Shown here: in pieces, positions 1 to 64,000 of the stretch
Numbering within the stretch: the stretch's first letter is position 1
Layout of the letters: each line of letters begins with the position of its first letter
NCBI GenBank assembly: GCA_032433595.1
Contig: JASWJB010000139.1
Span: 40,148-104,147 of the forward strand
Source of the DNA: Conoideocrella luteorostrata
Taxonomy: Eukaryota > Ascomycota > Sordariomycetes > Hypocreales > Clavicipitaceae
Reading direction: 5' to 3'
Length of the DNA: 64,000 nucleotides
Made by a program: the position numbers and the translations under genes
Notes under the pieces: generated by a model
Databases searched by the model: none
Told to the model about the DNA's origin: nothing
What the model saw: only the letters and a program-made list of their open reading frames with translations

Positions 1-1062
1 ATATAGCTTGTTCCTTTGGCTTGGGTGCTTATCAATTGCAATACAAGCAATGGGAGGGTCGAGGTCCTATTGATAAGACAGGCTCGGTATCACTTCCTGC
101 ATTTGCAAGGCGAGCCGAACATAAAGCATCACAACAATGATGGATCTCGGGTGCTCGCAGACATATCGACAGCAGCAGGATCGACCATATTTTAAGCAGA
201 AAGCTTATGGAAGAGCTCAACATGGAATAATATGTCGGGTACTGCTCTACAAGCAGCTTGTGATTACCGGAAACCAGATATTGTCAAGATGCTCCTGGAT
301 CGTGGCGGGAATCCCAACATTAGATTCCCGAACAGCGTATACAGCTTCCTGATCCTATCAACGACATGGAATAACCAGGAGTTAATTTTGATACACTTAC
401 TTGAGGCAAAGAATATTCATGTTAATATTCGAGTTGGTCCCGATAGATTATTCCCACTTCAGAGCGCGTGCGCCAACATGAATCTCCGTTACGTGGGAAA
501 ATTACTGGAAAAGGGCGCCGACATTGATGCCATCGACCCAGATAATAACCAGGCTATACATATGGCGGCGGCTGCCGGTAAGTCGACCGTCATCAATTTC
601 TTGCTCGAAAACAACGCCGAGGTCACCCAAAATAGCAAGCAAAAACAACTAGCCATACAGGAGGCTTTAAGGAACGGTAATATCTAGTGTGCCTCCCTGC
701 TTGCTGATACCGTTGCTTCCATCCTCAAGGCGTTGACGGATACAGCTAATGACGGGAATGACTTTGCCCTGCAGCGTGACGTGGACAGTCTTCGGCAACG
801 TGCAGATACCCTGCAGGCTGAAGTCGATTCATATCAGCTCGGAAACAGGAATTCACCTTACTCTATGCTTGGTACTAGTAGTATCCGTTCTTGTGAAAAC
901 TTGCCTAATCATATGTTCTTCAAACACGAGGGGTCTACTACTACTTTCAAAGAGCCTATCGAGGATATTGATACCACCAGGGAGAAGAAACCAAAGAAGA
1001 CAGGCCGCCCGTCCGGAGGAGTGGAATGCTCGAAGAATTTCGAGTGGGCAGTTCTAGACTAA
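1..1062 (+). pseudogene. Ankyrin-repeat protein relic (3' part)
   Basis: From about 232 the frame encodes ankyrin-type repeats: 'TALQAACDYRKPDIVKMLLD' and later 'QSACANMNLRYVGKLLEKGA' followed by an 'AIHMAAAAGKSTVINFLLEN' unit. The same frame has an in-frame TAA at 193-195 and a TAG at 685-687. After the TAG it stays open to 1062 and encodes a hydrophilic tail with a short heptad-like stretch ('LRQRADTLQAEVDSYQ'). Upstream, 3-125 is open in another frame. The simplest reading is the decayed 3' part of an ankyrin-domain gene starting outside the window; unrecognised introns could explain some of the breaks. It differs from the ankyrin repeats of the STAND gene at 7.7-11.3 kb, so it is not that gene's missing end. 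Confidence 0.5.
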
Positions 1063-1432
1063 GAACAGCTGTTACGAAGGCAATGGGAGAGGGAGTTGGG
1101 AGAAGAAAGTACGAAGAGAGTACCTCCCCCTCCGACGTTGCCTTGCTGGTTGTGTGTCAGACACGGCACACGTGAGTTTGTGGGCGTGTGCTTAATATCG
1201 ACAAACTACATAAAAACATTAATTCTATTTTTCTGACTAAGTTGCTGCAATTTAGCGCTTATACATCTGCTTATACCTCAGGCTATTAGTAACTGGTCCT
1301 TGCGTATCTTCGTGGGAGTGATCATATGCCATTATTTCTAAAACCTAATAGAGCATTGGTTCTCAATTAAGCCGTCTGGATGGGATTTTGATCACTAGGC
1401 AGAAGATATTCTGCTATCTTTTTCATCTACAG
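1063..1432. other. Intergenic, nothing recognised
   Basis: No coding region, RNA gene or repeat could be supported here. It separates the ankyrin relic from the 3' end of the tautomerase gene. Confidence 0.5.
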
Positions 1433-2002
1433 CTAGAATTTATTAGGCTCCTCACCCTCCTTTAGCAAACTCTTCAAATATTTCTTTTCCTTTAGTTCCT
1501 GCAGCATCTCGGCGAAATCCTCCATGCCACTCCTCTCGCTCATTTGCTTGATAAATGACAGCTGATCTTGAAGCCAATCATTTTCCTTGCCAGCTTCAGG
1601 GAGAGTCATGCCGCCCTCACGGATGGCCACCATCGGTATAAAAGTCACCATGAGTAGCCTTCTGATAGCCGTCTCGCCTCCGAATTCATCCCCTGCAAGC
1701 GTATGCCCATTAACTGCGTTGTACCACGCATCCTCAATCTTGCCAGCGAGTGTTTCGAAATCCGACTTCAAGCGCGCTGGAGAAGTGCGAACAGTGCAAA
1801 TAATACGGTTCGAATTGACAGTACGTGGCTTACCAGCCGTGAAATAGGTTTGGTCTCTAGGATCGTGCGCAATAAAACGCACATGTACGAAAAAAGAAGG
1901 CGTAGTGAAAGTTGTACAGTGCAAATCAGTGATGGACTTGGCGAGGGTTTGCCTCTGCTCGATAGTCAACGGATAGGAGTGATATACTTCATACAGAGGC
2001 AT
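1433..2002 (-). CDS. Fungal tautomerase (cis-CaaD-like, tautomerase_3 family)
   Basis: A 189-residue protein beginning Met-Pro ('MPLYEVYHSYPLT'). After Met removal this leaves the N-terminal proline that is the general acid/base of the 4-oxalocrotonate tautomerase superfamily. The segments 'LHCTTFTTPSFFVHVRFI' and 'GKPRTVNSNRII' are typical of the fungal tautomerase_3 group related to cis-3-chloroacrylic acid dehalogenase. The frame is open further upstream, but only the start at 2002 gives Met-Pro, so it was chosen. No signal peptide is visible, so it is probably cytosolic. The C-terminal ~45 residues are charged and helical ('LQELKEKKYLKSLLKEGEE'). The natural substrate is unknown. The gene stands alone between repeats, with no operon-like partner. 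Confidence 0.75.
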   Translation of the reverse strand: MPLYEVYHSYPLTIEQRQTLAKSITDLHCTTFTTPSFFVHVRFIAHDPRDQTYFTAGKPRTVNSNRIICTVRTSPARLKSDFETLAGKIEDAWYNAVNGHTLAGDEFGGETAIRRLLMVTFIPMVAIREGGMTLPEAGKENDWLQDQLSFIKQMSERSGMEDFAEMLQELKEKKYLKSLLKEGEEPNKF

Positions 2003-2652
2003 CTCGCTATAGATTTTTGACTGTTTCTGACTCCAATGGCCGATTCTCGCTCTAGCTGGGTACCTGAAGAGTTGAGGCTGACAAGGTCTTCGAAAGTTGA
2101 ACAAGGTGGTGCACTGGGGTTCACCAACTAACGGTTGAAAAGGTCTACAGTATGATGAGGGGGGAAGGTTGTATTTCCATGCCACTTGCAAATGAGCTCA
2201 AATCACGCCTGGGGTTGGGCCAAAGAGGCGTACTCAAGAAGGGAGTAGTATGGATGATTTGTCATCGTATTTGTTTGTCGTCCCATTGGCACCTGCATTG
2301 GAGCCAATAGGTTCACGAATACACGTGATTCTCTGGATTACATACAGATGAACCAGCGTTGCATCAAGTTCGGGGTGGCCAGGAATGGGAAAAAAGAAAT
2401 GACGGCCGACTTGGACTGGAGCAAGGCAGAGGACCATCGAAATGCGGCTTAAGTGATGGCGACAAAGAGTCCAATCTGACGGGTTCGGGTATAAGGGAAG
2501 CGAAAAACATTTGGAGGCAAGTTGAAAGGGACGCAAGGGAGCAACAAGCCGCTTATTTTGTGGAACGGCGGGAAGATGACTGTATGGTGGTTTAGCTAGA
2601 ATAAATCTGAGCTTTGTTCACAAGTGAGGTTTTTTTTTTAAACTGGAGGAAT
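2003..2652. other. Intergenic, upstream of the tautomerase gene
   Basis: No gene supported. It holds the 5' flank of the tautomerase gene and ends at the GGAAT target duplication of the first solo LTR. A T run lies at 2630-2639. Confidence 0.5.
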
Positions 2653-2857
2653 TGTGGGTTGCACAGGGAGTGCAACAGGTGATCTAGACCAACTGCTTCA
2701 AAATAGAATATATTCAATAAGTCAAGTAGGTTATCTAAGAAGGAAGAAAAGAAGTCATAGTGGAAGGCACGATATCGTCGTATAAATATCGTGGCTTAAA
2801 GGTGACCACGTGATAGGCTCCGTGCTTCCTATTGTGCTTGGCGGCGATATTCCAACA
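2653..2857 (-). mobile_element. Solo LTR copy 1 (copia-like, 205 bp)
   Basis: Read on the minus strand it begins TGTTGGAAT and ends CCCACA, the TG...CA boundary of Ty1/copia-type LTRs. It is flanked by a perfect 5-bp direct repeat, GGAAT (2648-2652 and 2858-2862), which marks a complete single insertion. Internal landmarks shared with the other copies are TGATCTAGA, a TTTATA-like box and CACGTG. No internal retroelement sequence remains, so it is a solo LTR. Confidence 0.9.
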
Positions 2858-2900
2858 GGAATGAAGTGATGAAATGTCTTTGTTCTTGTCCTGGGAGTAA

Positions 2901-3410
2901 CTATGTCGCCTGCCGGACGAAGTTTCTTGAACCCTTCACTCTATGGCTTTCTTTGCCGCTCAGGTCGTTCCCAGATTCATCAACTTCAGAGAGAATTGCC
3001 AAGAGGGAGGAGATATCGTTAAGAAGAGCAGGCTCTGTGATGCAGCTACCAAATAAGGCGTACTTCCTTTCCCGGCCGGTTTTCCAAACAGTCTTGCAAG
3101 CTCCTGAGAAGCATTCTTGTGTCTCCTGGGCCAATGAAATCAGCTGTGGTGTAAATAACCCTACGAAGTTCACAGATGAATGAGCCAGAAATGCAATGGC
3201 ACTCCCCGGGTCGTGTTTCGTTACGTGCCGCCAACCCTGGGGCTTCTTCATAGTCCATCATGGCTTCACAAACCATGGTGACTAATGTTGGATCATACAT
3301 TCCTTCCGAAATATGCCACTTATTCGCAAGCGAAATCACTCTGCGCCGAGTAGAGGCGTCTCTACAGTAGGACCCAATGAAGTAAAGGGTCTTGCATAGT
3401 GACTGTCACG
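2901..3410 (-). pseudogene. Relic of the C-terminal part of a fungal Zn2Cys6 regulator
   Basis: The minus strand from about 3400 reads a segment like the C-terminus of many fungal-specific regulators: 'LYFIGSYCRDASTRRRVIS', then 'ANKWHISEGMYDPTLVTMVCEAMMDYEEA'. After 'EEAP' the reading must shift frame (near 3245) to continue through 'GWRHVTKHDPG' to a stop at 2901. Directly upstream is an in-frame TGA, and no DNA-binding domain is present nearby. I infer a truncated, frameshifted remnant between two solo LTRs. The family assignment rests on the general pattern of this C-terminal region and is tentative. Confidence 0.35.
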
Positions 3411-3973
3411 ACTGGGTTCTGATATAGCAGAGTGATGAACAAGACTTCTGATGTATTCGTTACTTCGTAGCAGCAAGGTAGCGCTCTATTGTTGACGGTC
3501 TTAATCTCTGACCTTCCAAAGATTTGGTCCTCTCCTCCCTACTTATGCTCGTCGCTACCCCGCAGCGAAGAGTTTGCTAGCTGCATGATACTCTCTCTCC
3601 AGTAGCCTTAGGTGCACTACTAGTTCCGCGGCCCCGCGGGAATCGTTGAATGCCCTCACAGGTGGTAGTCTCTGACAGTGACAGTGAAAAGGAAAAGTAA
3701 GTCGAAGATAGTTTTGTCCCACATGACGACTCGAATAGCTGCTCTGCCAAAGACATCATCCGCAGAAACAGGTAGTCGAATTTGTCGAAATCCAGCATTG
3801 ACAATTTTGTTGGAGCACAATTTGGTGAATATGGCAATGCCGATACACACGATTTCAAGAATAGAAATGCCCTGAGTGTCAGCCTGGCTCACAATGCTAC
3901 AGGTCTTCCACTACTCAAATTCGGCTCTATAAACGCGAAACTCCTTCCTGTAGGCGACACATGTGTCAACATC
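3411..3973. other. Intergenic, probable degraded DNA
   Basis: Short open frames on both strands (for example 3656-3892 minus) show no family signature. No promoter or RNA gene could be identified. It ends at the ACATC target duplication of the next LTR. Confidence 0.4.
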
Positions 3974-4178
3974 TGTTGGAATCCCTCCGTCAAGCACAAT
4001 AGGAAGCGCGGAGCAGGTCACGTGTCCTTTCGGCCACGGTATTTTTACGGCGATATCGAGCCTTCCACCTTGACTTGTTTTCTCCTTCTTCTTTAGATAG
4101 ATTTGGATACACCGTTTTTGCATTTTTGAAGAAGCATTTGATCTAGATCAACCCTGCAAACACCCTGTGCAACCCACA
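3974..4178 (+). mobile_element. Solo LTR copy 2 (copia-like, 205 bp)
   Basis: Same family as the copy at 2653-2857, in plus orientation: begins TGTTGGAATCCC and ends ACCCACA. A perfect 5-bp target duplication ACATC flanks it (3969-3973 and 4179-4183). Shared internal motifs are CACGTG, TTTTTACGGCGATATCGAG and TGATCTAGATCA. Confidence 0.9.
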
Positions 4179-6326
4179 ACATCTCTCCGTGAGGGATCCA
4201 TATTATTGCAAGCGCGCGAGAAGCCACCTACGGCATGCGCGGAAAGCCCTACTAGTAGTTCATATGCTGAAGAAAGTTGGTGATCGGAAAGATTTCCTCA
4301 TCAGTCTCTCGAGTTGATGGATCATTTATTGCAGGTTGAAGGTCGTCTAGTGTGTTAACGAAATGTGTGATTGGTATGTACGGCTGTCGTATCCATGGCA
4401 CTCTCCTCCGATCGATGTAAATCTCTTGCAAATCAGCCTCGTCTCTTCGCATTTTACACGCCTGATTCTGCGTTGAGCTGGTAAGTTGTGAGTTCTCAAT
4501 GGAGGGTTTAATGCAATGAATAGGCTGCCCGCGAACTTGCACGTCATACATTCTGTCTTCACCTTTGGTGCCCATCTTATTTTCCGGCCTGGACGTAAAT
4601 GCTCTGGCTCATCCATTGCCGAAGTACAAATTTGGGATCCCCTTTAGTATTCTGGATCTTATGCCCACGCATAGGCCATCTAATGCTTAGTGTTAAGCGA
4701 TGGAGACTATCAGGTTGCAAATAACGTGGAAAACGGGAAACAGATGAACGACTGGTCTGATGGAAAATGAATATCCCTGATCGTTGACTAAGTCAATTTC
4801 GGTTCTACCTGCTCTGGGTACTTCCGAATTCCTAATCTCTCTAAATCTAATAAGACTACTCTCATACATCTGTGAGGGCTACTTAGCTAATAAAACCAAC
4901 AAAATTAAAGATACTTCTTATACCGCCTATATTATTAATGAAAAGATGTCCTAATAGGTTCATTGCTTACTTACAAATCGCAACGTCGTACCAGCTAGAT
5001 CTAGGTAGGCTACGCTGTTCACTAGAAGTCACTACCCGAATGTAGGGGGCATAGGTCAGGGATGCATGCGCAGCCCTGTGGGATTTATGAAAGAAGCCCA
5101 TGAGAGCATCTGGAGATTTTGGACACTACTATGCATGAGCGGTATGCTATTCTAGACGACCATCGTTCCAGCTCTTACGGACACAAGATGGTTAGTCGTC
5201 CAACTTCGTCGGTAGTCGATTGATTTGCGGGTTGTGCTCCGGTCTGCTGTGTTGTTTTTATCAACCAACGTCCATATTATTCCACATATGGGGGGCTGAG
5301 CCTCCGCGAACTATTAGTAGATAGATGGCAGTGCACTGCACCTGTCGCTCGTGAGAACAGCTAATGATGGACGAGCGTAGTGTAAAGACGGCGGCCACCA
5401 AGCTGTATATCGTAGCGACCTGCTTTCGATATGGTTGGCAGCACTGAGCGTGGGTCGAGCGGATGGAAGTATTGACAAAGTACAATGTACTAGAAAGCCC
5501 TTTGGCAGATAAACCTCAGAATACGAGATATGACTGCAATGAAAGGCGTCTAAAACTATTGCGTTAATGAGAACTAGAGTCAGAGAGAAACTAGCGTAGC
5601 AGTGGAAATTGGCACAATGGAATAGAAAAAATTCCATGATATCGATACTTCCGAATTCCTGCTATTGTAGAGAGTGTGTGATAGTTTTATTCTTTAATTC
5701 AACCCTTAGATTTCAGCGATATCCCACAATTTATAACCTAGCTGAAACCCTCCTGCAGCCACCTAACAAGCTCGTTCAGCTGTCCATAAATATTCTCACC
5801 AATCTAACTCTTCGGGGCACTGGTCTTCCTGACAGAAGCAAGCCTTGGCGCAAGAAAATCAAAACCATCCTTTTCCCAGCTATTAACCTCCGGCCATGCT
5901 TAATTAACCGCCCTTGTATTGTTTAAAGTTACATGCACTTGCCTAATAGCAGCAAAATATAATATCAAAAGCACTAGTAAGTACAAAAATTGCATATTAC
6001 TTTAGCAAGAGCGCTCTTTATTTAGCGAGGGTATCACTATGTATCTCCAAGAGTTATTTTTAATAAAACTGCTCTAACTTTCAGAGCCTTGATATATCGG
6101 AGTACGAAAATTTAATATTAAAGCAAGAATTAAGTGCTGAAAGAGGTTTCACAGCTAATTCATCTCCCGAGTTACAAAATCTCTTGCATCGTTAATGCTT
6201 TGTCGTCCTTGGGGTGTGCAATGAAAGCTAGTTGGCTTGGAGAGTGTCACAGGCTATATAAAATGCATTATTCACGCTATTAGTGTGGAGCTTCACCTTT
6301 TGCTGAATTTTGTGACAGAGAGTAAC
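4179..6326. other. AT-rich gene-poor stretch
   Basis: About 2.1 kb with no supported gene. A 107-residue open frame at 4252-4575 (minus, true ATG) has no recognisable signature and is not called. 4790-5000 and 5640-6200 are visibly AT-rich with many stops in all frames, as expected of old mobile-element debris. No tRNA or rRNA is recognised. Confidence 0.45.
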
Positions 6327-6760
6327 TGTGGGTTGCACAGGGATGTGCAGCGATCTAGATCGTTGGCTTCAAGTTTAATATATTGTTAAGGACTCGAGCT
6401 TAAGCTCGCGTCCCTGCAAAGGCGCGCTGCGAGCTTAGAGCGGAGGGGCAAGACAGTGTACCCCTGTCAGGGGTACACCTTAGCGCGGTAGTCCGGCAAC
6501 GCAGAGAAGAGAGGAAGGGAGCTCCTTGCTCCCTTCTCTCTTTCCTGTCTCTTTCCTTAAGCTTATAGATATTACAATTGACGCTTGTTTGCAGATGCCC
6601 CAAGGCCAGTCCTTTACATACATATTCATAAGTCTCTGTTTCTTAGAAGAAAACAAGTCAAGGTGGGAGGCACGATATCGTCGTATTAATATCGTGGCTG
6701 AAAGGTGACCACGTGATGCGCTCTGTGCTTTCTATTGTGCTTGGCGGCAGGATTCCAACA
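6327..6760 (-). mobile_element. Solo LTR copy 3, split by a nested insertion
   Basis: Minus-strand member of the TGTTGGAAT...CCCACA family with a perfect 5-bp target duplication GTAAC (6322-6326 and 6761-6765). It is 434 bp instead of about 205 bp because roughly 235 bp of foreign sequence interrupts it at the AATATATT site. The outer parts align with copy 1 on both sides (GGTTGCACAGGG... and ...GGCACGATATCGTCGTA). Confidence 0.85.
6384..6618. mobile_element. Insertion nested inside solo LTR copy 3 (possible second LTR family)
   Basis: The inserted block begins TGTTAAGGACTCGAG and can be ended at TTTACA, giving a TG...CA element of about 235 bp. The flanks TATAT (6379-6383) and TACAT (6619-6623) match at 4 of 5 positions, as expected of an ageing target duplication. 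It has GC-rich inverted stretches and a GAGAGAAG/CTTCTCTC region. The exact ends are inferred because the flank is AT-rich. Confidence 0.5.
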
Positions 6761-6765
6761 GTAAC

Positions 6766-6923
6766 TGCAGGAAGTACAGGGCTTCGGGTGGCGAGGGTAT
6801 CGATACCGGAAGGTGAAGCAAAACAATGTGCAAAACAATTCAATTCATCTGTGACTATCTAAGAGAAAAGAAGAAGAAGAAGAGGAATGCCCCCAAACAC
6901 GCTGTATAAAAGAGGCGCTCTAT
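6766..6923 (+). repeat. Second repeat family, copy A (promoter-like end)
   Basis: Shares with 16965-17117 an ordered set of blocks: GGAAG.ACAGGGCTTC, ATTCAATTCAT, AAGAAGAAGAGGA and AATGCCCCC...GTATAAAAGAGGCGCTCTA. The TATAAAAG box near the end is typical of an LTR promoter. LTR copy 3 is inserted just at its left edge, so this repeat is older than that LTR. The full boundaries are not clear. Confidence 0.6.
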
Positions 6924-7074
6924 TTCAATAAGAAAGAATTATTTATTCTTCTTCACCCATAGGGTCATCTCAATGCGTAGTACAGAATTAAATGCCGGAT
7001 ATACCCCCGGGTAACAACCGTGACCCATACATAGGTCCAAGACTCTTTCCTTTTTCCAAATAATGCGTGAGAGA

Positions 7075-7124
7075 TGCGTGCACGGGCCACTATTACATTA
7101 ATGTAACAGTGGCCCGTGCACGCA
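7075..7124. repeat. 24-bp inverted repeat, perfect hairpin potential
   Basis: The left arm TGCGTGCACGGGCCACT-ATTACAT and the right arm are reverse complements with one mismatch over 24 bp and a 2-bp centre. No coding context was seen. It may be the head-to-head termini of a DNA element or a fold-back remnant. The surrounding 6924-7542 holds no gene. A perfect 16-bp palindrome TACGGAGTACTCCGTA lies at 7183-7198. Confidence 0.8.
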
Positions 7125-7542
7125 AACAGGGTCGTCCCCGCCCCGTGAGCAAATTAGCACCCTACCACATTGCGAAATGCGTTACGGAGTACTCCGTACA
7201 TTAACTATGTAATTATTTTATTAATTTTCTTAGCTGAATTTAGCTCTTCTATAGTAAATTAAATATGTATTTTGATGACCCAAAACGTACACCCAAAACT
7301 CACGTATGTTGGAGTCTGACACACACCCAGTAACGCTCCGTACACTCCGTGAAAGGCCCTCGTAGAGACCTTCCGTAATTCCTAGAGACATTTCTCTTGC
7401 CGAAATCAAATAGTCTAACAGCTCACTCGTCGGTTATCGAGTTGCCGAACACTTCAAATAAACATACTAAGTAGGGATATAATGCACTGGACACACTTGA
7501 TAAAATTTCGGGCAAAAACTTTCCTGAATTCTTGACTGCCTG

Positions 7543-7736
7543 TGTTGGAATTCCGCCAAGCACAATAGAAAGCACTGAGCACCTCACGTGGTTACCTTTC
7601 TGCTACGATATTTATACCACGATATCTAGCTTCACACCTTTACTTGTTTTCTTCTTCTTAGATATACAGAGACTAATGAATATATTCAATTTGAAGCCGA
7701 TGATCTAGATCATTGCACAACCCTGTGCGACCCACA
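7543..7736 (+). mobile_element. Solo LTR copy 4 truncating the STAND gene
   Basis: Plus-orientation copy of the TGTTGGAAT...CCCACA family, 194 bp. Unlike the other four copies its flanks do not match (GCCTG on the left, ATCAG on the right). Its right edge falls inside the last ankyrin repeat of the STAND gene, whose stop codon at 7710 lies in LTR sequence. Missing target duplication fits recombination between two LTR copies that removed or exchanged the DNA to the left. Confidence 0.85.
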
Positions 7737-10700
7737 ATCAGCGCCTTTATCGAGCAACAGCTTGACTATGTCACGACGCCCCAGTTCGGTGGCTATACAT
7801 AGTGGTGTATTGCCACCATCATTTTTTGCCTCGATATCAGCGCCTTTATCGAGCAACAGCTTGACTGTGTCGCAACGCCCCAGTCCGGTGGCTATACATA
7901 GTGGTGTATTGCCACCATCATTGTTTGCCTCGATATCAGCGACTTTATCGAGCAACAGCTTGACTGTGTCACAACGCCCCAGTCCGGTGGCTATACATAG
8001 TTGTGTGTAGCCAGAAATATCTTTTGCCTCGATATTGGCCCCTTTATCAAGCAACAGCTTAACTGTTTCACAATCCCCCTGGCCGGCGGCTATACATAGT
8101 GGTGTGTAGCTAAAAATATCTTTTGCCTCGACATCAGCGCCTTTATCGAGCAACAGCTTAACTGTGTCGCAAAGCCTCCGTCTGGCGGCTATACATAGTG
8201 GTGTATTGCCATCATCATTTTTTGTCTCGATATCAGCGCCTTTATCGAGCAACAGCTTGACTATTTCACAATCCCCCAGGCCAGCGGCTATGCAAAGTGG
8301 TGTGTAGCTAAAAATATCTTTTGCCTCGATATTAGCGCCTTTATCGAGCAACAGCTTGACCATGTCGCGCTGCCCCCATCTGGCGGCTAAACATAGTGGT
8401 GTGTCGCCACCATCATTTTTTGCCTCGATATTGGCCCCTCTATCAAGCAACAGCTTAACTGTGCCATAGCGCGCATGCTGGGCAGCCCAAAACAACGGCG
8501 TCTTATCATTCTTTCCCCTCACTTCAGTGTTGGCACCATTGTCAAGCAGTAGTTTAACCACTGCCTCATGCCCCTCTGCGGCGGCGGAAAAAAGAAGTTC
8601 CCCACGAACCTTGTCCACTGGATCGGCCTTGGCTCCCCTCATTAGTGCTTCAGATACACCCTGTTGCCCGGCACAAAGAGCATATGATATTGGTGTTCCT
8701 TTAATGTTATCTTTCGAGGCAGCTTTGGCCCCTTTCTCTATGAGACGTTCAACGACGGCCAGATGGCCATTCCAAGCGGCGTAAGACAGCGGCGTTCGGC
8801 CGTATACGTCCCTTGCCTCAATTTTGGCTCCTTTTAGAAGCCATGGCCTGATAGTCTTTTTGATTTGAAACCTTGGGCCCTTGATTAATAGTTGTACAAC
8901 ACCGTCAAATCCATTCATCGAAGCCCAAGACAGTGCCGATCGCCGGTACGTGCTGTCTCTGGAATTTATATCATTATTATATAATGCAAGCTGGAGCCTC
9001 ACAATTTGCTCGACTCCAAAATAGGAGGCAAGAATAAGGGTCGTGAAATCCTTAGGGAAATCCGTGTGTGTGCTCGCCCAGTAAACCCTAAACCAGGTAC
9101 CACAACGCCTTGAATCCACGTCACAGATTTTCTGCGCTGATTCTATAACAATGCTGTCATTGATATTTCCTGCCCGGAAATGGGCAGCCCAGTTTCTGGC
9201 AGAGTACTCGAGAAAAACGTGACCACAAAGATAGTCAGATATTTCCCTGTCCTGGTCTCTATTTGATGGGCTAATCCTGACGTACAGAGGCTTGGTCTCA
9301 AACTCAGGAAAGAGCAAGTACAAGATACAGATCTGGCAAAGAATGCGATTGGATTCTTGTGGGTGAAGTGAGGATTTCCACTTGAGTCGAGAAGAACTTG
9401 CCTCAGCTTCGTGTGATGGGGGATCGGAATCATGCTTCGGGGTTAAGAATTCCCTCGCAGTCTGATGCAGGAGATAAACTTTGGAGTCTGTGACAGTTAT
9501 GAAAAGACCGCAAAGTCCTCTTATGTACTCGTAGATGCGGTTCTCGGGTCTGACCTCATGGGATGTATGGTTTTGTCGAATTGCTAACGCCAAGTCTATT
9601 TCCGCCAGAGTCAAGGGCCAAGCTGCCGCAACGACAATGTGCAGCAATGTTTTTGCTTCCTCCGGATTCCTACTCTTGGCTAGAATCTTCTCATATGCCT
9701 CTTCGACCGTTTGTGGAAGCGAGTGGGTGAGTCGGCGTATTTCAGCCTCACTGATCTTGTGGCTGATTTCGTTTTCAATCCACTCCAATGTGAGATAAAC
9801 CCACAGATACGTCTGGTTTGGGACACTTCGTAGCCCTTGGAAGAGCAGTTCTTGCTCCCTTGCAGTGAGATGCAGGTTACGTTGGATACTTGAAACCTTG
9901 TGTTCTATGTACACATCAATTTCTCGGGAAATATTTAGTGTCTCGGCGCTGCTTTCTCCTCTGAGATGGATGACAGGCAGTCCGGGGATTTTGAGAGGCT
10001 GAAAGCCCCGCTTAATATCGTCATAAGGTCGACTAGTGATGAGGAATTTCAGGTTGGTATTTGTTTTTGTATCATTTTCTGGGCCGTAGAATTTGCAAAG
10101 TGCATTCGCAAAGTCTTGCCGCTCGTGGTGTTGGCATTCATCAAATGCATCAAGAATACAGACTATTTCGCCAGCATTCTGATCTTGTGAAATTTCAACC
10201 AGGATGTCCCAGAGCTCCCAGAGCTCATAATATGAACTGTTGGGGAATACATTGAATGCGTTGAAGCGCCGAACAATTTCGTCGGAGAATCGGTCCTCTT
10301 GCAAAGTAAAGATCTGATGTAAGATGCAACTGAGTGCGCTTTTTGCGCTCCTCTGATCCTCAAAGTCATCTTTGAAGAAGAAGTAGCAGGTTGTTGAGTT
10401 TGCCGCCGGAAGAATGGAATCAGCGAGGTATTTTGCCAAAACAGACTTTCCACAGCCTGGATTTGCGGAAACCCAGAGCATGCACGACGATTTGCTTGCT
10501 CGCCACTCTTTGAAAGCGCTGTGACCTACAAACCAGTCGCAAGTTCCCTCAATACGATCTGGATTCCTGTTTTTTCTATGTTTATACGGCGAGGTTCGAA
10601 GGGTTCGAAGAATATCACTTCTAGTCTTGAGGGGTTTATCAGGTTGAGCTTTTGCAAGAAACGTCAGTCTATTTAATACATATATATAGGTGTTAATGTT

Positions 10701-11349
10701 ATTGTTCCGTACCAAAGGTCATGGAATGTGCATTGTACTGTTTGCCACTGCCAATGTTGGTCTTATGGTCATGACCACTGTTGTGAATTTGATAGCCCGC
10801 TCCATTAGAGTGGATGCTCTGGTTGAATATTGTACTAGAGCTGTCGAAGTCCGAATCTGGAATCGATGGCTCCATTGTTGATAGGCGATTAATCGCCTCC
10901 TTTAATTGGGCCATATGACTCTGGGCTGCCAGCCTGAACAGTTGATTGGTAGCCAGTGCGTCCAAGCCTCTCAGAATGCCTTGCATAAGAGTCTCAACCC
11001 GGTGTGTTTTGCCCAAACGGAGCAGACTGTTGCGATATAATTCAAGTACAGATCCATCCTTCGTATCTTTCATACCATTTTGAACCTTCAAGAAGATTGC
11101 CTGCAGCTTTTTCGCCCTCTCCTCGCAGCCCCTGATTATAGGCTCGAGAGCTATTTTTGACGAATCGTCTAAAACTGTTCCTTGGAGCTGATCACGAGCT
11201 AGACTTAGAGTGTCTTCGGTGAGAGGGAGAGTTCGGCTCACTTCTTTGAACTCTTTTGGGAGGTCTCTGAAGTGCTGGATCGCCTTACATGTCGATGAGA
11301 TGGTCTGAACAGCTGCGATGGTGGATGCAATAGCGCTGAAAATATCCAT
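7710..11349 (-). CDS. STAND/NOD-like receptor: SesA-like N-domain, amyloid-type motif, NACHT, ankyrin repeats
   Basis: Two exons: 11349-10713 and 10648-7710. The 64-bp intron (GTACGG...CTGAC...AAAG) joins 'HSMTF' to 'AQPDKP' in frame, giving 1191 residues. Residues 1-~150 resemble the NACHT_N/SesA-like helical domain. About residues 190-210 read 'YQIHNSG...NIGSGKQYN', a pattern like the fungal PP/RHIM-type amyloid signalling motifs. The NACHT domain has Walker A 'ANPGCGKSVLAKYL' and Walker B 'IVCILDAFDEC'. The C-terminal third holds about a dozen ankyrin repeats, the last eight nearly identical 33-mers ('VKLLLDKGADIEAK'). Such proteins are known or proposed in non-self recognition and programmed cell death. 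The last eight residues and the stop come from LTR copy 4, so the repeat array is truncated. Whether the shortened protein works is unknown. Confidence 0.85.
7737..8530 (-). repeat. Tandem 99-bp ankyrin repeats with high DNA identity
   Basis: Eight consecutive 99-bp units encode 33-residue ankyrin repeats and are nearly identical at DNA level (TTTATCGAGCAACAGCTTGAC recurs on the plus strand). Two unit types, '...AKDIFSYTPLCIAAG' and '...AKNDGGNTPLCIA', are interspersed, pointing to unequal exchange or gene conversion. Variation falls mainly at a few positions per unit, as reported for repeat domains of fungal STAND proteins. Confidence 0.85.
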
Positions 11350-12797
11350 TTAGAGCAACTAGGACAACGACTCAGGGATCCACTGTCAATACTGTTATGC
11401 TATACAACTACAAGACGTCAGGAATCGGTATATTTGGAACGCAACCCTCTAACAAGACGGACGGAAATGAGCTCACCGAATTGCGAAATTCCCCTGCTCC
11501 GCGAAAAAATTATGAGCTAGGAGTATTTCGCCAGCCAATAAAGGTTCGCGTTCGAGTAATGCCGGATAGAGAGAAACTGTTGGGATGGCCAGACACGGCT
11601 GTCGATGATGAGCAGTGATCATACGGTGGAAACCGAAATGAAGCTGTTCAACGGAGAGTAGGTGGGGGGAAAGCTTTCGTGCGGCGATTTCGTAAAGGTG
11701 GTCAACAGACGGCAGAAAATTATGTATTTCAAGCCTCATGTTTGGGAGACTCCTGCTTGTCCAATAAGGAGGCGCCGCCGCCACCCAGCTGTGACGATAA
11801 TGGTTGCCGTCAGATCAACTACTACGAATTGTGGCAGCAAATCCGCACTCCTCGCGGCGCAGGGCATCAATGAGACAACAATTTTACAAGGTAGTATGCC
11901 GTGGCATTAATTGACTGGTCAATTACATCTTAGCTGCATAAACAGAGGCACCGTCACGGCGCTTCGTCACAGCGCAAGGCGGCCTCACGGAGAAGGCAAG
12001 TGTCCTGATTGGCAAGAAGACAGGAGCTGAAATATTACCGCCCACCTGGCTTCAAAGATAGATTCCAGGCAGTACTAGTTGCATAAAGCGGGTGGGTTTG
12101 GAAGACACGGGTCCCTTATTGGCTTGATGCTGGTACAAGCAGGCTCAGAAGGCTTCGTGGTGTCGCAGCAAGCCACATACTTGGCATCACCTACCCAACA
12201 CTCCAGCGTCCTCGTGATCGGAGCTAGGTTTCAGCAATGAAAGCTGTCAGGCTGGCCGGCCTGCCCTTTTCCAACTCAAGGACCGAAGGCAGCCTGATTT
12301 ATTACCGGGATATACGGAGTATTTTGCTCCGAAAAGAGATAGTGGTGAAGCAGACCCACATTTTGCTTGGCCACTTAAATTGCGGATAGATCCGCTGCGA
12401 TAACCCTGTACTCTCTGTTGAACATTCGCCGAGCTGGACGGATGTTTACCATCTGAGCGACAATCCTCTGCTCGCTCGCTGGGCGAGACTATTGTTTTTT
12501 GTCCTTAGTCTTTATTGTCTACGTGGCGGAGGCTAGCGGTGGAGGCGGCGCACAAGGTGGCGATCCAGATGCTAGCTTGTTGTGATGACCGAATCCGAAG
12601 CCAGAGGTGAAGGTGGGCTGCTTCACGGTCCCACTATGTCAAAATGTGTGCCTAACCCGGCCCCCAAGTCTTTCCCGTCGTAGGGGAGCGGATTTCTCAT
12701 GGCAGACGCACGTTTTGGTCTAGGCGCGGCTGCCATCATGTTCCTCGTACAACTTGCGTAACTAAGTCATTTGTTCCAAATTTAGAATCTATTGTTT
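11350..12797. other. Intergenic, STAND gene promoter side
   Basis: About 1.4 kb without a supported gene. It contains the 5' flank of the STAND gene (right next to 11350) and the 3' flank of the DUF3632 gene. A TACGGAGTA half-palindrome lies at 12313-12321. Open frames at 11397-11910 show no family pattern. Confidence 0.45.
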
Positions 12798-13777
12798 CTA
12801 GTTACCCTCCACTACCTTCTTCATACTTTCAGCAGCGTCCGCCGCAACCTTCCTTGTCGACCGCTTCAAGGCAGTGACCTTGCTGATCCATTCAAATCGC
12901 TCTATCCAGAACGAAAAGCGGTCTTTGGACCAGCCCGGGGCCCCCTTCCAAGTCGTTGGATACCAACCCTGCTCGTCGCCCTCGGAAATCTTGCCCTCCA
13001 TTTTGTAGATACCTCGAGCGTCTATCTGCATCCACACGGCGGCAGCAGGAACCCAGTACTCAAGAACTCTAACATCGCGACACTCAAGCTCGTATTCACA
13101 ATCCTCTGCCACGACCTCGTCATCCGGATCTTCTTCCAACATCTCGTCAATGTCAGGATGATGGAATTGCTCCCATGGCGCTCTCTCCAGCGTCTCTTTG
13201 AATACCCACGCGGCGCGCTGTCGCTCGTCGAGCACGGGGACACCGCGCGTCGAGAGTTTGGCGCAAAAGGCATTGATATTTACCCAAGCTTGTCGCTTGG
13301 CATCACGTTCTGGATCATCCGACCGAGGGACTTTGACTGAAGAGTGCGTTAGCTGTGTAGACAGTACGGCATGTCAATAATATGGACCACGGGCACGAAG
13401 GACGTACAATCATAGGCGAATTCATTCCAGTGCTGTTTATAGTCTGTCATGGATGCAAAATGACCCTCCGGATCGGGGATTTTCTGAATCTCAACTACAA
13501 GATCCACCAGTCTGTCGTTTAAATCCGTTAACTTGCCGATAGCGTCAGCGATTGAACTCCATAACGTGCCATGGTCGAAGTTGCTTAAAGCATCGGGATC
13601 CTTTTTTGCTTCCTCGTGGAGCTTGATGACAGGTCTTGTCAAATCCTGTGCAACCTGGGAAATGGGAACGGTAGGATCGGTTAGGAAGACTCTCAGCGCC
13701 TCAAGCTGCTCAGGAATGAGAGGGTACTCCTCTTTCTCCTGTGCGGCGATGAATTCCTGGGGCGTGATAGCCGACAT
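12798..13777 (-). CDS. DUF3632 family protein
   Basis: Two exons, 13777-13408 and 13336-12798, with a 71-bp intron (GTACGT...GCTAACGCACTCTTCAG) that joins 'EFAYDF' to 'KVPRSDDPERDAKRQAWVNI' in frame; 302 residues. The layout (short acidic N-terminus, 'WNEFAYD', 'R.AWVNINAFCAKL', 'ALE-type' C-terminal segment 'RAPWEQFHHPDIDEML') matches the fungal DUF3632 family of unknown function, often found as accessory gene copies. No signal peptide or membrane segment is seen. A plus-strand frame of similar length (12792-13340) is the antisense shadow. No function is proposed. Confidence 0.8.
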
Positions 13778-14950
13778 GACGACGATGTGGGGAAATGCGA
13801 ATGAGATGCAGAGGGGGGATTCGTGAATTTGCTAATGACGGCGATTGCGAATAGCTTCTAGCACTGGAAGGATCTGGAAGAATTATTTTATGAGCTTGCT
13901 CGTTTTAAATACGAATTCCAGTGCAGGTTTGGGAATTGAGGGCAAATATTTCCCGGCAAGAGAGAATAAGCATTCCACGATTGAACAAGTGTTGGCCGGC
14001 TGTTGGTACAGCAGAGATGTAGGCACAGCCAAAGTGGGACATACCCGCCCGCCAGAATGGGACTAGACCCCTTTGACGTCACTAGACAGTCAGCCCAGCA
14101 AAGCACAGCCCCAACTGACCAAAGCCGTAACTAATTACATACGGAGTATTGTTTAACCTATTCAACTTCAGAATAATCAATGTCACACGATTGATGGCAC
14201 AGCGCACTCTCACATCCAACACAATCGCCGGCACTTCCAAGCGACCGGCAACGAGAAGCCGAGAAGCCCAGCTGGCCCTGAGTTCGTCAAAACGATAGTA
14301 ATAATGTAGCGCCTGTCAGCTCTCTAGTTCAAGCCACCTCTCCCGCTCATCTCATCCGCTGCCACACCCTCGGTCGCATGCCGACGCGACCATACGTGAA
14401 TCTCACAATTTCAGCCAAGCCTCTTCCATGTTAGATCGAAATTTTTCCTCCAACCACCGCATGCTCTTTTCTAGCCCCAATGCCTTCTTTGTGCTCGATC
14501 TGCAGCCTGCTCGTGATGACGGTCACACCAGTCAACCTTTTCAGCTTTCAGACTCAGCGCTAGCAGAAGTGTGGTTGAACGGTGGCTTGCACCGCAAAAG
14601 TAGTGTAGCCAGAAGGCTACTACTTCTCGGGTAGGTTTTGAGGCTCTTTGATGCCCAATGGTAGGCAGAGTCCCACGTAAGCCAGCTGCCCTTCGCAAAT
14701 ACCAATCAATGGACATTGCCGGGCAGTACCCCAAGATGTTAGCTATTGCCCGTATTAGACAACAGAGATCAGGCTTGGGACAACGGTTGATAGATGCGAC
14801 GTTGATGTCGTGCCTGTCAACTATAAAGCCCAGAAGGTCTTTGCTCATCCCGAACATCTTGTCCTCGTAAATTCCAGCCCTTCAACCTTCAAGGATCCTA
14901 CCAGTCTTTTCATATCCCCTTTTATCAGTGTTTTTCTTGCAATTGCTAAG
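13778..14950. other. Intergenic between DUF3632 and RNase genes
   Basis: No gene supported. It holds the divergent promoters of both neighbours. A TACGGAGTA motif occurs at 14140-14148. The RNase 5' flank has a pyrimidine-rich stretch (14896-14945) directly before its ATG. Confidence 0.45.
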
Positions 14951-15540
14951 ATGAGACTTGCCAACCTCTTCACGTCTTTGCTGCTTGGCATAAGCGCGGG
15001 TAGCTTCGCCCTTGCTCAGCCAGTAGAGGACCTTGGTGAACTCGATGGCCGTACACTGGTGCTTGACATCAGAGCACTGGATCTTAAGATCGCGAAAGAG
15101 CCAACCAAAGATGCTACATGCCCACACCGGGCGAAGTCTGGTAGCTTTGGGCCTTACAATGAACACAAGTATACCAAGGGCCAGATCAGGGCCGCTTTCT
15201 TGGGTGGTGCCCACCTAGCCGCCGATGGCAAGCAAGTTGGTGCTCGTACGTCTCTGATATCTCATATTTTATTTTGAGAAACGCTGTATACTAACCATAG
15301 TATTGTTCAGGCAAATACCCTCACGACTTTGGCAACGGCGAGAAGCTCCCCTTCAAGTGCGGCAAGAAGAAGATGGAGTTCCCTATTTCAACCAACAACG
15401 AAGTCTATAACGGCGGCCCGTCTGACGACATCCCCGACCGCGTTGTCTTTGAGTACCAGAAGAAGAAGAAGGAGTTCATCGTCAAGTACTGCGGCGTTAT
15501 GCGCCACGGAACGGGCAGAGATTTCCTCAAGTGCCACTAA
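14951..15540 (+). CDS. Secreted guanyl-type ribonuclease (RNase N1/T1/U2 superfamily)
   Basis: Two exons, 14951-15245 and 15311-15540; the 65-bp intron ends ACTAACCATAGTATTGTTCAG; 174 residues. A hydrophobic signal peptide ('LFTSLLLGISAGSFALA') starts the protein. After a ~90-residue middle part comes the catalytic domain. It has 'KYPHDF' (His), 'EFPI' (Glu), 'DRVVF' (Arg) and 'MRHGTG' (His), the residue order used by RNase T1-type enzymes to cleave after guanosine, plus cysteines for the usual disulphides (last one in 'FLKCH'). The 'YCGVM.H' block resembles small insect-pathogen ribotoxins as well as RNase U2-like enzymes. Whether it is a plain nutritional RNase or a ribotoxin-like factor cannot be decided here. 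The ATG at 14951 is chosen because it begins the signal peptide; the frame is open upstream. Confidence 0.8.
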
Positions 15541-16747
15541 GTCGCTACTGTGGGAGTTTCATGTACTTGAGACAAGAGGGCAGGCAGATTCGATCCTCGT
15601 CTGCATCGGAGCTTTGCAAGATTGATCGGCGAGCAATGGTTGTAGCACGCGTGTAGTATTTCCAATGCATGATCAATGCCGTGAAAGCAAGACTATTCCT
15701 CGCTCGTTAGTATGTTGATGACAATACACATGTTATTTATCTTAGGCAGACTCGTACTTTGAGACTCTTTATCTATGGACTAATTCCAAGTGCTATTGGA
15801 CCCAGTTCGTTTGTCGTTAGTCCTGCATATAATCGCGGAAAATATTACTCCAACGTCACACACCTAGAATGGCTCGCCTGTTTATTGCCCGAAATCTGAA
15901 TCCTTCCTATGTCAGTTGTCGTATACGCGTGCAAGTCATCTTCACAGAAGTCGAAGTTAATAGCCTATAATAAAACCCCCAAGGACAGAAAGATGGTTCT
16001 ATTTGTGGTAGTTTTCACGTCTATTCGCAGTCAGACATAAGAGATAGTGGCCACATCTGCGTTTCCCCTACAGAGACGCAATACACCTGAAACTATTCAC
16101 TTCCGCAAAACTTGTGCGCTGCATATACTATTGTCCCACAATCCATCCTTGCCACCATTCTAGCATTTAGTTGAACATTCATACTAAGCTCTTACCGTAA
16201 AGAAACCCTTCTCAAATGCGTATTGCTCTAAAAGCAGGCCCCTTCCACGTTGACAGCGGAGCATTCAATTTTGTTGTGCCAGTCTGAAGTCAGTTAACTC
16301 AAAATTGGGAAACTGAATACACTACTAGATTCGTACGGTAACCAAAAGCCCCACAATATTGGCGATAAGTAAGACTGTTTTCCCTTGTACTGCGGCGCTT
16401 TCCGTTGACGGCTCCGCAACGGCAGATTATGCCTATATCATCTTAATTATCTAAGACCCGCATGCGGTCTCATCTTATCTGACTTTTTCATATCTATTTT
16501 ATTTCATTCAATCCCGCAGGAGGAAATAAAGGGCTATAATTATGGTTTGTCCTTTGCTTGACTAGTCCCCTTTGGCCACTGTCTATTATTTAGCCACTCT
16601 AACCTCAATATGCGCTTACATTGTCCAAAATATGATTTGACCATTCCAAAATCACGGCAGTCCAGTAGATTCGTAGAGTAACTAGGGCATCTGGAATCTC
16701 AGGCTGTATTGTTTTAAAATTCTGGAGTTGGTTGGCCTAAACACTCC
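15541..16747. other. Intergenic, nothing recognised
   Basis: About 1.2 kb downstream of the RNase gene with no supported gene. It ends with the ACTCC target duplication of LTR copy 5. Confidence 0.45.
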
Positions 16748-16949
16748 TGTTGGAATCTCGCCGCCAAGCACACAACAAGAGCACGGATATCGTCACGTGG
16801 TCACCTTTCGGCCACCCTATTTATACGGGCATCGTAGGCATTATATCTTGACCTGTTTTTCCCCTCTTAGATAGACCCGACTTATTGAATATATTCTATT
16901 TTGAAGCAGTTGATCTAGATCACCTGTTGCACACCCTGTGCAACCCACA
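16748..16949 (+). mobile_element. Solo LTR copy 5 (copia-like, 202 bp)
   Basis: Begins TGTTGGAATCTC and ends AACCCACA. It has a perfect 5-bp target duplication ACTCC (16743-16747 and 16950-16954). It carries the family's CACGTGGTCACCTTTCGGCC, TTTATACGGGCATCG and TTGATCTAGATCAC blocks. Confidence 0.9.
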
Positions 16950-16964
16950 ACTCCACTGTGACAT

Positions 16965-17117
16965 TGTAGGAAGCACAGGGCTTCTGATTTGACGTCAAAT
17001 GGTTCTTGCACGGAGCAATAGGTTAAACAAAGTATTCAATTCATTTGTAGCTATTTAAGAGAGAGAAGAAGAGGAGGAGGAATGCCCCCGAGCGCGCCGT
17101 ATAAAAGAGGCGCTCTA
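16965..17117 (+). repeat. Second repeat family, copy B (promoter-like end)
   Basis: Aligns with 6766-6923: TGTAGGAAGCACAGGGCTTC, ATTCAATTCATTTG, GAGAGAAGAAGAGGAGGAGG, AATGCCCCCGAGCGCGCCG and TATAAAAGAGGCGCTCTA. As at 6.7 kb, a TGTTGGAAT-family LTR sits immediately to its left. The two families lie next to each other in both places, although each LTR has its own target duplication. Confidence 0.6.
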
Positions 17118-18163
17118 GGGTGGCCACGTGACCCTGTCCGTGATTGCTTGTATGCTTGACGAGGCTTTCAGAGCGGTTGGAAAATCTGTTGCGGTTTACG
17201 ATAAGTCAGCAAAGTTAGACATTAAAATCACCTCTATACGGCCGATGGATCTCATGACCTAATGAGGAGACCTGAAGTGGGATAAGTCGTAAATATCTGG
17301 CATGCATCTACAGCACCACAAAATGAAGAGGATTTGAAACGACTGTGTCTTAAATATCTGAGGTGCTGTCCTATGTCCTTCAAGTCCGAGACTTTTCTCA
17401 TTAATTGCTTTTGATGAGCTGTGACTGACTACTCGAGCAATTTTAATGAAAGTCAGTCAGTATCACCTGACAAATGTTTGAAGCAGTATGCTCAGGATTT
17501 GCCGGGGTTATAATATTTTTATATCTGAGAGTTTTGCTTACATAGACTGGCAATATGTCAAAGCATTGTCGGCCACTGAGCTAAATAGTTAATCTCAGTT
17601 AGTAGGCCGCCCGGCGGCCATGCGCGTATTCCAACTCATTTTGGAAGAGCAGATTCATTCGGCAGTCACATCATCCTGACAGCCCTCGCCGATGTGAGCG
17701 CATGGACAGCATCAGGAACGGGAGTTGAGAGATCCGAGATAAACAAACGGGCTTTATGAAATCATCATTGGCTGAGACTTGTCTAACTTTGGAGTACTGG
17801 GCCGTGAATTTGTGATGCTTCATCTCCGAACGCTACGTAAGCGCAAACAGGGCGGAGCTCATATTGAGACACTGAGGCATCTTTCCACTACAGGCTTCAA
17901 TTTACGCCGGTAACCCCAAACCGGACAAATAAGAACGAGACTGCCATGTTATTAATAGAGCAACTCATGTGGACTACACTAAATCTCGTAGACGGAACTA
18001 TAGGAGCTATGAGAAAATTAATAGTGGAATCAATCTAACAACAGTACTAGATGAGGGGAGCAGATATTAAGTTGATCTCTTTCTGCAATATGTGTACGTC
18101 TTTAGCGCCGGCGACTAACTAGATTGTCGTAAAAGTTCCATATAAAACACAGGTTATAAAATT
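17118..18163. other. Intergenic, 3' side of urea amidolyase
   Basis: About 1 kb with no gene supported; stops are dense in all frames. Confidence 0.45.
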
Positions 18164-21100
18164 TCACTCGGTTGGCTCTATGATGATCATATCATCATTG
18201 CCACCAATAAGGTCTCCCTCCGCCACCAACACATCCGCACAACGGCCACTTGCCGGACTGCGAATCTGTATCTCCATTTTGCTCGACTCAATATACGCCT
18301 GCGACACCCATTAGCAACGAAGAGTAACACGAATCAGCAAGTAACATTCCAAATCGCTTACCAAAATATCGTCTTTATGGACTTCATCCCCGACCTTGAC
18401 ATTGACTTTGTAGCACCGCCCTGGCATCAGTGACTTCACATGGACCCCATCAGTAACTATGCTAGCAGAGCTGTTCGAATGTGATCGGGCGGAAAATTTT
18501 CCGTTTGGAACATAAGGTCGACGCAACTCCTCGGCAAATGGTGTGTTTGCAATGATATCAGCACGCCTGCTGACTTGTACGTCAATATCAGTCTTGTTCT
18601 CTACAAGCCAAGCCTCATACTCGGCGAGCTCTAGTGTTCCATTCTCAACCAGAATAAGTTCGTTAGGTGGTCGCGAATCCAGTTCTACCTCACTTACAGG
18701 ATAGAACTTGATCTGATCGAACAAATGGAACATCCATGGCGGATTATCGCCGCCATGAGAGTCCATACCTCCGGAGGAAACGAGGCTATCATTCCAAATG
18801 TTCGATGTTCTCCCAACAAGTTGATACCCTCCAGGAGAATCGGTAGCATAGATACACATGTATTGTCCGCCGATACCAACAGCTCCTTGTGGTGTAAATG
18901 AGCGAGAAGGGTTATACTTAGTCCCAAACAGACGATGTCGTGGGTCCAATGGGATCGCACATGGTGACCCCATGAATACGTCACCGAGACCTATTACAAG
19001 GAACTCTGCGGCCAAAAGCGTCTCGAGGATACCTTCAATGCCATTGAGCTTTTCAAGGAAAGCGGTATTGCTTGGAAGCCAAGGCGCTTCATCTCGGATG
19101 GTTGCAGCGTAGCGCTCGACCGCTTTGCGGCAGACCTGATCGTCGAAAGCAAAGGGAAGCCTTATCGTCCGTGACGGAACCGCTGTTACGTTAGAGCATG
19201 ATTTCCAATGATCCTCAATGCGACGCAGCATGCGCTCAGGAGATATGCCTTTCTCATATGTGATGTGTAGAGTACAAACCCCTGGAGTCAATTCCTCAAC
19301 GCCAGGAATAGAAACCCTTTTATGATGCTCGCAAAACGCAAACATTTTGAAGCTCTGTTGCAACTCAAAGGATCGGCCCTCTCCGAATTCAAGTAAAATG
19401 CTTCTATCTCCCGCCTGTCGCGTAGTAATCTTGGTCGCATTGGAATTGATGCGTCCCACAACGGTAGATTTCACGGCCGGTTGCTGGTGACTATCCCCGC
19501 TGTCAACAAATTCTGTGGTTGAGAGCTCGTCCAAGGATTCCATTGACCGAAGCAATGCCTCGTCCAATTCCAAAGCAGCCTCGCAATTGATAACAACGAA
19601 ACGAATCTTGTCTCCTGGACGGACTTGCCCGACCTTCCACAGATCAGCAGACGCAACCACGCAGAATACGACAAACCCCCCGAGACTGGGACCATCGCGA
19701 CCTAGAATTACCGCTTCGTCACCGGTAAAGCTCACGCTGCCTATTGAATACGGGCTATCGTGTATGTTGGATGGATGAAGGCCGGCTTCGCCCCCACTCG
19801 GACGACTCCATTCCGGATGGGAGCCTCCAAGCCGTATTCCAAGCCGATTGCTGTTGTGATGTACCGTCCATTGGCTCGAGAACAGCTTCTCAAGTCCAGT
19901 TGATGTGAAATAGTCCGGCGCCCCATGCGGCCCTGGGATGACCCGTATGGTCCAATGAGCATTTGGCTGTCGTGGGATCGGAGCTGGCCATGTTGTCTGA
20001 GGTGAAGTGTGAGAGCCATTGATTGCATTCTGCAATGGGGAAGCTAGATTAACGACGTCTCGGCACTGGAGTTTCCGGCCCTTGAATCCTCCTAGCTTGC
20101 CAATGTCAAAGGTCGCTTGACTTCCCATGGCCAGCGGCGTCCCAATCCCACCAGACAGCGCGATGTAGACGCGACAGCCGTGTTCAACAGTGCCGATCCG
20201 CAGAATCTGTCCAGGAAGCACTTGCAGGGCTCGATTCATATCAACAAGTCTGCCATCGACTTCAACTGGCGCTACCCCACCTGTGATTGCGACCGTTGTT
20301 TTGCAATGGAATCGTAGCACTGGGCCTTCGAGTGTACATTCAAGTCCAGATGTACCAAGTGAGTTTCCAACAAGGCGGTTGGCCACGCGAAAGGAATAGT
20401 CGTCCATTGGGCCGCTTGGTGGGATTCCGACGCTCCAATACCCAACCCGGCCCGGATAATCCTGTATAGTTGTCAACGTGCCCGGTTCCAAGACCTCGAA
20501 CGAGTTAGATATCATTTGGAAGCTGTCGAGAGATTTGGTGGTGTATGATCCATGCTCGAACATTTCAGATCGGATAATTTGTTTCAGGTATTCGAGATTG
20601 TTCTGTACACCTTCTATGACAGTAGCATCAAGTCCTCGGCTCAACTTGCGGAGCGCTGACTGACGATCGACTCCGAATGCGATGATTTTCGCAAGAAGCG
20701 GGTCATAAGAAAGAGTAATCTTAGTTCCTTCCTCGACCCATGTATCGACGCGTAAGCCATCCGGAAAACGAAGCTTGGAGATCTTGCCAGCACAAGGCTG
20801 AAACTGCTCGAGCGGGCTTTCGGCGTAGACGCGAACTTCAATTGAAGCCCCTGACGTGTTGGCAGTGTCTGCGGAAGAGAAGAGACTATCACATTCTCCG
20901 CTGGCAATCTTCACCATGCACTCGACTAAATCCAGTCCAGTTACTAGCTCAGTGACGGGATGCTCAACCTGTAAGCGAGTGTTGATCTCCAAGAAGTAGA
21001 AATCGTGACTATTGATATCGTATATAAATTCGACCGTGCCAACGTTGAGATACTGTACGCTTGAGGCAATTCGCACAGCCGCAGCCTTCATTTTTTTCCG

Positions 21101-23767
21101 TATCTCTTCAGGGACCATGATTGCAGGACTCTCTTCCACAACCTTCTGGTGACGGCGTTGGAGCGAGCAATCGCGCTCCCCGGCAACAACGACTTTTCCT
21201 GCACCATCGCCGAGAATTTGGACTTCAACGTGTCTGGCTTGCTGCAAGAAGCGCTCCAGAAAAACGCCGCCGTTGCCGAAGTTGGCCTGAGCCTGACGCT
21301 GGACGCCTTCAAATACAGAGCGTAAGCTGGCCTCGTCGTCGCATCGGCTGAGACCTATGCCACCACCTCCAGCCGTGCTCTTCAGCATCAAAGGATAGCC
21401 TATCCGTGCAGCCTCCGCCAGCGCATCTTCCATACGACCGAGTAGCTCAAGGCTGCCTGGGACTGTTGGTACATCCGCAGCATTGGCAATCGCTCGAGCT
21501 CGATGTTTGAGTCCTAGATCAGACATTTGCTGCGGACGTGGGCCTATCCAGATCATTCCGGCTTTCTGCACCGCATCGGCAAATTCTGGACTCTCAGATA
21601 GGAACCCGTAACCGGGGATGATTGCGTCGACGGCAGATGATGTGGCTAGTTCGAGTATTTGAGATATATTCAGATAGGTTTCGGAAACAGAAGAGCCCAC
21701 GAGCGGTAATGCTACGGAAGCCTGACGAACGTGTGCGGCGTCGGCATCGATGCTAGAGTACAGAGCCACGGACTCGAGCCCCATCTTGTGAAGGGTTTGG
21801 ATAATTCTCACAGCAATCTCCCCTCTATTGGCAATGAGCACCCTCTTAATTGATTTACCGGGGCTCGGAGGGAAGACACGCTGTGGTTTAGCAGCGGTCT
21901 TGCTGTAAGCTCTCCATCCACCAAAAGCTGTGATATCTGTGGCCCCTTCTAAGCCTACGGGCTCGCAAATAAAGCCATGAACCCATGAACTGTCTCGAAG
22001 CTCAATTTTTCCGATGCCCATGGGAGACGGAATGGTGGCTGTGAAATCGGCAAACGTATTGACTGGTAAAGCCCATACTTCAACTTCTATTTCTGCGCCA
22101 TCTTCATCACCGGAGACGCGTCGGAGGCCCGGCTTTGCCGGTCCACTGCCGGATTTCAACGCAAAGAGGCGATATTTAGGCGACGTGAAAGTCGTCTTGG
22201 CCAGTGCTGCTCCACGACTCGACAAGTCTTTATTCAACGGGAACCCTGATAGATGCGCGCCGACGACAGCGATAGGGATGGTGTCCTCGGCGATGCGGAA
22301 CGAGGCCTCGAAGGACGCATCATTTTCCGTCCTTTGGATCCCAGTGGCACCTAGCAACCTAGGTTCTCCGGAAAACCACTGGCGCGCCCAAGCTATGAGC
22401 TGAGGCTCCTGCCAGCGATTGGCAATAAGAGTAATGCCAAAAGGGAATCTGTCAAGCGTAAATCCAGCAGGAATAGATAATGCTGACCAATCTAGAAAGT
22501 TGACAAAATTCGTGTACGTTCCCATGTTTGAGTTTTCCTCCACGGGCTTCCGCGACATTTGTTCCAAGGTTGGATATGTCGGGGTAGTGGGTACAAGCAG
22601 ACCATCGAAGCTGGCGAGATCAAGTTCAATTTGCCGCGTCAACTGCTGTCGCAGGTATTCGGATTCGAATAAATCTGCGGCGGTAAATCTTTCAGCTGAT
22701 TTGATGATACCGCGCACAACGGGGTCCATATCTTCTGGTTTCGCTTTCTGAATAAACGCCCGGATAGCCTGGTATCTCTCTGCGACCCAAGGTCCGCCAT
22801 AGAGGAGCTGCGCAAGTTCAAAGAGACGGCCAAAATCGATGGGCGTCAACTTCCATCCGAGGGATTTGGCCTTCTCCAAGGCTGCCTGGTAGGCTGGAGG
22901 GTATGTAGTATTGCCATACCAATTGGGATTGGAGCAAATGCCCAGTGAAGGGCATCTCATGATCGCTCGGCATCCCATTTCTGATGTTACGACGGGGATT
23001 TCGCCGGCCGGTCGGGGCCGGCGCCGAGAATAGGGGTCTTGAGGATCATGTTTCTCGCAAATACGTAGGACTGCCTCCGCATCCTCAACCGTGAGCGCAA
23101 AAATGGACACACAGTCGAGAGTGCGACAAGCAGGCACAACGCCTCTTGCACTGAGGGCGCCACGTGTAGGTTTTAGGCCTACAACATTATTGAGACCAGC
23201 AGGAACTCTTCCAGAGCCAGCTGTATCGGTCCCTAAAGAAAACGGTACGATGCCTTTCGCTACCACCACCGCGCTTCCGGAGCTAGAGCCACCACTAACA
23301 AAAGAGGAGTCAAAGGAGTTGGGCACTGCGCCATAAGGAGATCTTGAACCGTTAAGTCCAGTGGCGAATTGATCCAAGTTCGTCTTGCCGATCAGAATGG
23401 CCCCGGCTGCTATGAGCAGCTTGACTACCGGGGCATCGCGAGACGCAGGGTAGGCAAAGGTAGGACATGCGGCAGTAGTCTCAAATCCCTCGGCGTCAAT
23501 GTTATCTTTGACGGCGAAAGGAACGCCATATAGTGGAAGAGATGTGGCTTCTGAGCCTTTTTGTTGCAGAGCTGCCCACTGATCTTCTATCTGCTGCCGC
23601 GTCGAGAGGGATATCCAAGTATGGGAAGTCTGATTGGTCAAGCTTTGTTCGTCAACTAGAGCGCAAAGTCGATCTAGTCCACCGCCAGAGCAATTGGCGG
23701 CCTTCCAATCATGGATTGAGAGAGGGAAATTTGTTTTCGTATGTCTAATGGGCTTGTGGATGGTCAT
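18164..23767 (-). CDS. DUR1,2: Urea amidolyase (urea carboxylase + allophanate hydrolase)
   Basis: Two exons: 23767-18362 and 18298-18164. The 63-bp intron joins 'HKDDIL' to 'AYIESSKMEIQI' and restores the biotinyl domain; 1846 residues, close to yeast Dur1,2 (~1835). The order is: amidase domain (allophanate hydrolase) with 'GGSSSGSA' and 'GTDTAGSGRVPAG'; from about residue 640 biotin carboxylase ('RVLIANRGEIAVRI', 'EINTRLQVEHPVTE'); KipI/KipA-like carboxyltransferase; and biotinyl-lipoyl domain. It converts urea + bicarbonate + ATP to allophanate, then to ammonia and CO2, in the cytosol. The start at 23767 is the first ATG; the frame is open further only through non-ATG codons. The biotin site reads E-S-S-K-M-E, with Ser where Met usually precedes the biotinylated Lys. 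Neighbours are a divergent Zn2Cys6 regulator and a urea transporter. Confidence 0.95.
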
Positions 23768-24645
23768 GATATCGGAGCGCGTGCTGTTGGGCCACTGGGA
23801 TAAACCCACGCCAACAGAGACAATAAAGGATGTAGAAAAGAGGCGGCTTGACAAGAGTACGGTGCCTGGTTAGCAATCGAAAATGGCAAAGTTAAACATC
23901 TATTGGGACAAAACGGTCTTTATAGAAAGACTGCGGTCGATAGCTTCGTGGTGCTTGTACATGATTGTCGGCCGCCGGTGCTGTTGGCCGCCGGCCGGCG
24001 GCTGGCGGAAGATCTACATGCCATCAAACATGCCGAGAGATGCTTATTAAATAGAACGCCAATAGGGTCAAACTCGTCAGAGTCTTCTGTTTAGATTACC
24101 CGTTAGGCTCCCAAAGGGATTGCTGTCGTTGCAACAAGTTGCAGCTCGTAACTCAGAACGAGGTCGCCGCGTCTCGGGGATGGATAGTACTGCATTGACC
24201 GCATCATGACTAACTAGCACCATATTGTATTGGGGAATATGATTAACCACATGGTCAGTAACAAGCGCCCGCTAACTACGAAAAAACCTAAACGCGCACC
24301 GAATCTTGCAAGGCATGCGACACCCCACGAGGTGTCGTGTGCTTATCCACCATACACGGGCGGGACAGGCTACCTAGGTGGAGCCCAGGGGTACACCAAA
24401 CCAAAAACGCCTTAGTTATTAATAATGGTTTGTTCCTTATCTATCCCCTCAATCATCTTATCGTGTCAAGCATGATATGACATCTGGAGTCGTGCGGAGC
24501 CGCATCGATTTGTCGCCGAGGTAGCAGTAAGAAAATTCTGGTATTCGACCGATTACCAGCTGCTCAAGGCCAGCCGGCATCACAAGGCTCCCGTAATATT
24601 TGCTGACTGGCAGGGATCTCGACTAAAGCGTCTGGGTCTTCATCA
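23768..24645. promoter_or_regulatory. Divergent promoter: urea amidolyase / Zn2Cys6 regulator
   Basis: 878 bp between two divergent starts. It contains a perfect 16-bp GC palindrome, GCCGCCGGCCGGCGGC (23987-24002), and a nearby CGGCCGCCGG (23969-23978), rich in CGG/CCG triplets of the type bound by Zn2Cys6 proteins. TTATC (GATA-factor) sites lie at 24343, 24437 and 24458. A 7-bp inverted repeat CGACACC...GGTGTCG lies at about 24318-24337. Factor binding is inferred, not shown. Confidence 0.5.
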
Positions 24646-26643
24646 ATGTCACAGGCCGCAGGACGCAGCCAGGTCAACACAGTCATCAGTGCTCCGGGGA
24701 ATAGTGCGTCTCGCAACAAACGTTCTCGTCCCTGTGATACCTGCCGCGTCCGCAAAACTCGTTGTGTACGGGAAGAGGGTCAGCTTCGTTGCGTACTCTG
24801 CAGCTTTCACAATCAGCCATGCACATTCTTGAGAGGGCCGACCTCTCGTCAGCGCCGGTCTACTCTTGATGGTGAAGCTAGGGGCCACAATGCTGACACC
24901 ATTGAACGCCCAGCAGTGCATCGCAGGATATCATCTCCGGTTTACCTAACAGATGCTGGTAGCGGCATAGCTGAGGCTCCAGGTGATTCAACTTCAACTT
25001 CTCTGGCAGCTGCCATCGACGGTGACTCGCTGGTTGCATCCCAGACCGATGTAACCGGAGACACCACACCTTCGCCACAGAACCGGCCGATTCCACGACC
25101 ACGAATACTGAGCAATACTCTGGGTCTTGATCTCAACACACACGCTGAATATGTTGGGCTCACTGATTGTCTGGAGCCTGTTCTCCTCGATCTGCACCGT
25201 CCAGAAGGAACTGCCTCGTCACACATCGCTACGGCGTCATCCAGGCACACTTTTGCTCGTCGGCTGGATCATCGCACATCATTCTTGGTTCATTCCGACG
25301 GCTTAACCGCAAGCGACACGCAACGCGTTGTGGACTTGGACCTCATTGAAGATGCCGTTCGACCGCTTGGTCGGGCTCTCGTCGATCTATATTTTCGCGT
25401 GGTTCACCCCAGCTTTCCCATCCTTCATAAAGGTGTCTTCATAAGCAAACACCGCTCGTCTCATCGCCACTTTGCTCCGTCGCTTCTCGCTGCTGTCTAC
25501 CTCGTGGCCCTGGATTGGCATCTATATGACAGCTCGCTTGCAGGATACGAGACCGAGGTACTGCCGGATATTGCTACTTTGGAGAAGCTAGCCGATCGCA
25601 CCATAGCCCAAGACATGCGTCGACCCAAGCTCAGCACTCTAGAAGCAGGCCTTCTCTTGTTGCAGCGGCATCGGTCAAAGACCGACGGCAGCTCTTGCGC
25701 CCATGGGTCGTCTAGTCGTACGTTCACGGCGCAACTGGTGGCGATGGCGCAGGATCTAGGGATTCATATTGACTGTAGCTCTTGGAATATCCCGCCTTGG
25801 GAGATTGGGCTGCGACGCAGGCTGGGGTGGGCGCTTTATATGCAGGATCGCTGGGGAGCTTGTGCCCATGGGAGACCATTCCTCATTCATCACAACGACT
25901 GGGACGTTAAGATGTGCAGCAATTCGGACTACCCAGAGCTAGAGGAGGCAGTCAATAGATGGTCAGATAGCGATTCAAATATTGCAACGGGATGGGAAAT
26001 TTTTCTGAAACACGTTGAATTGACTCGTATCATGAGCGAAGTTCACGAAACCTTCTACAGCGGCGCCGCAACGCGGGCCGGGGGGACTTGGGATCGGGAG
26101 GGTATTCTTGCGGCCGTGGACATGGCCAAACCTCTCATTTTACGTCTGCGGGAATGGTACGAAAACTTGCCTCGGCACCTGCACATGGAGGCTATCAAAT
26201 CTCGTGGTCTTTGTGCTAATGGTGCTATTCATCTGGCATATATGTCGGTTGAAGTCACGTTGTATCGAGCGCTCGTACGCAACATCACGCCTGACACTCC
26301 TGCAGATCTTCATCAGTCGCTGCGCTCGGCAGCTCGCCGCAAGGTACAGGACGTCGTCAGCCTCATGGAGTCATTACGTCCTGAACATACTGCCGCTTTT
26401 TGGGGGAGTGCTGCTTCGTATCAAGCAGCCGAAGGCGGGTCGCTCGCTGGCTTGCTATGGGCGACAGCAGACTCGGCTGAGGAGATGTCTTGGTGCTCTG
26501 CCCAAATTGAAGATCTGAGATGGGCTTTGAGGGTAAGAGGCGCCGCCGCTGCCTTTGCAAGGGAGGCTCTTCACCTCATCGAACGTGATGTTGGAGGCTT
26601 GGGCATTGTGAAGATGAATACGGAGTACGGGGAAAGATGCTGA
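24646..26643 (+). CDS. Zn2Cys6 fungal-specific transcription factor, putative urea-gene regulator
   Basis: 665 residues in one exon. The binuclear zinc cluster has Cys30, 33, 40, 49, 52 and 59 (C-x2-C-x6-C-x8-C-x2-C-x6-C), preceded by a basic stretch 'RNKRSRPCDTC'. From about residue 220 the protein has the helical fungal regulatory (middle homology) region: 'VDLYFRVVHPSFPILHKGVF', 'SLLAAVYLVALDW' and 'RRRLGWALYMQDRWGACAHGRPFLI'. It is nuclear by family. Its place between the divergent urea amidolyase and the downstream urea transporter, whose promoters share GGCCGCCGGCC motifs, suggests a pathway-specific regulator of urea use. That role is inferred from position only. Confidence 0.85.
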   Translation: MSQAAGRSQVNTVISAPGNSASRNKRSRPCDTCRVRKTRCVREEGQLRCVLCSFHNQPCTFLRGPTSRQRRSTLDGEARGHNADTIERPAVHRRISSPVYLTDAGSGIAEAPGDSTSTSLAAAIDGDSLVASQTDVTGDTTPSPQNRPIPRPRILSNTLGLDLNTHAEYVGLTDCLEPVLLDLHRPEGTASSHIATASSRHTFARRLDHRTSFLVHSDGLTASDTQRVVDLDLIEDAVRPLGRALVDLYFRVVHPSFPILHKGVFISKHRSSHRHFAPSLLAAVYLVALDWHLYDSSLAGYETEVLPDIATLEKLADRTIAQDMRRPKLSTLEAGLLLLQRHRSKTDGSSCAHGSSSRTFTAQLVAMAQDLGIHIDCSSWNIPPWEIGLRRRLGWALYMQDRWGACAHGRPFLIHHNDWDVKMCSNSDYPELEEAVNRWSDSDSNIATGWEIFLKHVELTRIMSEVHETFYSGAATRAGGTWDREGILAAVDMAKPLILRLREWYENLPRHLHMEAIKSRGLCANGAIHLAYMSVEVTLYRALVRNITPDTPADLHQSLRSAARRKVQDVVSLMESLRPEHTAAFWGSAASYQAAEGGSLAGLLWATADSAEEMSWCSAQIEDLRWALRVRGAAAAFAREALHLIERDVGGLGIVKMNTEYGERC

Positions 26644-27420
26644 TAAGGTCGCCGCGGGTGACGTAATTGGAGAGATCATTAATTTTCATCGCGTATTCTC
26701 AATCTCGAGCTTTCTTACATCTCCGCGGCTGAAGAGGGCGAGGCAGAGGTTATCGTCTTAAAGATCCAACCGCCGGCCAGTAAGGTTGAATGAAGTGTGA
26801 TTAAAAGTCAGTCGTGCCAGTCTATTGTTTTTTAACATGCGTAGAGCAATATTATAATCGACAATGGGTGGTATCATAAGCCAATAAGCCAATAAACACC
26901 CCGATAAGCTTTCCAGGTGGAGACTATAGCCCAGTAGTAGTCCAACATGCCGTACTTTAAAAGCATGTGGTGGCGCAACACCCCAACTAAAGTGGCCGCC
27001 GGCCAAATTTGCCCGGCGGGCACTACATTATGAGGCACCAAAGCAACCAATCACAGCCTTTCCGACTAACGTTGTCCACCAATATTGCCAATTGGCGTGG
27101 GGTCCTTATCAGTATCGGTTTCACTTGTGCCAATCAATCTGGCTCCTGGATCGGCACTCTTATAGGTACATGCTTATCATTTATCATGCTGTGGCGTTGC
27201 GGTGCAGATATCGTATAGCAACTCTGTACTTAAAATGCTCTCTTCCGCATAATTGAGGTTGCACAGTTTCATGGGAGATGCAGTATAGTGTGATTTCAAA
27301 AAAAAAAAAATAATAGAGAGAAAAGAAGCATTGTCTCAGATCCGTGGTTTCCCACTCCTAACCCTAGCATCCCAACCTGTGCAGCCAAGCATTCTCATTC
27401 CGGCGGATAATAAATACATC
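26644..27420. promoter_or_regulatory. Promoter region of the urea transporter
   Basis: 777 bp between the regulator stop and the transporter ATG. GGCCGCCGGCC (26994-27004) repeats an 11-mer present at 23986-23996 in the amidolyase/regulator promoter; CGCCGGCC recurs at 26771-26778. Three TTATC (GATA) sites lie at 27106-27110, 27174-27178 and 27181-27185, close together as in AreA/NIT2-controlled promoters. An A11 run lies at 27299-27309. Confidence 0.5.
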
Positions 27421-29950
27421 ATGGCAGGCGGCGGTGGTCCCTCTTCGGGAGTGGTTGACCCACCTCTCAGCCAAGCTTATGGCTATGGCATCGTTGTTGG
27501 ATTGGGCTTTCTGTTTGCTCTTGGCATGATTCTTACAACTTGGGTGCTCAAACGGTATGCATTATGTTTTGTTGAGGAAGTGGAAAGAATATGCTTTATA
27601 CTTTGGCTGACTATTCAAAGATACAACAATGAACAGCAGACATCAGAAATGTTCAACACGGCTGGCAGATCTGTCAAGTCGGGACTGGTCGCTTCAGCAG
27701 TCGTTTCAAGCTGGACCTGGGCGGCGACATTGCTTCAATCTTCTGGCGTGGCGTACAAGTATGGCGTCTCAGGGCCATTCTGGGTAAGTCAGCTCTGGGC
27801 AGCCGAATTGCTCTACCGCTCTTTCTGTCATCTGCCTCCCTGTGTCCATTGCCATCGTGCCACTCATGCGGGTCAAATTAGTATGCTTCTGGTGCTACGG
27901 TGCAAATCATTCTGTTCGCAACCTTGGCAATCGAGCTGAAGCGTAGAGCTCCCAATGCGCATACTTTCTTGGAGGTCATCCGGGCCAGATATGGTGAGTG
28001 GGGAGCAAAATCCTCCATCTTCACGTTCTTAGGGCCCCATGCTAACACCACCTTAAGGCCGCTTTACTCATTGTGTTTTCATCTGTTTCGGTCTATTTAC
28101 CAATATCCTTGTAACAGCTATGCTGCTGACAGGCGGCTCGGCCGTCGTTACATCGCTTACAGGGATGCATACAGCCGCCGCTTGCTTCTTGTTGCCCCTG
28201 GGCGTTATCATTTACACCATGTTTGGAGGGTAAGCATCTTACATGTTGACTTTGAGAGCTTCTAGAGCAAGCTGACATTTCGTAGTATCAAGGCAACTTT
28301 CCTGACCGATTATGTGAGTTCCGGATACACATACTGGGCTATGAACGCCTCACCTGCTTTGTCAAGAACCCAGCTAACGAACCTCGCACAGGTACACACT
28401 GTCATCATCCTCGTCGTCATTCTCATTTTCGCTCTCACGACCTATGCTACAGGTCATGAGTTGGGATCGCCATCGGTTGTGTATGAACGTCTGGTGGCGG
28501 CGGCCTCAACACATCCCGTTGACGGCAATGCTGAAGGGTCTTACCTGACCATGCGATCTAAAGATGGCATCATCTTCTTCGTTATCAACATTGTCGGAAA
28601 CTTTGGCACTGTCTTCATGGATAACGGTCAGTGGCCCTGCCTTCGCGCTTGCCTGTTCTCCTTGACTAACTTCAGCCAGGCTACTATAACAAGGCCATTG
28701 CGGCTCATCCCGTGGCTGCCTTGCCCGGTTACATCATCGGGGGTCTGTCCTGGTTTGCCATTCCCTGGCTATGCGCAACGACAATGGGATTGAGCGCCCT
28801 GGCTCTTGAGACCAGCCCTTCTTTCCCAACATTCCCAGAGCGAATGCATCCCGCTGATGTCACAGCTGGTCTGGTTCTGCCTTACGCTGCTGTTGGGCTC
28901 CTGGGAAAGGCCGGCGCTGTTTGCACCCTTATCATGATCTTCATGGCTGTGACATCCGCTTTGTCGGCACAGCTCATCGCTGTGTCGTCGATTGCGACCT
29001 ACGATATTTACCAGTATGTACCCCTCACAAGAACAGAGTTGTCAAGATTTATACCGTCTTTTGTCCGTAAAACCTGACATAGGGAACATAGAACGTACAT
29101 GAACCCCCGAGCTTCCGGAAGCCGACTCATTGCGATATCGCATACCAGCGTCATCGCATACGGTACCATCATGGCCGGGTTCAGTGTTGGACTCTACTAC
29201 GCAGGCATCAGCATGGGCTGGCTGTACCTGTGGATGGGCGTCATGATTTCCGCAGCTGTGATCCCAGCTACCCTCACGCTTCTTTGGAAGAAACAGAACT
29301 GGATCGCTGCCGCCTTCTCCCCCATTCTCGGTCTGTGCTGCGCCCTCATCGCCTGGACAGTAACCTGTGCGACAGAGTTCAATGGTGTTCTGAACGTAGA
29401 CAGCCTGGGGTCCAATAATCCCATGCTGGCAGGCAATGTTGTCGCGCTTCTTAGCCCCATTGTATTCGTCCCCATCTTGACATTTGTCTTTGGCGCCGAC
29501 AACTACGATTGGGCGTCGATGGCAGCTATCAAGCAGGTCGAAGGATTCGAAAGCACCGACCTCAGCCAAGAGTCATTGGCGGCCGACAGTCCCAACGGTA
29601 CATTGCTCGTCGCTCCCGAAGAGGATAAGAAAAAGCTGAACCGGGCGTCGAACATTGCGAAGATCATGACGGTCTGTATGACGTTGATATTCCTGGTCAT
29701 CTGGCCGATGCCTCTCTACGGAACGTCCTATGTCTTCTCTAAACCTTTCTTCACCGGTTGGGTCACTGTGGGAATCATCTGGCTCTTTGGTAGCTCTATT
29801 GCTGTTGGCCTTTTCCCGCTCTGGCAGGGTAGGCATAGCATGGTGCGGGTTGCACAAGAGATGCTTGGGAAAAAGACCGTCGTACAACAGGATATGTATC
29901 TCCAGGGAGGAGAGAAGGTCACGAGTTCTGTCAAGGAAACTGGGCTTTAG
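27421..29950 (+). CDS. DUR3: Urea/proton symporter, DUR3 type (SSS family)
   Basis: Eight exons: 27421-27554, 27621-27783, 27882-27993, 28058-28229, 28286-28313, 28392-28626, 28680-29013 and 29092-29950. All junctions are GT...AG and the total of 2037 nt is exactly in frame (678 residues). Exon 5 is a 28-nt microexon. The protein has about 14-15 hydrophobic segments, with '[19 protein letters not shown]', '[29 protein letters not shown]' and '[19 protein letters not shown]', all characteristic of DUR3 plasma-membrane urea transporters. It supplies substrate to the urea amidolyase encoded upstream. GATA and GGCCGCCGGCC sites in its promoter suggest nitrogen control. Signs of transfer or damage are absent. 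Confidence 0.9.
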
Positions 29951-31334
29951 TTTGAGTTTTTGCGAATTACACGATATCAGATATGTTTCAAAAGGAAAGG
30001 GCGGAGTTTGCGGTCAATACAAGTTCCCGTGCTTATACCGCTTTCTCTTGTGTGTTTTACCTCGAAAAGAATCGCTGATTGTCTGCGATTTACTTGAGGC
30101 GAGAGAATCCGGGATACGTCTATGAGAGTGACAGTCAACTGCTTCATGTGCATTGATCATGTGAGATACCCCAGACAGTCGACGTTTGTTCTTTACTGCT
30201 TTCAATTTAATTTCTATACTAAACCTAGTACCACTTCCTTCGGACGTTAGGCCGTAAGCCGCCTCGATGCTTCCGATAACTTCGCGGTCCATATTTCGGG
30301 GGTGGCAAATCAATCGTCTACCGAGCATTAGCGGCTCTGCAGGTTGCTTACCGCTGCTGCATCGCGTAAACTTACAAACACGCACGTCTAATCTGCGCTA
30401 TGGAGAGCTATGAAGCGAATCAAATATCATTTTGTCGATAAGCGGGCAAGCTTGTGACGGAGTTAATAAAACGATGGTCGCTGCTAGGTTGGGCTCATAG
30501 TAACTAGTCGGTTCGTTGAAACGCACATGAAATGCGTGTTCACGCGAATGATGCCGCGAAGTTATGGGCTAAAGAAGTGATTGCACTACGATTGCAAATT
30601 GCCGCTTACTACTCCGCGCTTTCCCGCCGGGAAAACTGGCCGACGAGGATGCCAACGGAGCAGAACTGCTATCGCCTAGTTGCCGCCTAATTAGGTATGG
30701 CGGATCAGGTGTCGCGCCAATCGCGGCGTCGTCCCACAGCCTAAGATTGCCTAATCGGGATGTCACCGGTGAGGTACGAAGGCCTTGGTTTCCAAATCAT
30801 GTCGGGCAACCTCAGTCGGGAATCCCACCAGTTACCCTCACGTCTGGAACATGTTGGCTATCTGCATCCGTCGCAGCCGTCAATGGAAGAAGCTTCTAGA
30901 CCTGAAGTAATAATCACTAACTATAAGTACCTGTTACTAATGCGTCAAGCCGTTCGGGGCATTAGTGGCATGTACTGTTGGATGGTACCTAACCTCATAA
31001 GCTGCAGTTCTCTGCTTTGCCAGCGAAAACGACTAGTCAAACGATGGGTTGATGTTTGCGTTCACCAGACCGGAAAGGATTTTCCCCAAAAAAAAAAGAA
31101 TAAAGTTTTTGCTTGGTACGATGTTCCAGAGTCTTTCTTCTCCAGATAGTTGGGTAAAGATCATCGGAAAGACTCTCGATTTACTAGTTGCTGCAACTGT
31201 ATTGTGAGATCATCCTTTTCAATTTGTCTAGGTCTAGGCTACGTACAAACAATGAAATCAAGCTGTTCATCCCTTCATGGTCTAAGAAACCCCTCTCTCT
31301 TCCGTTGCCGCAGGAGCACCATCTAAAACCATTG
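29951..31334. other. Intergenic between urea genes and beta-lactam cluster
   Basis: About 1.4 kb between a plus-strand gene end and a minus-strand gene end, so only 3' flanks are expected. Open frames at 30014-30385 and 30760-31149 show no recognisable protein pattern and are not called. This is the left border of the cephalosporin block. Confidence 0.45.
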
Positions 31335-34300
31335 CTAGCTTTCCAAGTGTCCGTTCATTTTAGTTTCTTGCCTACAACACCCTTCAAGCAGAGAACATAT
31401 TTTTCTTACTTGGTCCGGTCGATGAACCCAACTGAAATGAGAGCCCTCCAGCGAAACCAGATCAACGATGTCTTTGTTCACAAACGTGTCTAGTCTATTC
31501 AAAGATGATTCAGCATACCATCGGTACAGTTGTTTTTGTGCAGCTGTACCGTGTGCGTCATCTGTCTCTTTTGCCTTGAACAACACCAAATGATCTGTAG
31601 ACGACTCCAGAATCCTAAATCGATCAGGCTCAGGCTTGTACATATAGTAAATATGATCAAGAACCTGCTCATCCTTGTAGCCGGCAGCTTCCGTGGCTCG
31701 TGGTATGTCAAAGTATGGATCAATCAAACCCAACGTACCGAGTCTCTCCCCACAACGAGCCAAGTGCTGAGCTATTTCCATGGCAAGGATACCGCCAAAA
31801 CTCCAACCAATGATGTGAAATGGCCCCCGTGGTTGCACGTTGCGCATGTGCGTTACGTAATACTCTGCTAGCTCTTCGAAGGTTGAGAGCGACTTGCTGT
31901 GACGGTAGTGATTGTTAAACACAATCAGCTTGCGGTTAGGTGACTCTTTGACGATGTTGTGGAAGTAGCTCTCAGCACCGCCTTCTCCTGGTGGAAGAAG
32001 GAACAGAGGCGGGCCATGTCTACTTTCATCGTCGAACGAGAAGAAGGGAGTAAATTCTTCTTCCCGGCTAGGCACATCTGGTAACTCAAATCCTTGACTA
32101 TTCACCCTCTCGATAAGTTCCCGGAGAGCAGTTTTCATCATGTAGAGGAGCGAATCAGTTGTTTTAGAGTCCCAGCGGCTTGCCACCTGGATGGACAGTC
32201 TTCCGTTAATAGCCCCAAAAGTAATATCAAGCATAGAGGAACTCCTATCTCGATCCTCAGAGCTGGTATATAAACCATGGGGAAGTTCATTTTCACCCGC
32301 GGCCAAGACCCATTCATCTTGCCGGCCGTGAACCTGATCTAAGCGACCCAAGTAATTGACGGTTACAGGCGGCAAAGAGTCATCGGAGTATCCATAACTC
32401 GGCCCATATCCAATACCGTGGTTTGGCACGCGATCAAGACACCGTTTCACGTTCATGACGCCCTGGACTAAATCCGTGACTTGTGGGATCTTGAAGGGGT
32501 ACATGCTGGTAAACCAACCAACTGTTCGGCTAACATCCAAAGACGGATCAACATTCTCCTCACGGCCGTGCCCTTCGATAGTCACAATGGTTGTAAGGTT
32601 GGCCATCAGCTTCTGTAGCGCAAAACCCACAGACACGAGAAGAATCTCGTGCATACCAGTACTAAGCCGAGGACAGCACTGTTGGAATAACAACATCGTT
32701 TCGTTGGTCGACAATTGATCTTCACACCGTATCATGGTGTGTGAATTATGAGAAAATATCTCAGCGGTCTCCATTGCCTCTGCTCTGATTCCGTCCCAAT
32801 ATTGTCTTTCAGAAGAGGACAGCGCGTAGTCTTGCACTGCATTACTCCACTGCTGAAAACTGCTGCTCTTCATTCCAAGACCAACGCCATGATATAGCGA
32901 CTGCAAATCCGACCTAACGATGTTCCAGCTGACTGTATCTATTATGAGGTGATGGAATGCGCACCACACTCGTGCTGAACCGTCTTGATAGCCATGAAGA
33001 TAGGCAATACAGAATAATGGTCCTGTTTCAACATTAAATTGGGATTGCCAACCGGATAGTGCTTCCTGTATATCGTCGGTGTTTTCAAGGTTGGTAACAT
33101 CAAGAAGTTTAATCTTAACTGGCTCACAATCCATAGGGAATGTCTGGACGTATCTACTGTTGCGTTTTTGGAGTCTCATACGCACAATGTCATGCCTGCA
33201 TTGGAGCATTGTTACAGCCTGGGCGAGCTTTTCAATATCCAACTTCGGCGTGCGGATGGTGAAGCAATGATTCCAGAATCCAGGATGTTGGAGCTCTTTT
33301 GACAGGAACCAGTCTTGAATAGGCAGCAGCGCAGCATCTCCTGCAACAAGTCCTTGATCTGCATTAAGAGGGGGTAGAAGTCTGCCATTGCTGTCCTTCA
33401 CCAATACGTTATCATGTACCGCTCTAACTGTCCTGTGGATGAAGATGTCTTTCACAGTGACTTTTAGGCCAAGTTGACGATGTATATCGCCAACTAGCTG
33501 CAAAGACGATATACTATCGCCACCATTGGTGAATAGATCGTCATCAATACCACCATGAGTCTTGCCAATTACGGCAGCCCAGAGTAAGCAGAGCTTTGCC
33601 TCGAGGACGTTTCTAGGTGCAACGTACGTATTTGTCTGTTCCCGATGGTTCATTACAGCCAGTGTTCTAGTGTCCAGTTTTCCATTCACTGTTACAGGTA
33701 GCGGACCGTGCAAGCAATATAACTTGCTTGGAACCATGAAAGATGGAAGAGTCGCCGCCAAGCTGGTTCGAACGTCCGACGGAATGATCGCAACACCATC
33801 TTTGAGGTTGTAGTAGCCTACAAGTTCGGTTGCTATTCGAGATGACGAGTCTTCTCTGATGCCTTGACTATAACTTGGCAGAACGGCGGCTTCTTTAATG
33901 CCTGGGATATTGGCCAGGGCGTTTTGCACTTCTGAAAGTTCGATACGGAACCCTCGAAGTTTCACTTGTTGGTCGCGACGACCAAGGTATTCGAGTCGGC
34001 CAGGTCCTCGGTATCGGACCAAGTCGCCGGTCTTATACATCCTGCCAAACTTGCCAGATTTGTTGAAAGGGTTCTCTATGAAGCGCTCATTGGTCAAAGA
34101 TTCTTGATTCAGGTAGCCTCTGGCGACGCAATCGCCAGCCAAGTACAGCTCCCCAACAGCATTGATTGGGACACGCTGCAGTCGATCGTTGAGCACGTAC
34201 ACCATAGTCCCACGCAGTTCATCGCAAAGAGCCTTTGTGAAAGCTGAGCCGTCTTGAAACGTAGTGACAAGATTGTATACGGTGGTTTCAGTAATACCAT

Positions 34301-37300
34301 AGGCGTTGTTGATAGGTCCTTTGAATTGTGACCGCATGCTGGCGTACTGAAAAGAGTGGAACTCTTCACCCGCTGCAGTAACCATCTGCAGTTGCGGTAA
34401 GCGAGATAGTTGGATTTGTTGCAGTACTGACGGTGTCCCACTCAGGTAAGAGAGCTGTTCAGAATTTGCTAGCTCATAGAAGCTTTCATGTGTCACACCC
34501 TCCTCGGGTGGGATAATTAATTTATTGCCGCTGAGAACGGACAGAACAATCTGCTCCACTGAGAAGTCAAAAACATAATTTGATAATAACAAAACGGACT
34601 GGGTTCCATTGGTGTCACCAAAGTAGCGCTGTGAAAGTGCTTTCTGCAGGTTAGCAACGCTCTGGTGCTCAATCATCACTCCTTTCGGCTTTCCCGTGGT
34701 CCCGGATGTGAAAATAACGTATGCAAGCACGTTTGAATCAACCCGTGGCAAAGTAAGATTGTCGTGTGGCTGGTTTCGAATATTGGAGATGACCTCCACG
34801 TCATCAACGACAAGTCGTTTCGTGTCTGCAGAGCATGACAGGTTCGTCAAGCAATTCTTCGTAGTGATGAGAAGCTTTGCGCCAGTGTCTTGCAAAGTAA
34901 AGTTGACTCGCTGTGCTGGATAGTCTGGATCTAGAGGCACATATGCGGCGCCTGCTTTCCAAACGGCCAGGATACTGATTACCATCTCGATGCTCTTGCT
35001 CAGCATGAGAGCAACGTGGTCACCGCTTTTAACGCCTTCGCCAGTCACCATCCAATGAGCCAATCGATTAGCCCGTTCGTTCAGATCGCCATACGAAATG
35101 CGTCTTGAACCTCCTTCGACGACAGCCAACTTGTGTGCATTGACATTTACTTGGCTCTCAAACAGTTCAGCAAGCGAATTTTCACGATCCGTCTGAATAA
35201 GGTCTGTCGTCTTGAATTGTGATTTTTCCGGCCACTGTTCAGTTGGCGCAAGCATTGATGAATCACGATCCGTTTCACCATCGGACATTTCTTGAAGAAT
35301 AGTTTGATACGATCGAAGAAACCCTGCAATAGTCTCTTCTTCGAAAAGGCTTGTGGCATAGTTGAAATTAACCAGCAAACCTGCATCTGCCCTCTCCTTC
35401 ACGGTGACATTCAAGTCAAATTTGGCAACGGATGAAAGTAAGGAAGCCGGATCGTACCGCTGCATGAAAGACTTGCGACTAAGCTCAGGTTTATTCAGCG
35501 CTTCAGTCTCCCAATTGAAGACCGCTTGCACGAGCGGATGGCGACTAGGATCATGTCTCTCGTTCATAAGTTTAACGATCTCTTGAAATGGCATATCCAT
35601 ATGTATCTGAGCGTCGACGAGATGCTTTTGAACGCTCGCAATCAACTTGCTGATGTCAGACTCGCATACATCAACCCTAAACGGAAGCAAGTTGACGAAA
35701 AAGCCAATAACGGACTCGTACTCGGCGCGGTTTCTATGTGAAACGGGGACTCCAATGACGATATCAGTCTGCATTGTATATACATTCAACAAGTAGCAGT
35801 ATGCGGCAAGCATAACGGTGTATAGGCTTGCCCCTTGCCGTTTAGCTAGCGCTCTGATCTCAGACACTAAATCTGAACCAAGAACGAGTTGTAAGTCGCC
35901 TCCTTGATAATCGAACTGAGCTGGCCGAGGTCTGTCGGTGACCAAGAATAGTGACTCTAGGCCGCTCAACTTGTTGGACCAAAATTCTGATAGAACTTGA
36001 TTTCTGTCTGAAGACAGATTTTGGTGGTGTTCAACTGCATATTCCTTGTATTGAACCCGAAGAGAGGGCAGGTTGATGGAATTATGGTGTCCCGCATGCA
36101 GCGCGTAATATGCACGCAGATCACTTTGGAAAATGTCCCAGGACCAGGCATCAAAGGCAGAGTGGTGGAATACAAAGCTAGCGTAGAGTGAAACGCAACC
36201 ATTTGTCTGCAACTGATGCATACACACCACGAAAGGAAGTTCGCAGTCGAGCCTAAAAGCTTTATTTGCAGACTCACTCATCTGACGCCGCATTTGGGTT
36301 TCAGAAGAAGATTGCAAAGTCTCAAGCTGGAACAGTTTATGCGCATCGTCTGCATCCAGTATTTTCTGATAGTGATGAGAGCTTTCGTGAGACCGAGTAA
36401 GCAAAGTGCGCAGAGCTTCATGTCTTGACAGAACCGAGCGGAGCGCTCGCTCGAATGACTCCAAACACAACTGGACATCGAGCTCTACCTGAATTGCAAT
36501 GTTGTACGCGCTGCCACCTTGATCAAACTCATGCAGGAAAAGAAGCCGCTCTTGAGCCGGAGAAATGGGGATGCTCATCAGAGACTCATCTCCCAACGGT
36601 GACACGGTCAGAGTCTCTGCTGAGCCACTGACAATCCAACGGGCAAAAGCCTCAATGGTTGGATATCGGAACAGACTGCTGACAGTTACCGACACACCAA
36701 GTGCCTTTGTGGCTGCAAATGAAAGCTTTGTACTTCGGAGACTGTCTCCACCTAAGGAGAAGAAATCACTGTAAATACTAATGCTCTCAACAGGAATCTC
36801 AAGCAGATCAGCCCAAATGCTAGCCAGCACTCTCTCGATTTCAGTGCGGGGCGGCACAACTTCATCTTCTCCAGTTTCATCTGGGACCGGAAGAGCCTTT
36901 GAGTCCAGTTTTCCACTCACTGTCACCGGGAACTTATCCATAGGAATCAGCCGTGCTGGTACCATATGCGATGGAAGTCGCGACTGCATGTACCGCCGTA
37001 TTGCTTGCGGTGACAACGACCCAGAAGATACATAGTATCCAACCAAGTACTTTTGGCCGTCAGAAACTCGGTCTTTGGCTAGCACAACGGATTGTTCTAT
37101 GTCCGGGTACGAAGACAGAATCGCTTCAATCTCCCCTAGTTCAATGCGCTGCCCTCGGATCTTCACCTGGAAGTCGTTTCGCCCGAGATACTCCACTTCT
37201 CCATCAGCTGCTTCGATCCAACGGACCAAATCACCCGTCTTGTAAAGTCGTGCATTTCGACCCTCCCGCCTCTCCTGCTCGCTCTGGAACGGATTGGCTG

Positions 37301-40300
37301 GGAACCGTTCTGCAGTGAGATCAGGGCGGTTGTGATACCCACGAGCTACTCCGTCGCCGCCAAGATAGAGCTCGCCAACAGCGCCGATAGGTACGCGCTT
37401 CATGTCGTCGTTAAGAACATAACTAGTGCTGTTTGCTACTTGTTTGCCAATACTCTTATCTGTGCGTCGCTCCGGGAATGGGTACAGACGCTTGTGAGTG
37501 GTGATGGACACTTCGGTAGGCCCATAGCCATTAATAACTAGACCTGAGAATGTCTCACGAATCTTGTCAAAAACTGGCTCACTGAAGGCCTCTCCTACAC
37601 AGTCAATTCGCCTCAAGTGGTCTCTGAAACGACCAAATTCGTACATAGATATGACGGAGGGCGTACCAGACAAGTACGTGACTCGATTAGTTTCAATGTA
37701 CTGGTACAGCCGTTCCTTGTCGCCTCGCATCTCGTCATTTAAAACGAGCAGTGTTTGTCCGTTCAGTAAGGCATCTGTCATTTGTTCCACGAAATGATCA
37801 AATACATAGTTTGAAAAGGACAAGATGACCTCGTCATCTGTATCTCTCAACCCAAATATCTTACTCAGCGAGACAGCCAAGTTAACAATTCCGTGATGTT
37901 CAACCATGACGCCCTTCGGTTTGCCCGTGGTTCCCGAAGTGTACATTACATATGCAAGATCAGTAGCATTACACGTCGATATGGGATGTGTAGAGCTTGA
38001 AGGGAGGTGAAGGGCCTTGTCGGATGGAATCACAGGGATAGTACTACCCTGAACAATCTTTGACAGTCGATCCATGTACTTCTTGTCTGCAATGACAGCC
38101 AAAGCTGAAGTGTCGTCCAAGATGTACTTGATTCGATCGTCAGGGTAGCTGGCATCAATTGGGACGTACGCACCGCCCGATTTCCACACGGCCAGAATAT
38201 TCGTAATCAAGTGTTCGCTCTTCTCAATCACAAGCGCAATCAGTTTGTTAGGCTTAATAGGCACCTTTTCCAGCAAGCAGTAAGCTAGTGCGTTCGCGCG
38301 CCCGTTCAGTTCCCGATAAGTCAACTTTATGTCCTCGTAGATCACAGCCACCTTGTCTGGTTTCTGCTGTGCCTCTGTCTCGAAGACAGAGTGAAGCGTA
38401 CCGCTGGGATACTCATCCTCAGTAGCGTTCCACTTGTCAAGCTGTTTTATTTGATCTGCTGAAAGATATTCAATATCGCGAATCGGCGCGTCAGGATTCT
38501 TAGCAATGTTTTGAAGTGTATCATAGACCGTGTGCAACAAGAAACTTATCGTGTCGTCGTTGAAGAGCTCCCGCGCGTAACAGATGGTAAAATCGCAGCC
38601 GTCATTCCCGTGTTCCTGCGCTATCACTGCCAGGGGGTAGCTGAGCTTCTCTGTCCCTCCTGCAATTTTGTACTTGAGCACCTCTTCATGTAAGTCTCTC
38701 TGGGATTTTTCCAAATTCGGATAATTTTCCAGCACGAAGAGCGTGTCAAAGAGACCGTGCTTGAGGTCGTCTTTGCTCAAGCGGCCAAGCTCCACGCTTC
38801 CTCGCGAGTTCATTGCGTTTACCTGACTCTGAACTTGTGAGATTGCATCCATGGCTGTCATATTCTGATAAGACGTATGGTCCAATACAAGCGGAAGTGT
38901 ATTGATGAAGAGGCCGATTGAGCGCTCAATGCCCTCAATAGGTAGATTGCGACCGGAAATGGTAGTACCCGTCACGGTATGGCTGCCACCTCCGTATGCG
39001 TGCAGCACGAGATGCCATACAAGTTGTAAGATGGAGTGCAAAGTAACTCCCTGGGCAGAGCATTCTTCAAGTAGCTTGTTCATCACGGCATCCCGTGGGA
39101 GACGGATGCTCTGCTGCCCTTGTTCTTGTATCTGATCGTAATCTGCCAATGGAACTTTGTAACGGCTAGCCTCGTTAAGCAGGGCATTCAAGTCACATCT
39201 TTCCTCAATTTGATTAACCTGACTAGCCCAGAAGTCCAGATGTGTGTCTCGATGAGCTTGGAGGTATTTCTGTGCGTGAATATACGCAGAGTCTTCGTCC
39301 AAGGACGGCTGGGTTCCATTCTTCAAGCATAAATATGCCTCGTGCAGGCGTTCAAAGAGCAATGGCAAGCTCCAGCCGTCCAAGATGGAGTGGTGACAGC
39401 TGAAAATGCAAGCCGAACATGATTCCGGAAGTTTGATGAAGTAAATTCGGATAAGAGATGCTGTCTCGAGGCGATAGCCTTCGCTATGATCATCTTGTCC
39501 TATCCTAGCGAGCAGTGTCTGAAGTTGCTCATGGCTTCGTACATGAGATGCCTCAACTACTCTCCAGTCCAGAGCTGATCTCGCGTCAACAACCTGCATG
39601 ACATTACATTCCCACGAGAAACGCAGTCTCAGTGCGGGATGCTGGCGGTGAACATGCTCCCAGGCTGCACGATAGCAGTCTTGGCTGATTGACACCCCGT
39701 AATGAAGGGTAGAGTGCATTATGTATGCGTCTGTTTGTTGTGTCTTTAGTGAATGATATACGAATCCTTGTTGCAGGCTATTTGCCAGGTACGAATTTTC
39801 TGACATGCCGCTCTCAACAACCGCTGTGCCATTTTGCACATCGCCGCCTAACCCTCGCTCTTCCTGCGTTCTAGGTCTTAACAAGTCTGACATATTTCGC
39901 AAGGACCTTGTTTTAAACACCTCCTCCAAGCTTATGCCTACACTTAGACTCTGTCGAACACGCGCAATGAGTTGAATGCACGTAATGCTGTGCCCTCCCA
40001 GCCGGAAGAAATTCTGCTCCAGACCTATTTTTTGAGACGAAATCCCAAGAACGTCTCCCCAAATGTCTGCTAGTCTCTCGTCCAGCTCACACCTGTATTG
40101 GGCTAACTCGGATGATGGAACTGCGATGTCCACGGTCGGTAGAGCGCGCAAGTCAGCTTTCCCGTTGATTGTGACTGGTATCACTGGTAATTGAACCAAC
40201 CGCGTCGGGATCATGTATCGGGGCAACTTCTTCTCCAAAAAAGAGAGGAGGTCATTCTCAGGTATAGTCTTCTTGTCGCAGACGAAGTATCCAACCAAAT

Positions 40301-42650
40301 GGTCTTGGGTCGTCTCTTGTCCAGCGCTCAGAAGCTTTTTAGACACGACCATGCTGGTTCGTACTCCTGGGTACAGAGCTAGTGTGGATTCAATCTCTCC
40401 GGGCTCGATTCTAATACCACGAAGCTTGATTTGGAAGTCGATACGGCCAAGGTACTCAACTTCCCCGTTGGGTAGCCAACGAGCCAAATCACCCGTCTTG
40501 TAAAGCAAGCAGTTCAACCCAGCTTTGTGCTCCCTTGCAGTCTGATACGGATTTGGCAAGAACTTTTTACGAGTGAGCTCCTCTCGATTCATATAACCCC
40601 TAGAAATACCCAAGCCACCAATATGAAGCTCTCCAGTGACACCAAGAGGCACGCGTTTAAGGTTAGCGTCCAAGATGTAGCACTTGACATTACGAACCGG
40701 ACGACCTAGACTCATATCTTGTCGCTTAGACGTAGGTTCAAACACATTCAGCGCCGTCACAAACGCCGACTCTGTGAAGCCATACTCGTTCAATATTCGA
40801 GCCTTGAAACGACGCCGCAGAGCTGCGTATCGTGAATCCGTCAAGTTCTCTCCCACCAAGATCATGCGCTTCAATGACGGGCAAGTCGTAAAGTCGTATT
40901 CTTGCAGCACTGACGCCGTTCCATTGATGTATGTAACCTTGTGTTTTTGGATGTAGGGCAGCAGTGTATTGGGGTCGAACTTTTCTTCGTCGCTGATAAT
41001 GGCCAGTTTATTTCCGGTTGTAAGAGCCATGAGCATCTGGCGTACAAAGGGCTCAAAAACGTACGCAGAAAACAGTAGGATGACTTCGTCGTCATTTCCA
41101 GCAACGCCATAGCGGACAGAGAGATCAGTAATGCTGTTGACAACGCTAGTGTGTTCTTTGAAGATTCCTTTGGGGAATCCCGTCGTGCCTGATGTGTACG
41201 TCACATATGCGAGCTGGTTGCTCGCAAGTGGAAGATGTGTCAAATTCCCTGTTGAACCAGGCAATGACTCTGAAGATAGACGACTCAGCAACGGCTCAAG
41301 GGCAATTATTTCTATCTGTCTATTTCCCACGATCTCGGCTTGTACTCTGTGAGTATGTGTCTGACTTGCGATAATGAAACGTGTTTTCACGTCGTCAAGT
41401 ACAAACTGGATTCGCTCATTTGGATAAGCAGGGTCAATTGGTACATGGGCAGCACCAGACTTCCAGACCCCAATAATTGTTTCAATCATCAGCTCACTCT
41501 TGTCCAGGAACAATCCTACCAGTTGTTCAACCCCAATGCCCAATGAGCATATGTAATTGGCCAGCCTGTTGGCTTGCGCATTGAGTTCTCGGTAGGAGAT
41601 GCGTTTATCGCCGCAAATAATAGCGATCTTGTCGGGACAGCGGGTCGCGGCTTCTTCGACGAGATGATGCAGTCTCTTTTGAGAAGGATAGTCGCCGTCC
41701 GTGTTATTCCAAGCCTCCATTTGTGCAAGTTGCTCTTGTGGGAGGAGTTCAAGCTCCCCCAACAGTTGTGTTGGCTCTGTAGCTACCTCCAGTACTTTGC
41801 GCAAGGCGCCGAGGAAGCTGTCCACAACCATGGTGTCAAATAACCTTTCGGCATATCTCATTTTTAGAACCCATTCCGACTCGCCGAATCGAACACCGAG
41901 CATGAGAGGGAAGTCTGGCAACGGAGCCACATTGAATTCATCATCGAACAACACAATGAGGTCCAGGAGCTCTGCCCGAACAAGCTCACCAGGAGCAATT
42001 GAAGTGAGGTCCTCGTTATCAGACTGGGCAAGTTTCTTCATTTCTGCAATAGCCGTAGACATGTACTTTTTATTCCTGCCAACGTGGCCCATAATTGTAG
42101 GGACGACTTTCCAATAGCAATTTCCTGAGGACGCATCTTGCTGCTTGGTGAACGATGCTGTGATGGTGTGGGTTCCGTTGCCAAACCCTTTAAGCATCTG
42201 ATGCGTTGCTAACAGTAGAAGCAACTCCCTGGATATTTGTTGTTTGGAGCATGTGGTTGTGACTTTCCGAATAATTCCATCCGTGACAACCACTGTTCGC
42301 TCCTTTCTGGAGAGTGCTTCTCCATCCATTCCTGTTGAGGCCAGCTGGTACTTTATCGGCTCCCGAGTTAAGCCGCTCATGTCGCATCTTTCCGAGATGC
42401 TTTCTGTCTCAAGTTTCCATTTCTCGAGACCCGTAGAAGGTATCCAGCATTCAGAACGAGCAGTTCCATTTTGGTGCTTGGGTTCGGTCCCCCCCTTGGA
42501 GCCGTTCATCGCATTTGTCCCATTTTTGGCATGGGCATGGCCATTGGTCTTTGTGCATCCGTTGGTACCCATATTAGAGACCGTTTGGTGAACAAAGCCA
42601 CTCCGATAGTGCAATGCTGCGGGTGAATATGTCTCTGAAGGAGGAGCCAT
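31335..42650 (-). CDS. pcbAB: ACV synthetase, three-module NRPS
   Basis: 3771 residues, one exon, close to known fungal ACV synthetases. Modules run A1-T1-C-A2-T2-C-A3-T3-E-TE. Core A motifs are at about residues 483, 1570 and 2650. Phosphopantetheine serines are at about 889 ('GGHSI'), 1968 ('GGDSL') and 3044 ('GGDSI'). Condensation 'HHSILDG' is at ~1088 and 'HHSAFDA' at ~2164; epimerisation '[10 protein letters not shown]' at ~3235; thioesterase 'GWSFGG' at ~3617. The A-domain codes I read are EPRNIVEFVK, DHESDVGITK and DFESTAAVYK, those of ACV synthetases for L-alpha-aminoadipate, L-cysteine and L-valine. It makes the tripeptide LLD-ACV, the first cephalosporin intermediate. It shares a 1.9-kb divergent promoter with pcbC. 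No break or missing catalytic motif was seen. Confidence 0.97.
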
Positions 42651-44523
42651 ATTGTCTTCTGGCGATTTTGCGCAAGATCATGCAAAGAATCTAAGATGAA
42701 AGCTTCCGTTCTGTAAACCCGCTTGAGTATGGTGAATACGCTCTCCAAAAGAAAAGACTCTAACAAGAGTTCTTGGCCAACTGATACATTTATGGGGCGA
42801 GGAGGCCAGTGAGAGAGACTGGCCGTCAAAAGTTTATAGCATACACACTTCCAGTTGCGGCTCAACTCGTCCATGTCTTGAACACACATACACACACGCT
42901 AGCCAATATCATACGTCTCCTCTCCTGCCAAGCATTAAGCCCCCCGATTAGTTATTTCGGGAATTGTTTGTCAGAGTTGAATAACAAGGTGCCGCAATGT
43001 TCCATCAGATCACCACAACATAATCCCCCTATCGGCAAAACTGAGCCCCTGGCCGCCTCCGCTGAAGCGTGATACATAGACGGCGAACTGCCGCGTTCAC
43101 TAGTCGGCTATCCAGACCTCTACGTTGCCTGGATTACAGCATGCTCGTCAGGCTATCCCGATGGCACCAATCAGGTAGAGTGAAGCTATCTGCTTGAGCC
43201 TCGGCCGAATGGAAATAATAGGCAGCTAACCCAGATGTAACCACGTTTCGCCGCCACTTACACGTCTTACGTAGACGTTCCCTCCCAGAACTTGTATTGT
43301 AGACCCCGAATAGTTGATTAGACCGGCGAGGGTGGTCCTCTGCGGCGATGCACAGGTGCCACGCGGCAAGGAGACGAAATCATGTTGGCTCACAACTTAG
43401 TTCCACAAGATTAAAGGTCTTCTATCCACAATGGATACCATTTCTCTTGCCTGCCGGCGAAATTAACCTTGTAGGCTCCCCCTCAGATGTAACCATTTAT
43501 AAAAAATACGCTCTGGAGCTAAAAGGGTTCTGATGGCGCTAAACAGCCATGTGTTTCGGGGTTACTACTGGACGTGCGTCGCTCTTGGTTCAACCCGCTC
43601 TCAATTCTCGCTTGTGTGCCCAGTAAATTTGGCTGTTTGTGGGAGGTGGTGCTAAAATGCCAAGTTGCAAACCTTGCCGAGGTGGAACAGCGTAGCATCG
43701 TCGCTAGAGCTGAGATGCAAGTGGTAACGACGGCGATATTCCAGGCTACAAGTACGAAGCACGGCCAATCAGCGCTGAGCTTTCTCATAGGCGCATTGGA
43801 ATATATACGCTCGCACGGAAACTGTGCATGGGTGAGATTGCATGGGGGGCGATGCACGTTGCAGATGAGGCGGACCACCGCTCGTGAGAGACGGATCGTC
43901 GCTGCGGCCAACTAACTTGTATTCCTCACCCGTGGCTTCAGCCAAGAATCCTAGTGGGCTTCAGCACGGCGCTGCAAATATTGAGTTCTCGGCGCAGAGG
44001 ATTCAATTGCATTTTGTATGTTCAATGGTGCCGAGTAGATGAGGAACTTTGCCTACAATAGTAATGACGTGACGCCTCGCTGAGAATCGAGACAGCTGGA
44101 AATGCTGACGGTGCGTGTAAGTGAAACAGCATCCAATTAGTACTATCGTCAGTGTGCTCAACCGAGAGGGGTCTGGTCGGCCCTTTCGAGAATAGTAAAA
44201 GATTGTACCAAGAGAGGCCATAAAAGATAATACGACGTCAACGCGAAGGTAGTAGGACCTACAGCGGGTTTCCAGGCACGGCAAGAACTACATCCATCGA
44301 GAAGTATAAATGGAGATGGTCTGTCTGGAGGAGGGGGTGGTGGCAAGCATAGCCAGAAACTGCATTTAAACCACACCAAGTATTGCAGAGAACTGAACCA
44401 CTTCAATCATCTTGGTTCGTTTTTGTAACCCTCGTCTTGTCCAGATCAGACATTATTTCACTTTTTCCGAGTACCGTACAACTTGCTGGATCCTCAATCC
44501 CATACCCAACAGTCCATATCACC
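42651..44523. promoter_or_regulatory. Bidirectional promoter pcbAB / pcbC
   Basis: 1873 bp between two divergent ATGs, longer than the roughly 0.9-1.2 kb known for the Aspergillus, Penicillium and Acremonium counterparts. CCAAT boxes lie at 42903, 43167, 43765 and 44133, and an inverted one (ATTGG) at 43795. PacC-type GCCAAG sites lie at 42927, 43659 and 43941. TATAAAT at 44305-44311 faces pcbC. In Aspergillus and Penicillium the same intergenic region is controlled by a CCAAT-binding complex and PacC; here this is inferred from motifs. A 113-residue open frame (43574-43915) is considered chance. Confidence 0.65.
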
Positions 44524-45519
44524 ATGGGTTCCGTTCCCGCCGCCAACGTCCCCCGAATCGACATCTCTCCTCTCTTCGGGGACAACCACGACAAGAAACT
44601 CCAAGTAGCCAAAGCAATTGACGCGGCCTCCCGAGACACAGGCTTCTTCTACGCCGTCAACCACGGCGTCGACCTGCAGTGGCTCTCGTCTGAGACCAGA
44701 AAGTTCCACATGTCCATGACCCACGAGGAGAAATGGGACCTCGCCATCCGCGCTTACAACCAGGAGCACCAACACAAGATCCGCAGCGGCTACTCCCTGT
44801 CAATTCCCGGCAAAAAAGCAGTTGAATCGCTCTGCTACCTCAACCCCTCATTCCGGCACGGGCACCCCCGCATCGAGACTCCAACTCCCTTACACGAGGC
44901 TAACGACTGGCCGGACGAGGCCAAGCACCCTGGCTTCCGGGACTTTGCGGAGTCGTATTTCTGGGAGGCCTTCAGGGTCTCCAGCGCACTTCTTCGGGGC
45001 TATGCGCTTGCGCTCAATAAGGACGAGGATTTCTTTGCTCGTCACTTCCGCAAGGAGGACACGCTGTCGTCGGTGGTGCTGATCCGGTATCCCTTCTTGG
45101 ATCCGTACCCCGAACCGGCCATCAAGACAGCCGACGATGGCACCAAGCTGAGTTTCGAATGGCATGAGGATGTAGACCTCATTACTGTTCTGTATCAGTC
45201 CGACGTGCAGAATCTGCAGGTCAAGACCCCGCAGGGCTGGCTGGACATTGAGCCAGATGATACGGGCTATCTAGTCAACTGTGGCAGCTACATGGCGCAC
45301 ATCACCGACAACTACTATCCCGCTCCGATCCATCGCGTTGTATGGAGGAATGAAGAGCGTCAGTCTCTGCCTTTCTTTGTCAATCTCGGCTATGAGGACA
45401 AGGTAGAGCCGTGGGATGCTGCCGGGAAAGGTGTCAAGCCGGACCGAGAGGCAACCACGTATGGGGACTATTTGCAGAATGGCCTGCTGGGCCTGATTAA
45501 GAAGAATGGGCAGACCTGA
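44524..45519 (+). CDS. pcbC: Isopenicillin N synthase
   Basis: 331 residues, one exon; the ATG at 44524 matches the conserved family start ('[20 protein letters not shown]') although the frame is open upstream. It is a non-haem iron oxidase that closes the beta-lactam and thiazolidine rings of ACV using O2. Iron ligands are His214, Asp216 ('EWHEDVDL') and His270 ('APIHRV'). The substrate-carboxylate motif is 'RQS' at 279-281, and Arg87, which anchors the aminoadipyl side chain, is present. The C-terminus 'KKNGQT' is the usual one. Residue 91, normally the second Tyr of 'AGYYL', is Ser here ('SGYSL'). Cytosolic. It is divergent from pcbAB and convergent with cefD2. The lack of introns is normal for fungal pcbC. 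Confidence 0.98.
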
Positions 45520-46266
45520 GCTTGGTAGTGGGGGAGGCATATAATGCAGTATATTACATACAATATTGAGAGCAAAATGCGAGATAGTTACACGGCGCGC
45601 CTACATGGGGACCTTGCCCCAAGGACACGGGAAAATACTCACCACTCAAAAATCCACAAGATAACTACCGAACAAGTAATGCCGTAATCGCCGTCAGCCT
45701 TTCCGCCCTAGGGCAACTCTTTGTATCAAGTTAGCTATAGCCTAATACAATCTTGGCATCCAGCTTTAGCGTTTCGGTCAGTCACATCCCTCAGACTGCC
45801 ACAGCACTAGAGGCAACCTTAATTCTCAGCCCAAGGCCATGTCTGCAGATCAGATGGCAGTACGCGAGGGCCAAATCTGCGGCAGCAATCTGCGGCACCT
45901 GCTACCCGTTGCCAAATTTTTGCGCCCCAATCAACTGCTAACGTGGTAAAACGAACCGATGGGGTTGTATGCGGCAAATGCTTAGTTATGGTGACCCTGC
46001 TTAGGGTCGTCCAGCTAGGTGTCTCGGCTTCGGCTTCGTAGTACTGGGTCTCCAGTTGCTGCATGCAAGTGCAATTGCCAGCTAGACAATGGATAGCCCG
46101 ACGGCTAAACCTTTTTCATTGACAAGACTAAGATAATTCAGCAAATAACAAAACGTTCTATATCTCGCACTGCATGTAAATGCTGGGTAGCGGGTCTAAC
46201 AAGACCCATCAATTGCTATCAGTTTGACATTTGACCGAAGTCAGATTGGTCCACTTACACGACCAG
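45520..46266. other. Intergenic between convergent pcbC and cefD2
   Basis: 747 bp where two convergent genes end; expected to carry both polyadenylation regions. No gene or repeat recognised. Confidence 0.5.
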
Positions 46267-47490
46267 CTACAGTTTTGCCCCCGGAACAGCATGCAGAAGC
46301 CCATCCGAACCCTCAAAATAATGAACATCCTTCGTCCACTCCATCCATTGCAGCAGCGTTTCTGCGCCCCCAGACCCCTTGTCGATAGTACCGCCCATCC
46401 AGCCGCCCTGAGAGTTAGGTATAGGCTTCCCCGGTGTCCCGGCCAGATGAACCGGAAGACGCTGTTCATAGCCCGCCTTCTCCAGTTCATTTTGCCCCAG
46501 GACCGGTGTGGCACAACCATCAGTGTTATCAAAGATGGCCTCCCATTCTTCTCTCGTCTTCTGTTTGAACTTTTCGGCAAAAATAGCCCTCAAAGTCGGC
46601 CAATTGCACTTTTCGTCTCTGATAGGTAAACCAGCCGCTTCAAGCCCCAGGCCACGTAAAAACGCCAGGTAAAATTGTGGCTCCAACGCACCGACGGCGA
46701 AATACTTGCCTTTGTCCTTTGTTTCATAAGTCGTGTACCAGGGACATCCACCATCAAGTACATTCTCTCCTCGGGGGGATGCCCAAAACGGTGTCTTAGA
46801 AGCCAACCGTGGGAAAGTGGCCAGATAGGCTGACCCATCCACCATGTTGGCCTCAACTACCTGACCTTTGCCAGTGACGCTTCGAGATATCCAAGCCATC
46901 AGAACGCCGACGAAACACAAGAGACCTCCCCCGGCAAAATCTGCAAGAAGATTGGCGGGGGGGTATGGATTCTCGTGCGACCTCCCCAGCATTGACAGGA
47001 CGCCAGAGACGGCAAGGTAGTTGATATCATGACCTGCCATGCTCTGGTATTTGCCATCACGACGGAATCCAGTCAGTCGAGCCACGATTAATCGTGGGTT
47101 ATGCCTCAGTAGAACCTCACTGGGTGATAGCCCCAGACGCTCAAGAACGCCGGGGCGGTAGGGATCAATCAGAACATCTGCGCTTGATAAGATAGATAGT
47201 AGAATAGCCTTGGATGAGGGTTGTTTCAGGTCGAGGCATATGGAGGATTTGTGTCTTGCTAGAATGTCGCCCTTTGGGGAGCGCGGTCCGTCGATACGCA
47301 GCACCGAGGCGCCATAGTCGGCGAGCAGCAGCCCACAGAAGGGTCCTATATACGCTGTGGTGTGAGATTGTACCGGTCTTGGGCTCAGTCATTGGGGTCA
47401 CGACGAACCTGGTGCAAGGCCAGCCAACTCCACTACGCGGAGGCTCGATAACGGAGAGGTTGAAGCCATGGACTCTGAGGTTAGTTGCAT
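46267..47490 (-). CDS. cefD2: Isopenicillin N-CoA epimerase (AMACR-like, CoA-transferase III fold)
   Basis: Two exons, 47490-47409 and 47345-46267. The 63-bp intron (GTTCGT...CAGCGTATATAG) falls inside the conserved '[20 protein letters not shown]' block; 386 residues, or 379 if the second ATG (47469, better Kozak) is used. It belongs to the alpha-methylacyl-CoA racemase group: 'AGHDINY' (general-base His) and 'LLADFAGGG' (Asp) are present. In A. chrysogenum CefD2 epimerises isopenicillinyl-CoA to penicillinyl-CoA, the step leading to penicillin N. The C-terminus 'PGAKL' is a PTS1-type peroxisome signal, in line with this step being peroxisomal. It works with cefD1 and lies 3' to 3' with pcbC. 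Confidence 0.92.
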
Positions 47491-47817
47491 GGCGGGATAG
47501 ACGACAAGTTCACGATGAAAGATCAATCTGTATATACGAAGCAAGAATTACTGTCCATTAGCATTGCGTGAGTGGAGACGGGTGGATGTTGTTGGAGAAT
47601 CGTGGAGGTTCGCCCCAAGGTCCACGAGTCTCACTCAAAGACCGCCGCCCCGCCTCTACAAGGTAAAAGTGTTCAAGTTTGGCTACGCGAATCGACGCTT
47701 CTTGCACTGGAAACAATTTCACCGCTGGAATTCATCCCAAGTTACGGAGTAAACACCATTTATAAACGGCCTTCTATGAGTGACCATTTCATAAGGTACT
47801 CCAAAACGAGCCGAAAC
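47491..47817. other. cefD2 upstream region
   Basis: 327 bp between the cefD2 start and the 3' end of the cefG relic. A TACGGAGTA motif lies at 47743-47751. No gene recognised. Confidence 0.4.
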
Positions 47818-48960
47818 GTAAGGCAGCTTTTCCCGTAAGAACCGGCTAATATATGCATCCGCCTGGTTCGTCTCTACAAAATCAATTCACGCCCCCGCGT
47901 GTCTCAATAATGCGTAGCTCACCATCTGATATATGGCCCGACATTTCTGTACGCTCCTCCGGCGAATACAGGTCATCCGATGCTGCGCAGATTATCAGCG
48001 TGGGCTGCTCCATCAACCGCACCGCGTCCCGCATCGGAGCTCGACCCGACTCCTGCGACTGATGCCCTGCAATTCTAGCTTCAGGGGACACGGCAATATA
48101 GCAGTTCGCATCGGATGTCGTCGCAGTTATTTGCGATTGGTAGCACAAATGAGACAGCAGAGAGGTGATTAGATGAGCCACGCGCGGTGGTGATACTGCA
48201 GATGCGGCAGTGGTAGTAGAGCTACCATTGCGAGATCGATCTGCGTCACCATGCCGGCTGAGAAGCGCTCATCGAGAGAGAGCCCTCTTGCTCTTGTAAG
48301 TAAGATATGCGAATTTGCGGGCAGCCTCGAGCCCGCACGGCGTGGTTGTCGAAATGATACTCAGCGCCTTGGAACTCTACATCACCCTACATTGCATCTA
48401 GGTCTCAACTAGGCCACACATCATCCGCTCTATCTGCATGATGTCGCACGGGGCACGATGGTCTAGACATAAGACGGACCAAAGAAAGCCCATTCAAGCG
48501 TGTTGCATGCCACCCATGGAGTTGCCCATCAGGGAAGCGATTTGTCGCAGCTGAGCTCGTCAAGAACTAGCTTATGAATGCTAATATTACCCCATAAATC
48601 AGAGTGTCCTCTTTTCGACAGAGAGAAAAAGGGGGGGGGGGGGGTAAATCAACGCACCGCACATGGTCCCAAATCGTTACAAGTGGGACTTTGTGGCCAT
48701 ACCAACATCGCATACCGCTATTGAAGCATATGATCAAGAATCGAGACGCATCGAATGATTTTCTATCTTTATCGAACAGGCTAGGTCACCACACTGCAAC
48801 GTCGGAGCTGCTTGTCAGGGTATGGCAGAGAACAAGGCAATTGTCTCGAGACGGCCGGAGACGGCCCCCACGACTTGTACGCAACGGGCACATTGTACGA
48901 GACGATGCCAGACTCTAGCGTAAAAAGACGGACAGTGAATCATGCTCTGGTTCGGCACCA
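47818..48960 (-). pseudogene. cefG: Decayed acetyltransferase gene, cefG relic (deacetylcephalosporin C acetyltransferase)
   Basis: Reading the minus strand in shifting frames gives homoserine-O-acetyltransferase-like blocks in the right order: 'FTLESG...YNVPVAYKSWG' (~48933-48868), 'SRDNCLVLCHTLTSSS', 'FDASRFLIICFNS', 'YGHKVPLVTIWDHVR', 'IHKLVLDEL', the nucleophile elbow 'GNSMGGM' (48526-48506), 'LEWAFFGPSYV', 'TIVPRATSC', 'LEAARKFAYLTYKSK', 'DERFSAGM', 'DANCYIAVS', 'QPTLIICAASDDLYS'. Stops lie at 48786-48788, 48463-48465, 48430-48432, 48421-48423 and 48409-48411. Frameshifts occur near 48549, 48493, 48265 and 47893, and the last has lost the catalytic His region. Part of the segment after 'FNS' is deleted. 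An intron at 48657-48581 (GTGCGT...ATTAG) still has usable splice sites. It is divergent to cefEF, the arrangement of cefEF/cefG in A. chrysogenum. Confidence 0.88.
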
Positions 48961-50047
48961 AGTGCGCAAACGGGCCATCTGACTCGACAGACACGGCTAG
49001 CAGTGCGAAGGAAGCATGTCCCAGGAGTGCAATGGGTATCCAAGGAAACAAAGAAAGTGTATCTTGTACGTGAGCCTATCAATTGAATAGAACAAATGAT
49101 TCCCAAGCCAATGCCAAGCCAACAATCCACCAAACAGCCTACAACTAGTTCGGTGGGCCATGCTCCATGACTTTGTCGTCGGGTTGCACTCGGGGTGGAA
49201 TCACTTCCAACTCCAGTCTACAAGCATAGTTCTACAACTAAGTAGTTATAGCATAGTTCGTATGCCCAGCGTTCCGGCAACGCAGGCTGGGGTTCCGGCA
49301 GTGGCTTACTTCTCACACCTTGCAAACACATCGTATCTCCCGATTCCAGATATGGCTTGCTGCGCGGTCCCAACGGCGAATTACAAAATCGACGGGGTAA
49401 TTGGTCGCGATGGTCCGTTCCCAGCAGCGACCGGCGATTTGGGGGCCATGCAGCGGCATCTATTGTGCCACATGCAGCCTGCCACTTACATCACTAGATC
49501 GTGGCTTGTCTGCGACCGACTGTCAGCACGTAGTAATTAGCTGCTGCCCCAAGCAGTCATTGGCCTACTTGACTGTTGCAGAAGGCTTTCCTGTTAGTTT
49601 CTAGGCTATTCTCGGGTGTTTTGATACTTCTAAGAAGCTTTGATGGACAGCAGGCAACTAAGCGATGTTGCACTGCAGTATTTCCGTGTCTTTGTAAAAG
49701 TCCGTGACGATACGGTGTATTACATGTCACATAACGTGCTGTATGGTGCAGAAAAGGAGAAATGATACCCTGGATATTCAGCGTTAGGATGAACGGGTTT
49801 GTTGCATTGCATTATGCAACGCATATGTCAATCTCATAAATGGTGGCATTCAAGCAGGGCTCAGACAGATCGTGAGGTCCGCAAACATCCGGAATTTGGT
49901 GCCCCCTAGCAACGTTTTGTGTAATTCACCTGCCTCCAATAAATTTCAAATCATTCCCTTTGTTTGCAAACCCACACAGAAATCATCATAAAGAACCATC
50001 AACTAAAAATTTTAAAAAAATAAATAAATAAAGAATTAAGAACAAAA
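48961..50047. promoter_or_regulatory. Former bidirectional promoter cefG relic / cefEF
   Basis: About 1.1 kb between the 5' end of the cefG relic and the cefEF start. The stretch just before the cefEF ATG (50007-50047) is A-rich (AAAATTTTAAAAAAATAAATAAATAAAG), as in efficient fungal leaders. An open frame at 49160-49540 has no family pattern and is not called. Confidence 0.45.
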
Positions 50048-50992
50048 ATGGCAGAAAAAGTCCCGACCTTCAACCTCCAGGACCTCAAAGCAGGCCACCA
50101 CCACGACTCCTTCAAAGACTGCCTCACCAAAAAGGGCATCTTCTTCCTCTCCAACACCGGCCTCACAGACCAAGACCACGCCTCCGCCCGCCAAACCTGC
50201 ATGTCTTTCTTCCAAACCGCCTCCGAGGCATCCAAGAGAGCCGTCACGCTGCCCGACCGCAACGCGCGCCGCGGCTTCTCCGGCCTGGGGTGGGAGTCCA
50301 CCGCCGTGGTTACCGAGACGGGCCAGTTCTCAGACTACTCGACCTGCTACTCCATGGGGGTCAAGAACAATCTCTTCCCCGACGAGCAGTTTGAGCGAAT
50401 CTGGCAGGACTACTTTGACAAGATGTACGCGGCAAGTCAAGAGACCGCGCGGGTGGTGCTTCAGACGGTAGGCGCAGGGGAACCCGTCGGTGGGTTGGAC
50501 GACTTTCTCGACTGCGAGCCGCTTTTGAGGCTGCGCTATTTCCCGGAGGTGCCTGAGGAGAGGGTCGCGGAGGAGGAGCCCCTGAGGATGGGGGCACACT
50601 ATGACCTTTCAACGATTACGTTGGTCCATCAAACAGCCTGTCAGAACGGGTTTGTCAGTCTGCAGTGCGAGGTGGACGGGGAGTTTGTAGATTTGCCAAC
50701 CAAGCCTGATACCATGGTTGTTTTCTGCGGAGCGGTAGGCACGCTGGCGAGCAATGGGCAGATCAAGGCGCCGAAGCATCGCGTCAAGGCACCCGGTCGG
50801 GAGCACAGGCTTGGAAGCAGTCGTACATCTAGTGTGTTCTTCTTGCGACCAAAGCCAAGTTTCAGCTTCAACGTGCCACAGGCGATTAAATGGGGGTTTA
50901 ACATTCGTATCCCTACTGATACGGCCACGTTTGGGGACTGGCTGGGTGGGAACTATGTGAATATGAGAAGAGACACTGCTGCGGCAGCTTGA
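50048..50992 (+). CDS. cefEF: Deacetoxycephalosporin C synthase/hydroxylase (expandase/hydroxylase)
   Basis: 314 residues, no intron. It is a 2-oxoglutarate Fe(II) oxygenase that expands penicillin N to deacetoxycephalosporin C and, in the bifunctional fungal form, hydroxylates it to deacetylcephalosporin C. Iron ligands are His184 and Asp186 ('GAHYDLS') and His244 ('APKHRV'); the 2-oxoglutarate Arg259 is in '[12 protein letters not shown]'. Long identical-looking blocks with the A. chrysogenum enzyme include 'RNARRGFS', 'TAVVTETG' and '[10 protein letters not shown]'. Trp82 and Met306, which I recall being linked by mutagenesis to the hydroxylation activity, are both kept ('GWEST', 'YVNMRR'). 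The protein ends six residues after 'MRR', without the ~18-residue Ala/Pro-rich tail of A. chrysogenum CefEF. Cytosolic by family. Confidence 0.95.
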
Positions 50993-51119
50993 TATATATG
51001 ATACAGCGCACTGCTTGTAACTATTTGCTAAGTTCTTAAAGTATCATGCTTTTGCTGAAAGGAAGAACCCCGTACAATATGTACAAAGAAGCGAACGAGT
51101 CTAAGTAATATATATGCTT

Positions 51120-52751
51120 TTATAGTTTCATCCGGTATCGTGGGCTCGTGCGGATGGCTTCTCCGTATCTAATAAACAAAAAGGGCACGGGAATCAAAGC
51201 GACGGCAACAAACCCCAGAGTGGAGTTGCCCCATCCAAGGCCTAAGTTGTCGTAAAGAGGAGCTCCTGCTAGGGGGATGAATGCTCCAAATAGGGACCGC
51301 AGAATCGACGTTGCGGCAAGAGCAGATGCTGCGTACAAGGTGTACGCATCTACCAAATACACTTGGATTGTCATCTGATGACCCGTTAGACTCCTTCACA
51401 ACAGAAAGTTTGGGTGTAATGGGCGGCGACATACTAATGACATGTTTAGGCCAATGCCGAGCAGTGATGTGGCGCAGATAGGCACAATCCAGTGAACCTG
51501 GTAGTACGTGGTCCATCCGTAGATGAAAAAGCAAGCAGGTATACAGAACGCTGCAGGAATCATCAATGGCAGACGGTATTCTGGCTTCAGCTTGTGTCCA
51601 TTCGCTTTGCGCATCAGTATTCGGTCCGACATCTGCCCAAATAAAGCATTTCCAATCAATAGACCACACGCGATACCAAGATAAGCCAGTCCCGTTGCGC
51701 CAACTGAGAAGTGGTAGAGTTTTCCAAACACATTGGGTATCGTAACAAATAAAAGGAACTGGTACGAGTATACCATAGCAATGAAGAGGGAGAAGAGAAA
51801 TACAATGGGCGATCGAAACAACAGAACTAGCGGCCGGCGGAGCGAACGCACCATTCTCTCTCTCGGGCTGAGATTGCTCTCCAATGCAGACCTGAGGTTA
51901 AGGTTCCCCGTCTCACATCGCAACCGACTGACCTTGCGCTGGAGCAAGACGGGGGCGTATGTCTCTCGGACAAGAATGAAGAACAAAACAGTGAAAACGG
52001 CAGACTGCAAGTAATCGTCAGTTGAATACAGCTCTAGGAATCAAAATGCTTTTCCAAACTCACTCCAATCGTCACAACCCAAAACACCCATCTCCAACCC
52101 TTCGCCCCGGTAAGATACCCTCCCGCCACAGGTCCCACAGCCGGACCGAGGAGCGGTCCAAATGTCCATACGGCCATAGCAAATCCTCGCTCTTCCTGAA
52201 TAAACATATCTGCGACAGTTGCACCGCCTATGTTCAGCACAGCTGAGGCTTCCATACCTGCCAGCATGCGGAATATAATCAGAGCAGGGAGATTCGGACT
52301 GAGCGCACAGCCCAAGGTGAACAGCGTAAACAGCACATTGGTGACATGATACGGAATCAACCGGCCGTACATCTCGGACATTGGTGCGAGAATGAGCGGT
52401 CCAACCGCTAGGCCAATATTATAGACACATACTATCATAGAGCTGAGGACGGAGGAAGTATTGTTAAACTCAACCATGGCGTCGTTTACACCCGGGGCGG
52501 AAATTGACGAGCCCAAGGCACTGGGGTTGAGCAATCAGCATATCCGCCGTATAACTTGTTCGTTAATGGAACGATCCTAAACAGACTTACACAACAAAAG
52601 TCATTGCCGCCAATGTAAATACAATTGACCATTTCTTGGCTGCAGGCCAATTGATGGCATTTTCGGGGTCATTTGGCCCAAAGTCGACAATGGACTCTTC
52701 ATTTTCTGTATCCGACGAAATGGCACCCAACTCTGCTGAGCTTGAGGTCAT
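51120..52751 (-). CDS. cefM: MFS transporter, DHA1 type, CefM-like
   Basis: Four exons: 52751-52591, 52520-52064, 52004-51435 and 51374-51120. Introns of 70, 59 and 60 bp all have GT...AG ends; 1443 nt in frame, 480 residues, about 12 membrane segments. N-terminal 'DFGPNDPENAINWP' followed by 'TFVVALGSSISAPG', plus 'APMSEMYGRLIPYHV', 'GRLI' and 'GPVAGGYL', are typical of fungal DHA1 drug:H+ antiporters. The A. chrysogenum cluster encodes CefT (longer, export), CefP and CefM (about 480 residues, next to cefD1, linked to moving penicillin N out of peroxisomes). Length and position directly downstream of cefD1 on the same strand favour a CefM-like role. The symbol is by inference; a general exporter is possible. 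Confidence 0.65.
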
Positions 52752-53476
52752 AATAATAATGTGCGACTACAAGATATATCGACATGAGGAAAAGAATTCG
52801 CAGTCTTTCAACAGTCCGGGCACCCGGGTTATTGTTGGTGAACTCCCCAAGACTTAACCGACGAAGACAAGCAGGCACTCGGCTCCATCTTGGACACCTG
52901 GAACGGAGTAATACACTCGGCCGGTTAGCATTAGCGAGAGCATGGGGTAGCACAACGCCAAGGGAATAGTTATCGGATGCCTGATTGTAATGTTCCATTA
53001 TTATGATGCAGCCACCTGCATCCACCAGGGGGTGTGGCAGCCCCATGGACGGTTGGGCCGCTCGCTATTGGCTTGACTGAGATCTAATCTGGGCCGTTGC
53101 AGGGTCGCAAATCTAAAAAAGCAATTTGACCTTCTACTTCGGCTAGTTACGGAGTGACTACGGAGTAGTGGCGTAGTTGATACAGATGCTGAGTTTGCCG
53201 ATGCATTTGCCGGCGAAAATGGCACAGCTACTTTCGTGACGGGCTTGCATTCGGCCGGGCTTATGCTGGGCAGTCAATTGTGGCAGATTATTCCGTGTGC
53301 TAACTGAAGCAACAAGTCATACTGTTCTATTCTTGAGCACTCACTCACTCACTCACATTTGCGCCAATCAGTGAAAAACGTTCTTGTTCTACTGCGTGTC
53401 ACAGGGGCAATCTCCCAGACAGCTCTGTCTAGTCGGTGCCATTCAGAATTGATGATTGCCATAACAAATAGCCTCA
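52752..53476. other. Intergenic between cefD1 and the MFS gene
   Basis: 725 bp holding the MFS promoter and the cefD1 3' flank. It contains two TACGGAGT motifs 11 bp apart (53148 and 53159) and a short (ACTC)n run at 53338-53356. Confidence 0.45.
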
Positions 53477-55783
53477 TCAAATGCGAGCCCGCAGCTGCGT
53501 CAACTTATCCCAATCACCTTGTGTAAATGCAACATACTTGGCCGATCCAGTTGGCAGCCAAAACAGCCTATCCCGCTTCCCATCCGGAACTCTAGTCCCC
53601 AGGGCTCGAGGGTCAACTCCTTCATCCCGCAGATGCACTTTATTGTGTTTATGATTATCAGTGGCCATGCTCCCAACTCCTTCCCGGACTCGCAAGAATA
53701 CCGGAACCGCATAAGGCGGCAGTTCCTTGCGAAGCAGAGTTGCCACGCTGGACCAGTCGAAAGTATCTGCATTTCCGTCATTCAAGGCGATTGCGGCGCA
53801 GCCAGCTCGGCCGTCATGAGAAGGGATCTTGACTCCGTAGACATTGGCTTCTGCGATGGATGGATGTGTGCCAAGAACTTGAGTGACTTCTGTGGTCGAG
53901 ACGTTTTCTCCTTTCCAGCGATATGTGTCGCCTGAATGAATGTGTGAAAATTAGTACTCTTGTAATGCAAATGGAGCTATTATAATACGCACCTAGCCGG
54001 TCCATAAAGAACCAGTGCCCATCCGCATCCCTTCGAAGGGCATCGCCAGTCCGATAGAACAGATCGCCTTTCTCAAAGACATTTTCTATTAGCTTCTTCT
54101 TCGTCGCCTCATCAGCTCCGTAGTATCCTGCCCAGGCTTGACGAGATGCCAGCTTGACGAGAATCTCCCCGCCCTGCTCGTATGGCAGTCGCTTGGCAAA
54201 TCCAGTGTCAGGGCTCCTCCAGATGTCCCCGGTCTCCGCATCAATTTTTACCGGCATGATCTGTTCATGATATTGACGACGAAGGAGCCACCCATGATGG
54301 CCGATAGCACCAGTGCCATAGCCGCTTCTGTAAAATTTGACAAGAATCATAACGCCCTCCGTGCTGGAGTAAAATTCTCCAATTTCCGATATTCCAAAGC
54401 GTTCCTTTCGAAAATAAAAAAAGTTAGGGAAATGCTTGACAAGAAAGCTATCAGCCGGGGAGCGTTGGTGACCACTTGTACCTGGAACCTAGACCACAGT
54501 TCAGGACTCAGCCCATTGCCCCATACCAGCCGTATTTGGTGCTTTCTATCATTCGATGATGACGGAGCCGAGAGTAAGTATCTGACAAGTTCGCCGACTG
54601 ACTTTGTTCTCAGCATGATACTTCAATCCATCTCGAAGATTGAGTATTACTCACCATAAACAAAGATCGTAGATTTGCTGTCAATGCAATCTTGCCAAAA
54701 TCGGGAAAGGGAGAATTTCGGAGCCACAGCAATTGATTGGCCACCCATCAGATCGTTCATTACTGCAAGTCCACCAGTGCCGTGATACATGGGAATGCAG
54801 AAATACGTTCTGTCGCCTCCGGGACCGGGTTTCTGCCCAAACGACTTTGGAGAAGTGGAAGCCGCAGCATAATTTCGATGAATACCTAGTGGCGCAGCCT
54901 TGGGCAGACCAGTGGTCCCGCTGAAACATATTCATGAATCGAATTACTTTTTGTGCAAGTTGAAGGGGGTTCTGCATACCTTGTATACATCAGAGCGAAT
55001 GGCAACATCCTCGACGAGTCGTCAAAACATGCCGTACCGGGCCGGCTTGTAGGATATTGATCAATTTTTCCCTTTAACCCATCATCCAGCAGAATTGGCT
55101 GGACGCCCAGATCGCGCAGCTCCTTGTCGGAAGCCGAAATACGAGAAACACAGTCGGATGCAGAGTCGAAGATCAACAGTCGAGTGCCTGATATCTTGAC
55201 ACAGTGCAGCAAGGCCGCAGAGGCAAGGTTGTAATTGATCAATGCCGGCGCAGCACCAATTGACAGCAACGCCAGCCATATGAACACGAAGTCGGGGGAG
55301 TTGTACAGGTAGACGCCAACATACTCGAGAGGTTGGACTCCCAGGTCCTGGAAATAGTGACCATATTGGGAAACGCGCTGATATGCTTGTGCCCAGGTAT
55401 AAGTTCCCTCTCGGGACCAGACGCATTGCTCATTCGGCTGTCTGTGAGCAGCAGCCTCAAACAAGAAGTATCCAGAAGCCTTCTTGGCCTTGACTGTGCT
55501 TGAGAATTAGCATCTAAGGATGGTGAAGGAAATGACACTACTTGTGCGGCGGCAATGTGGTTCAGTCCAGACTTACGTGCACTGGAAAGATTTTTTTCGC
55601 CTTGCTTGGTTCGCGACAGAACGCTTAAGTCCTTACGAACATGCAATTTAGCATCCAGATAAGCCGTGGTGGCTGCGACACCTCCAGCGACAGCCAGCAA
55701 GCCGGTCGAAGCTTTGAATGGTGTCGATGTTAGTGGCGCTTGCGACAGCCTATAGGGAAGATGGCAGTAATACTTAGCGGCAT
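53477..55783 (-). CDS. cefD1: Isopenicillin N-CoA synthetase (acyl-CoA synthetase, FATP-like)
   Basis: Seven exons: 55783-55774, 55711-55577, 55493-54980, 54920-54655, 54597-54482, 54404-53993 and 53931-53477. Six introns of 57-83 bp have GT...AG ends; 1908 nt in frame, 635 residues (A. chrysogenum CefD1 is about 640). The first coding exon is only 10 nt; no ATG exists in the long frame itself, and the 62-bp intron with CACTAAC branch joins 'MPLT' to 'STGLLAVAGG'. AMP-binding motifs are 'YTSGTTGLPK' (~residue 218), 'EFYSSTEG' and 'YRTGD...DRLGDTYRWKGENVST'. In A. chrysogenum CefD1 activates isopenicillin N as the CoA thioester for CefD2. An N-terminal hydrophobic stretch fits very-long-chain acyl-CoA synthetase relatives. 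The C-terminus 'RARI' is a weak PTS1-like end. Confidence 0.9.
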
Positions 55784-56281
55784 GTCTGCTGACGGACGTA
55801 TGGATTGTCTGGAACAGTCCAAATGGAAGACGAGGGTTATCACTGCGCTTCGGCGTAGACAGAGCAAGTACTTCGAGATCTAAGACAGCACCTGCACGCG
55901 GTTAATCTTGAGAAGGGGGAAATATAAAAATAAATCAAGATACAAAAACAAACGGCGTGGGCATCACGGCAACTGAAGGAGGGGCTACCTAGTTAGTTAG
56001 TTCGCAAGCCGGTCCCTTTTGCTCAATCGCTCGTCAATCAATCTTACCGAGGCAAATGCTAGGTGTTGGGGTAACTAACACGTTAACTATAACTAAAGCT
56101 CGGACGGAGTACTCCGTACCCCATACAATGCTGCGGGGTGGGTTGAGAGTGATCTCACGGTTGCAATGAGCGTCCGCGGATTGATGCAACAGGTCATCCA
56201 CACACTGCGTATCAACAGTGCGACGCATTCTCCGACCGCCAATGCAACCGGACGAGAGCTGGTTTCGAACCCAGCCATGCA
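55784..56281. other. cefD1 upstream region, right border of the cluster
   Basis: About 500 bp with the cefD1 promoter. A perfect palindrome ACGGAGTACTCCGT lies at 56104-56117. No gene recognised; this is where the beta-lactam block ends. Confidence 0.45.
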
Positions 56282-56835
56282 GGGGACAATTTAACTGAGC
56301 CATGTCGTCCACATTGTCCAATTAACCCTTTTAATTCGAACGGCCACCACAGATGCAATTAAAGCTTATTATTAATAAAATCTATCTCCATCCGGGCATC
56401 ACTGGGCTTGCTTCCTGACTGCTTCACCTCCTCCCCATCGCTGAAACACACTGCCGCTCCGCTGGTTGGCTTTTGCTGGACTTTAACCTGCGCACGTTCA
56501 GTATTCAAGTTACATGAACAAGTTTCCGGATTCCGGGTTATTTCTTCATCATTCAAGTCCTTGAATTCTTCAGACTGTGGATCGTCCCCAGCGTTATGCA
56601 GTACAGCGCAGCCAGTTGTACAGTCATTGCTGTCATTAACAAATGTTGCCATTTTGATGGTGAAAGTGCTAAATGTGGTCAGTTGCACATGAAACAAATC
56701 TATTGCCTAAATAGCTATTTAAGCTTAATAATAGTTTTAGTTTTTTTTAGTTTTTTTAAATTATATTTTTAGTCGCTAAGGCATTAATCTGTTGCAGAGT
56801 TAATGCTACCTCGATGGCTCAGTTAAACTGTCCCC
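56282..56835. mobile_element. TIR-bounded short element (MITE or decayed DNA transposon)
   Basis: A 22-bp terminal inverted repeat: GGGGACAATTTAACTGAGCC plus AT at 56282-56303, and its reverse complement with one mismatch at 56814-56835. Between them are 510 bp, AT-rich on the right, with one small open frame (56359-56652). No clear target duplication was found, so superfamily and exact ends are open. Confidence 0.5.
56359..56652 (-). CDS. Hypothetical 97-residue protein inside the TIR element
   Basis: ATG at 56652; the frame continues upstream only with non-ATG codons. The product is acidic and polar ('NDCTTGCAVLHNAGDDPQSEE', later 'DGEEVKQSGSKPSDARMEID'), without signal peptide, membrane segment or a motif I recognise. 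It lies wholly between the inverted repeats and could be a leftover of a transposase gene or chance. Low confidence that it is translated. Confidence 0.25.
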   Translation of the reverse strand: MATFVNDSNDCTTGCAVLHNAGDDPQSEEFKDLNDEEITRNPETCSCNLNTERAQVKVQQKPTSGAAVCFSDGEEVKQSGSKPSDARMEIDFINNKL

Positions 56836-57249
56836 CGCTTGCCAGCCAACGTTGGCCAGACGGCCTTCTCCGTATAATTGTCCCCGGACACTATTGCGCC
56901 ACAATGGCGCAAATGATCGTCGCCAGCAAATAGGACTGCGTCGTGGTTTCAGCTGGCGGCAGCTTAATGTTGAGATAATTCGCCAACTCTATTTCACGGC
57001 ACTCCTACCACAATGGCGGCAGTACAGTGAACAATATGATCTATTCTTCACTCTGCCAAATACACAACACCCGCAATCCAAATGCATGCGAAAAGAATGC
57101 AATATAAAAAGCTTCTGGTCGCTTCATCTTCCGACCTCCCTGGTCCTCTATCCTGCCACACAAGTCAACTCTATCCTCGATTCCCTCCGTAACACCGATA
57201 TAATTCATTCATCCAATCCATCAATTGCCACGGCACAACGTCCCCAAGC
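56836..57249. other. Promoter side of the VOC gene
   Basis: About 410 bp without a gene. The last 100 bp before the ATG are pyrimidine-rich, as in fungal core promoters. Confidence 0.4.
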
Positions 57250-57723
57250 ATGTCTGACTGGAAGCCCCCATCTTTCGGCACCCCAGTCTGGATGGGCATA
57301 CCTGCCAAGAATGTCGCCCGAGGTACTTAATTAACACAATTGAACGGAAGCAACAGCCAATTTGGAAAACTAATGCGTGAAAAACATGGAGCCACCGAAT
57401 TCTACAAAAAAGTCTTCAATCTACCCCTGAAAGACCCCCAATCCGCGTCCAATGATTTACGTCTCTTTGACTTCTCCAAAAACGGTGTCAACATCACTGG
57501 TGGCATTCTCAAAGCCCCCGACTCTAGTGGAACATTTGACGTTGGCAAAGGGGGCGTTTGTTTGTCTTGGTTTGTCGAAGATTTAGATGCTTCTGCAAAG
57601 ACTGTTGAGGCGGCAGGTGGCAAGATGCTCACTGAGCAGATAAAGGAGGGAGAATGTGGTGTACTTCGGTATTTTGAAGATACCGAAGGCACGGTCGGAT
57701 CTATTTACATGTTAGTTAAGTAG
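57250..57723 (+). CDS. VOC-family (glyoxalase/bleomycin-resistance-like) protein
   Basis: Two exons, 57250-57322 and 57392-57723. The 69-bp intron (GTACTT...AACTAATGC...GGAG) joins 'PAKNVAR' to 'ATEFYKKVFNL'; 134 residues. The pattern 'WMGIPAKNVARATEFYKKVF' and the closing 'YFEDTEGTVGSIYML' are the beta-alpha-beta-beta-beta signatures of vicinal-oxygen-chelate proteins, with 'CLSWFVEDLDASAKTVEAAGGKM' starting the second half. Family members include lactoylglutathione lyase-like and antibiotic-binding proteins; the substrate here is unknown. It lies 1.5 kb beyond cefD1, outside the recognisable pathway, and need not be related to it. Confidence 0.8.
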
Positions 57724-58777
57724 ACGGGCATTATCATTCTCGTTGGGAAGATAGCCATGAAATGTAGCAACCTAAAACAAATTCGCCATTTGGGCTCAGA
57801 GCACACGAAAGAGACCGAAAGGCAGCAGTGCTGATGCTATCTTTGAGTATATAGGCTGGCCCGACAAGGCTATGGGCGATGGCAAGACACTGTCAGTGCA
57901 TAAAATCTATGGCAGAGGCTGAGAGGCTCACCTTAATTGCTAGGCCATGGCTGAGTTCAGCACGGTAATGTCACAACATTAACCATAATTTGAAGTCTCC
58001 GACGAGTCCAGAGTGTCTGATACTCTGAGCAGACTTGCAGGTGGCACGATCATTTCAACCATGTCATTCCTGGCTATCTCTGTGATCTTATGAAACCTAA
58101 CGCCAAGATCAACAGTGAGTTTGAAAATCGCAAATCGTGATAAAGCGTTGATGAGTGCCGTGCAACCGCTATTTTTCTTTTTCGTCTCTCATGGACTCAT
58201 CTCAACATAGAGAGAAAACAACAGATGGTTAGATACCGGCTATGCGCTTTGACCAACAATTCCTTGTCACAGTAATTTATTGCGGATTTGCGTTTCGTGG
58301 AAGCGTGCGGCGGCGTCCGTCCAACACAGCTATAAATTGGTGTTCGATAAACCTGTCCAGCGCGCCGCCTTCTTGACAAGATAGCGTCATTGCGGCTAAA
58401 AATTATATGCACATACATGAGATTTTAAGACACCAGCTAATCGCCGCCTCCGCTGCATCATTAGAACTGGGCCAACCATCCAGCAGTGAGCTGACAGGTG
58501 AGCTGATGACGAAGGGCCGGTCCGATGCGGCTCCTCCGACGTCAGATATTGACTTCTGCCCAAAAAAAAAATTGTCCCAAAGGTCACCCCGCCATTAGGA
58601 GCCAAAGTCTGCCCCGCCATGCGACACTCGAGCGTCTGAGTCAACAGCCTTGAAATCATCTCGAGTCATACTTAAAACCCAAGTCCAAACACAGCTGCAG
58701 GACGCTCTTCTTGCTCCAACATCCGAACCTTCGATCTCTAGAGGCTTATACATTTTGCAATACATCAATCCGTCACA
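57724..58777. other. Intergenic before tyrosyl-tRNA synthetase
   Basis: About 1 kb with no gene supported. It contains the TyrRS promoter; an A9 run is at 58562-58570. Confidence 0.45.
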
Positions 58778-60208
58778 ATGGCGTCCGACGCGAAAGCCGA
58801 CGAGAGGTTCGCCCTTGTTCGCGAGAACTTGGCGGAGATTCTGAATCCCGAGATTATTGAAACCATTCTCGCCGAGGGCAGAAGTCCAAAGATTTACTGG
58901 GGTATACACAGAACAAAACTGCATACCTAAGACTTAGAATCAGAACCACAGTCTAACGTCCAATTCGTTTATAGGCACCGCCACCACAGGTCGCCCTCAT
59001 TGCGGATACTTCGTCCCGGCTATCAAGATCGCCCAGTTTCTCGCTGCAGGCTGCGATGTTACCATTCTCCTCGCCGATATCCATGGATTTCTCGACAACT
59101 TAAAAGCACCAATTGAACTGGTTGAACAACGCGTTCACTTCTACCGTTATGTCATCACTGCTATCCTGGAAGCTGTTGGTGTTTCCACCGAGAAGCTGCG
59201 ATTCGTGCAGGGAAGCTCTTACCAAAAGAGCCCTGAATACATTATGGATCTCTACAAGCTTGCTTCGTTGGTATCAGAGCACGACGCGAAGAAGGCCGGT
59301 GCCGAGGTCGTCAAGCAGACTACCAATGCTCCCTTGAGTGGTCTGCTCTACCCTATTTTGCAAGTCCTTGACGAGCAGTACCTGGATGTGGACGCGCAAT
59401 TTGGTGGTCTCGATCAGAGGAAGCTGTTTACTGCTGCTAAGGATTGGCTCCCAAAAATTGGATACAAGGAGGTGAATTATTCGTCTCACGGCAAGTATGC
59501 ATACCATACGAAGGCTAATTGGGTTGGCAGCGCGCACATTTGCTGAACTCTCTAGTTCCTGGACTTCAGGGAGGGAAAATGAGCTCCAGTGACCAAGGTG
59601 AAATGCCCTAACTGGCTCGTACCGGAAAACAAGTGTCCGCTGACAGGTAATTAGACAGTAAGGTTGATCTACTAGATCCGCCCGAGGTCGTCGCCAAGAA
59701 GATCAAGAAGGCCGTTGCAGCCCCGCAAGTCGTCGAAGACAACGGAGTCCTGGCTTTTGTGGAGTATGTCCTGCTACCTGCGTCTGGTTTGAAGGGAGGG
59801 AAGAGAGCATTCACTATTGAGCGTGAGCGAGATGGTTTAGAGCCTCTTGTTTATGATAACATTGCCCAAATGCACGAAGATTACAGAAATGATAAGGTAT
59901 GCTTCGCCCATTCAGGGATTAGCGGACCTCACTAACACAGAGACGTATAGCTCACTCCTCAAATGCTCAAGCCAGCTGTTGCGAAGGCTCTAAACGAGCT
60001 TCTTGCTCCTATCCAGTCGGCCTACCAGGCATCCAAGGACTGGCAAGAGGTTGCCCTCAAGGCATACCCTCCGCCACCTAAGAAAGAGAAGAAAGTGAAG
60101 GATAAGGGCTCGCGCCACCCCGGCAAAGCTGCAGGTAATACCCCAGCAAGGGCAGAAGACGCAAAGGTTGACAGTACGGCTGCTGCGGTTGAAAATTTGA
60201 GCGTATGA
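58778..60208 (+). CDS. TYS1: Tyrosyl-tRNA synthetase, cytosolic
   Basis: Five exons: 58778-58901, 58975-59471, 59531-59597, 59655-59896 and 59951-60208. Introns are 73, 59, 57 and 54 bp; 1188 nt in frame, 395 residues (yeast Tys1 394). Class I catalytic motifs: '[11 protein letters not shown]' (HIGH equivalent) near residue 44 and 'GGKMSSSD' (KMSKS) at the exon 3 end; '[10 protein letters not shown]' contacts tyrosine. The end is a Lys-rich extension ('[12 protein letters not shown]') common in fungal cytosolic forms. It charges tRNA-Tyr for cytosolic translation. A housekeeping marker showing that the right flank is conserved chromosome. Confidence 0.95.
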
Positions 60209-60744
60209 TGGAGTAGGCAGGCTTTTGTGCATTGCGGGAAGATAGACATCATATTCTAGCGAAAATACCAACAGACAAGACAAGACAAGACAAGACAAAA
60301 TAAGACAAGACAAAGCAAGGTATCTCCGTCCCCGGCCCAAGAATGTCTTAGGAGTACCGGAGCGTGGGCTAAGAATTCATTAATAATTGACAGGGCGCCC
60401 ATTGGACAGCGCCGCAACCCGGCGACGCTTCTCTTGGTGTCAGCTCAGGGTCTCTCCGACTCTCGCCCGCCTACGAGCGGGTCCCATCGGCTTCCTCTGC
60501 CCCATCGCCACACCCAACAGAGAGCAGTTGAGCAGGTAGCGCCTTCTGTACGGAGTAGAGCCAAGCGCTATTATGTACAAGCTGCTGGGAGTGGATACCT
60601 CTCAGTGCCTCGTTCTGATTTCCGAAGCGCCTATCAATCTCGTGAATTTTTCTTCATTCATCTCGATACGAGGGTAAATCACCATATGCCCATCACTATT
60701 TCAGAAGGGCTTATTCTCGTTCATTTTCCAGCCACTCGCACACC
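60209..60744. other. Intergenic with (ACAAG)n simple repeat
   Basis: A pentanucleotide run of about nine imperfect ACAAG units lies at 60274-60320. A TACGGAGTA motif is at 60549-60557. The rest is the lipoyl synthase promoter; no gene recognised. Confidence 0.6.
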
Positions 60745-62064
60745 ATGGCGTCCGTAACTTCGTCCCTACACAGAGCGCAGGCACCCGTCCGAAGAGCCGT
60801 CTGCTGCACACCATCCATCGTGAGGGCTTTCGCCACAGTCCCTTCACCCAGCGACTCCAATAAACCAACCAAGCCGAAGCGCAAGACATACTTCAAGGAT
60901 TCTTCCGTTGCTCCCTTCTCCGATTTCATTGGTACCTCTTCCCCGGCTCAATCACTCTCCCCAACAGAGGCATATTCCCTTCGAACTGCCGAAGTCGGAC
61001 CAGCCGGTAAAAAGAGAACCATCACACGACTGCCCGAGTGGCTCAAAACGCCAATTCCAGCCGGCAATGAAAACTACAAGAGTATCAAGAACGATTTGCG
61101 AGGCTTAGGTCTCCATACGGTCTGTGAGGAGGCACGATGTCCTAATATTTCCGAATGTTGGGGCGGTTCTGATAAGAGCGCCGCTACTGCGACTATTATG
61201 CTCATGGGCGATACTTGCACGCGAGGATGTCGCTTCTGCAGCGTGAAGACGAATCGGGCGCCAGCCCCGTTGGATCCTCATGAGCCGGAAAACACGGCTG
61301 AGGCTTTGGCTAGGTGGGGTCTAGGATATGTTGTTCTGACAAGCGTTGATCGTGACGATTTGGCAGACGGGGGTGCCAGACACTTTGCCGAGACAATTCG
61401 GAAGATCAAGCAGAAGAGGTCGACATTGTTGGTGGAGGCTCTGACGGGAGATTTCAGAGGTGATCTTGACATGGTCAAGATTGTTGCCGACAGCGGACTG
61501 GACGTATACGCACATAATGTCGAGACAGTGGAAGCTTTGACGCCTTACGTTCGCGATAGAAGGGCGACTTTTCAGCAGAGCATAAAGGTTTTGAAGCATG
61601 CCAAGGATGTCCGTGGCAAAGAGGGTATTATTACCAAGACCAGTATCATGCTTGGTCTGGGCGAGCAAGAGCATGAAGTGATGGATGCCTTGAGACGTAT
61701 GGACATCCCCTTCTCCACACAACATATTTTATGTTCAACGCAGTCTCTAACATATGCCACAGAGCTCCGAAATGCAGATGTCGACATCGTCACTTTTGGC
61801 CAATACATGCGCCCTACGAAGCGTCATCTCAAGGTTGAAAAGTACGTTACCCCCGATGAATTTGAGATGTGGCGAGAACGCGCTATGGATATGGGCTTTC
61901 TCTACTGCGTGAGCGGCCCGCTTGTGCGGTCGTCGTACAAGGCTGGCGAGGTGTTTATTGAGAATGTCCTGCGCAAGAGAGCTAGTGGTAAAGGCGTCGC
62001 TGTTTCTGCAACTACAGACAAGGATATCGCGAAGACGGTGATGTTAGATGCGGAGGCTCGTTAA
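60745..62064 (+). CDS. LIP5: Lipoyl synthase, mitochondrial
   Basis: 439 residues in one exon. The N-terminus is basic and Ser/Arg-rich ('[15 protein letters not shown]...VRAFATV'), a mitochondrial presequence. The auxiliary iron-sulphur motif C-x4-C-x5-C is '[12 protein letters not shown]'; the radical-SAM motif C-x3-C-x2-C is 'CTRGCRFC'; the C-terminal 'RSSY' serine motif that binds the auxiliary cluster is present. It inserts two sulphur atoms into protein-bound octanoyl groups to make lipoyl cofactors of pyruvate and 2-oxoglutarate dehydrogenases. A conserved single-copy gene with nothing unusual. Confidence 0.96.
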
Positions 62065-62418
62065 AGGGGGCGGCTAAAGAGGAGCAACGACATATTAACG
62101 GGCGATGTATAAATTTTAATAATCTTTGGGGTTAACTAGCATTAACGGCGTTTCGGTCGATACAACGATAGAAAGATAGCGCCTTCAACAATGGCTCTCC
62201 TACCTTAACGGCTGCAAGCATTTATACAAGTGTATATGCGGTGTATTACATCTGCATTCAAGAGCCTATGCACAGTACGCAAGCTGTACTATATAAAAAT
62301 CTTCACGACTCAATCACAGCTCAAAACATGCTCAGAAAGCAAATGCTTAATTGATTTATTCATGACTGTCCACGTCACAGGGTATCATTTGTACCTGATC
62401 ATTAGTTGCACGTTTATC
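62065..62418. other. Intergenic between convergent LIP5 and SPOUT genes
   Basis: About 350 bp shared by two 3' ends; AT-rich, no gene recognised. Confidence 0.45.
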
Positions 62419-63492
62419 TCAACTTCTATCCCACAATCCCCTCAAAGCTGTGAGTGCAATAAGCATCGCCTCCTCTGTTCTAATTGTTCTGCTGCCCTGG
62501 TTCGGCAACACATTGACCCAATGATCAAATAGCTCCTTCGTTTTGGGGCCTTGGATCTCCATTTTAGCCAGTTCGTCGTCATTCATTGAAGCAAATTCCA
62601 GGCCCCGCGGTCCGCCAAAAACAATCAACATGTGCTTAAAATTGACAGCCTTGGACGAAGGAAAAGCTTTAGAGATGGGTGTTCCGCGCTCGGACGTGCC
62701 GATACTAATGTCATATCCGCTCTCATATGGGCTTTCAGTAAATACCGATGACAGGGAGCCACATCTACGGACAGTATAGCCCCAGTAATAGCCGCCTTCT
62801 GTTCTTGGTGCCTGTGGATCAACACATTGCGGATACTGGGACTGGTCCTCGGGGAAGAGCAGGGTTACTCGGGTCTTGGGCGGGATATCTTCCTCAATCT
62901 CGACAGGTTCGTCTAGGCCGACTTCGACAAGGGTTCCCTTGCCAGTGCTTGTCTTTCCGGTAACAGTAACGCCTTCACGGTAGGCAATCCATTCTTTCGG
63001 GTTGGGATGATGCGGCATATCCAGACTGGGAAGTAGGGCCGTCAATCGTAGATTCGGGTGAAGCGGGAACAAAGCCTTGCGCATGAACGGCGGCGCTTCG
63101 AGAAACGACAGGATGTGAGTGAGGAAGTGGCACGGGTCGGTGTCGCCAGTGTAGCCGGCTGTATCGGTCTGTCTTGGACGAGATGAGGCCGGTGAATCGT
63201 CGAAGACGACAACTTCGTCTACGGAGAACACGGCAAGGGCACGAGCAATTCGTCCTGGTGCCGTCATTCTTTGATCAGCTGTCGCAAGGCTTGAAGCAAA
63301 TTGTTAGTAAGGATGGAGTGAGATTTCCACAAAAGATTAGTGACTGGAGCGGTAGCCTACTTTGTAAGAATACTGGTTGGAATAGCAACAGAGACTGTCC
63401 AGTCTCTACCGCCCTCCAATGGAGTGAAGCACGCCGAGGGCTTGAAAGACGTTCTGTCGTGTTGGACATTGTGAGCCGTCTTTCGTTTCTGA
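62419..63492 (-). CDS. SPOUT-type RNA methyltransferase (C9orf114/SPOUT1 family), 5' end unresolved
   Basis: The main exon 63289-62419 and an upstream exon ending at 63361 are joined by a 71-bp intron (GTAGGC...TTACTAACAATTTGCTTCAAG). The join reads 'SFKPSACFTPLEGGRDWTVSVAIPTSILTN' then 'ARALAVFSVDEVVVFDD', typical of this family. Further motifs are 'HILSFLEAPPFMRKALFPLHPNL', 'YREGV', 'GYYWGYTVRR', 'HMLIVFGGPRGLE' and C-terminal 'GSRTIRTEEAMLIALTAL', the knotted SAM-binding core. The upstream exon seems to start at an acceptor near 63492 (GGGCTAACATCATAG). The first coding exon with the ATG lies further right and I could not place it in phase; an ATG at 63569 does not fit with a GT donor. Human relatives methylate rRNA or centromere-linked RNA. 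Confidence 0.8.
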
Positions 63493-63830
63493 CTATGATG
63501 TTAGCCCAAGCACCTTCGCTGAAAGCTCCAAGTACTACGTGCCTTATTTTTGCGCTCGTGAAATGACATGACGGTTTATATGCAATAATTAAATACACTT
63601 GGATAATCAAATTGTAGCGGTCGGTGAGACATGGGCCTACAGAAAAGTTGGGAGCAAAAAGTGAATACATCCGGCAGAAAAGCAGCCCACCACGACCACC
63701 GCCTTCTTGATCGGGGTACGCTCCACCACCTGTCGGTTGGTCAGCTAACGTGGGAATGACTTCAAGCTGTCCACCTGTCCTTACGCTTATCCATCGCATT
63801 TATGAAACTTCATCCACAACACTGATCAAA
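63493..63830. promoter_or_regulatory. Divergent region SPOUT gene / thioredoxin
   Basis: About 340 bp that must contain the first coding exon of the SPOUT methyltransferase gene (minus) and both promoters. A 174-residue minus-strand frame across it (63275-63799) crosses the SPOUT intron and is not a gene. Confidence 0.4.
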
Positions 63831-64000
63831 ATGAGCGGCCCTATTGATATCAAATCGCCTTCGGAGTGGCAGTCGCTTCTCTCCGGCACGTCTGTGGTCG
63901 TCACCGACTGTACGTTCGCCTGTATACTCCACCGCCAACCTCTGAGCTCCAGCTAACAGCTTACTCTGCTAATAGTCTACGCCGACTGGTGCGGTCCCTG
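63831..64000 (+). CDS. Thioredoxin-like protein, 5' part (cut by window end)
   Basis: Exon 1 is 63831-63909 ('MSGPIDIKSPSEWQSLLSGTSVVVTD'). A 66-bp intron (GTACGT...CTAACAGCTTACTCTGCTAATAG) follows, and exon 2 from 63976 reads 'FYADWCGP', the thioredoxin active site, up to the window end. The rest lies outside. The short N-terminus before 'VVVTDFYADWCGP' fits a cytosolic thioredoxin or a thioredoxin-PITH type fusion; which one cannot be seen. Confidence 0.85.

Follow-up and report, generated by a model that had tools for sequence, protein, structure and literature searches.

A cefG relic head-to-head with cefEF in the joined cephalosporin gene cluster of Conoideocrella luteorostrata

In Acremonium chrysogenum the early cephalosporin genes stand on chromosome VII and the late ones on chromosome II or I (PMC7183595, PMC11719821). 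In contrast, the insect-infecting fungus Conoideocrella luteorostrata (Clavicipitaceae) hosts a near-complete cephalosporin pathway in a single 24-kb cluster. Is this joined arrangement ancestral, or the result of a secondary fusion? The initial annotation of the locus, whose contrast with A. chrysogenum agrees with these two sources, left the choice open. Here the evidence is found to favour an ancestral joined cluster, the view put forward in PMC8954384; the more informative part of the locus is a relic of cefG, whose place and orientation that annotation had passed over.

The window, that is, the whole stretch of 64,000 nucleotides that we analysed, contains no N. Between 31335 and 55783 the order is pcbAB, pcbC, cefD2, a decayed cefG, cefEF, an MFS gene and cefD1: a joined, working-looking cluster. 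All seven features were recovered where the initial annotation had placed them, through open reading frames, spliced models and matches to Pfam families or solved structures (Table 1).

Table 1 Features of the joined cluster, in window positions.
Feature	Position	Strand	Description
pcbAB (ACV synthetase)	42650-31335	-	single ORF, 3771 aa, intronless
pcbAB-pcbC shared promoter region	42651-44523		1873 bp; 5 GCCARG (PacC-type) matches, raw count
pcbC (isopenicillin N synthase)	44524-45519	+	331 aa, intronless, GC3 0.72
cefD2 (isopenicillinyl-CoA epimerase)	exons 47490-47409, 47345-46267	-	386 aa, 2 exons
cefG relic (deacetylcephalosporin C acetyltransferase pseudogene)	48933-47836	-	near full length
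Gap, relic's matched 5' end to cefEF start	48934-50047		1114 bp; 1 GCCARG match, raw count
cefEF (DAOC synthase/hydroxylase)	50048-50992	+	314 aa, intronless, GC3 0.72
MFS transporter	52751-51120	-	4 exons, 480 aa; MFS_1 match 4.9e-44
cefD1 (isopenicillin N-CoA synthetase)	55783-53477	-	7 exons, 635 aa, all GT-AG

PcbAB comprises three condensation-type (C/E), three AMP-binding (A) and three carrier (T) stretches with one thioesterase (TE); the serines of its carrier and thioesterase stretches are intact, as are three HHxxxD motifs. pcbAB and pcbC are divergent neighbours, as in fungal cephalosporin clusters. The best solved match of PcbC is the isopenicillin N synthase of A. nidulans (chain residues 3–331, E 4e-168) and that of CefEF is DAOC synthase (E 2e-122); NCBIfam returned no family for either protein. 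CefEF shares 71% identity with the protein of Hapsidospora (Acremonium) chrysogena and retains the residues that we take to bind the metal and 2OG. The gene has one strong place, the three other matches reaching 26–27% identity. In a careful 28-row tree, CefEF belongs to a clade of seven named fungal and five further rows with support 100/100.

Both genes of the fungal two-gene epimerisation, cefD1 and cefD2, lie inside the cluster. CefD2 finds its best solved match in alpha-methylacyl-CoA racemase (E 9e-85) and ends in AKL, presumably a peroxisome-type signal; CefD1 ends in ARI and is 65% identical to H. chrysogena CefD1. We assign cefD2 by its racemase family and its one early intron, a feature of fungal cefD2 stated in PMC8954384. 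The MFS gene is a cefM candidate, from its position and its label in PMC12352038. The initial annotation had added that no foreign genes intervene: ten open frames in the inter-gene gaps gave no Pfam family and no further gene was recognised there, which bears the statement out as far as this partial test reaches. Outside the cluster, at 27–30 kb, three open frames have no Pfam family either; a urea permease among them is a guess by eye.

The cefG copy is indeed a relic, as had been annotated. Its best reading contains about seven in-frame stops and about ten frame slips, and the catalytic His is gone. Nevertheless its frame-tolerant score against CefG is 556, compared with 33–48 for 12 shuffles and 31–45 for eight control strands. 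It matches CefG residues 323–420 (E 1.3e-12), and two stretches of the acetyltransferase model are matched, with internal stops. With these stops, slips and the lost His, the functional cefG required for cephalosporin C is missing from the cluster. Searches of an open-licence library gave no earlier report of a cefG pseudogene; in PMC8954384, the sole mention of a pseudogene concerns another gene.

The relic shares 163 of 334 aligned residues with A. chrysogenum CefG and 155 of 379 with the homoserine acetyltransferase Met2 of the fungus itself. Its score is 556 with the former versus 391 with the latter, a difference to which gap penalties across the Met2 linker contribute: this linker counts 97 residues in Met2, 45 in CefG and 42 in the relic. 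Of 100 alignment positions that separate CefG from Met2, the relic agrees with CefG at 38 and with Met2 at 21 (p 0.018 in a one-sided sign test); further tallies stand at 10 to 3 and 7 to 5. A tree groups the relic and CefG in one branch with support 88/91. For the tree and the column count we chose the stretches of the relic that read alike under CefG and Met2 guidance. The comparison as a whole is of one CefG (used without residues 1–59, 296–311 and 442–444), one fungal Met2 (with an approximate exon junction) and a heavily damaged relic. These sequences moderately support placing the relic in the CefG lineage, closer to the A. chrysogenum enzyme than to the Met2 of the same genome.

The relic and cefEF are head-to-head, and the gap between them has no second copy in the genome, in a search ignoring very common words. 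The A. chrysogenum cefG and cefEF are, we assume, divergent as well. That they are neighbours is taken from the reported title of a 1992 cefG paper and from locus numbers, for which a single paper gives two versions (042790 and 042680); PMC9712332, in its available portion, mentions only the cefG–cefEF promoter regions. A CefG-like relic that faces cefEF within a joined cluster makes it most likely, as far as such damaged sequence can tell, that the two genes came together before the Clavicipitaceae and A. chrysogenum lines parted.

The published model takes another course: the joined cluster was original, cefEF moved, and cefG was recruited only at the new place (PMC8954384). The relic would then be a Met2 duplicate recruited independently next to cefEF, or would have arrived later by transfer from a donor resembling A. 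chrysogenum. The reported absence of cefG in Pochonia and Madurella (PMC8954384) speaks for this model, as does the moderate support of the branch uniting the relic with CefG; owing to the same absence, an early cefG requires extra losses. However, the relic resembles A. chrysogenum CefG more closely than the Met2 of its own genome, its linker is CefG-like, and the neighbour of cefEF is the same as in A. chrysogenum by the locus numbers. On balance we consider late recruitment unlikely.

What would such a cluster make? We infer the enzyme activities, their location, the product and the order of events from sequence. PcbAB would make ACV, which PcbC would close to isopenicillin N. CefD1 and CefD2 would activate and epimerise isopenicillin N to penicillin N in peroxisomes, the MFS protein probably moving an intermediate, and CefEF would expand and hydroxylate penicillin N to deacetylcephalosporin C. 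Since cefG is a pseudogene, the last step to cephalosporin C would be lost; the predicted end product is deacetylcephalosporin C, not cephalosporin C. Two homoserine-acetyltransferase-like genes do occur elsewhere in the genome and the cluster has been called intact (PMC12352038), so that another acetyltransferase might still complete cephalosporin C, or a silent cluster might yield nothing. Yet the closer of the two genes (C85, locus L010) carries the long linker and resembles the housekeeping Met2, and the remaining pathway frames are open; we give these two outcomes together little credence.

The joined state occurs in other fungi as well. We read linkage from matches of both genes giving equal contig base counts. 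Among the cefEF matches listed, linkage is supported in two of the seven named fungi besides the window: pcbC and cefEF share one contig of 5,360,579 bases in Pochonia, and cefD1 and cefEF one of 43,691 bases in Claviceps maximensis. Among the same matches, the genes are split between contigs in C. citrina and C. pusilla, where these contigs are short, and in Arachnomyces; for C. digitariae no partner gene appears among the matches listed, and the partner rows of H. chrysogena come without a contig value. Pochonia cefD1 is absent among the best 120 of 4862 cefD1 matches of a quick search.

The trees group the Clavicipitaceae. In the careful cefEF tree they fall on one side with one further row (81/99). 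The careful pcbC tree (39 rows from the best 120 of 206 matches) places five Clavicipitaceae rows on one side with support 99/96; an AU test on four of these rows, leaving out Claviceps purpurea, gave a rejection (p 0.0012) that is an effect of the omission only. In the cefD1 tree (35 rows from the best 120 of 4862 matches, quick search), 11 Clavicipitaceae rows form one branch together with one metagenome row. A transfer of the late genes was considered and rejected: a quick cefEF tree (55 rows from the best 120 of 196 matches) had Hapsidospora inside Clavicipitaceae (unstarred, 88–92), but the careful 28-row tree did not.

Could early and late groups that stood apart in the ancestor have been rejoined in this line? 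cefEF sits between cefD2 and the MFS–cefD1 pair, unlike in A. chrysogenum, and therefore by insertion or rearrangement relative to that fungus. Against this, the genes share contigs in Pochonia and Claviceps maximensis, with clustering in Pochonia also reported (PMC8954384). Moreover, three gap stretches (the pcbAB–pcbC promoter region, 42651–44523, as well as 47495–50047 and 52752–53476) have no match other than themselves in the 46.4-Mb assembly; the search ignores very common words, so that the absence of repeats is unproven. We regard a secondary fusion as very improbable, and the ancestral joined cluster is favoured. A misassembly of two loci is hardly credible: the published assembly is Illumina-only and made with SPAdes (PMC12352038), but the window is free of N, its gap stretches occur once within the reach of the search, and a clustered state is reported for Pochonia (PMC8954384).

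Taken whole, the best explanation is a working-looking joined cluster that lost cefG, with a cefG–cefEF pairing older than the parting of Clavicipitaceae and A. chrysogenum; we hold it to be quite probable. With somewhat less assurance, we lean towards a full-pathway cluster with head-to-head cefG–cefEF already present in the ancestor that Bionectriaceae and Clavicipitaceae share. This pair, moved out later as a unit, would be the 'late cluster' of A. chrysogenum; Clavicipitaceae would have lost cefG and come to end at deacetylcephalosporin C, the C. luteorostrata line keeping the original place. The relic thus serves as a fossil marker that would date the recruitment of cefG before, not after, the move of cefEF. 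It makes the published scenario testable in the cefD2–cefEF interval of each Clavicipitaceae genome.

The joined cluster as such is already known, because both the C. luteorostrata cluster (PMC12352038) and the Pochonia arrangement (PMC8954384) are in print; what is new is the cefG relic. The former paper describes a cephalosporin C BGC, called intact, in strain ARSEF 14590, from a short-read assembly. It shares the species and the list of pcbAB, pcbC, cefD, cefEF, cefM and isopenicillin N-CoA synthetase with our locus, and is almost certainly the same. Its legend names the isopenicillin N-CoA synthetase cefG; we identify this gene as cefD1 and find the true cefG in the pseudogene between cefD2 and cefEF. 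The relic thereby corrects the 'intact' label in a biocontrol candidate. Early versus late genes are not discussed in section 3 and the figure legend of that paper. In Pochonia chlamydosporia, pcbAB, pcbC and cefEF are clustered (PMC8954384, citing Martin and Liras 2019), an arrangement taken there as the original state from which A. chrysogenum split. Both fungi are joined, with 82% identity in cefEF and 85% in pcbC, whereas cefG is reported absent in Pochonia and persists as a relic in C. luteorostrata. A. chrysogenum has the same enzymes, and its cefG is linked to cefEF as here. The gene-order comparison proposed in the initial annotation shows, by locus numbers, that the joined cluster differs from the A. 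chrysogenum early cluster, including in the order of cefD1, cefD2 and cefM. There, cefP, cefT and cefR adjoin the early genes; here, by inspection, none was recognised beside the cluster. Finally, A. chrysogenum spreads the pathway over two chromosomes with an intact cefG, whereas C. luteorostrata keeps one cluster with its cefG in ruins.

The initial annotation had placed a decayed cefG, the gene for deacetylcephalosporin C acetyltransferase, between cefD2 and cefEF. This relic proves to be real: both a protein family model and frame-tolerant matches carry it past a single open frame. The acetyltransferase model TIGR01392 matches two segments, with stops within. Aligned in a frame-tolerant manner to CefG of Acremonium chrysogenum (Hapsidospora chrysogena), of which only the printed parts served as query, the relic shares 163 of 334 residues; this reading passes through 7 stops and 10 slips, counts that vary with the penalties chosen. 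The alignment scores 556, compared with 33-48 for 12 dinucleotide shuffles, 37 for the plus strand and 31-45 for four other stretches on both strands. The segment GNSMGGM, bearing what we take to be the nucleophilic serine, is retained; in the open frame, valine stands at the position of the presumed catalytic histidine, with a stop one residue further on.

Features of the window and their positions
Feature	Position	Strand	Content
Two adjoining frames	7710-11349	minus	NLR-like fungal gene with SesA, NPHP3_N and ankyrin domains; the two frames may form a single intron-containing gene
Left neighbours of the cluster	18311-30000		Urea amidolyase and Zn2Cys6 regulator
Joined cluster	31335-55783		pcbAB, pcbC, cefD2, cefG relic, cefEF, MFS gene, cefD1
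cefG relic	48933-47836	minus	Span of the frame-tolerant alignment with CefG
TIGR01392 matches	47879-48337, 48684-48872		Within the relic
Open frame of the relic	47882-48268
Repeated element	56269-56850		Pieces of ~110 and 148 bp, on 35 other contigs (40 of 227 candidates scored)
Small open frame	57331-57723		No Pfam match
Duplicated stretch	57611-58080		470 bp, 91% identity with C387:34590-35058 (another contig); overlaps the small open frame

A source in Met2 has to be weighed against CefG. The genome holds two intact-looking acetyltransferase genes, the nearer of which (L010, on contig C85) is of the Met2 type with a long linker. The relic region scores 391 with this Met2, including the cost of its linker, and 70 with the other gene (L009), both below the CefG value. 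Where CefG and Met2 differ (100 columns), the relic carries the CefG letter in 38, the Met2 letter in 21 and neither in 41. The outgroup 2pl5 agrees with Met2 in 20 columns, and there the relic follows CefG in 10 and Met2 in 3; in the 17 columns where 2pl5 agrees with CefG, the numbers are 7 and 5. The relic joins CefG in a tree with support 88/91, and its linker of 42 residues resembles that of CefG (45) rather than that of Met2 (97). Because of these scores, column letters, tree support and linker lengths, we read the relic as probably, though not certainly, of CefG descent.

Among the other genes of the cluster, the divergent pcbAB and pcbC lack introns, as does cefEF; cefD2 has a single early intron; the MFS gene and cefD1 have 4 and 7 exons, all with GT-AG borders. 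Spliced cefD1 is 100% identical to a named protein of Conoideocrella luteorostrata (family Clavicipitaceae) with 99% covered, the NCBI model being longer (728 aa). A motif check found the carrier serines, HHxxxD motifs and thioesterase serine, as well as metal- and 2OG-binding motifs in both oxygenases. The pathway is predicted to reach deacetylcephalosporin C and stop there. The C-termini of CefD1 (ARI) and CefD2 (AKL) resemble peroxisome signals, in line with the known peroxisomal location of epimerisation. By position and published label only, the MFS gene adjoining cefD1 is a candidate cefM. GC3 is 0.72 in pcbC and cefEF and 0.50-0.55 in the rest of the cluster and in three flanking genes, compatible with a bacterial origin of these two, not proof of it. 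Neighbouring genes lie 127-1873 bp apart, and the 10 open frames tested in the gaps gave no Pfam family.

Just outside cefD1, the repeated element is split by a 313-bp stretch which, being 100% identical to C41:47635-47947 on another contig, is perhaps a recent insertion. On the left side, frames at 27-30 kb resemble urea permease by eye; Pfam found no match in three of them.

Clavicipitaceae fall on one side of the careful trees of cefEF (28 rows; 81/99, plus one other row) and pcbC (39 of 120 listed rows; 99/96), and group together, plus one other row, in a quick cefD1 tree (35 of 120 listed rows). Hapsidospora lies outside that side in all three; its nesting inside Clavicipitaceae in a quick 55-row cefEF tree was unsupported in the careful run. 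Seven named hypocrealean rows and five others form one cefEF clade (100/100, careful tree). The CefE-like protein of the eurotiomycete Arachnomyces sp. PD_36 (P0119), absent from the careful rows, falls outside this clade in the quick tree, where it shares a long branch with P0044 (95); it is possibly a second transfer, and cefD1 of this fungus is on a different contig. Proteins resembling cefD1 (69-75%; P0243, P0250, P0251, P0257) occur in Ustilaginoidea, two species of Metarhizium and Moelleriella, none of which appears in the top 120 of the 196 cefEF matches: cefEF may have been lost, or cefD1 used otherwise. IPNS-like proteins at 56-62% (P0155, P0164, P0167, P0213) carry the names of a lichen fungus, a nematode, a fly and a relative of Mortierella. 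That of Claviceps purpurea (P0154; 63%), with a long branch and odd letter make-up, is perhaps decaying or altered in function.

We searched an assembly of 46.4 Mb in 620 contigs, in which the window spans 40148-104147 of contig C139; the published one of ARSEF 14590 has 47.39 Mb, 864 scaffolds and 49% GC (PMC12352038). The former is probably the latter minus the small scaffolds. The same paper calls the cluster intact, and its figure 1 legend labels as cefG an isopenicillin N-CoA synthetase, the activity of cefD1.

The joined cluster is not new, being published for C. luteorostrata (PMC12352038) and Pochonia. Pochonia has pcbC and cefEF on one 5,360,579-base contig and Claviceps maximensis cefD1 and cefEF on one of 43,691 bases, the same contig not implying adjacency; the remaining five named fungi have them on different contigs or give no linkage information. 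These data agree with the published joined state (Fierro et al. 2022, PMC8954384). What is new, as far as our searches of an open-licence library reach, is the cefG pseudogene inside a joined cluster, next to cefEF; we found no earlier report of one there. In A. chrysogenum, according to two papers, the early genes are on chromosome VII and cefEF and cefG on II (or I) (PMC7183595, PMC11719821); the latter names cefEF ACRE_042800 and gives cefG two locus numbers, ACRE_042790, adjacent to cefEF, and ACRE_042680. Fierro et al. 2022 (PMC8954384) describe pcbAB, pcbC and cefEF as kept together in Pochonia, Pochonia and Madurella as without cefG, and cefEF of A. chrysogenum as moved out of the cluster, cefG being most likely recruited at the new place of cefEF. 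A cefEF-adjacent cefG pseudogene in a joined cluster conflicts with such late recruitment.
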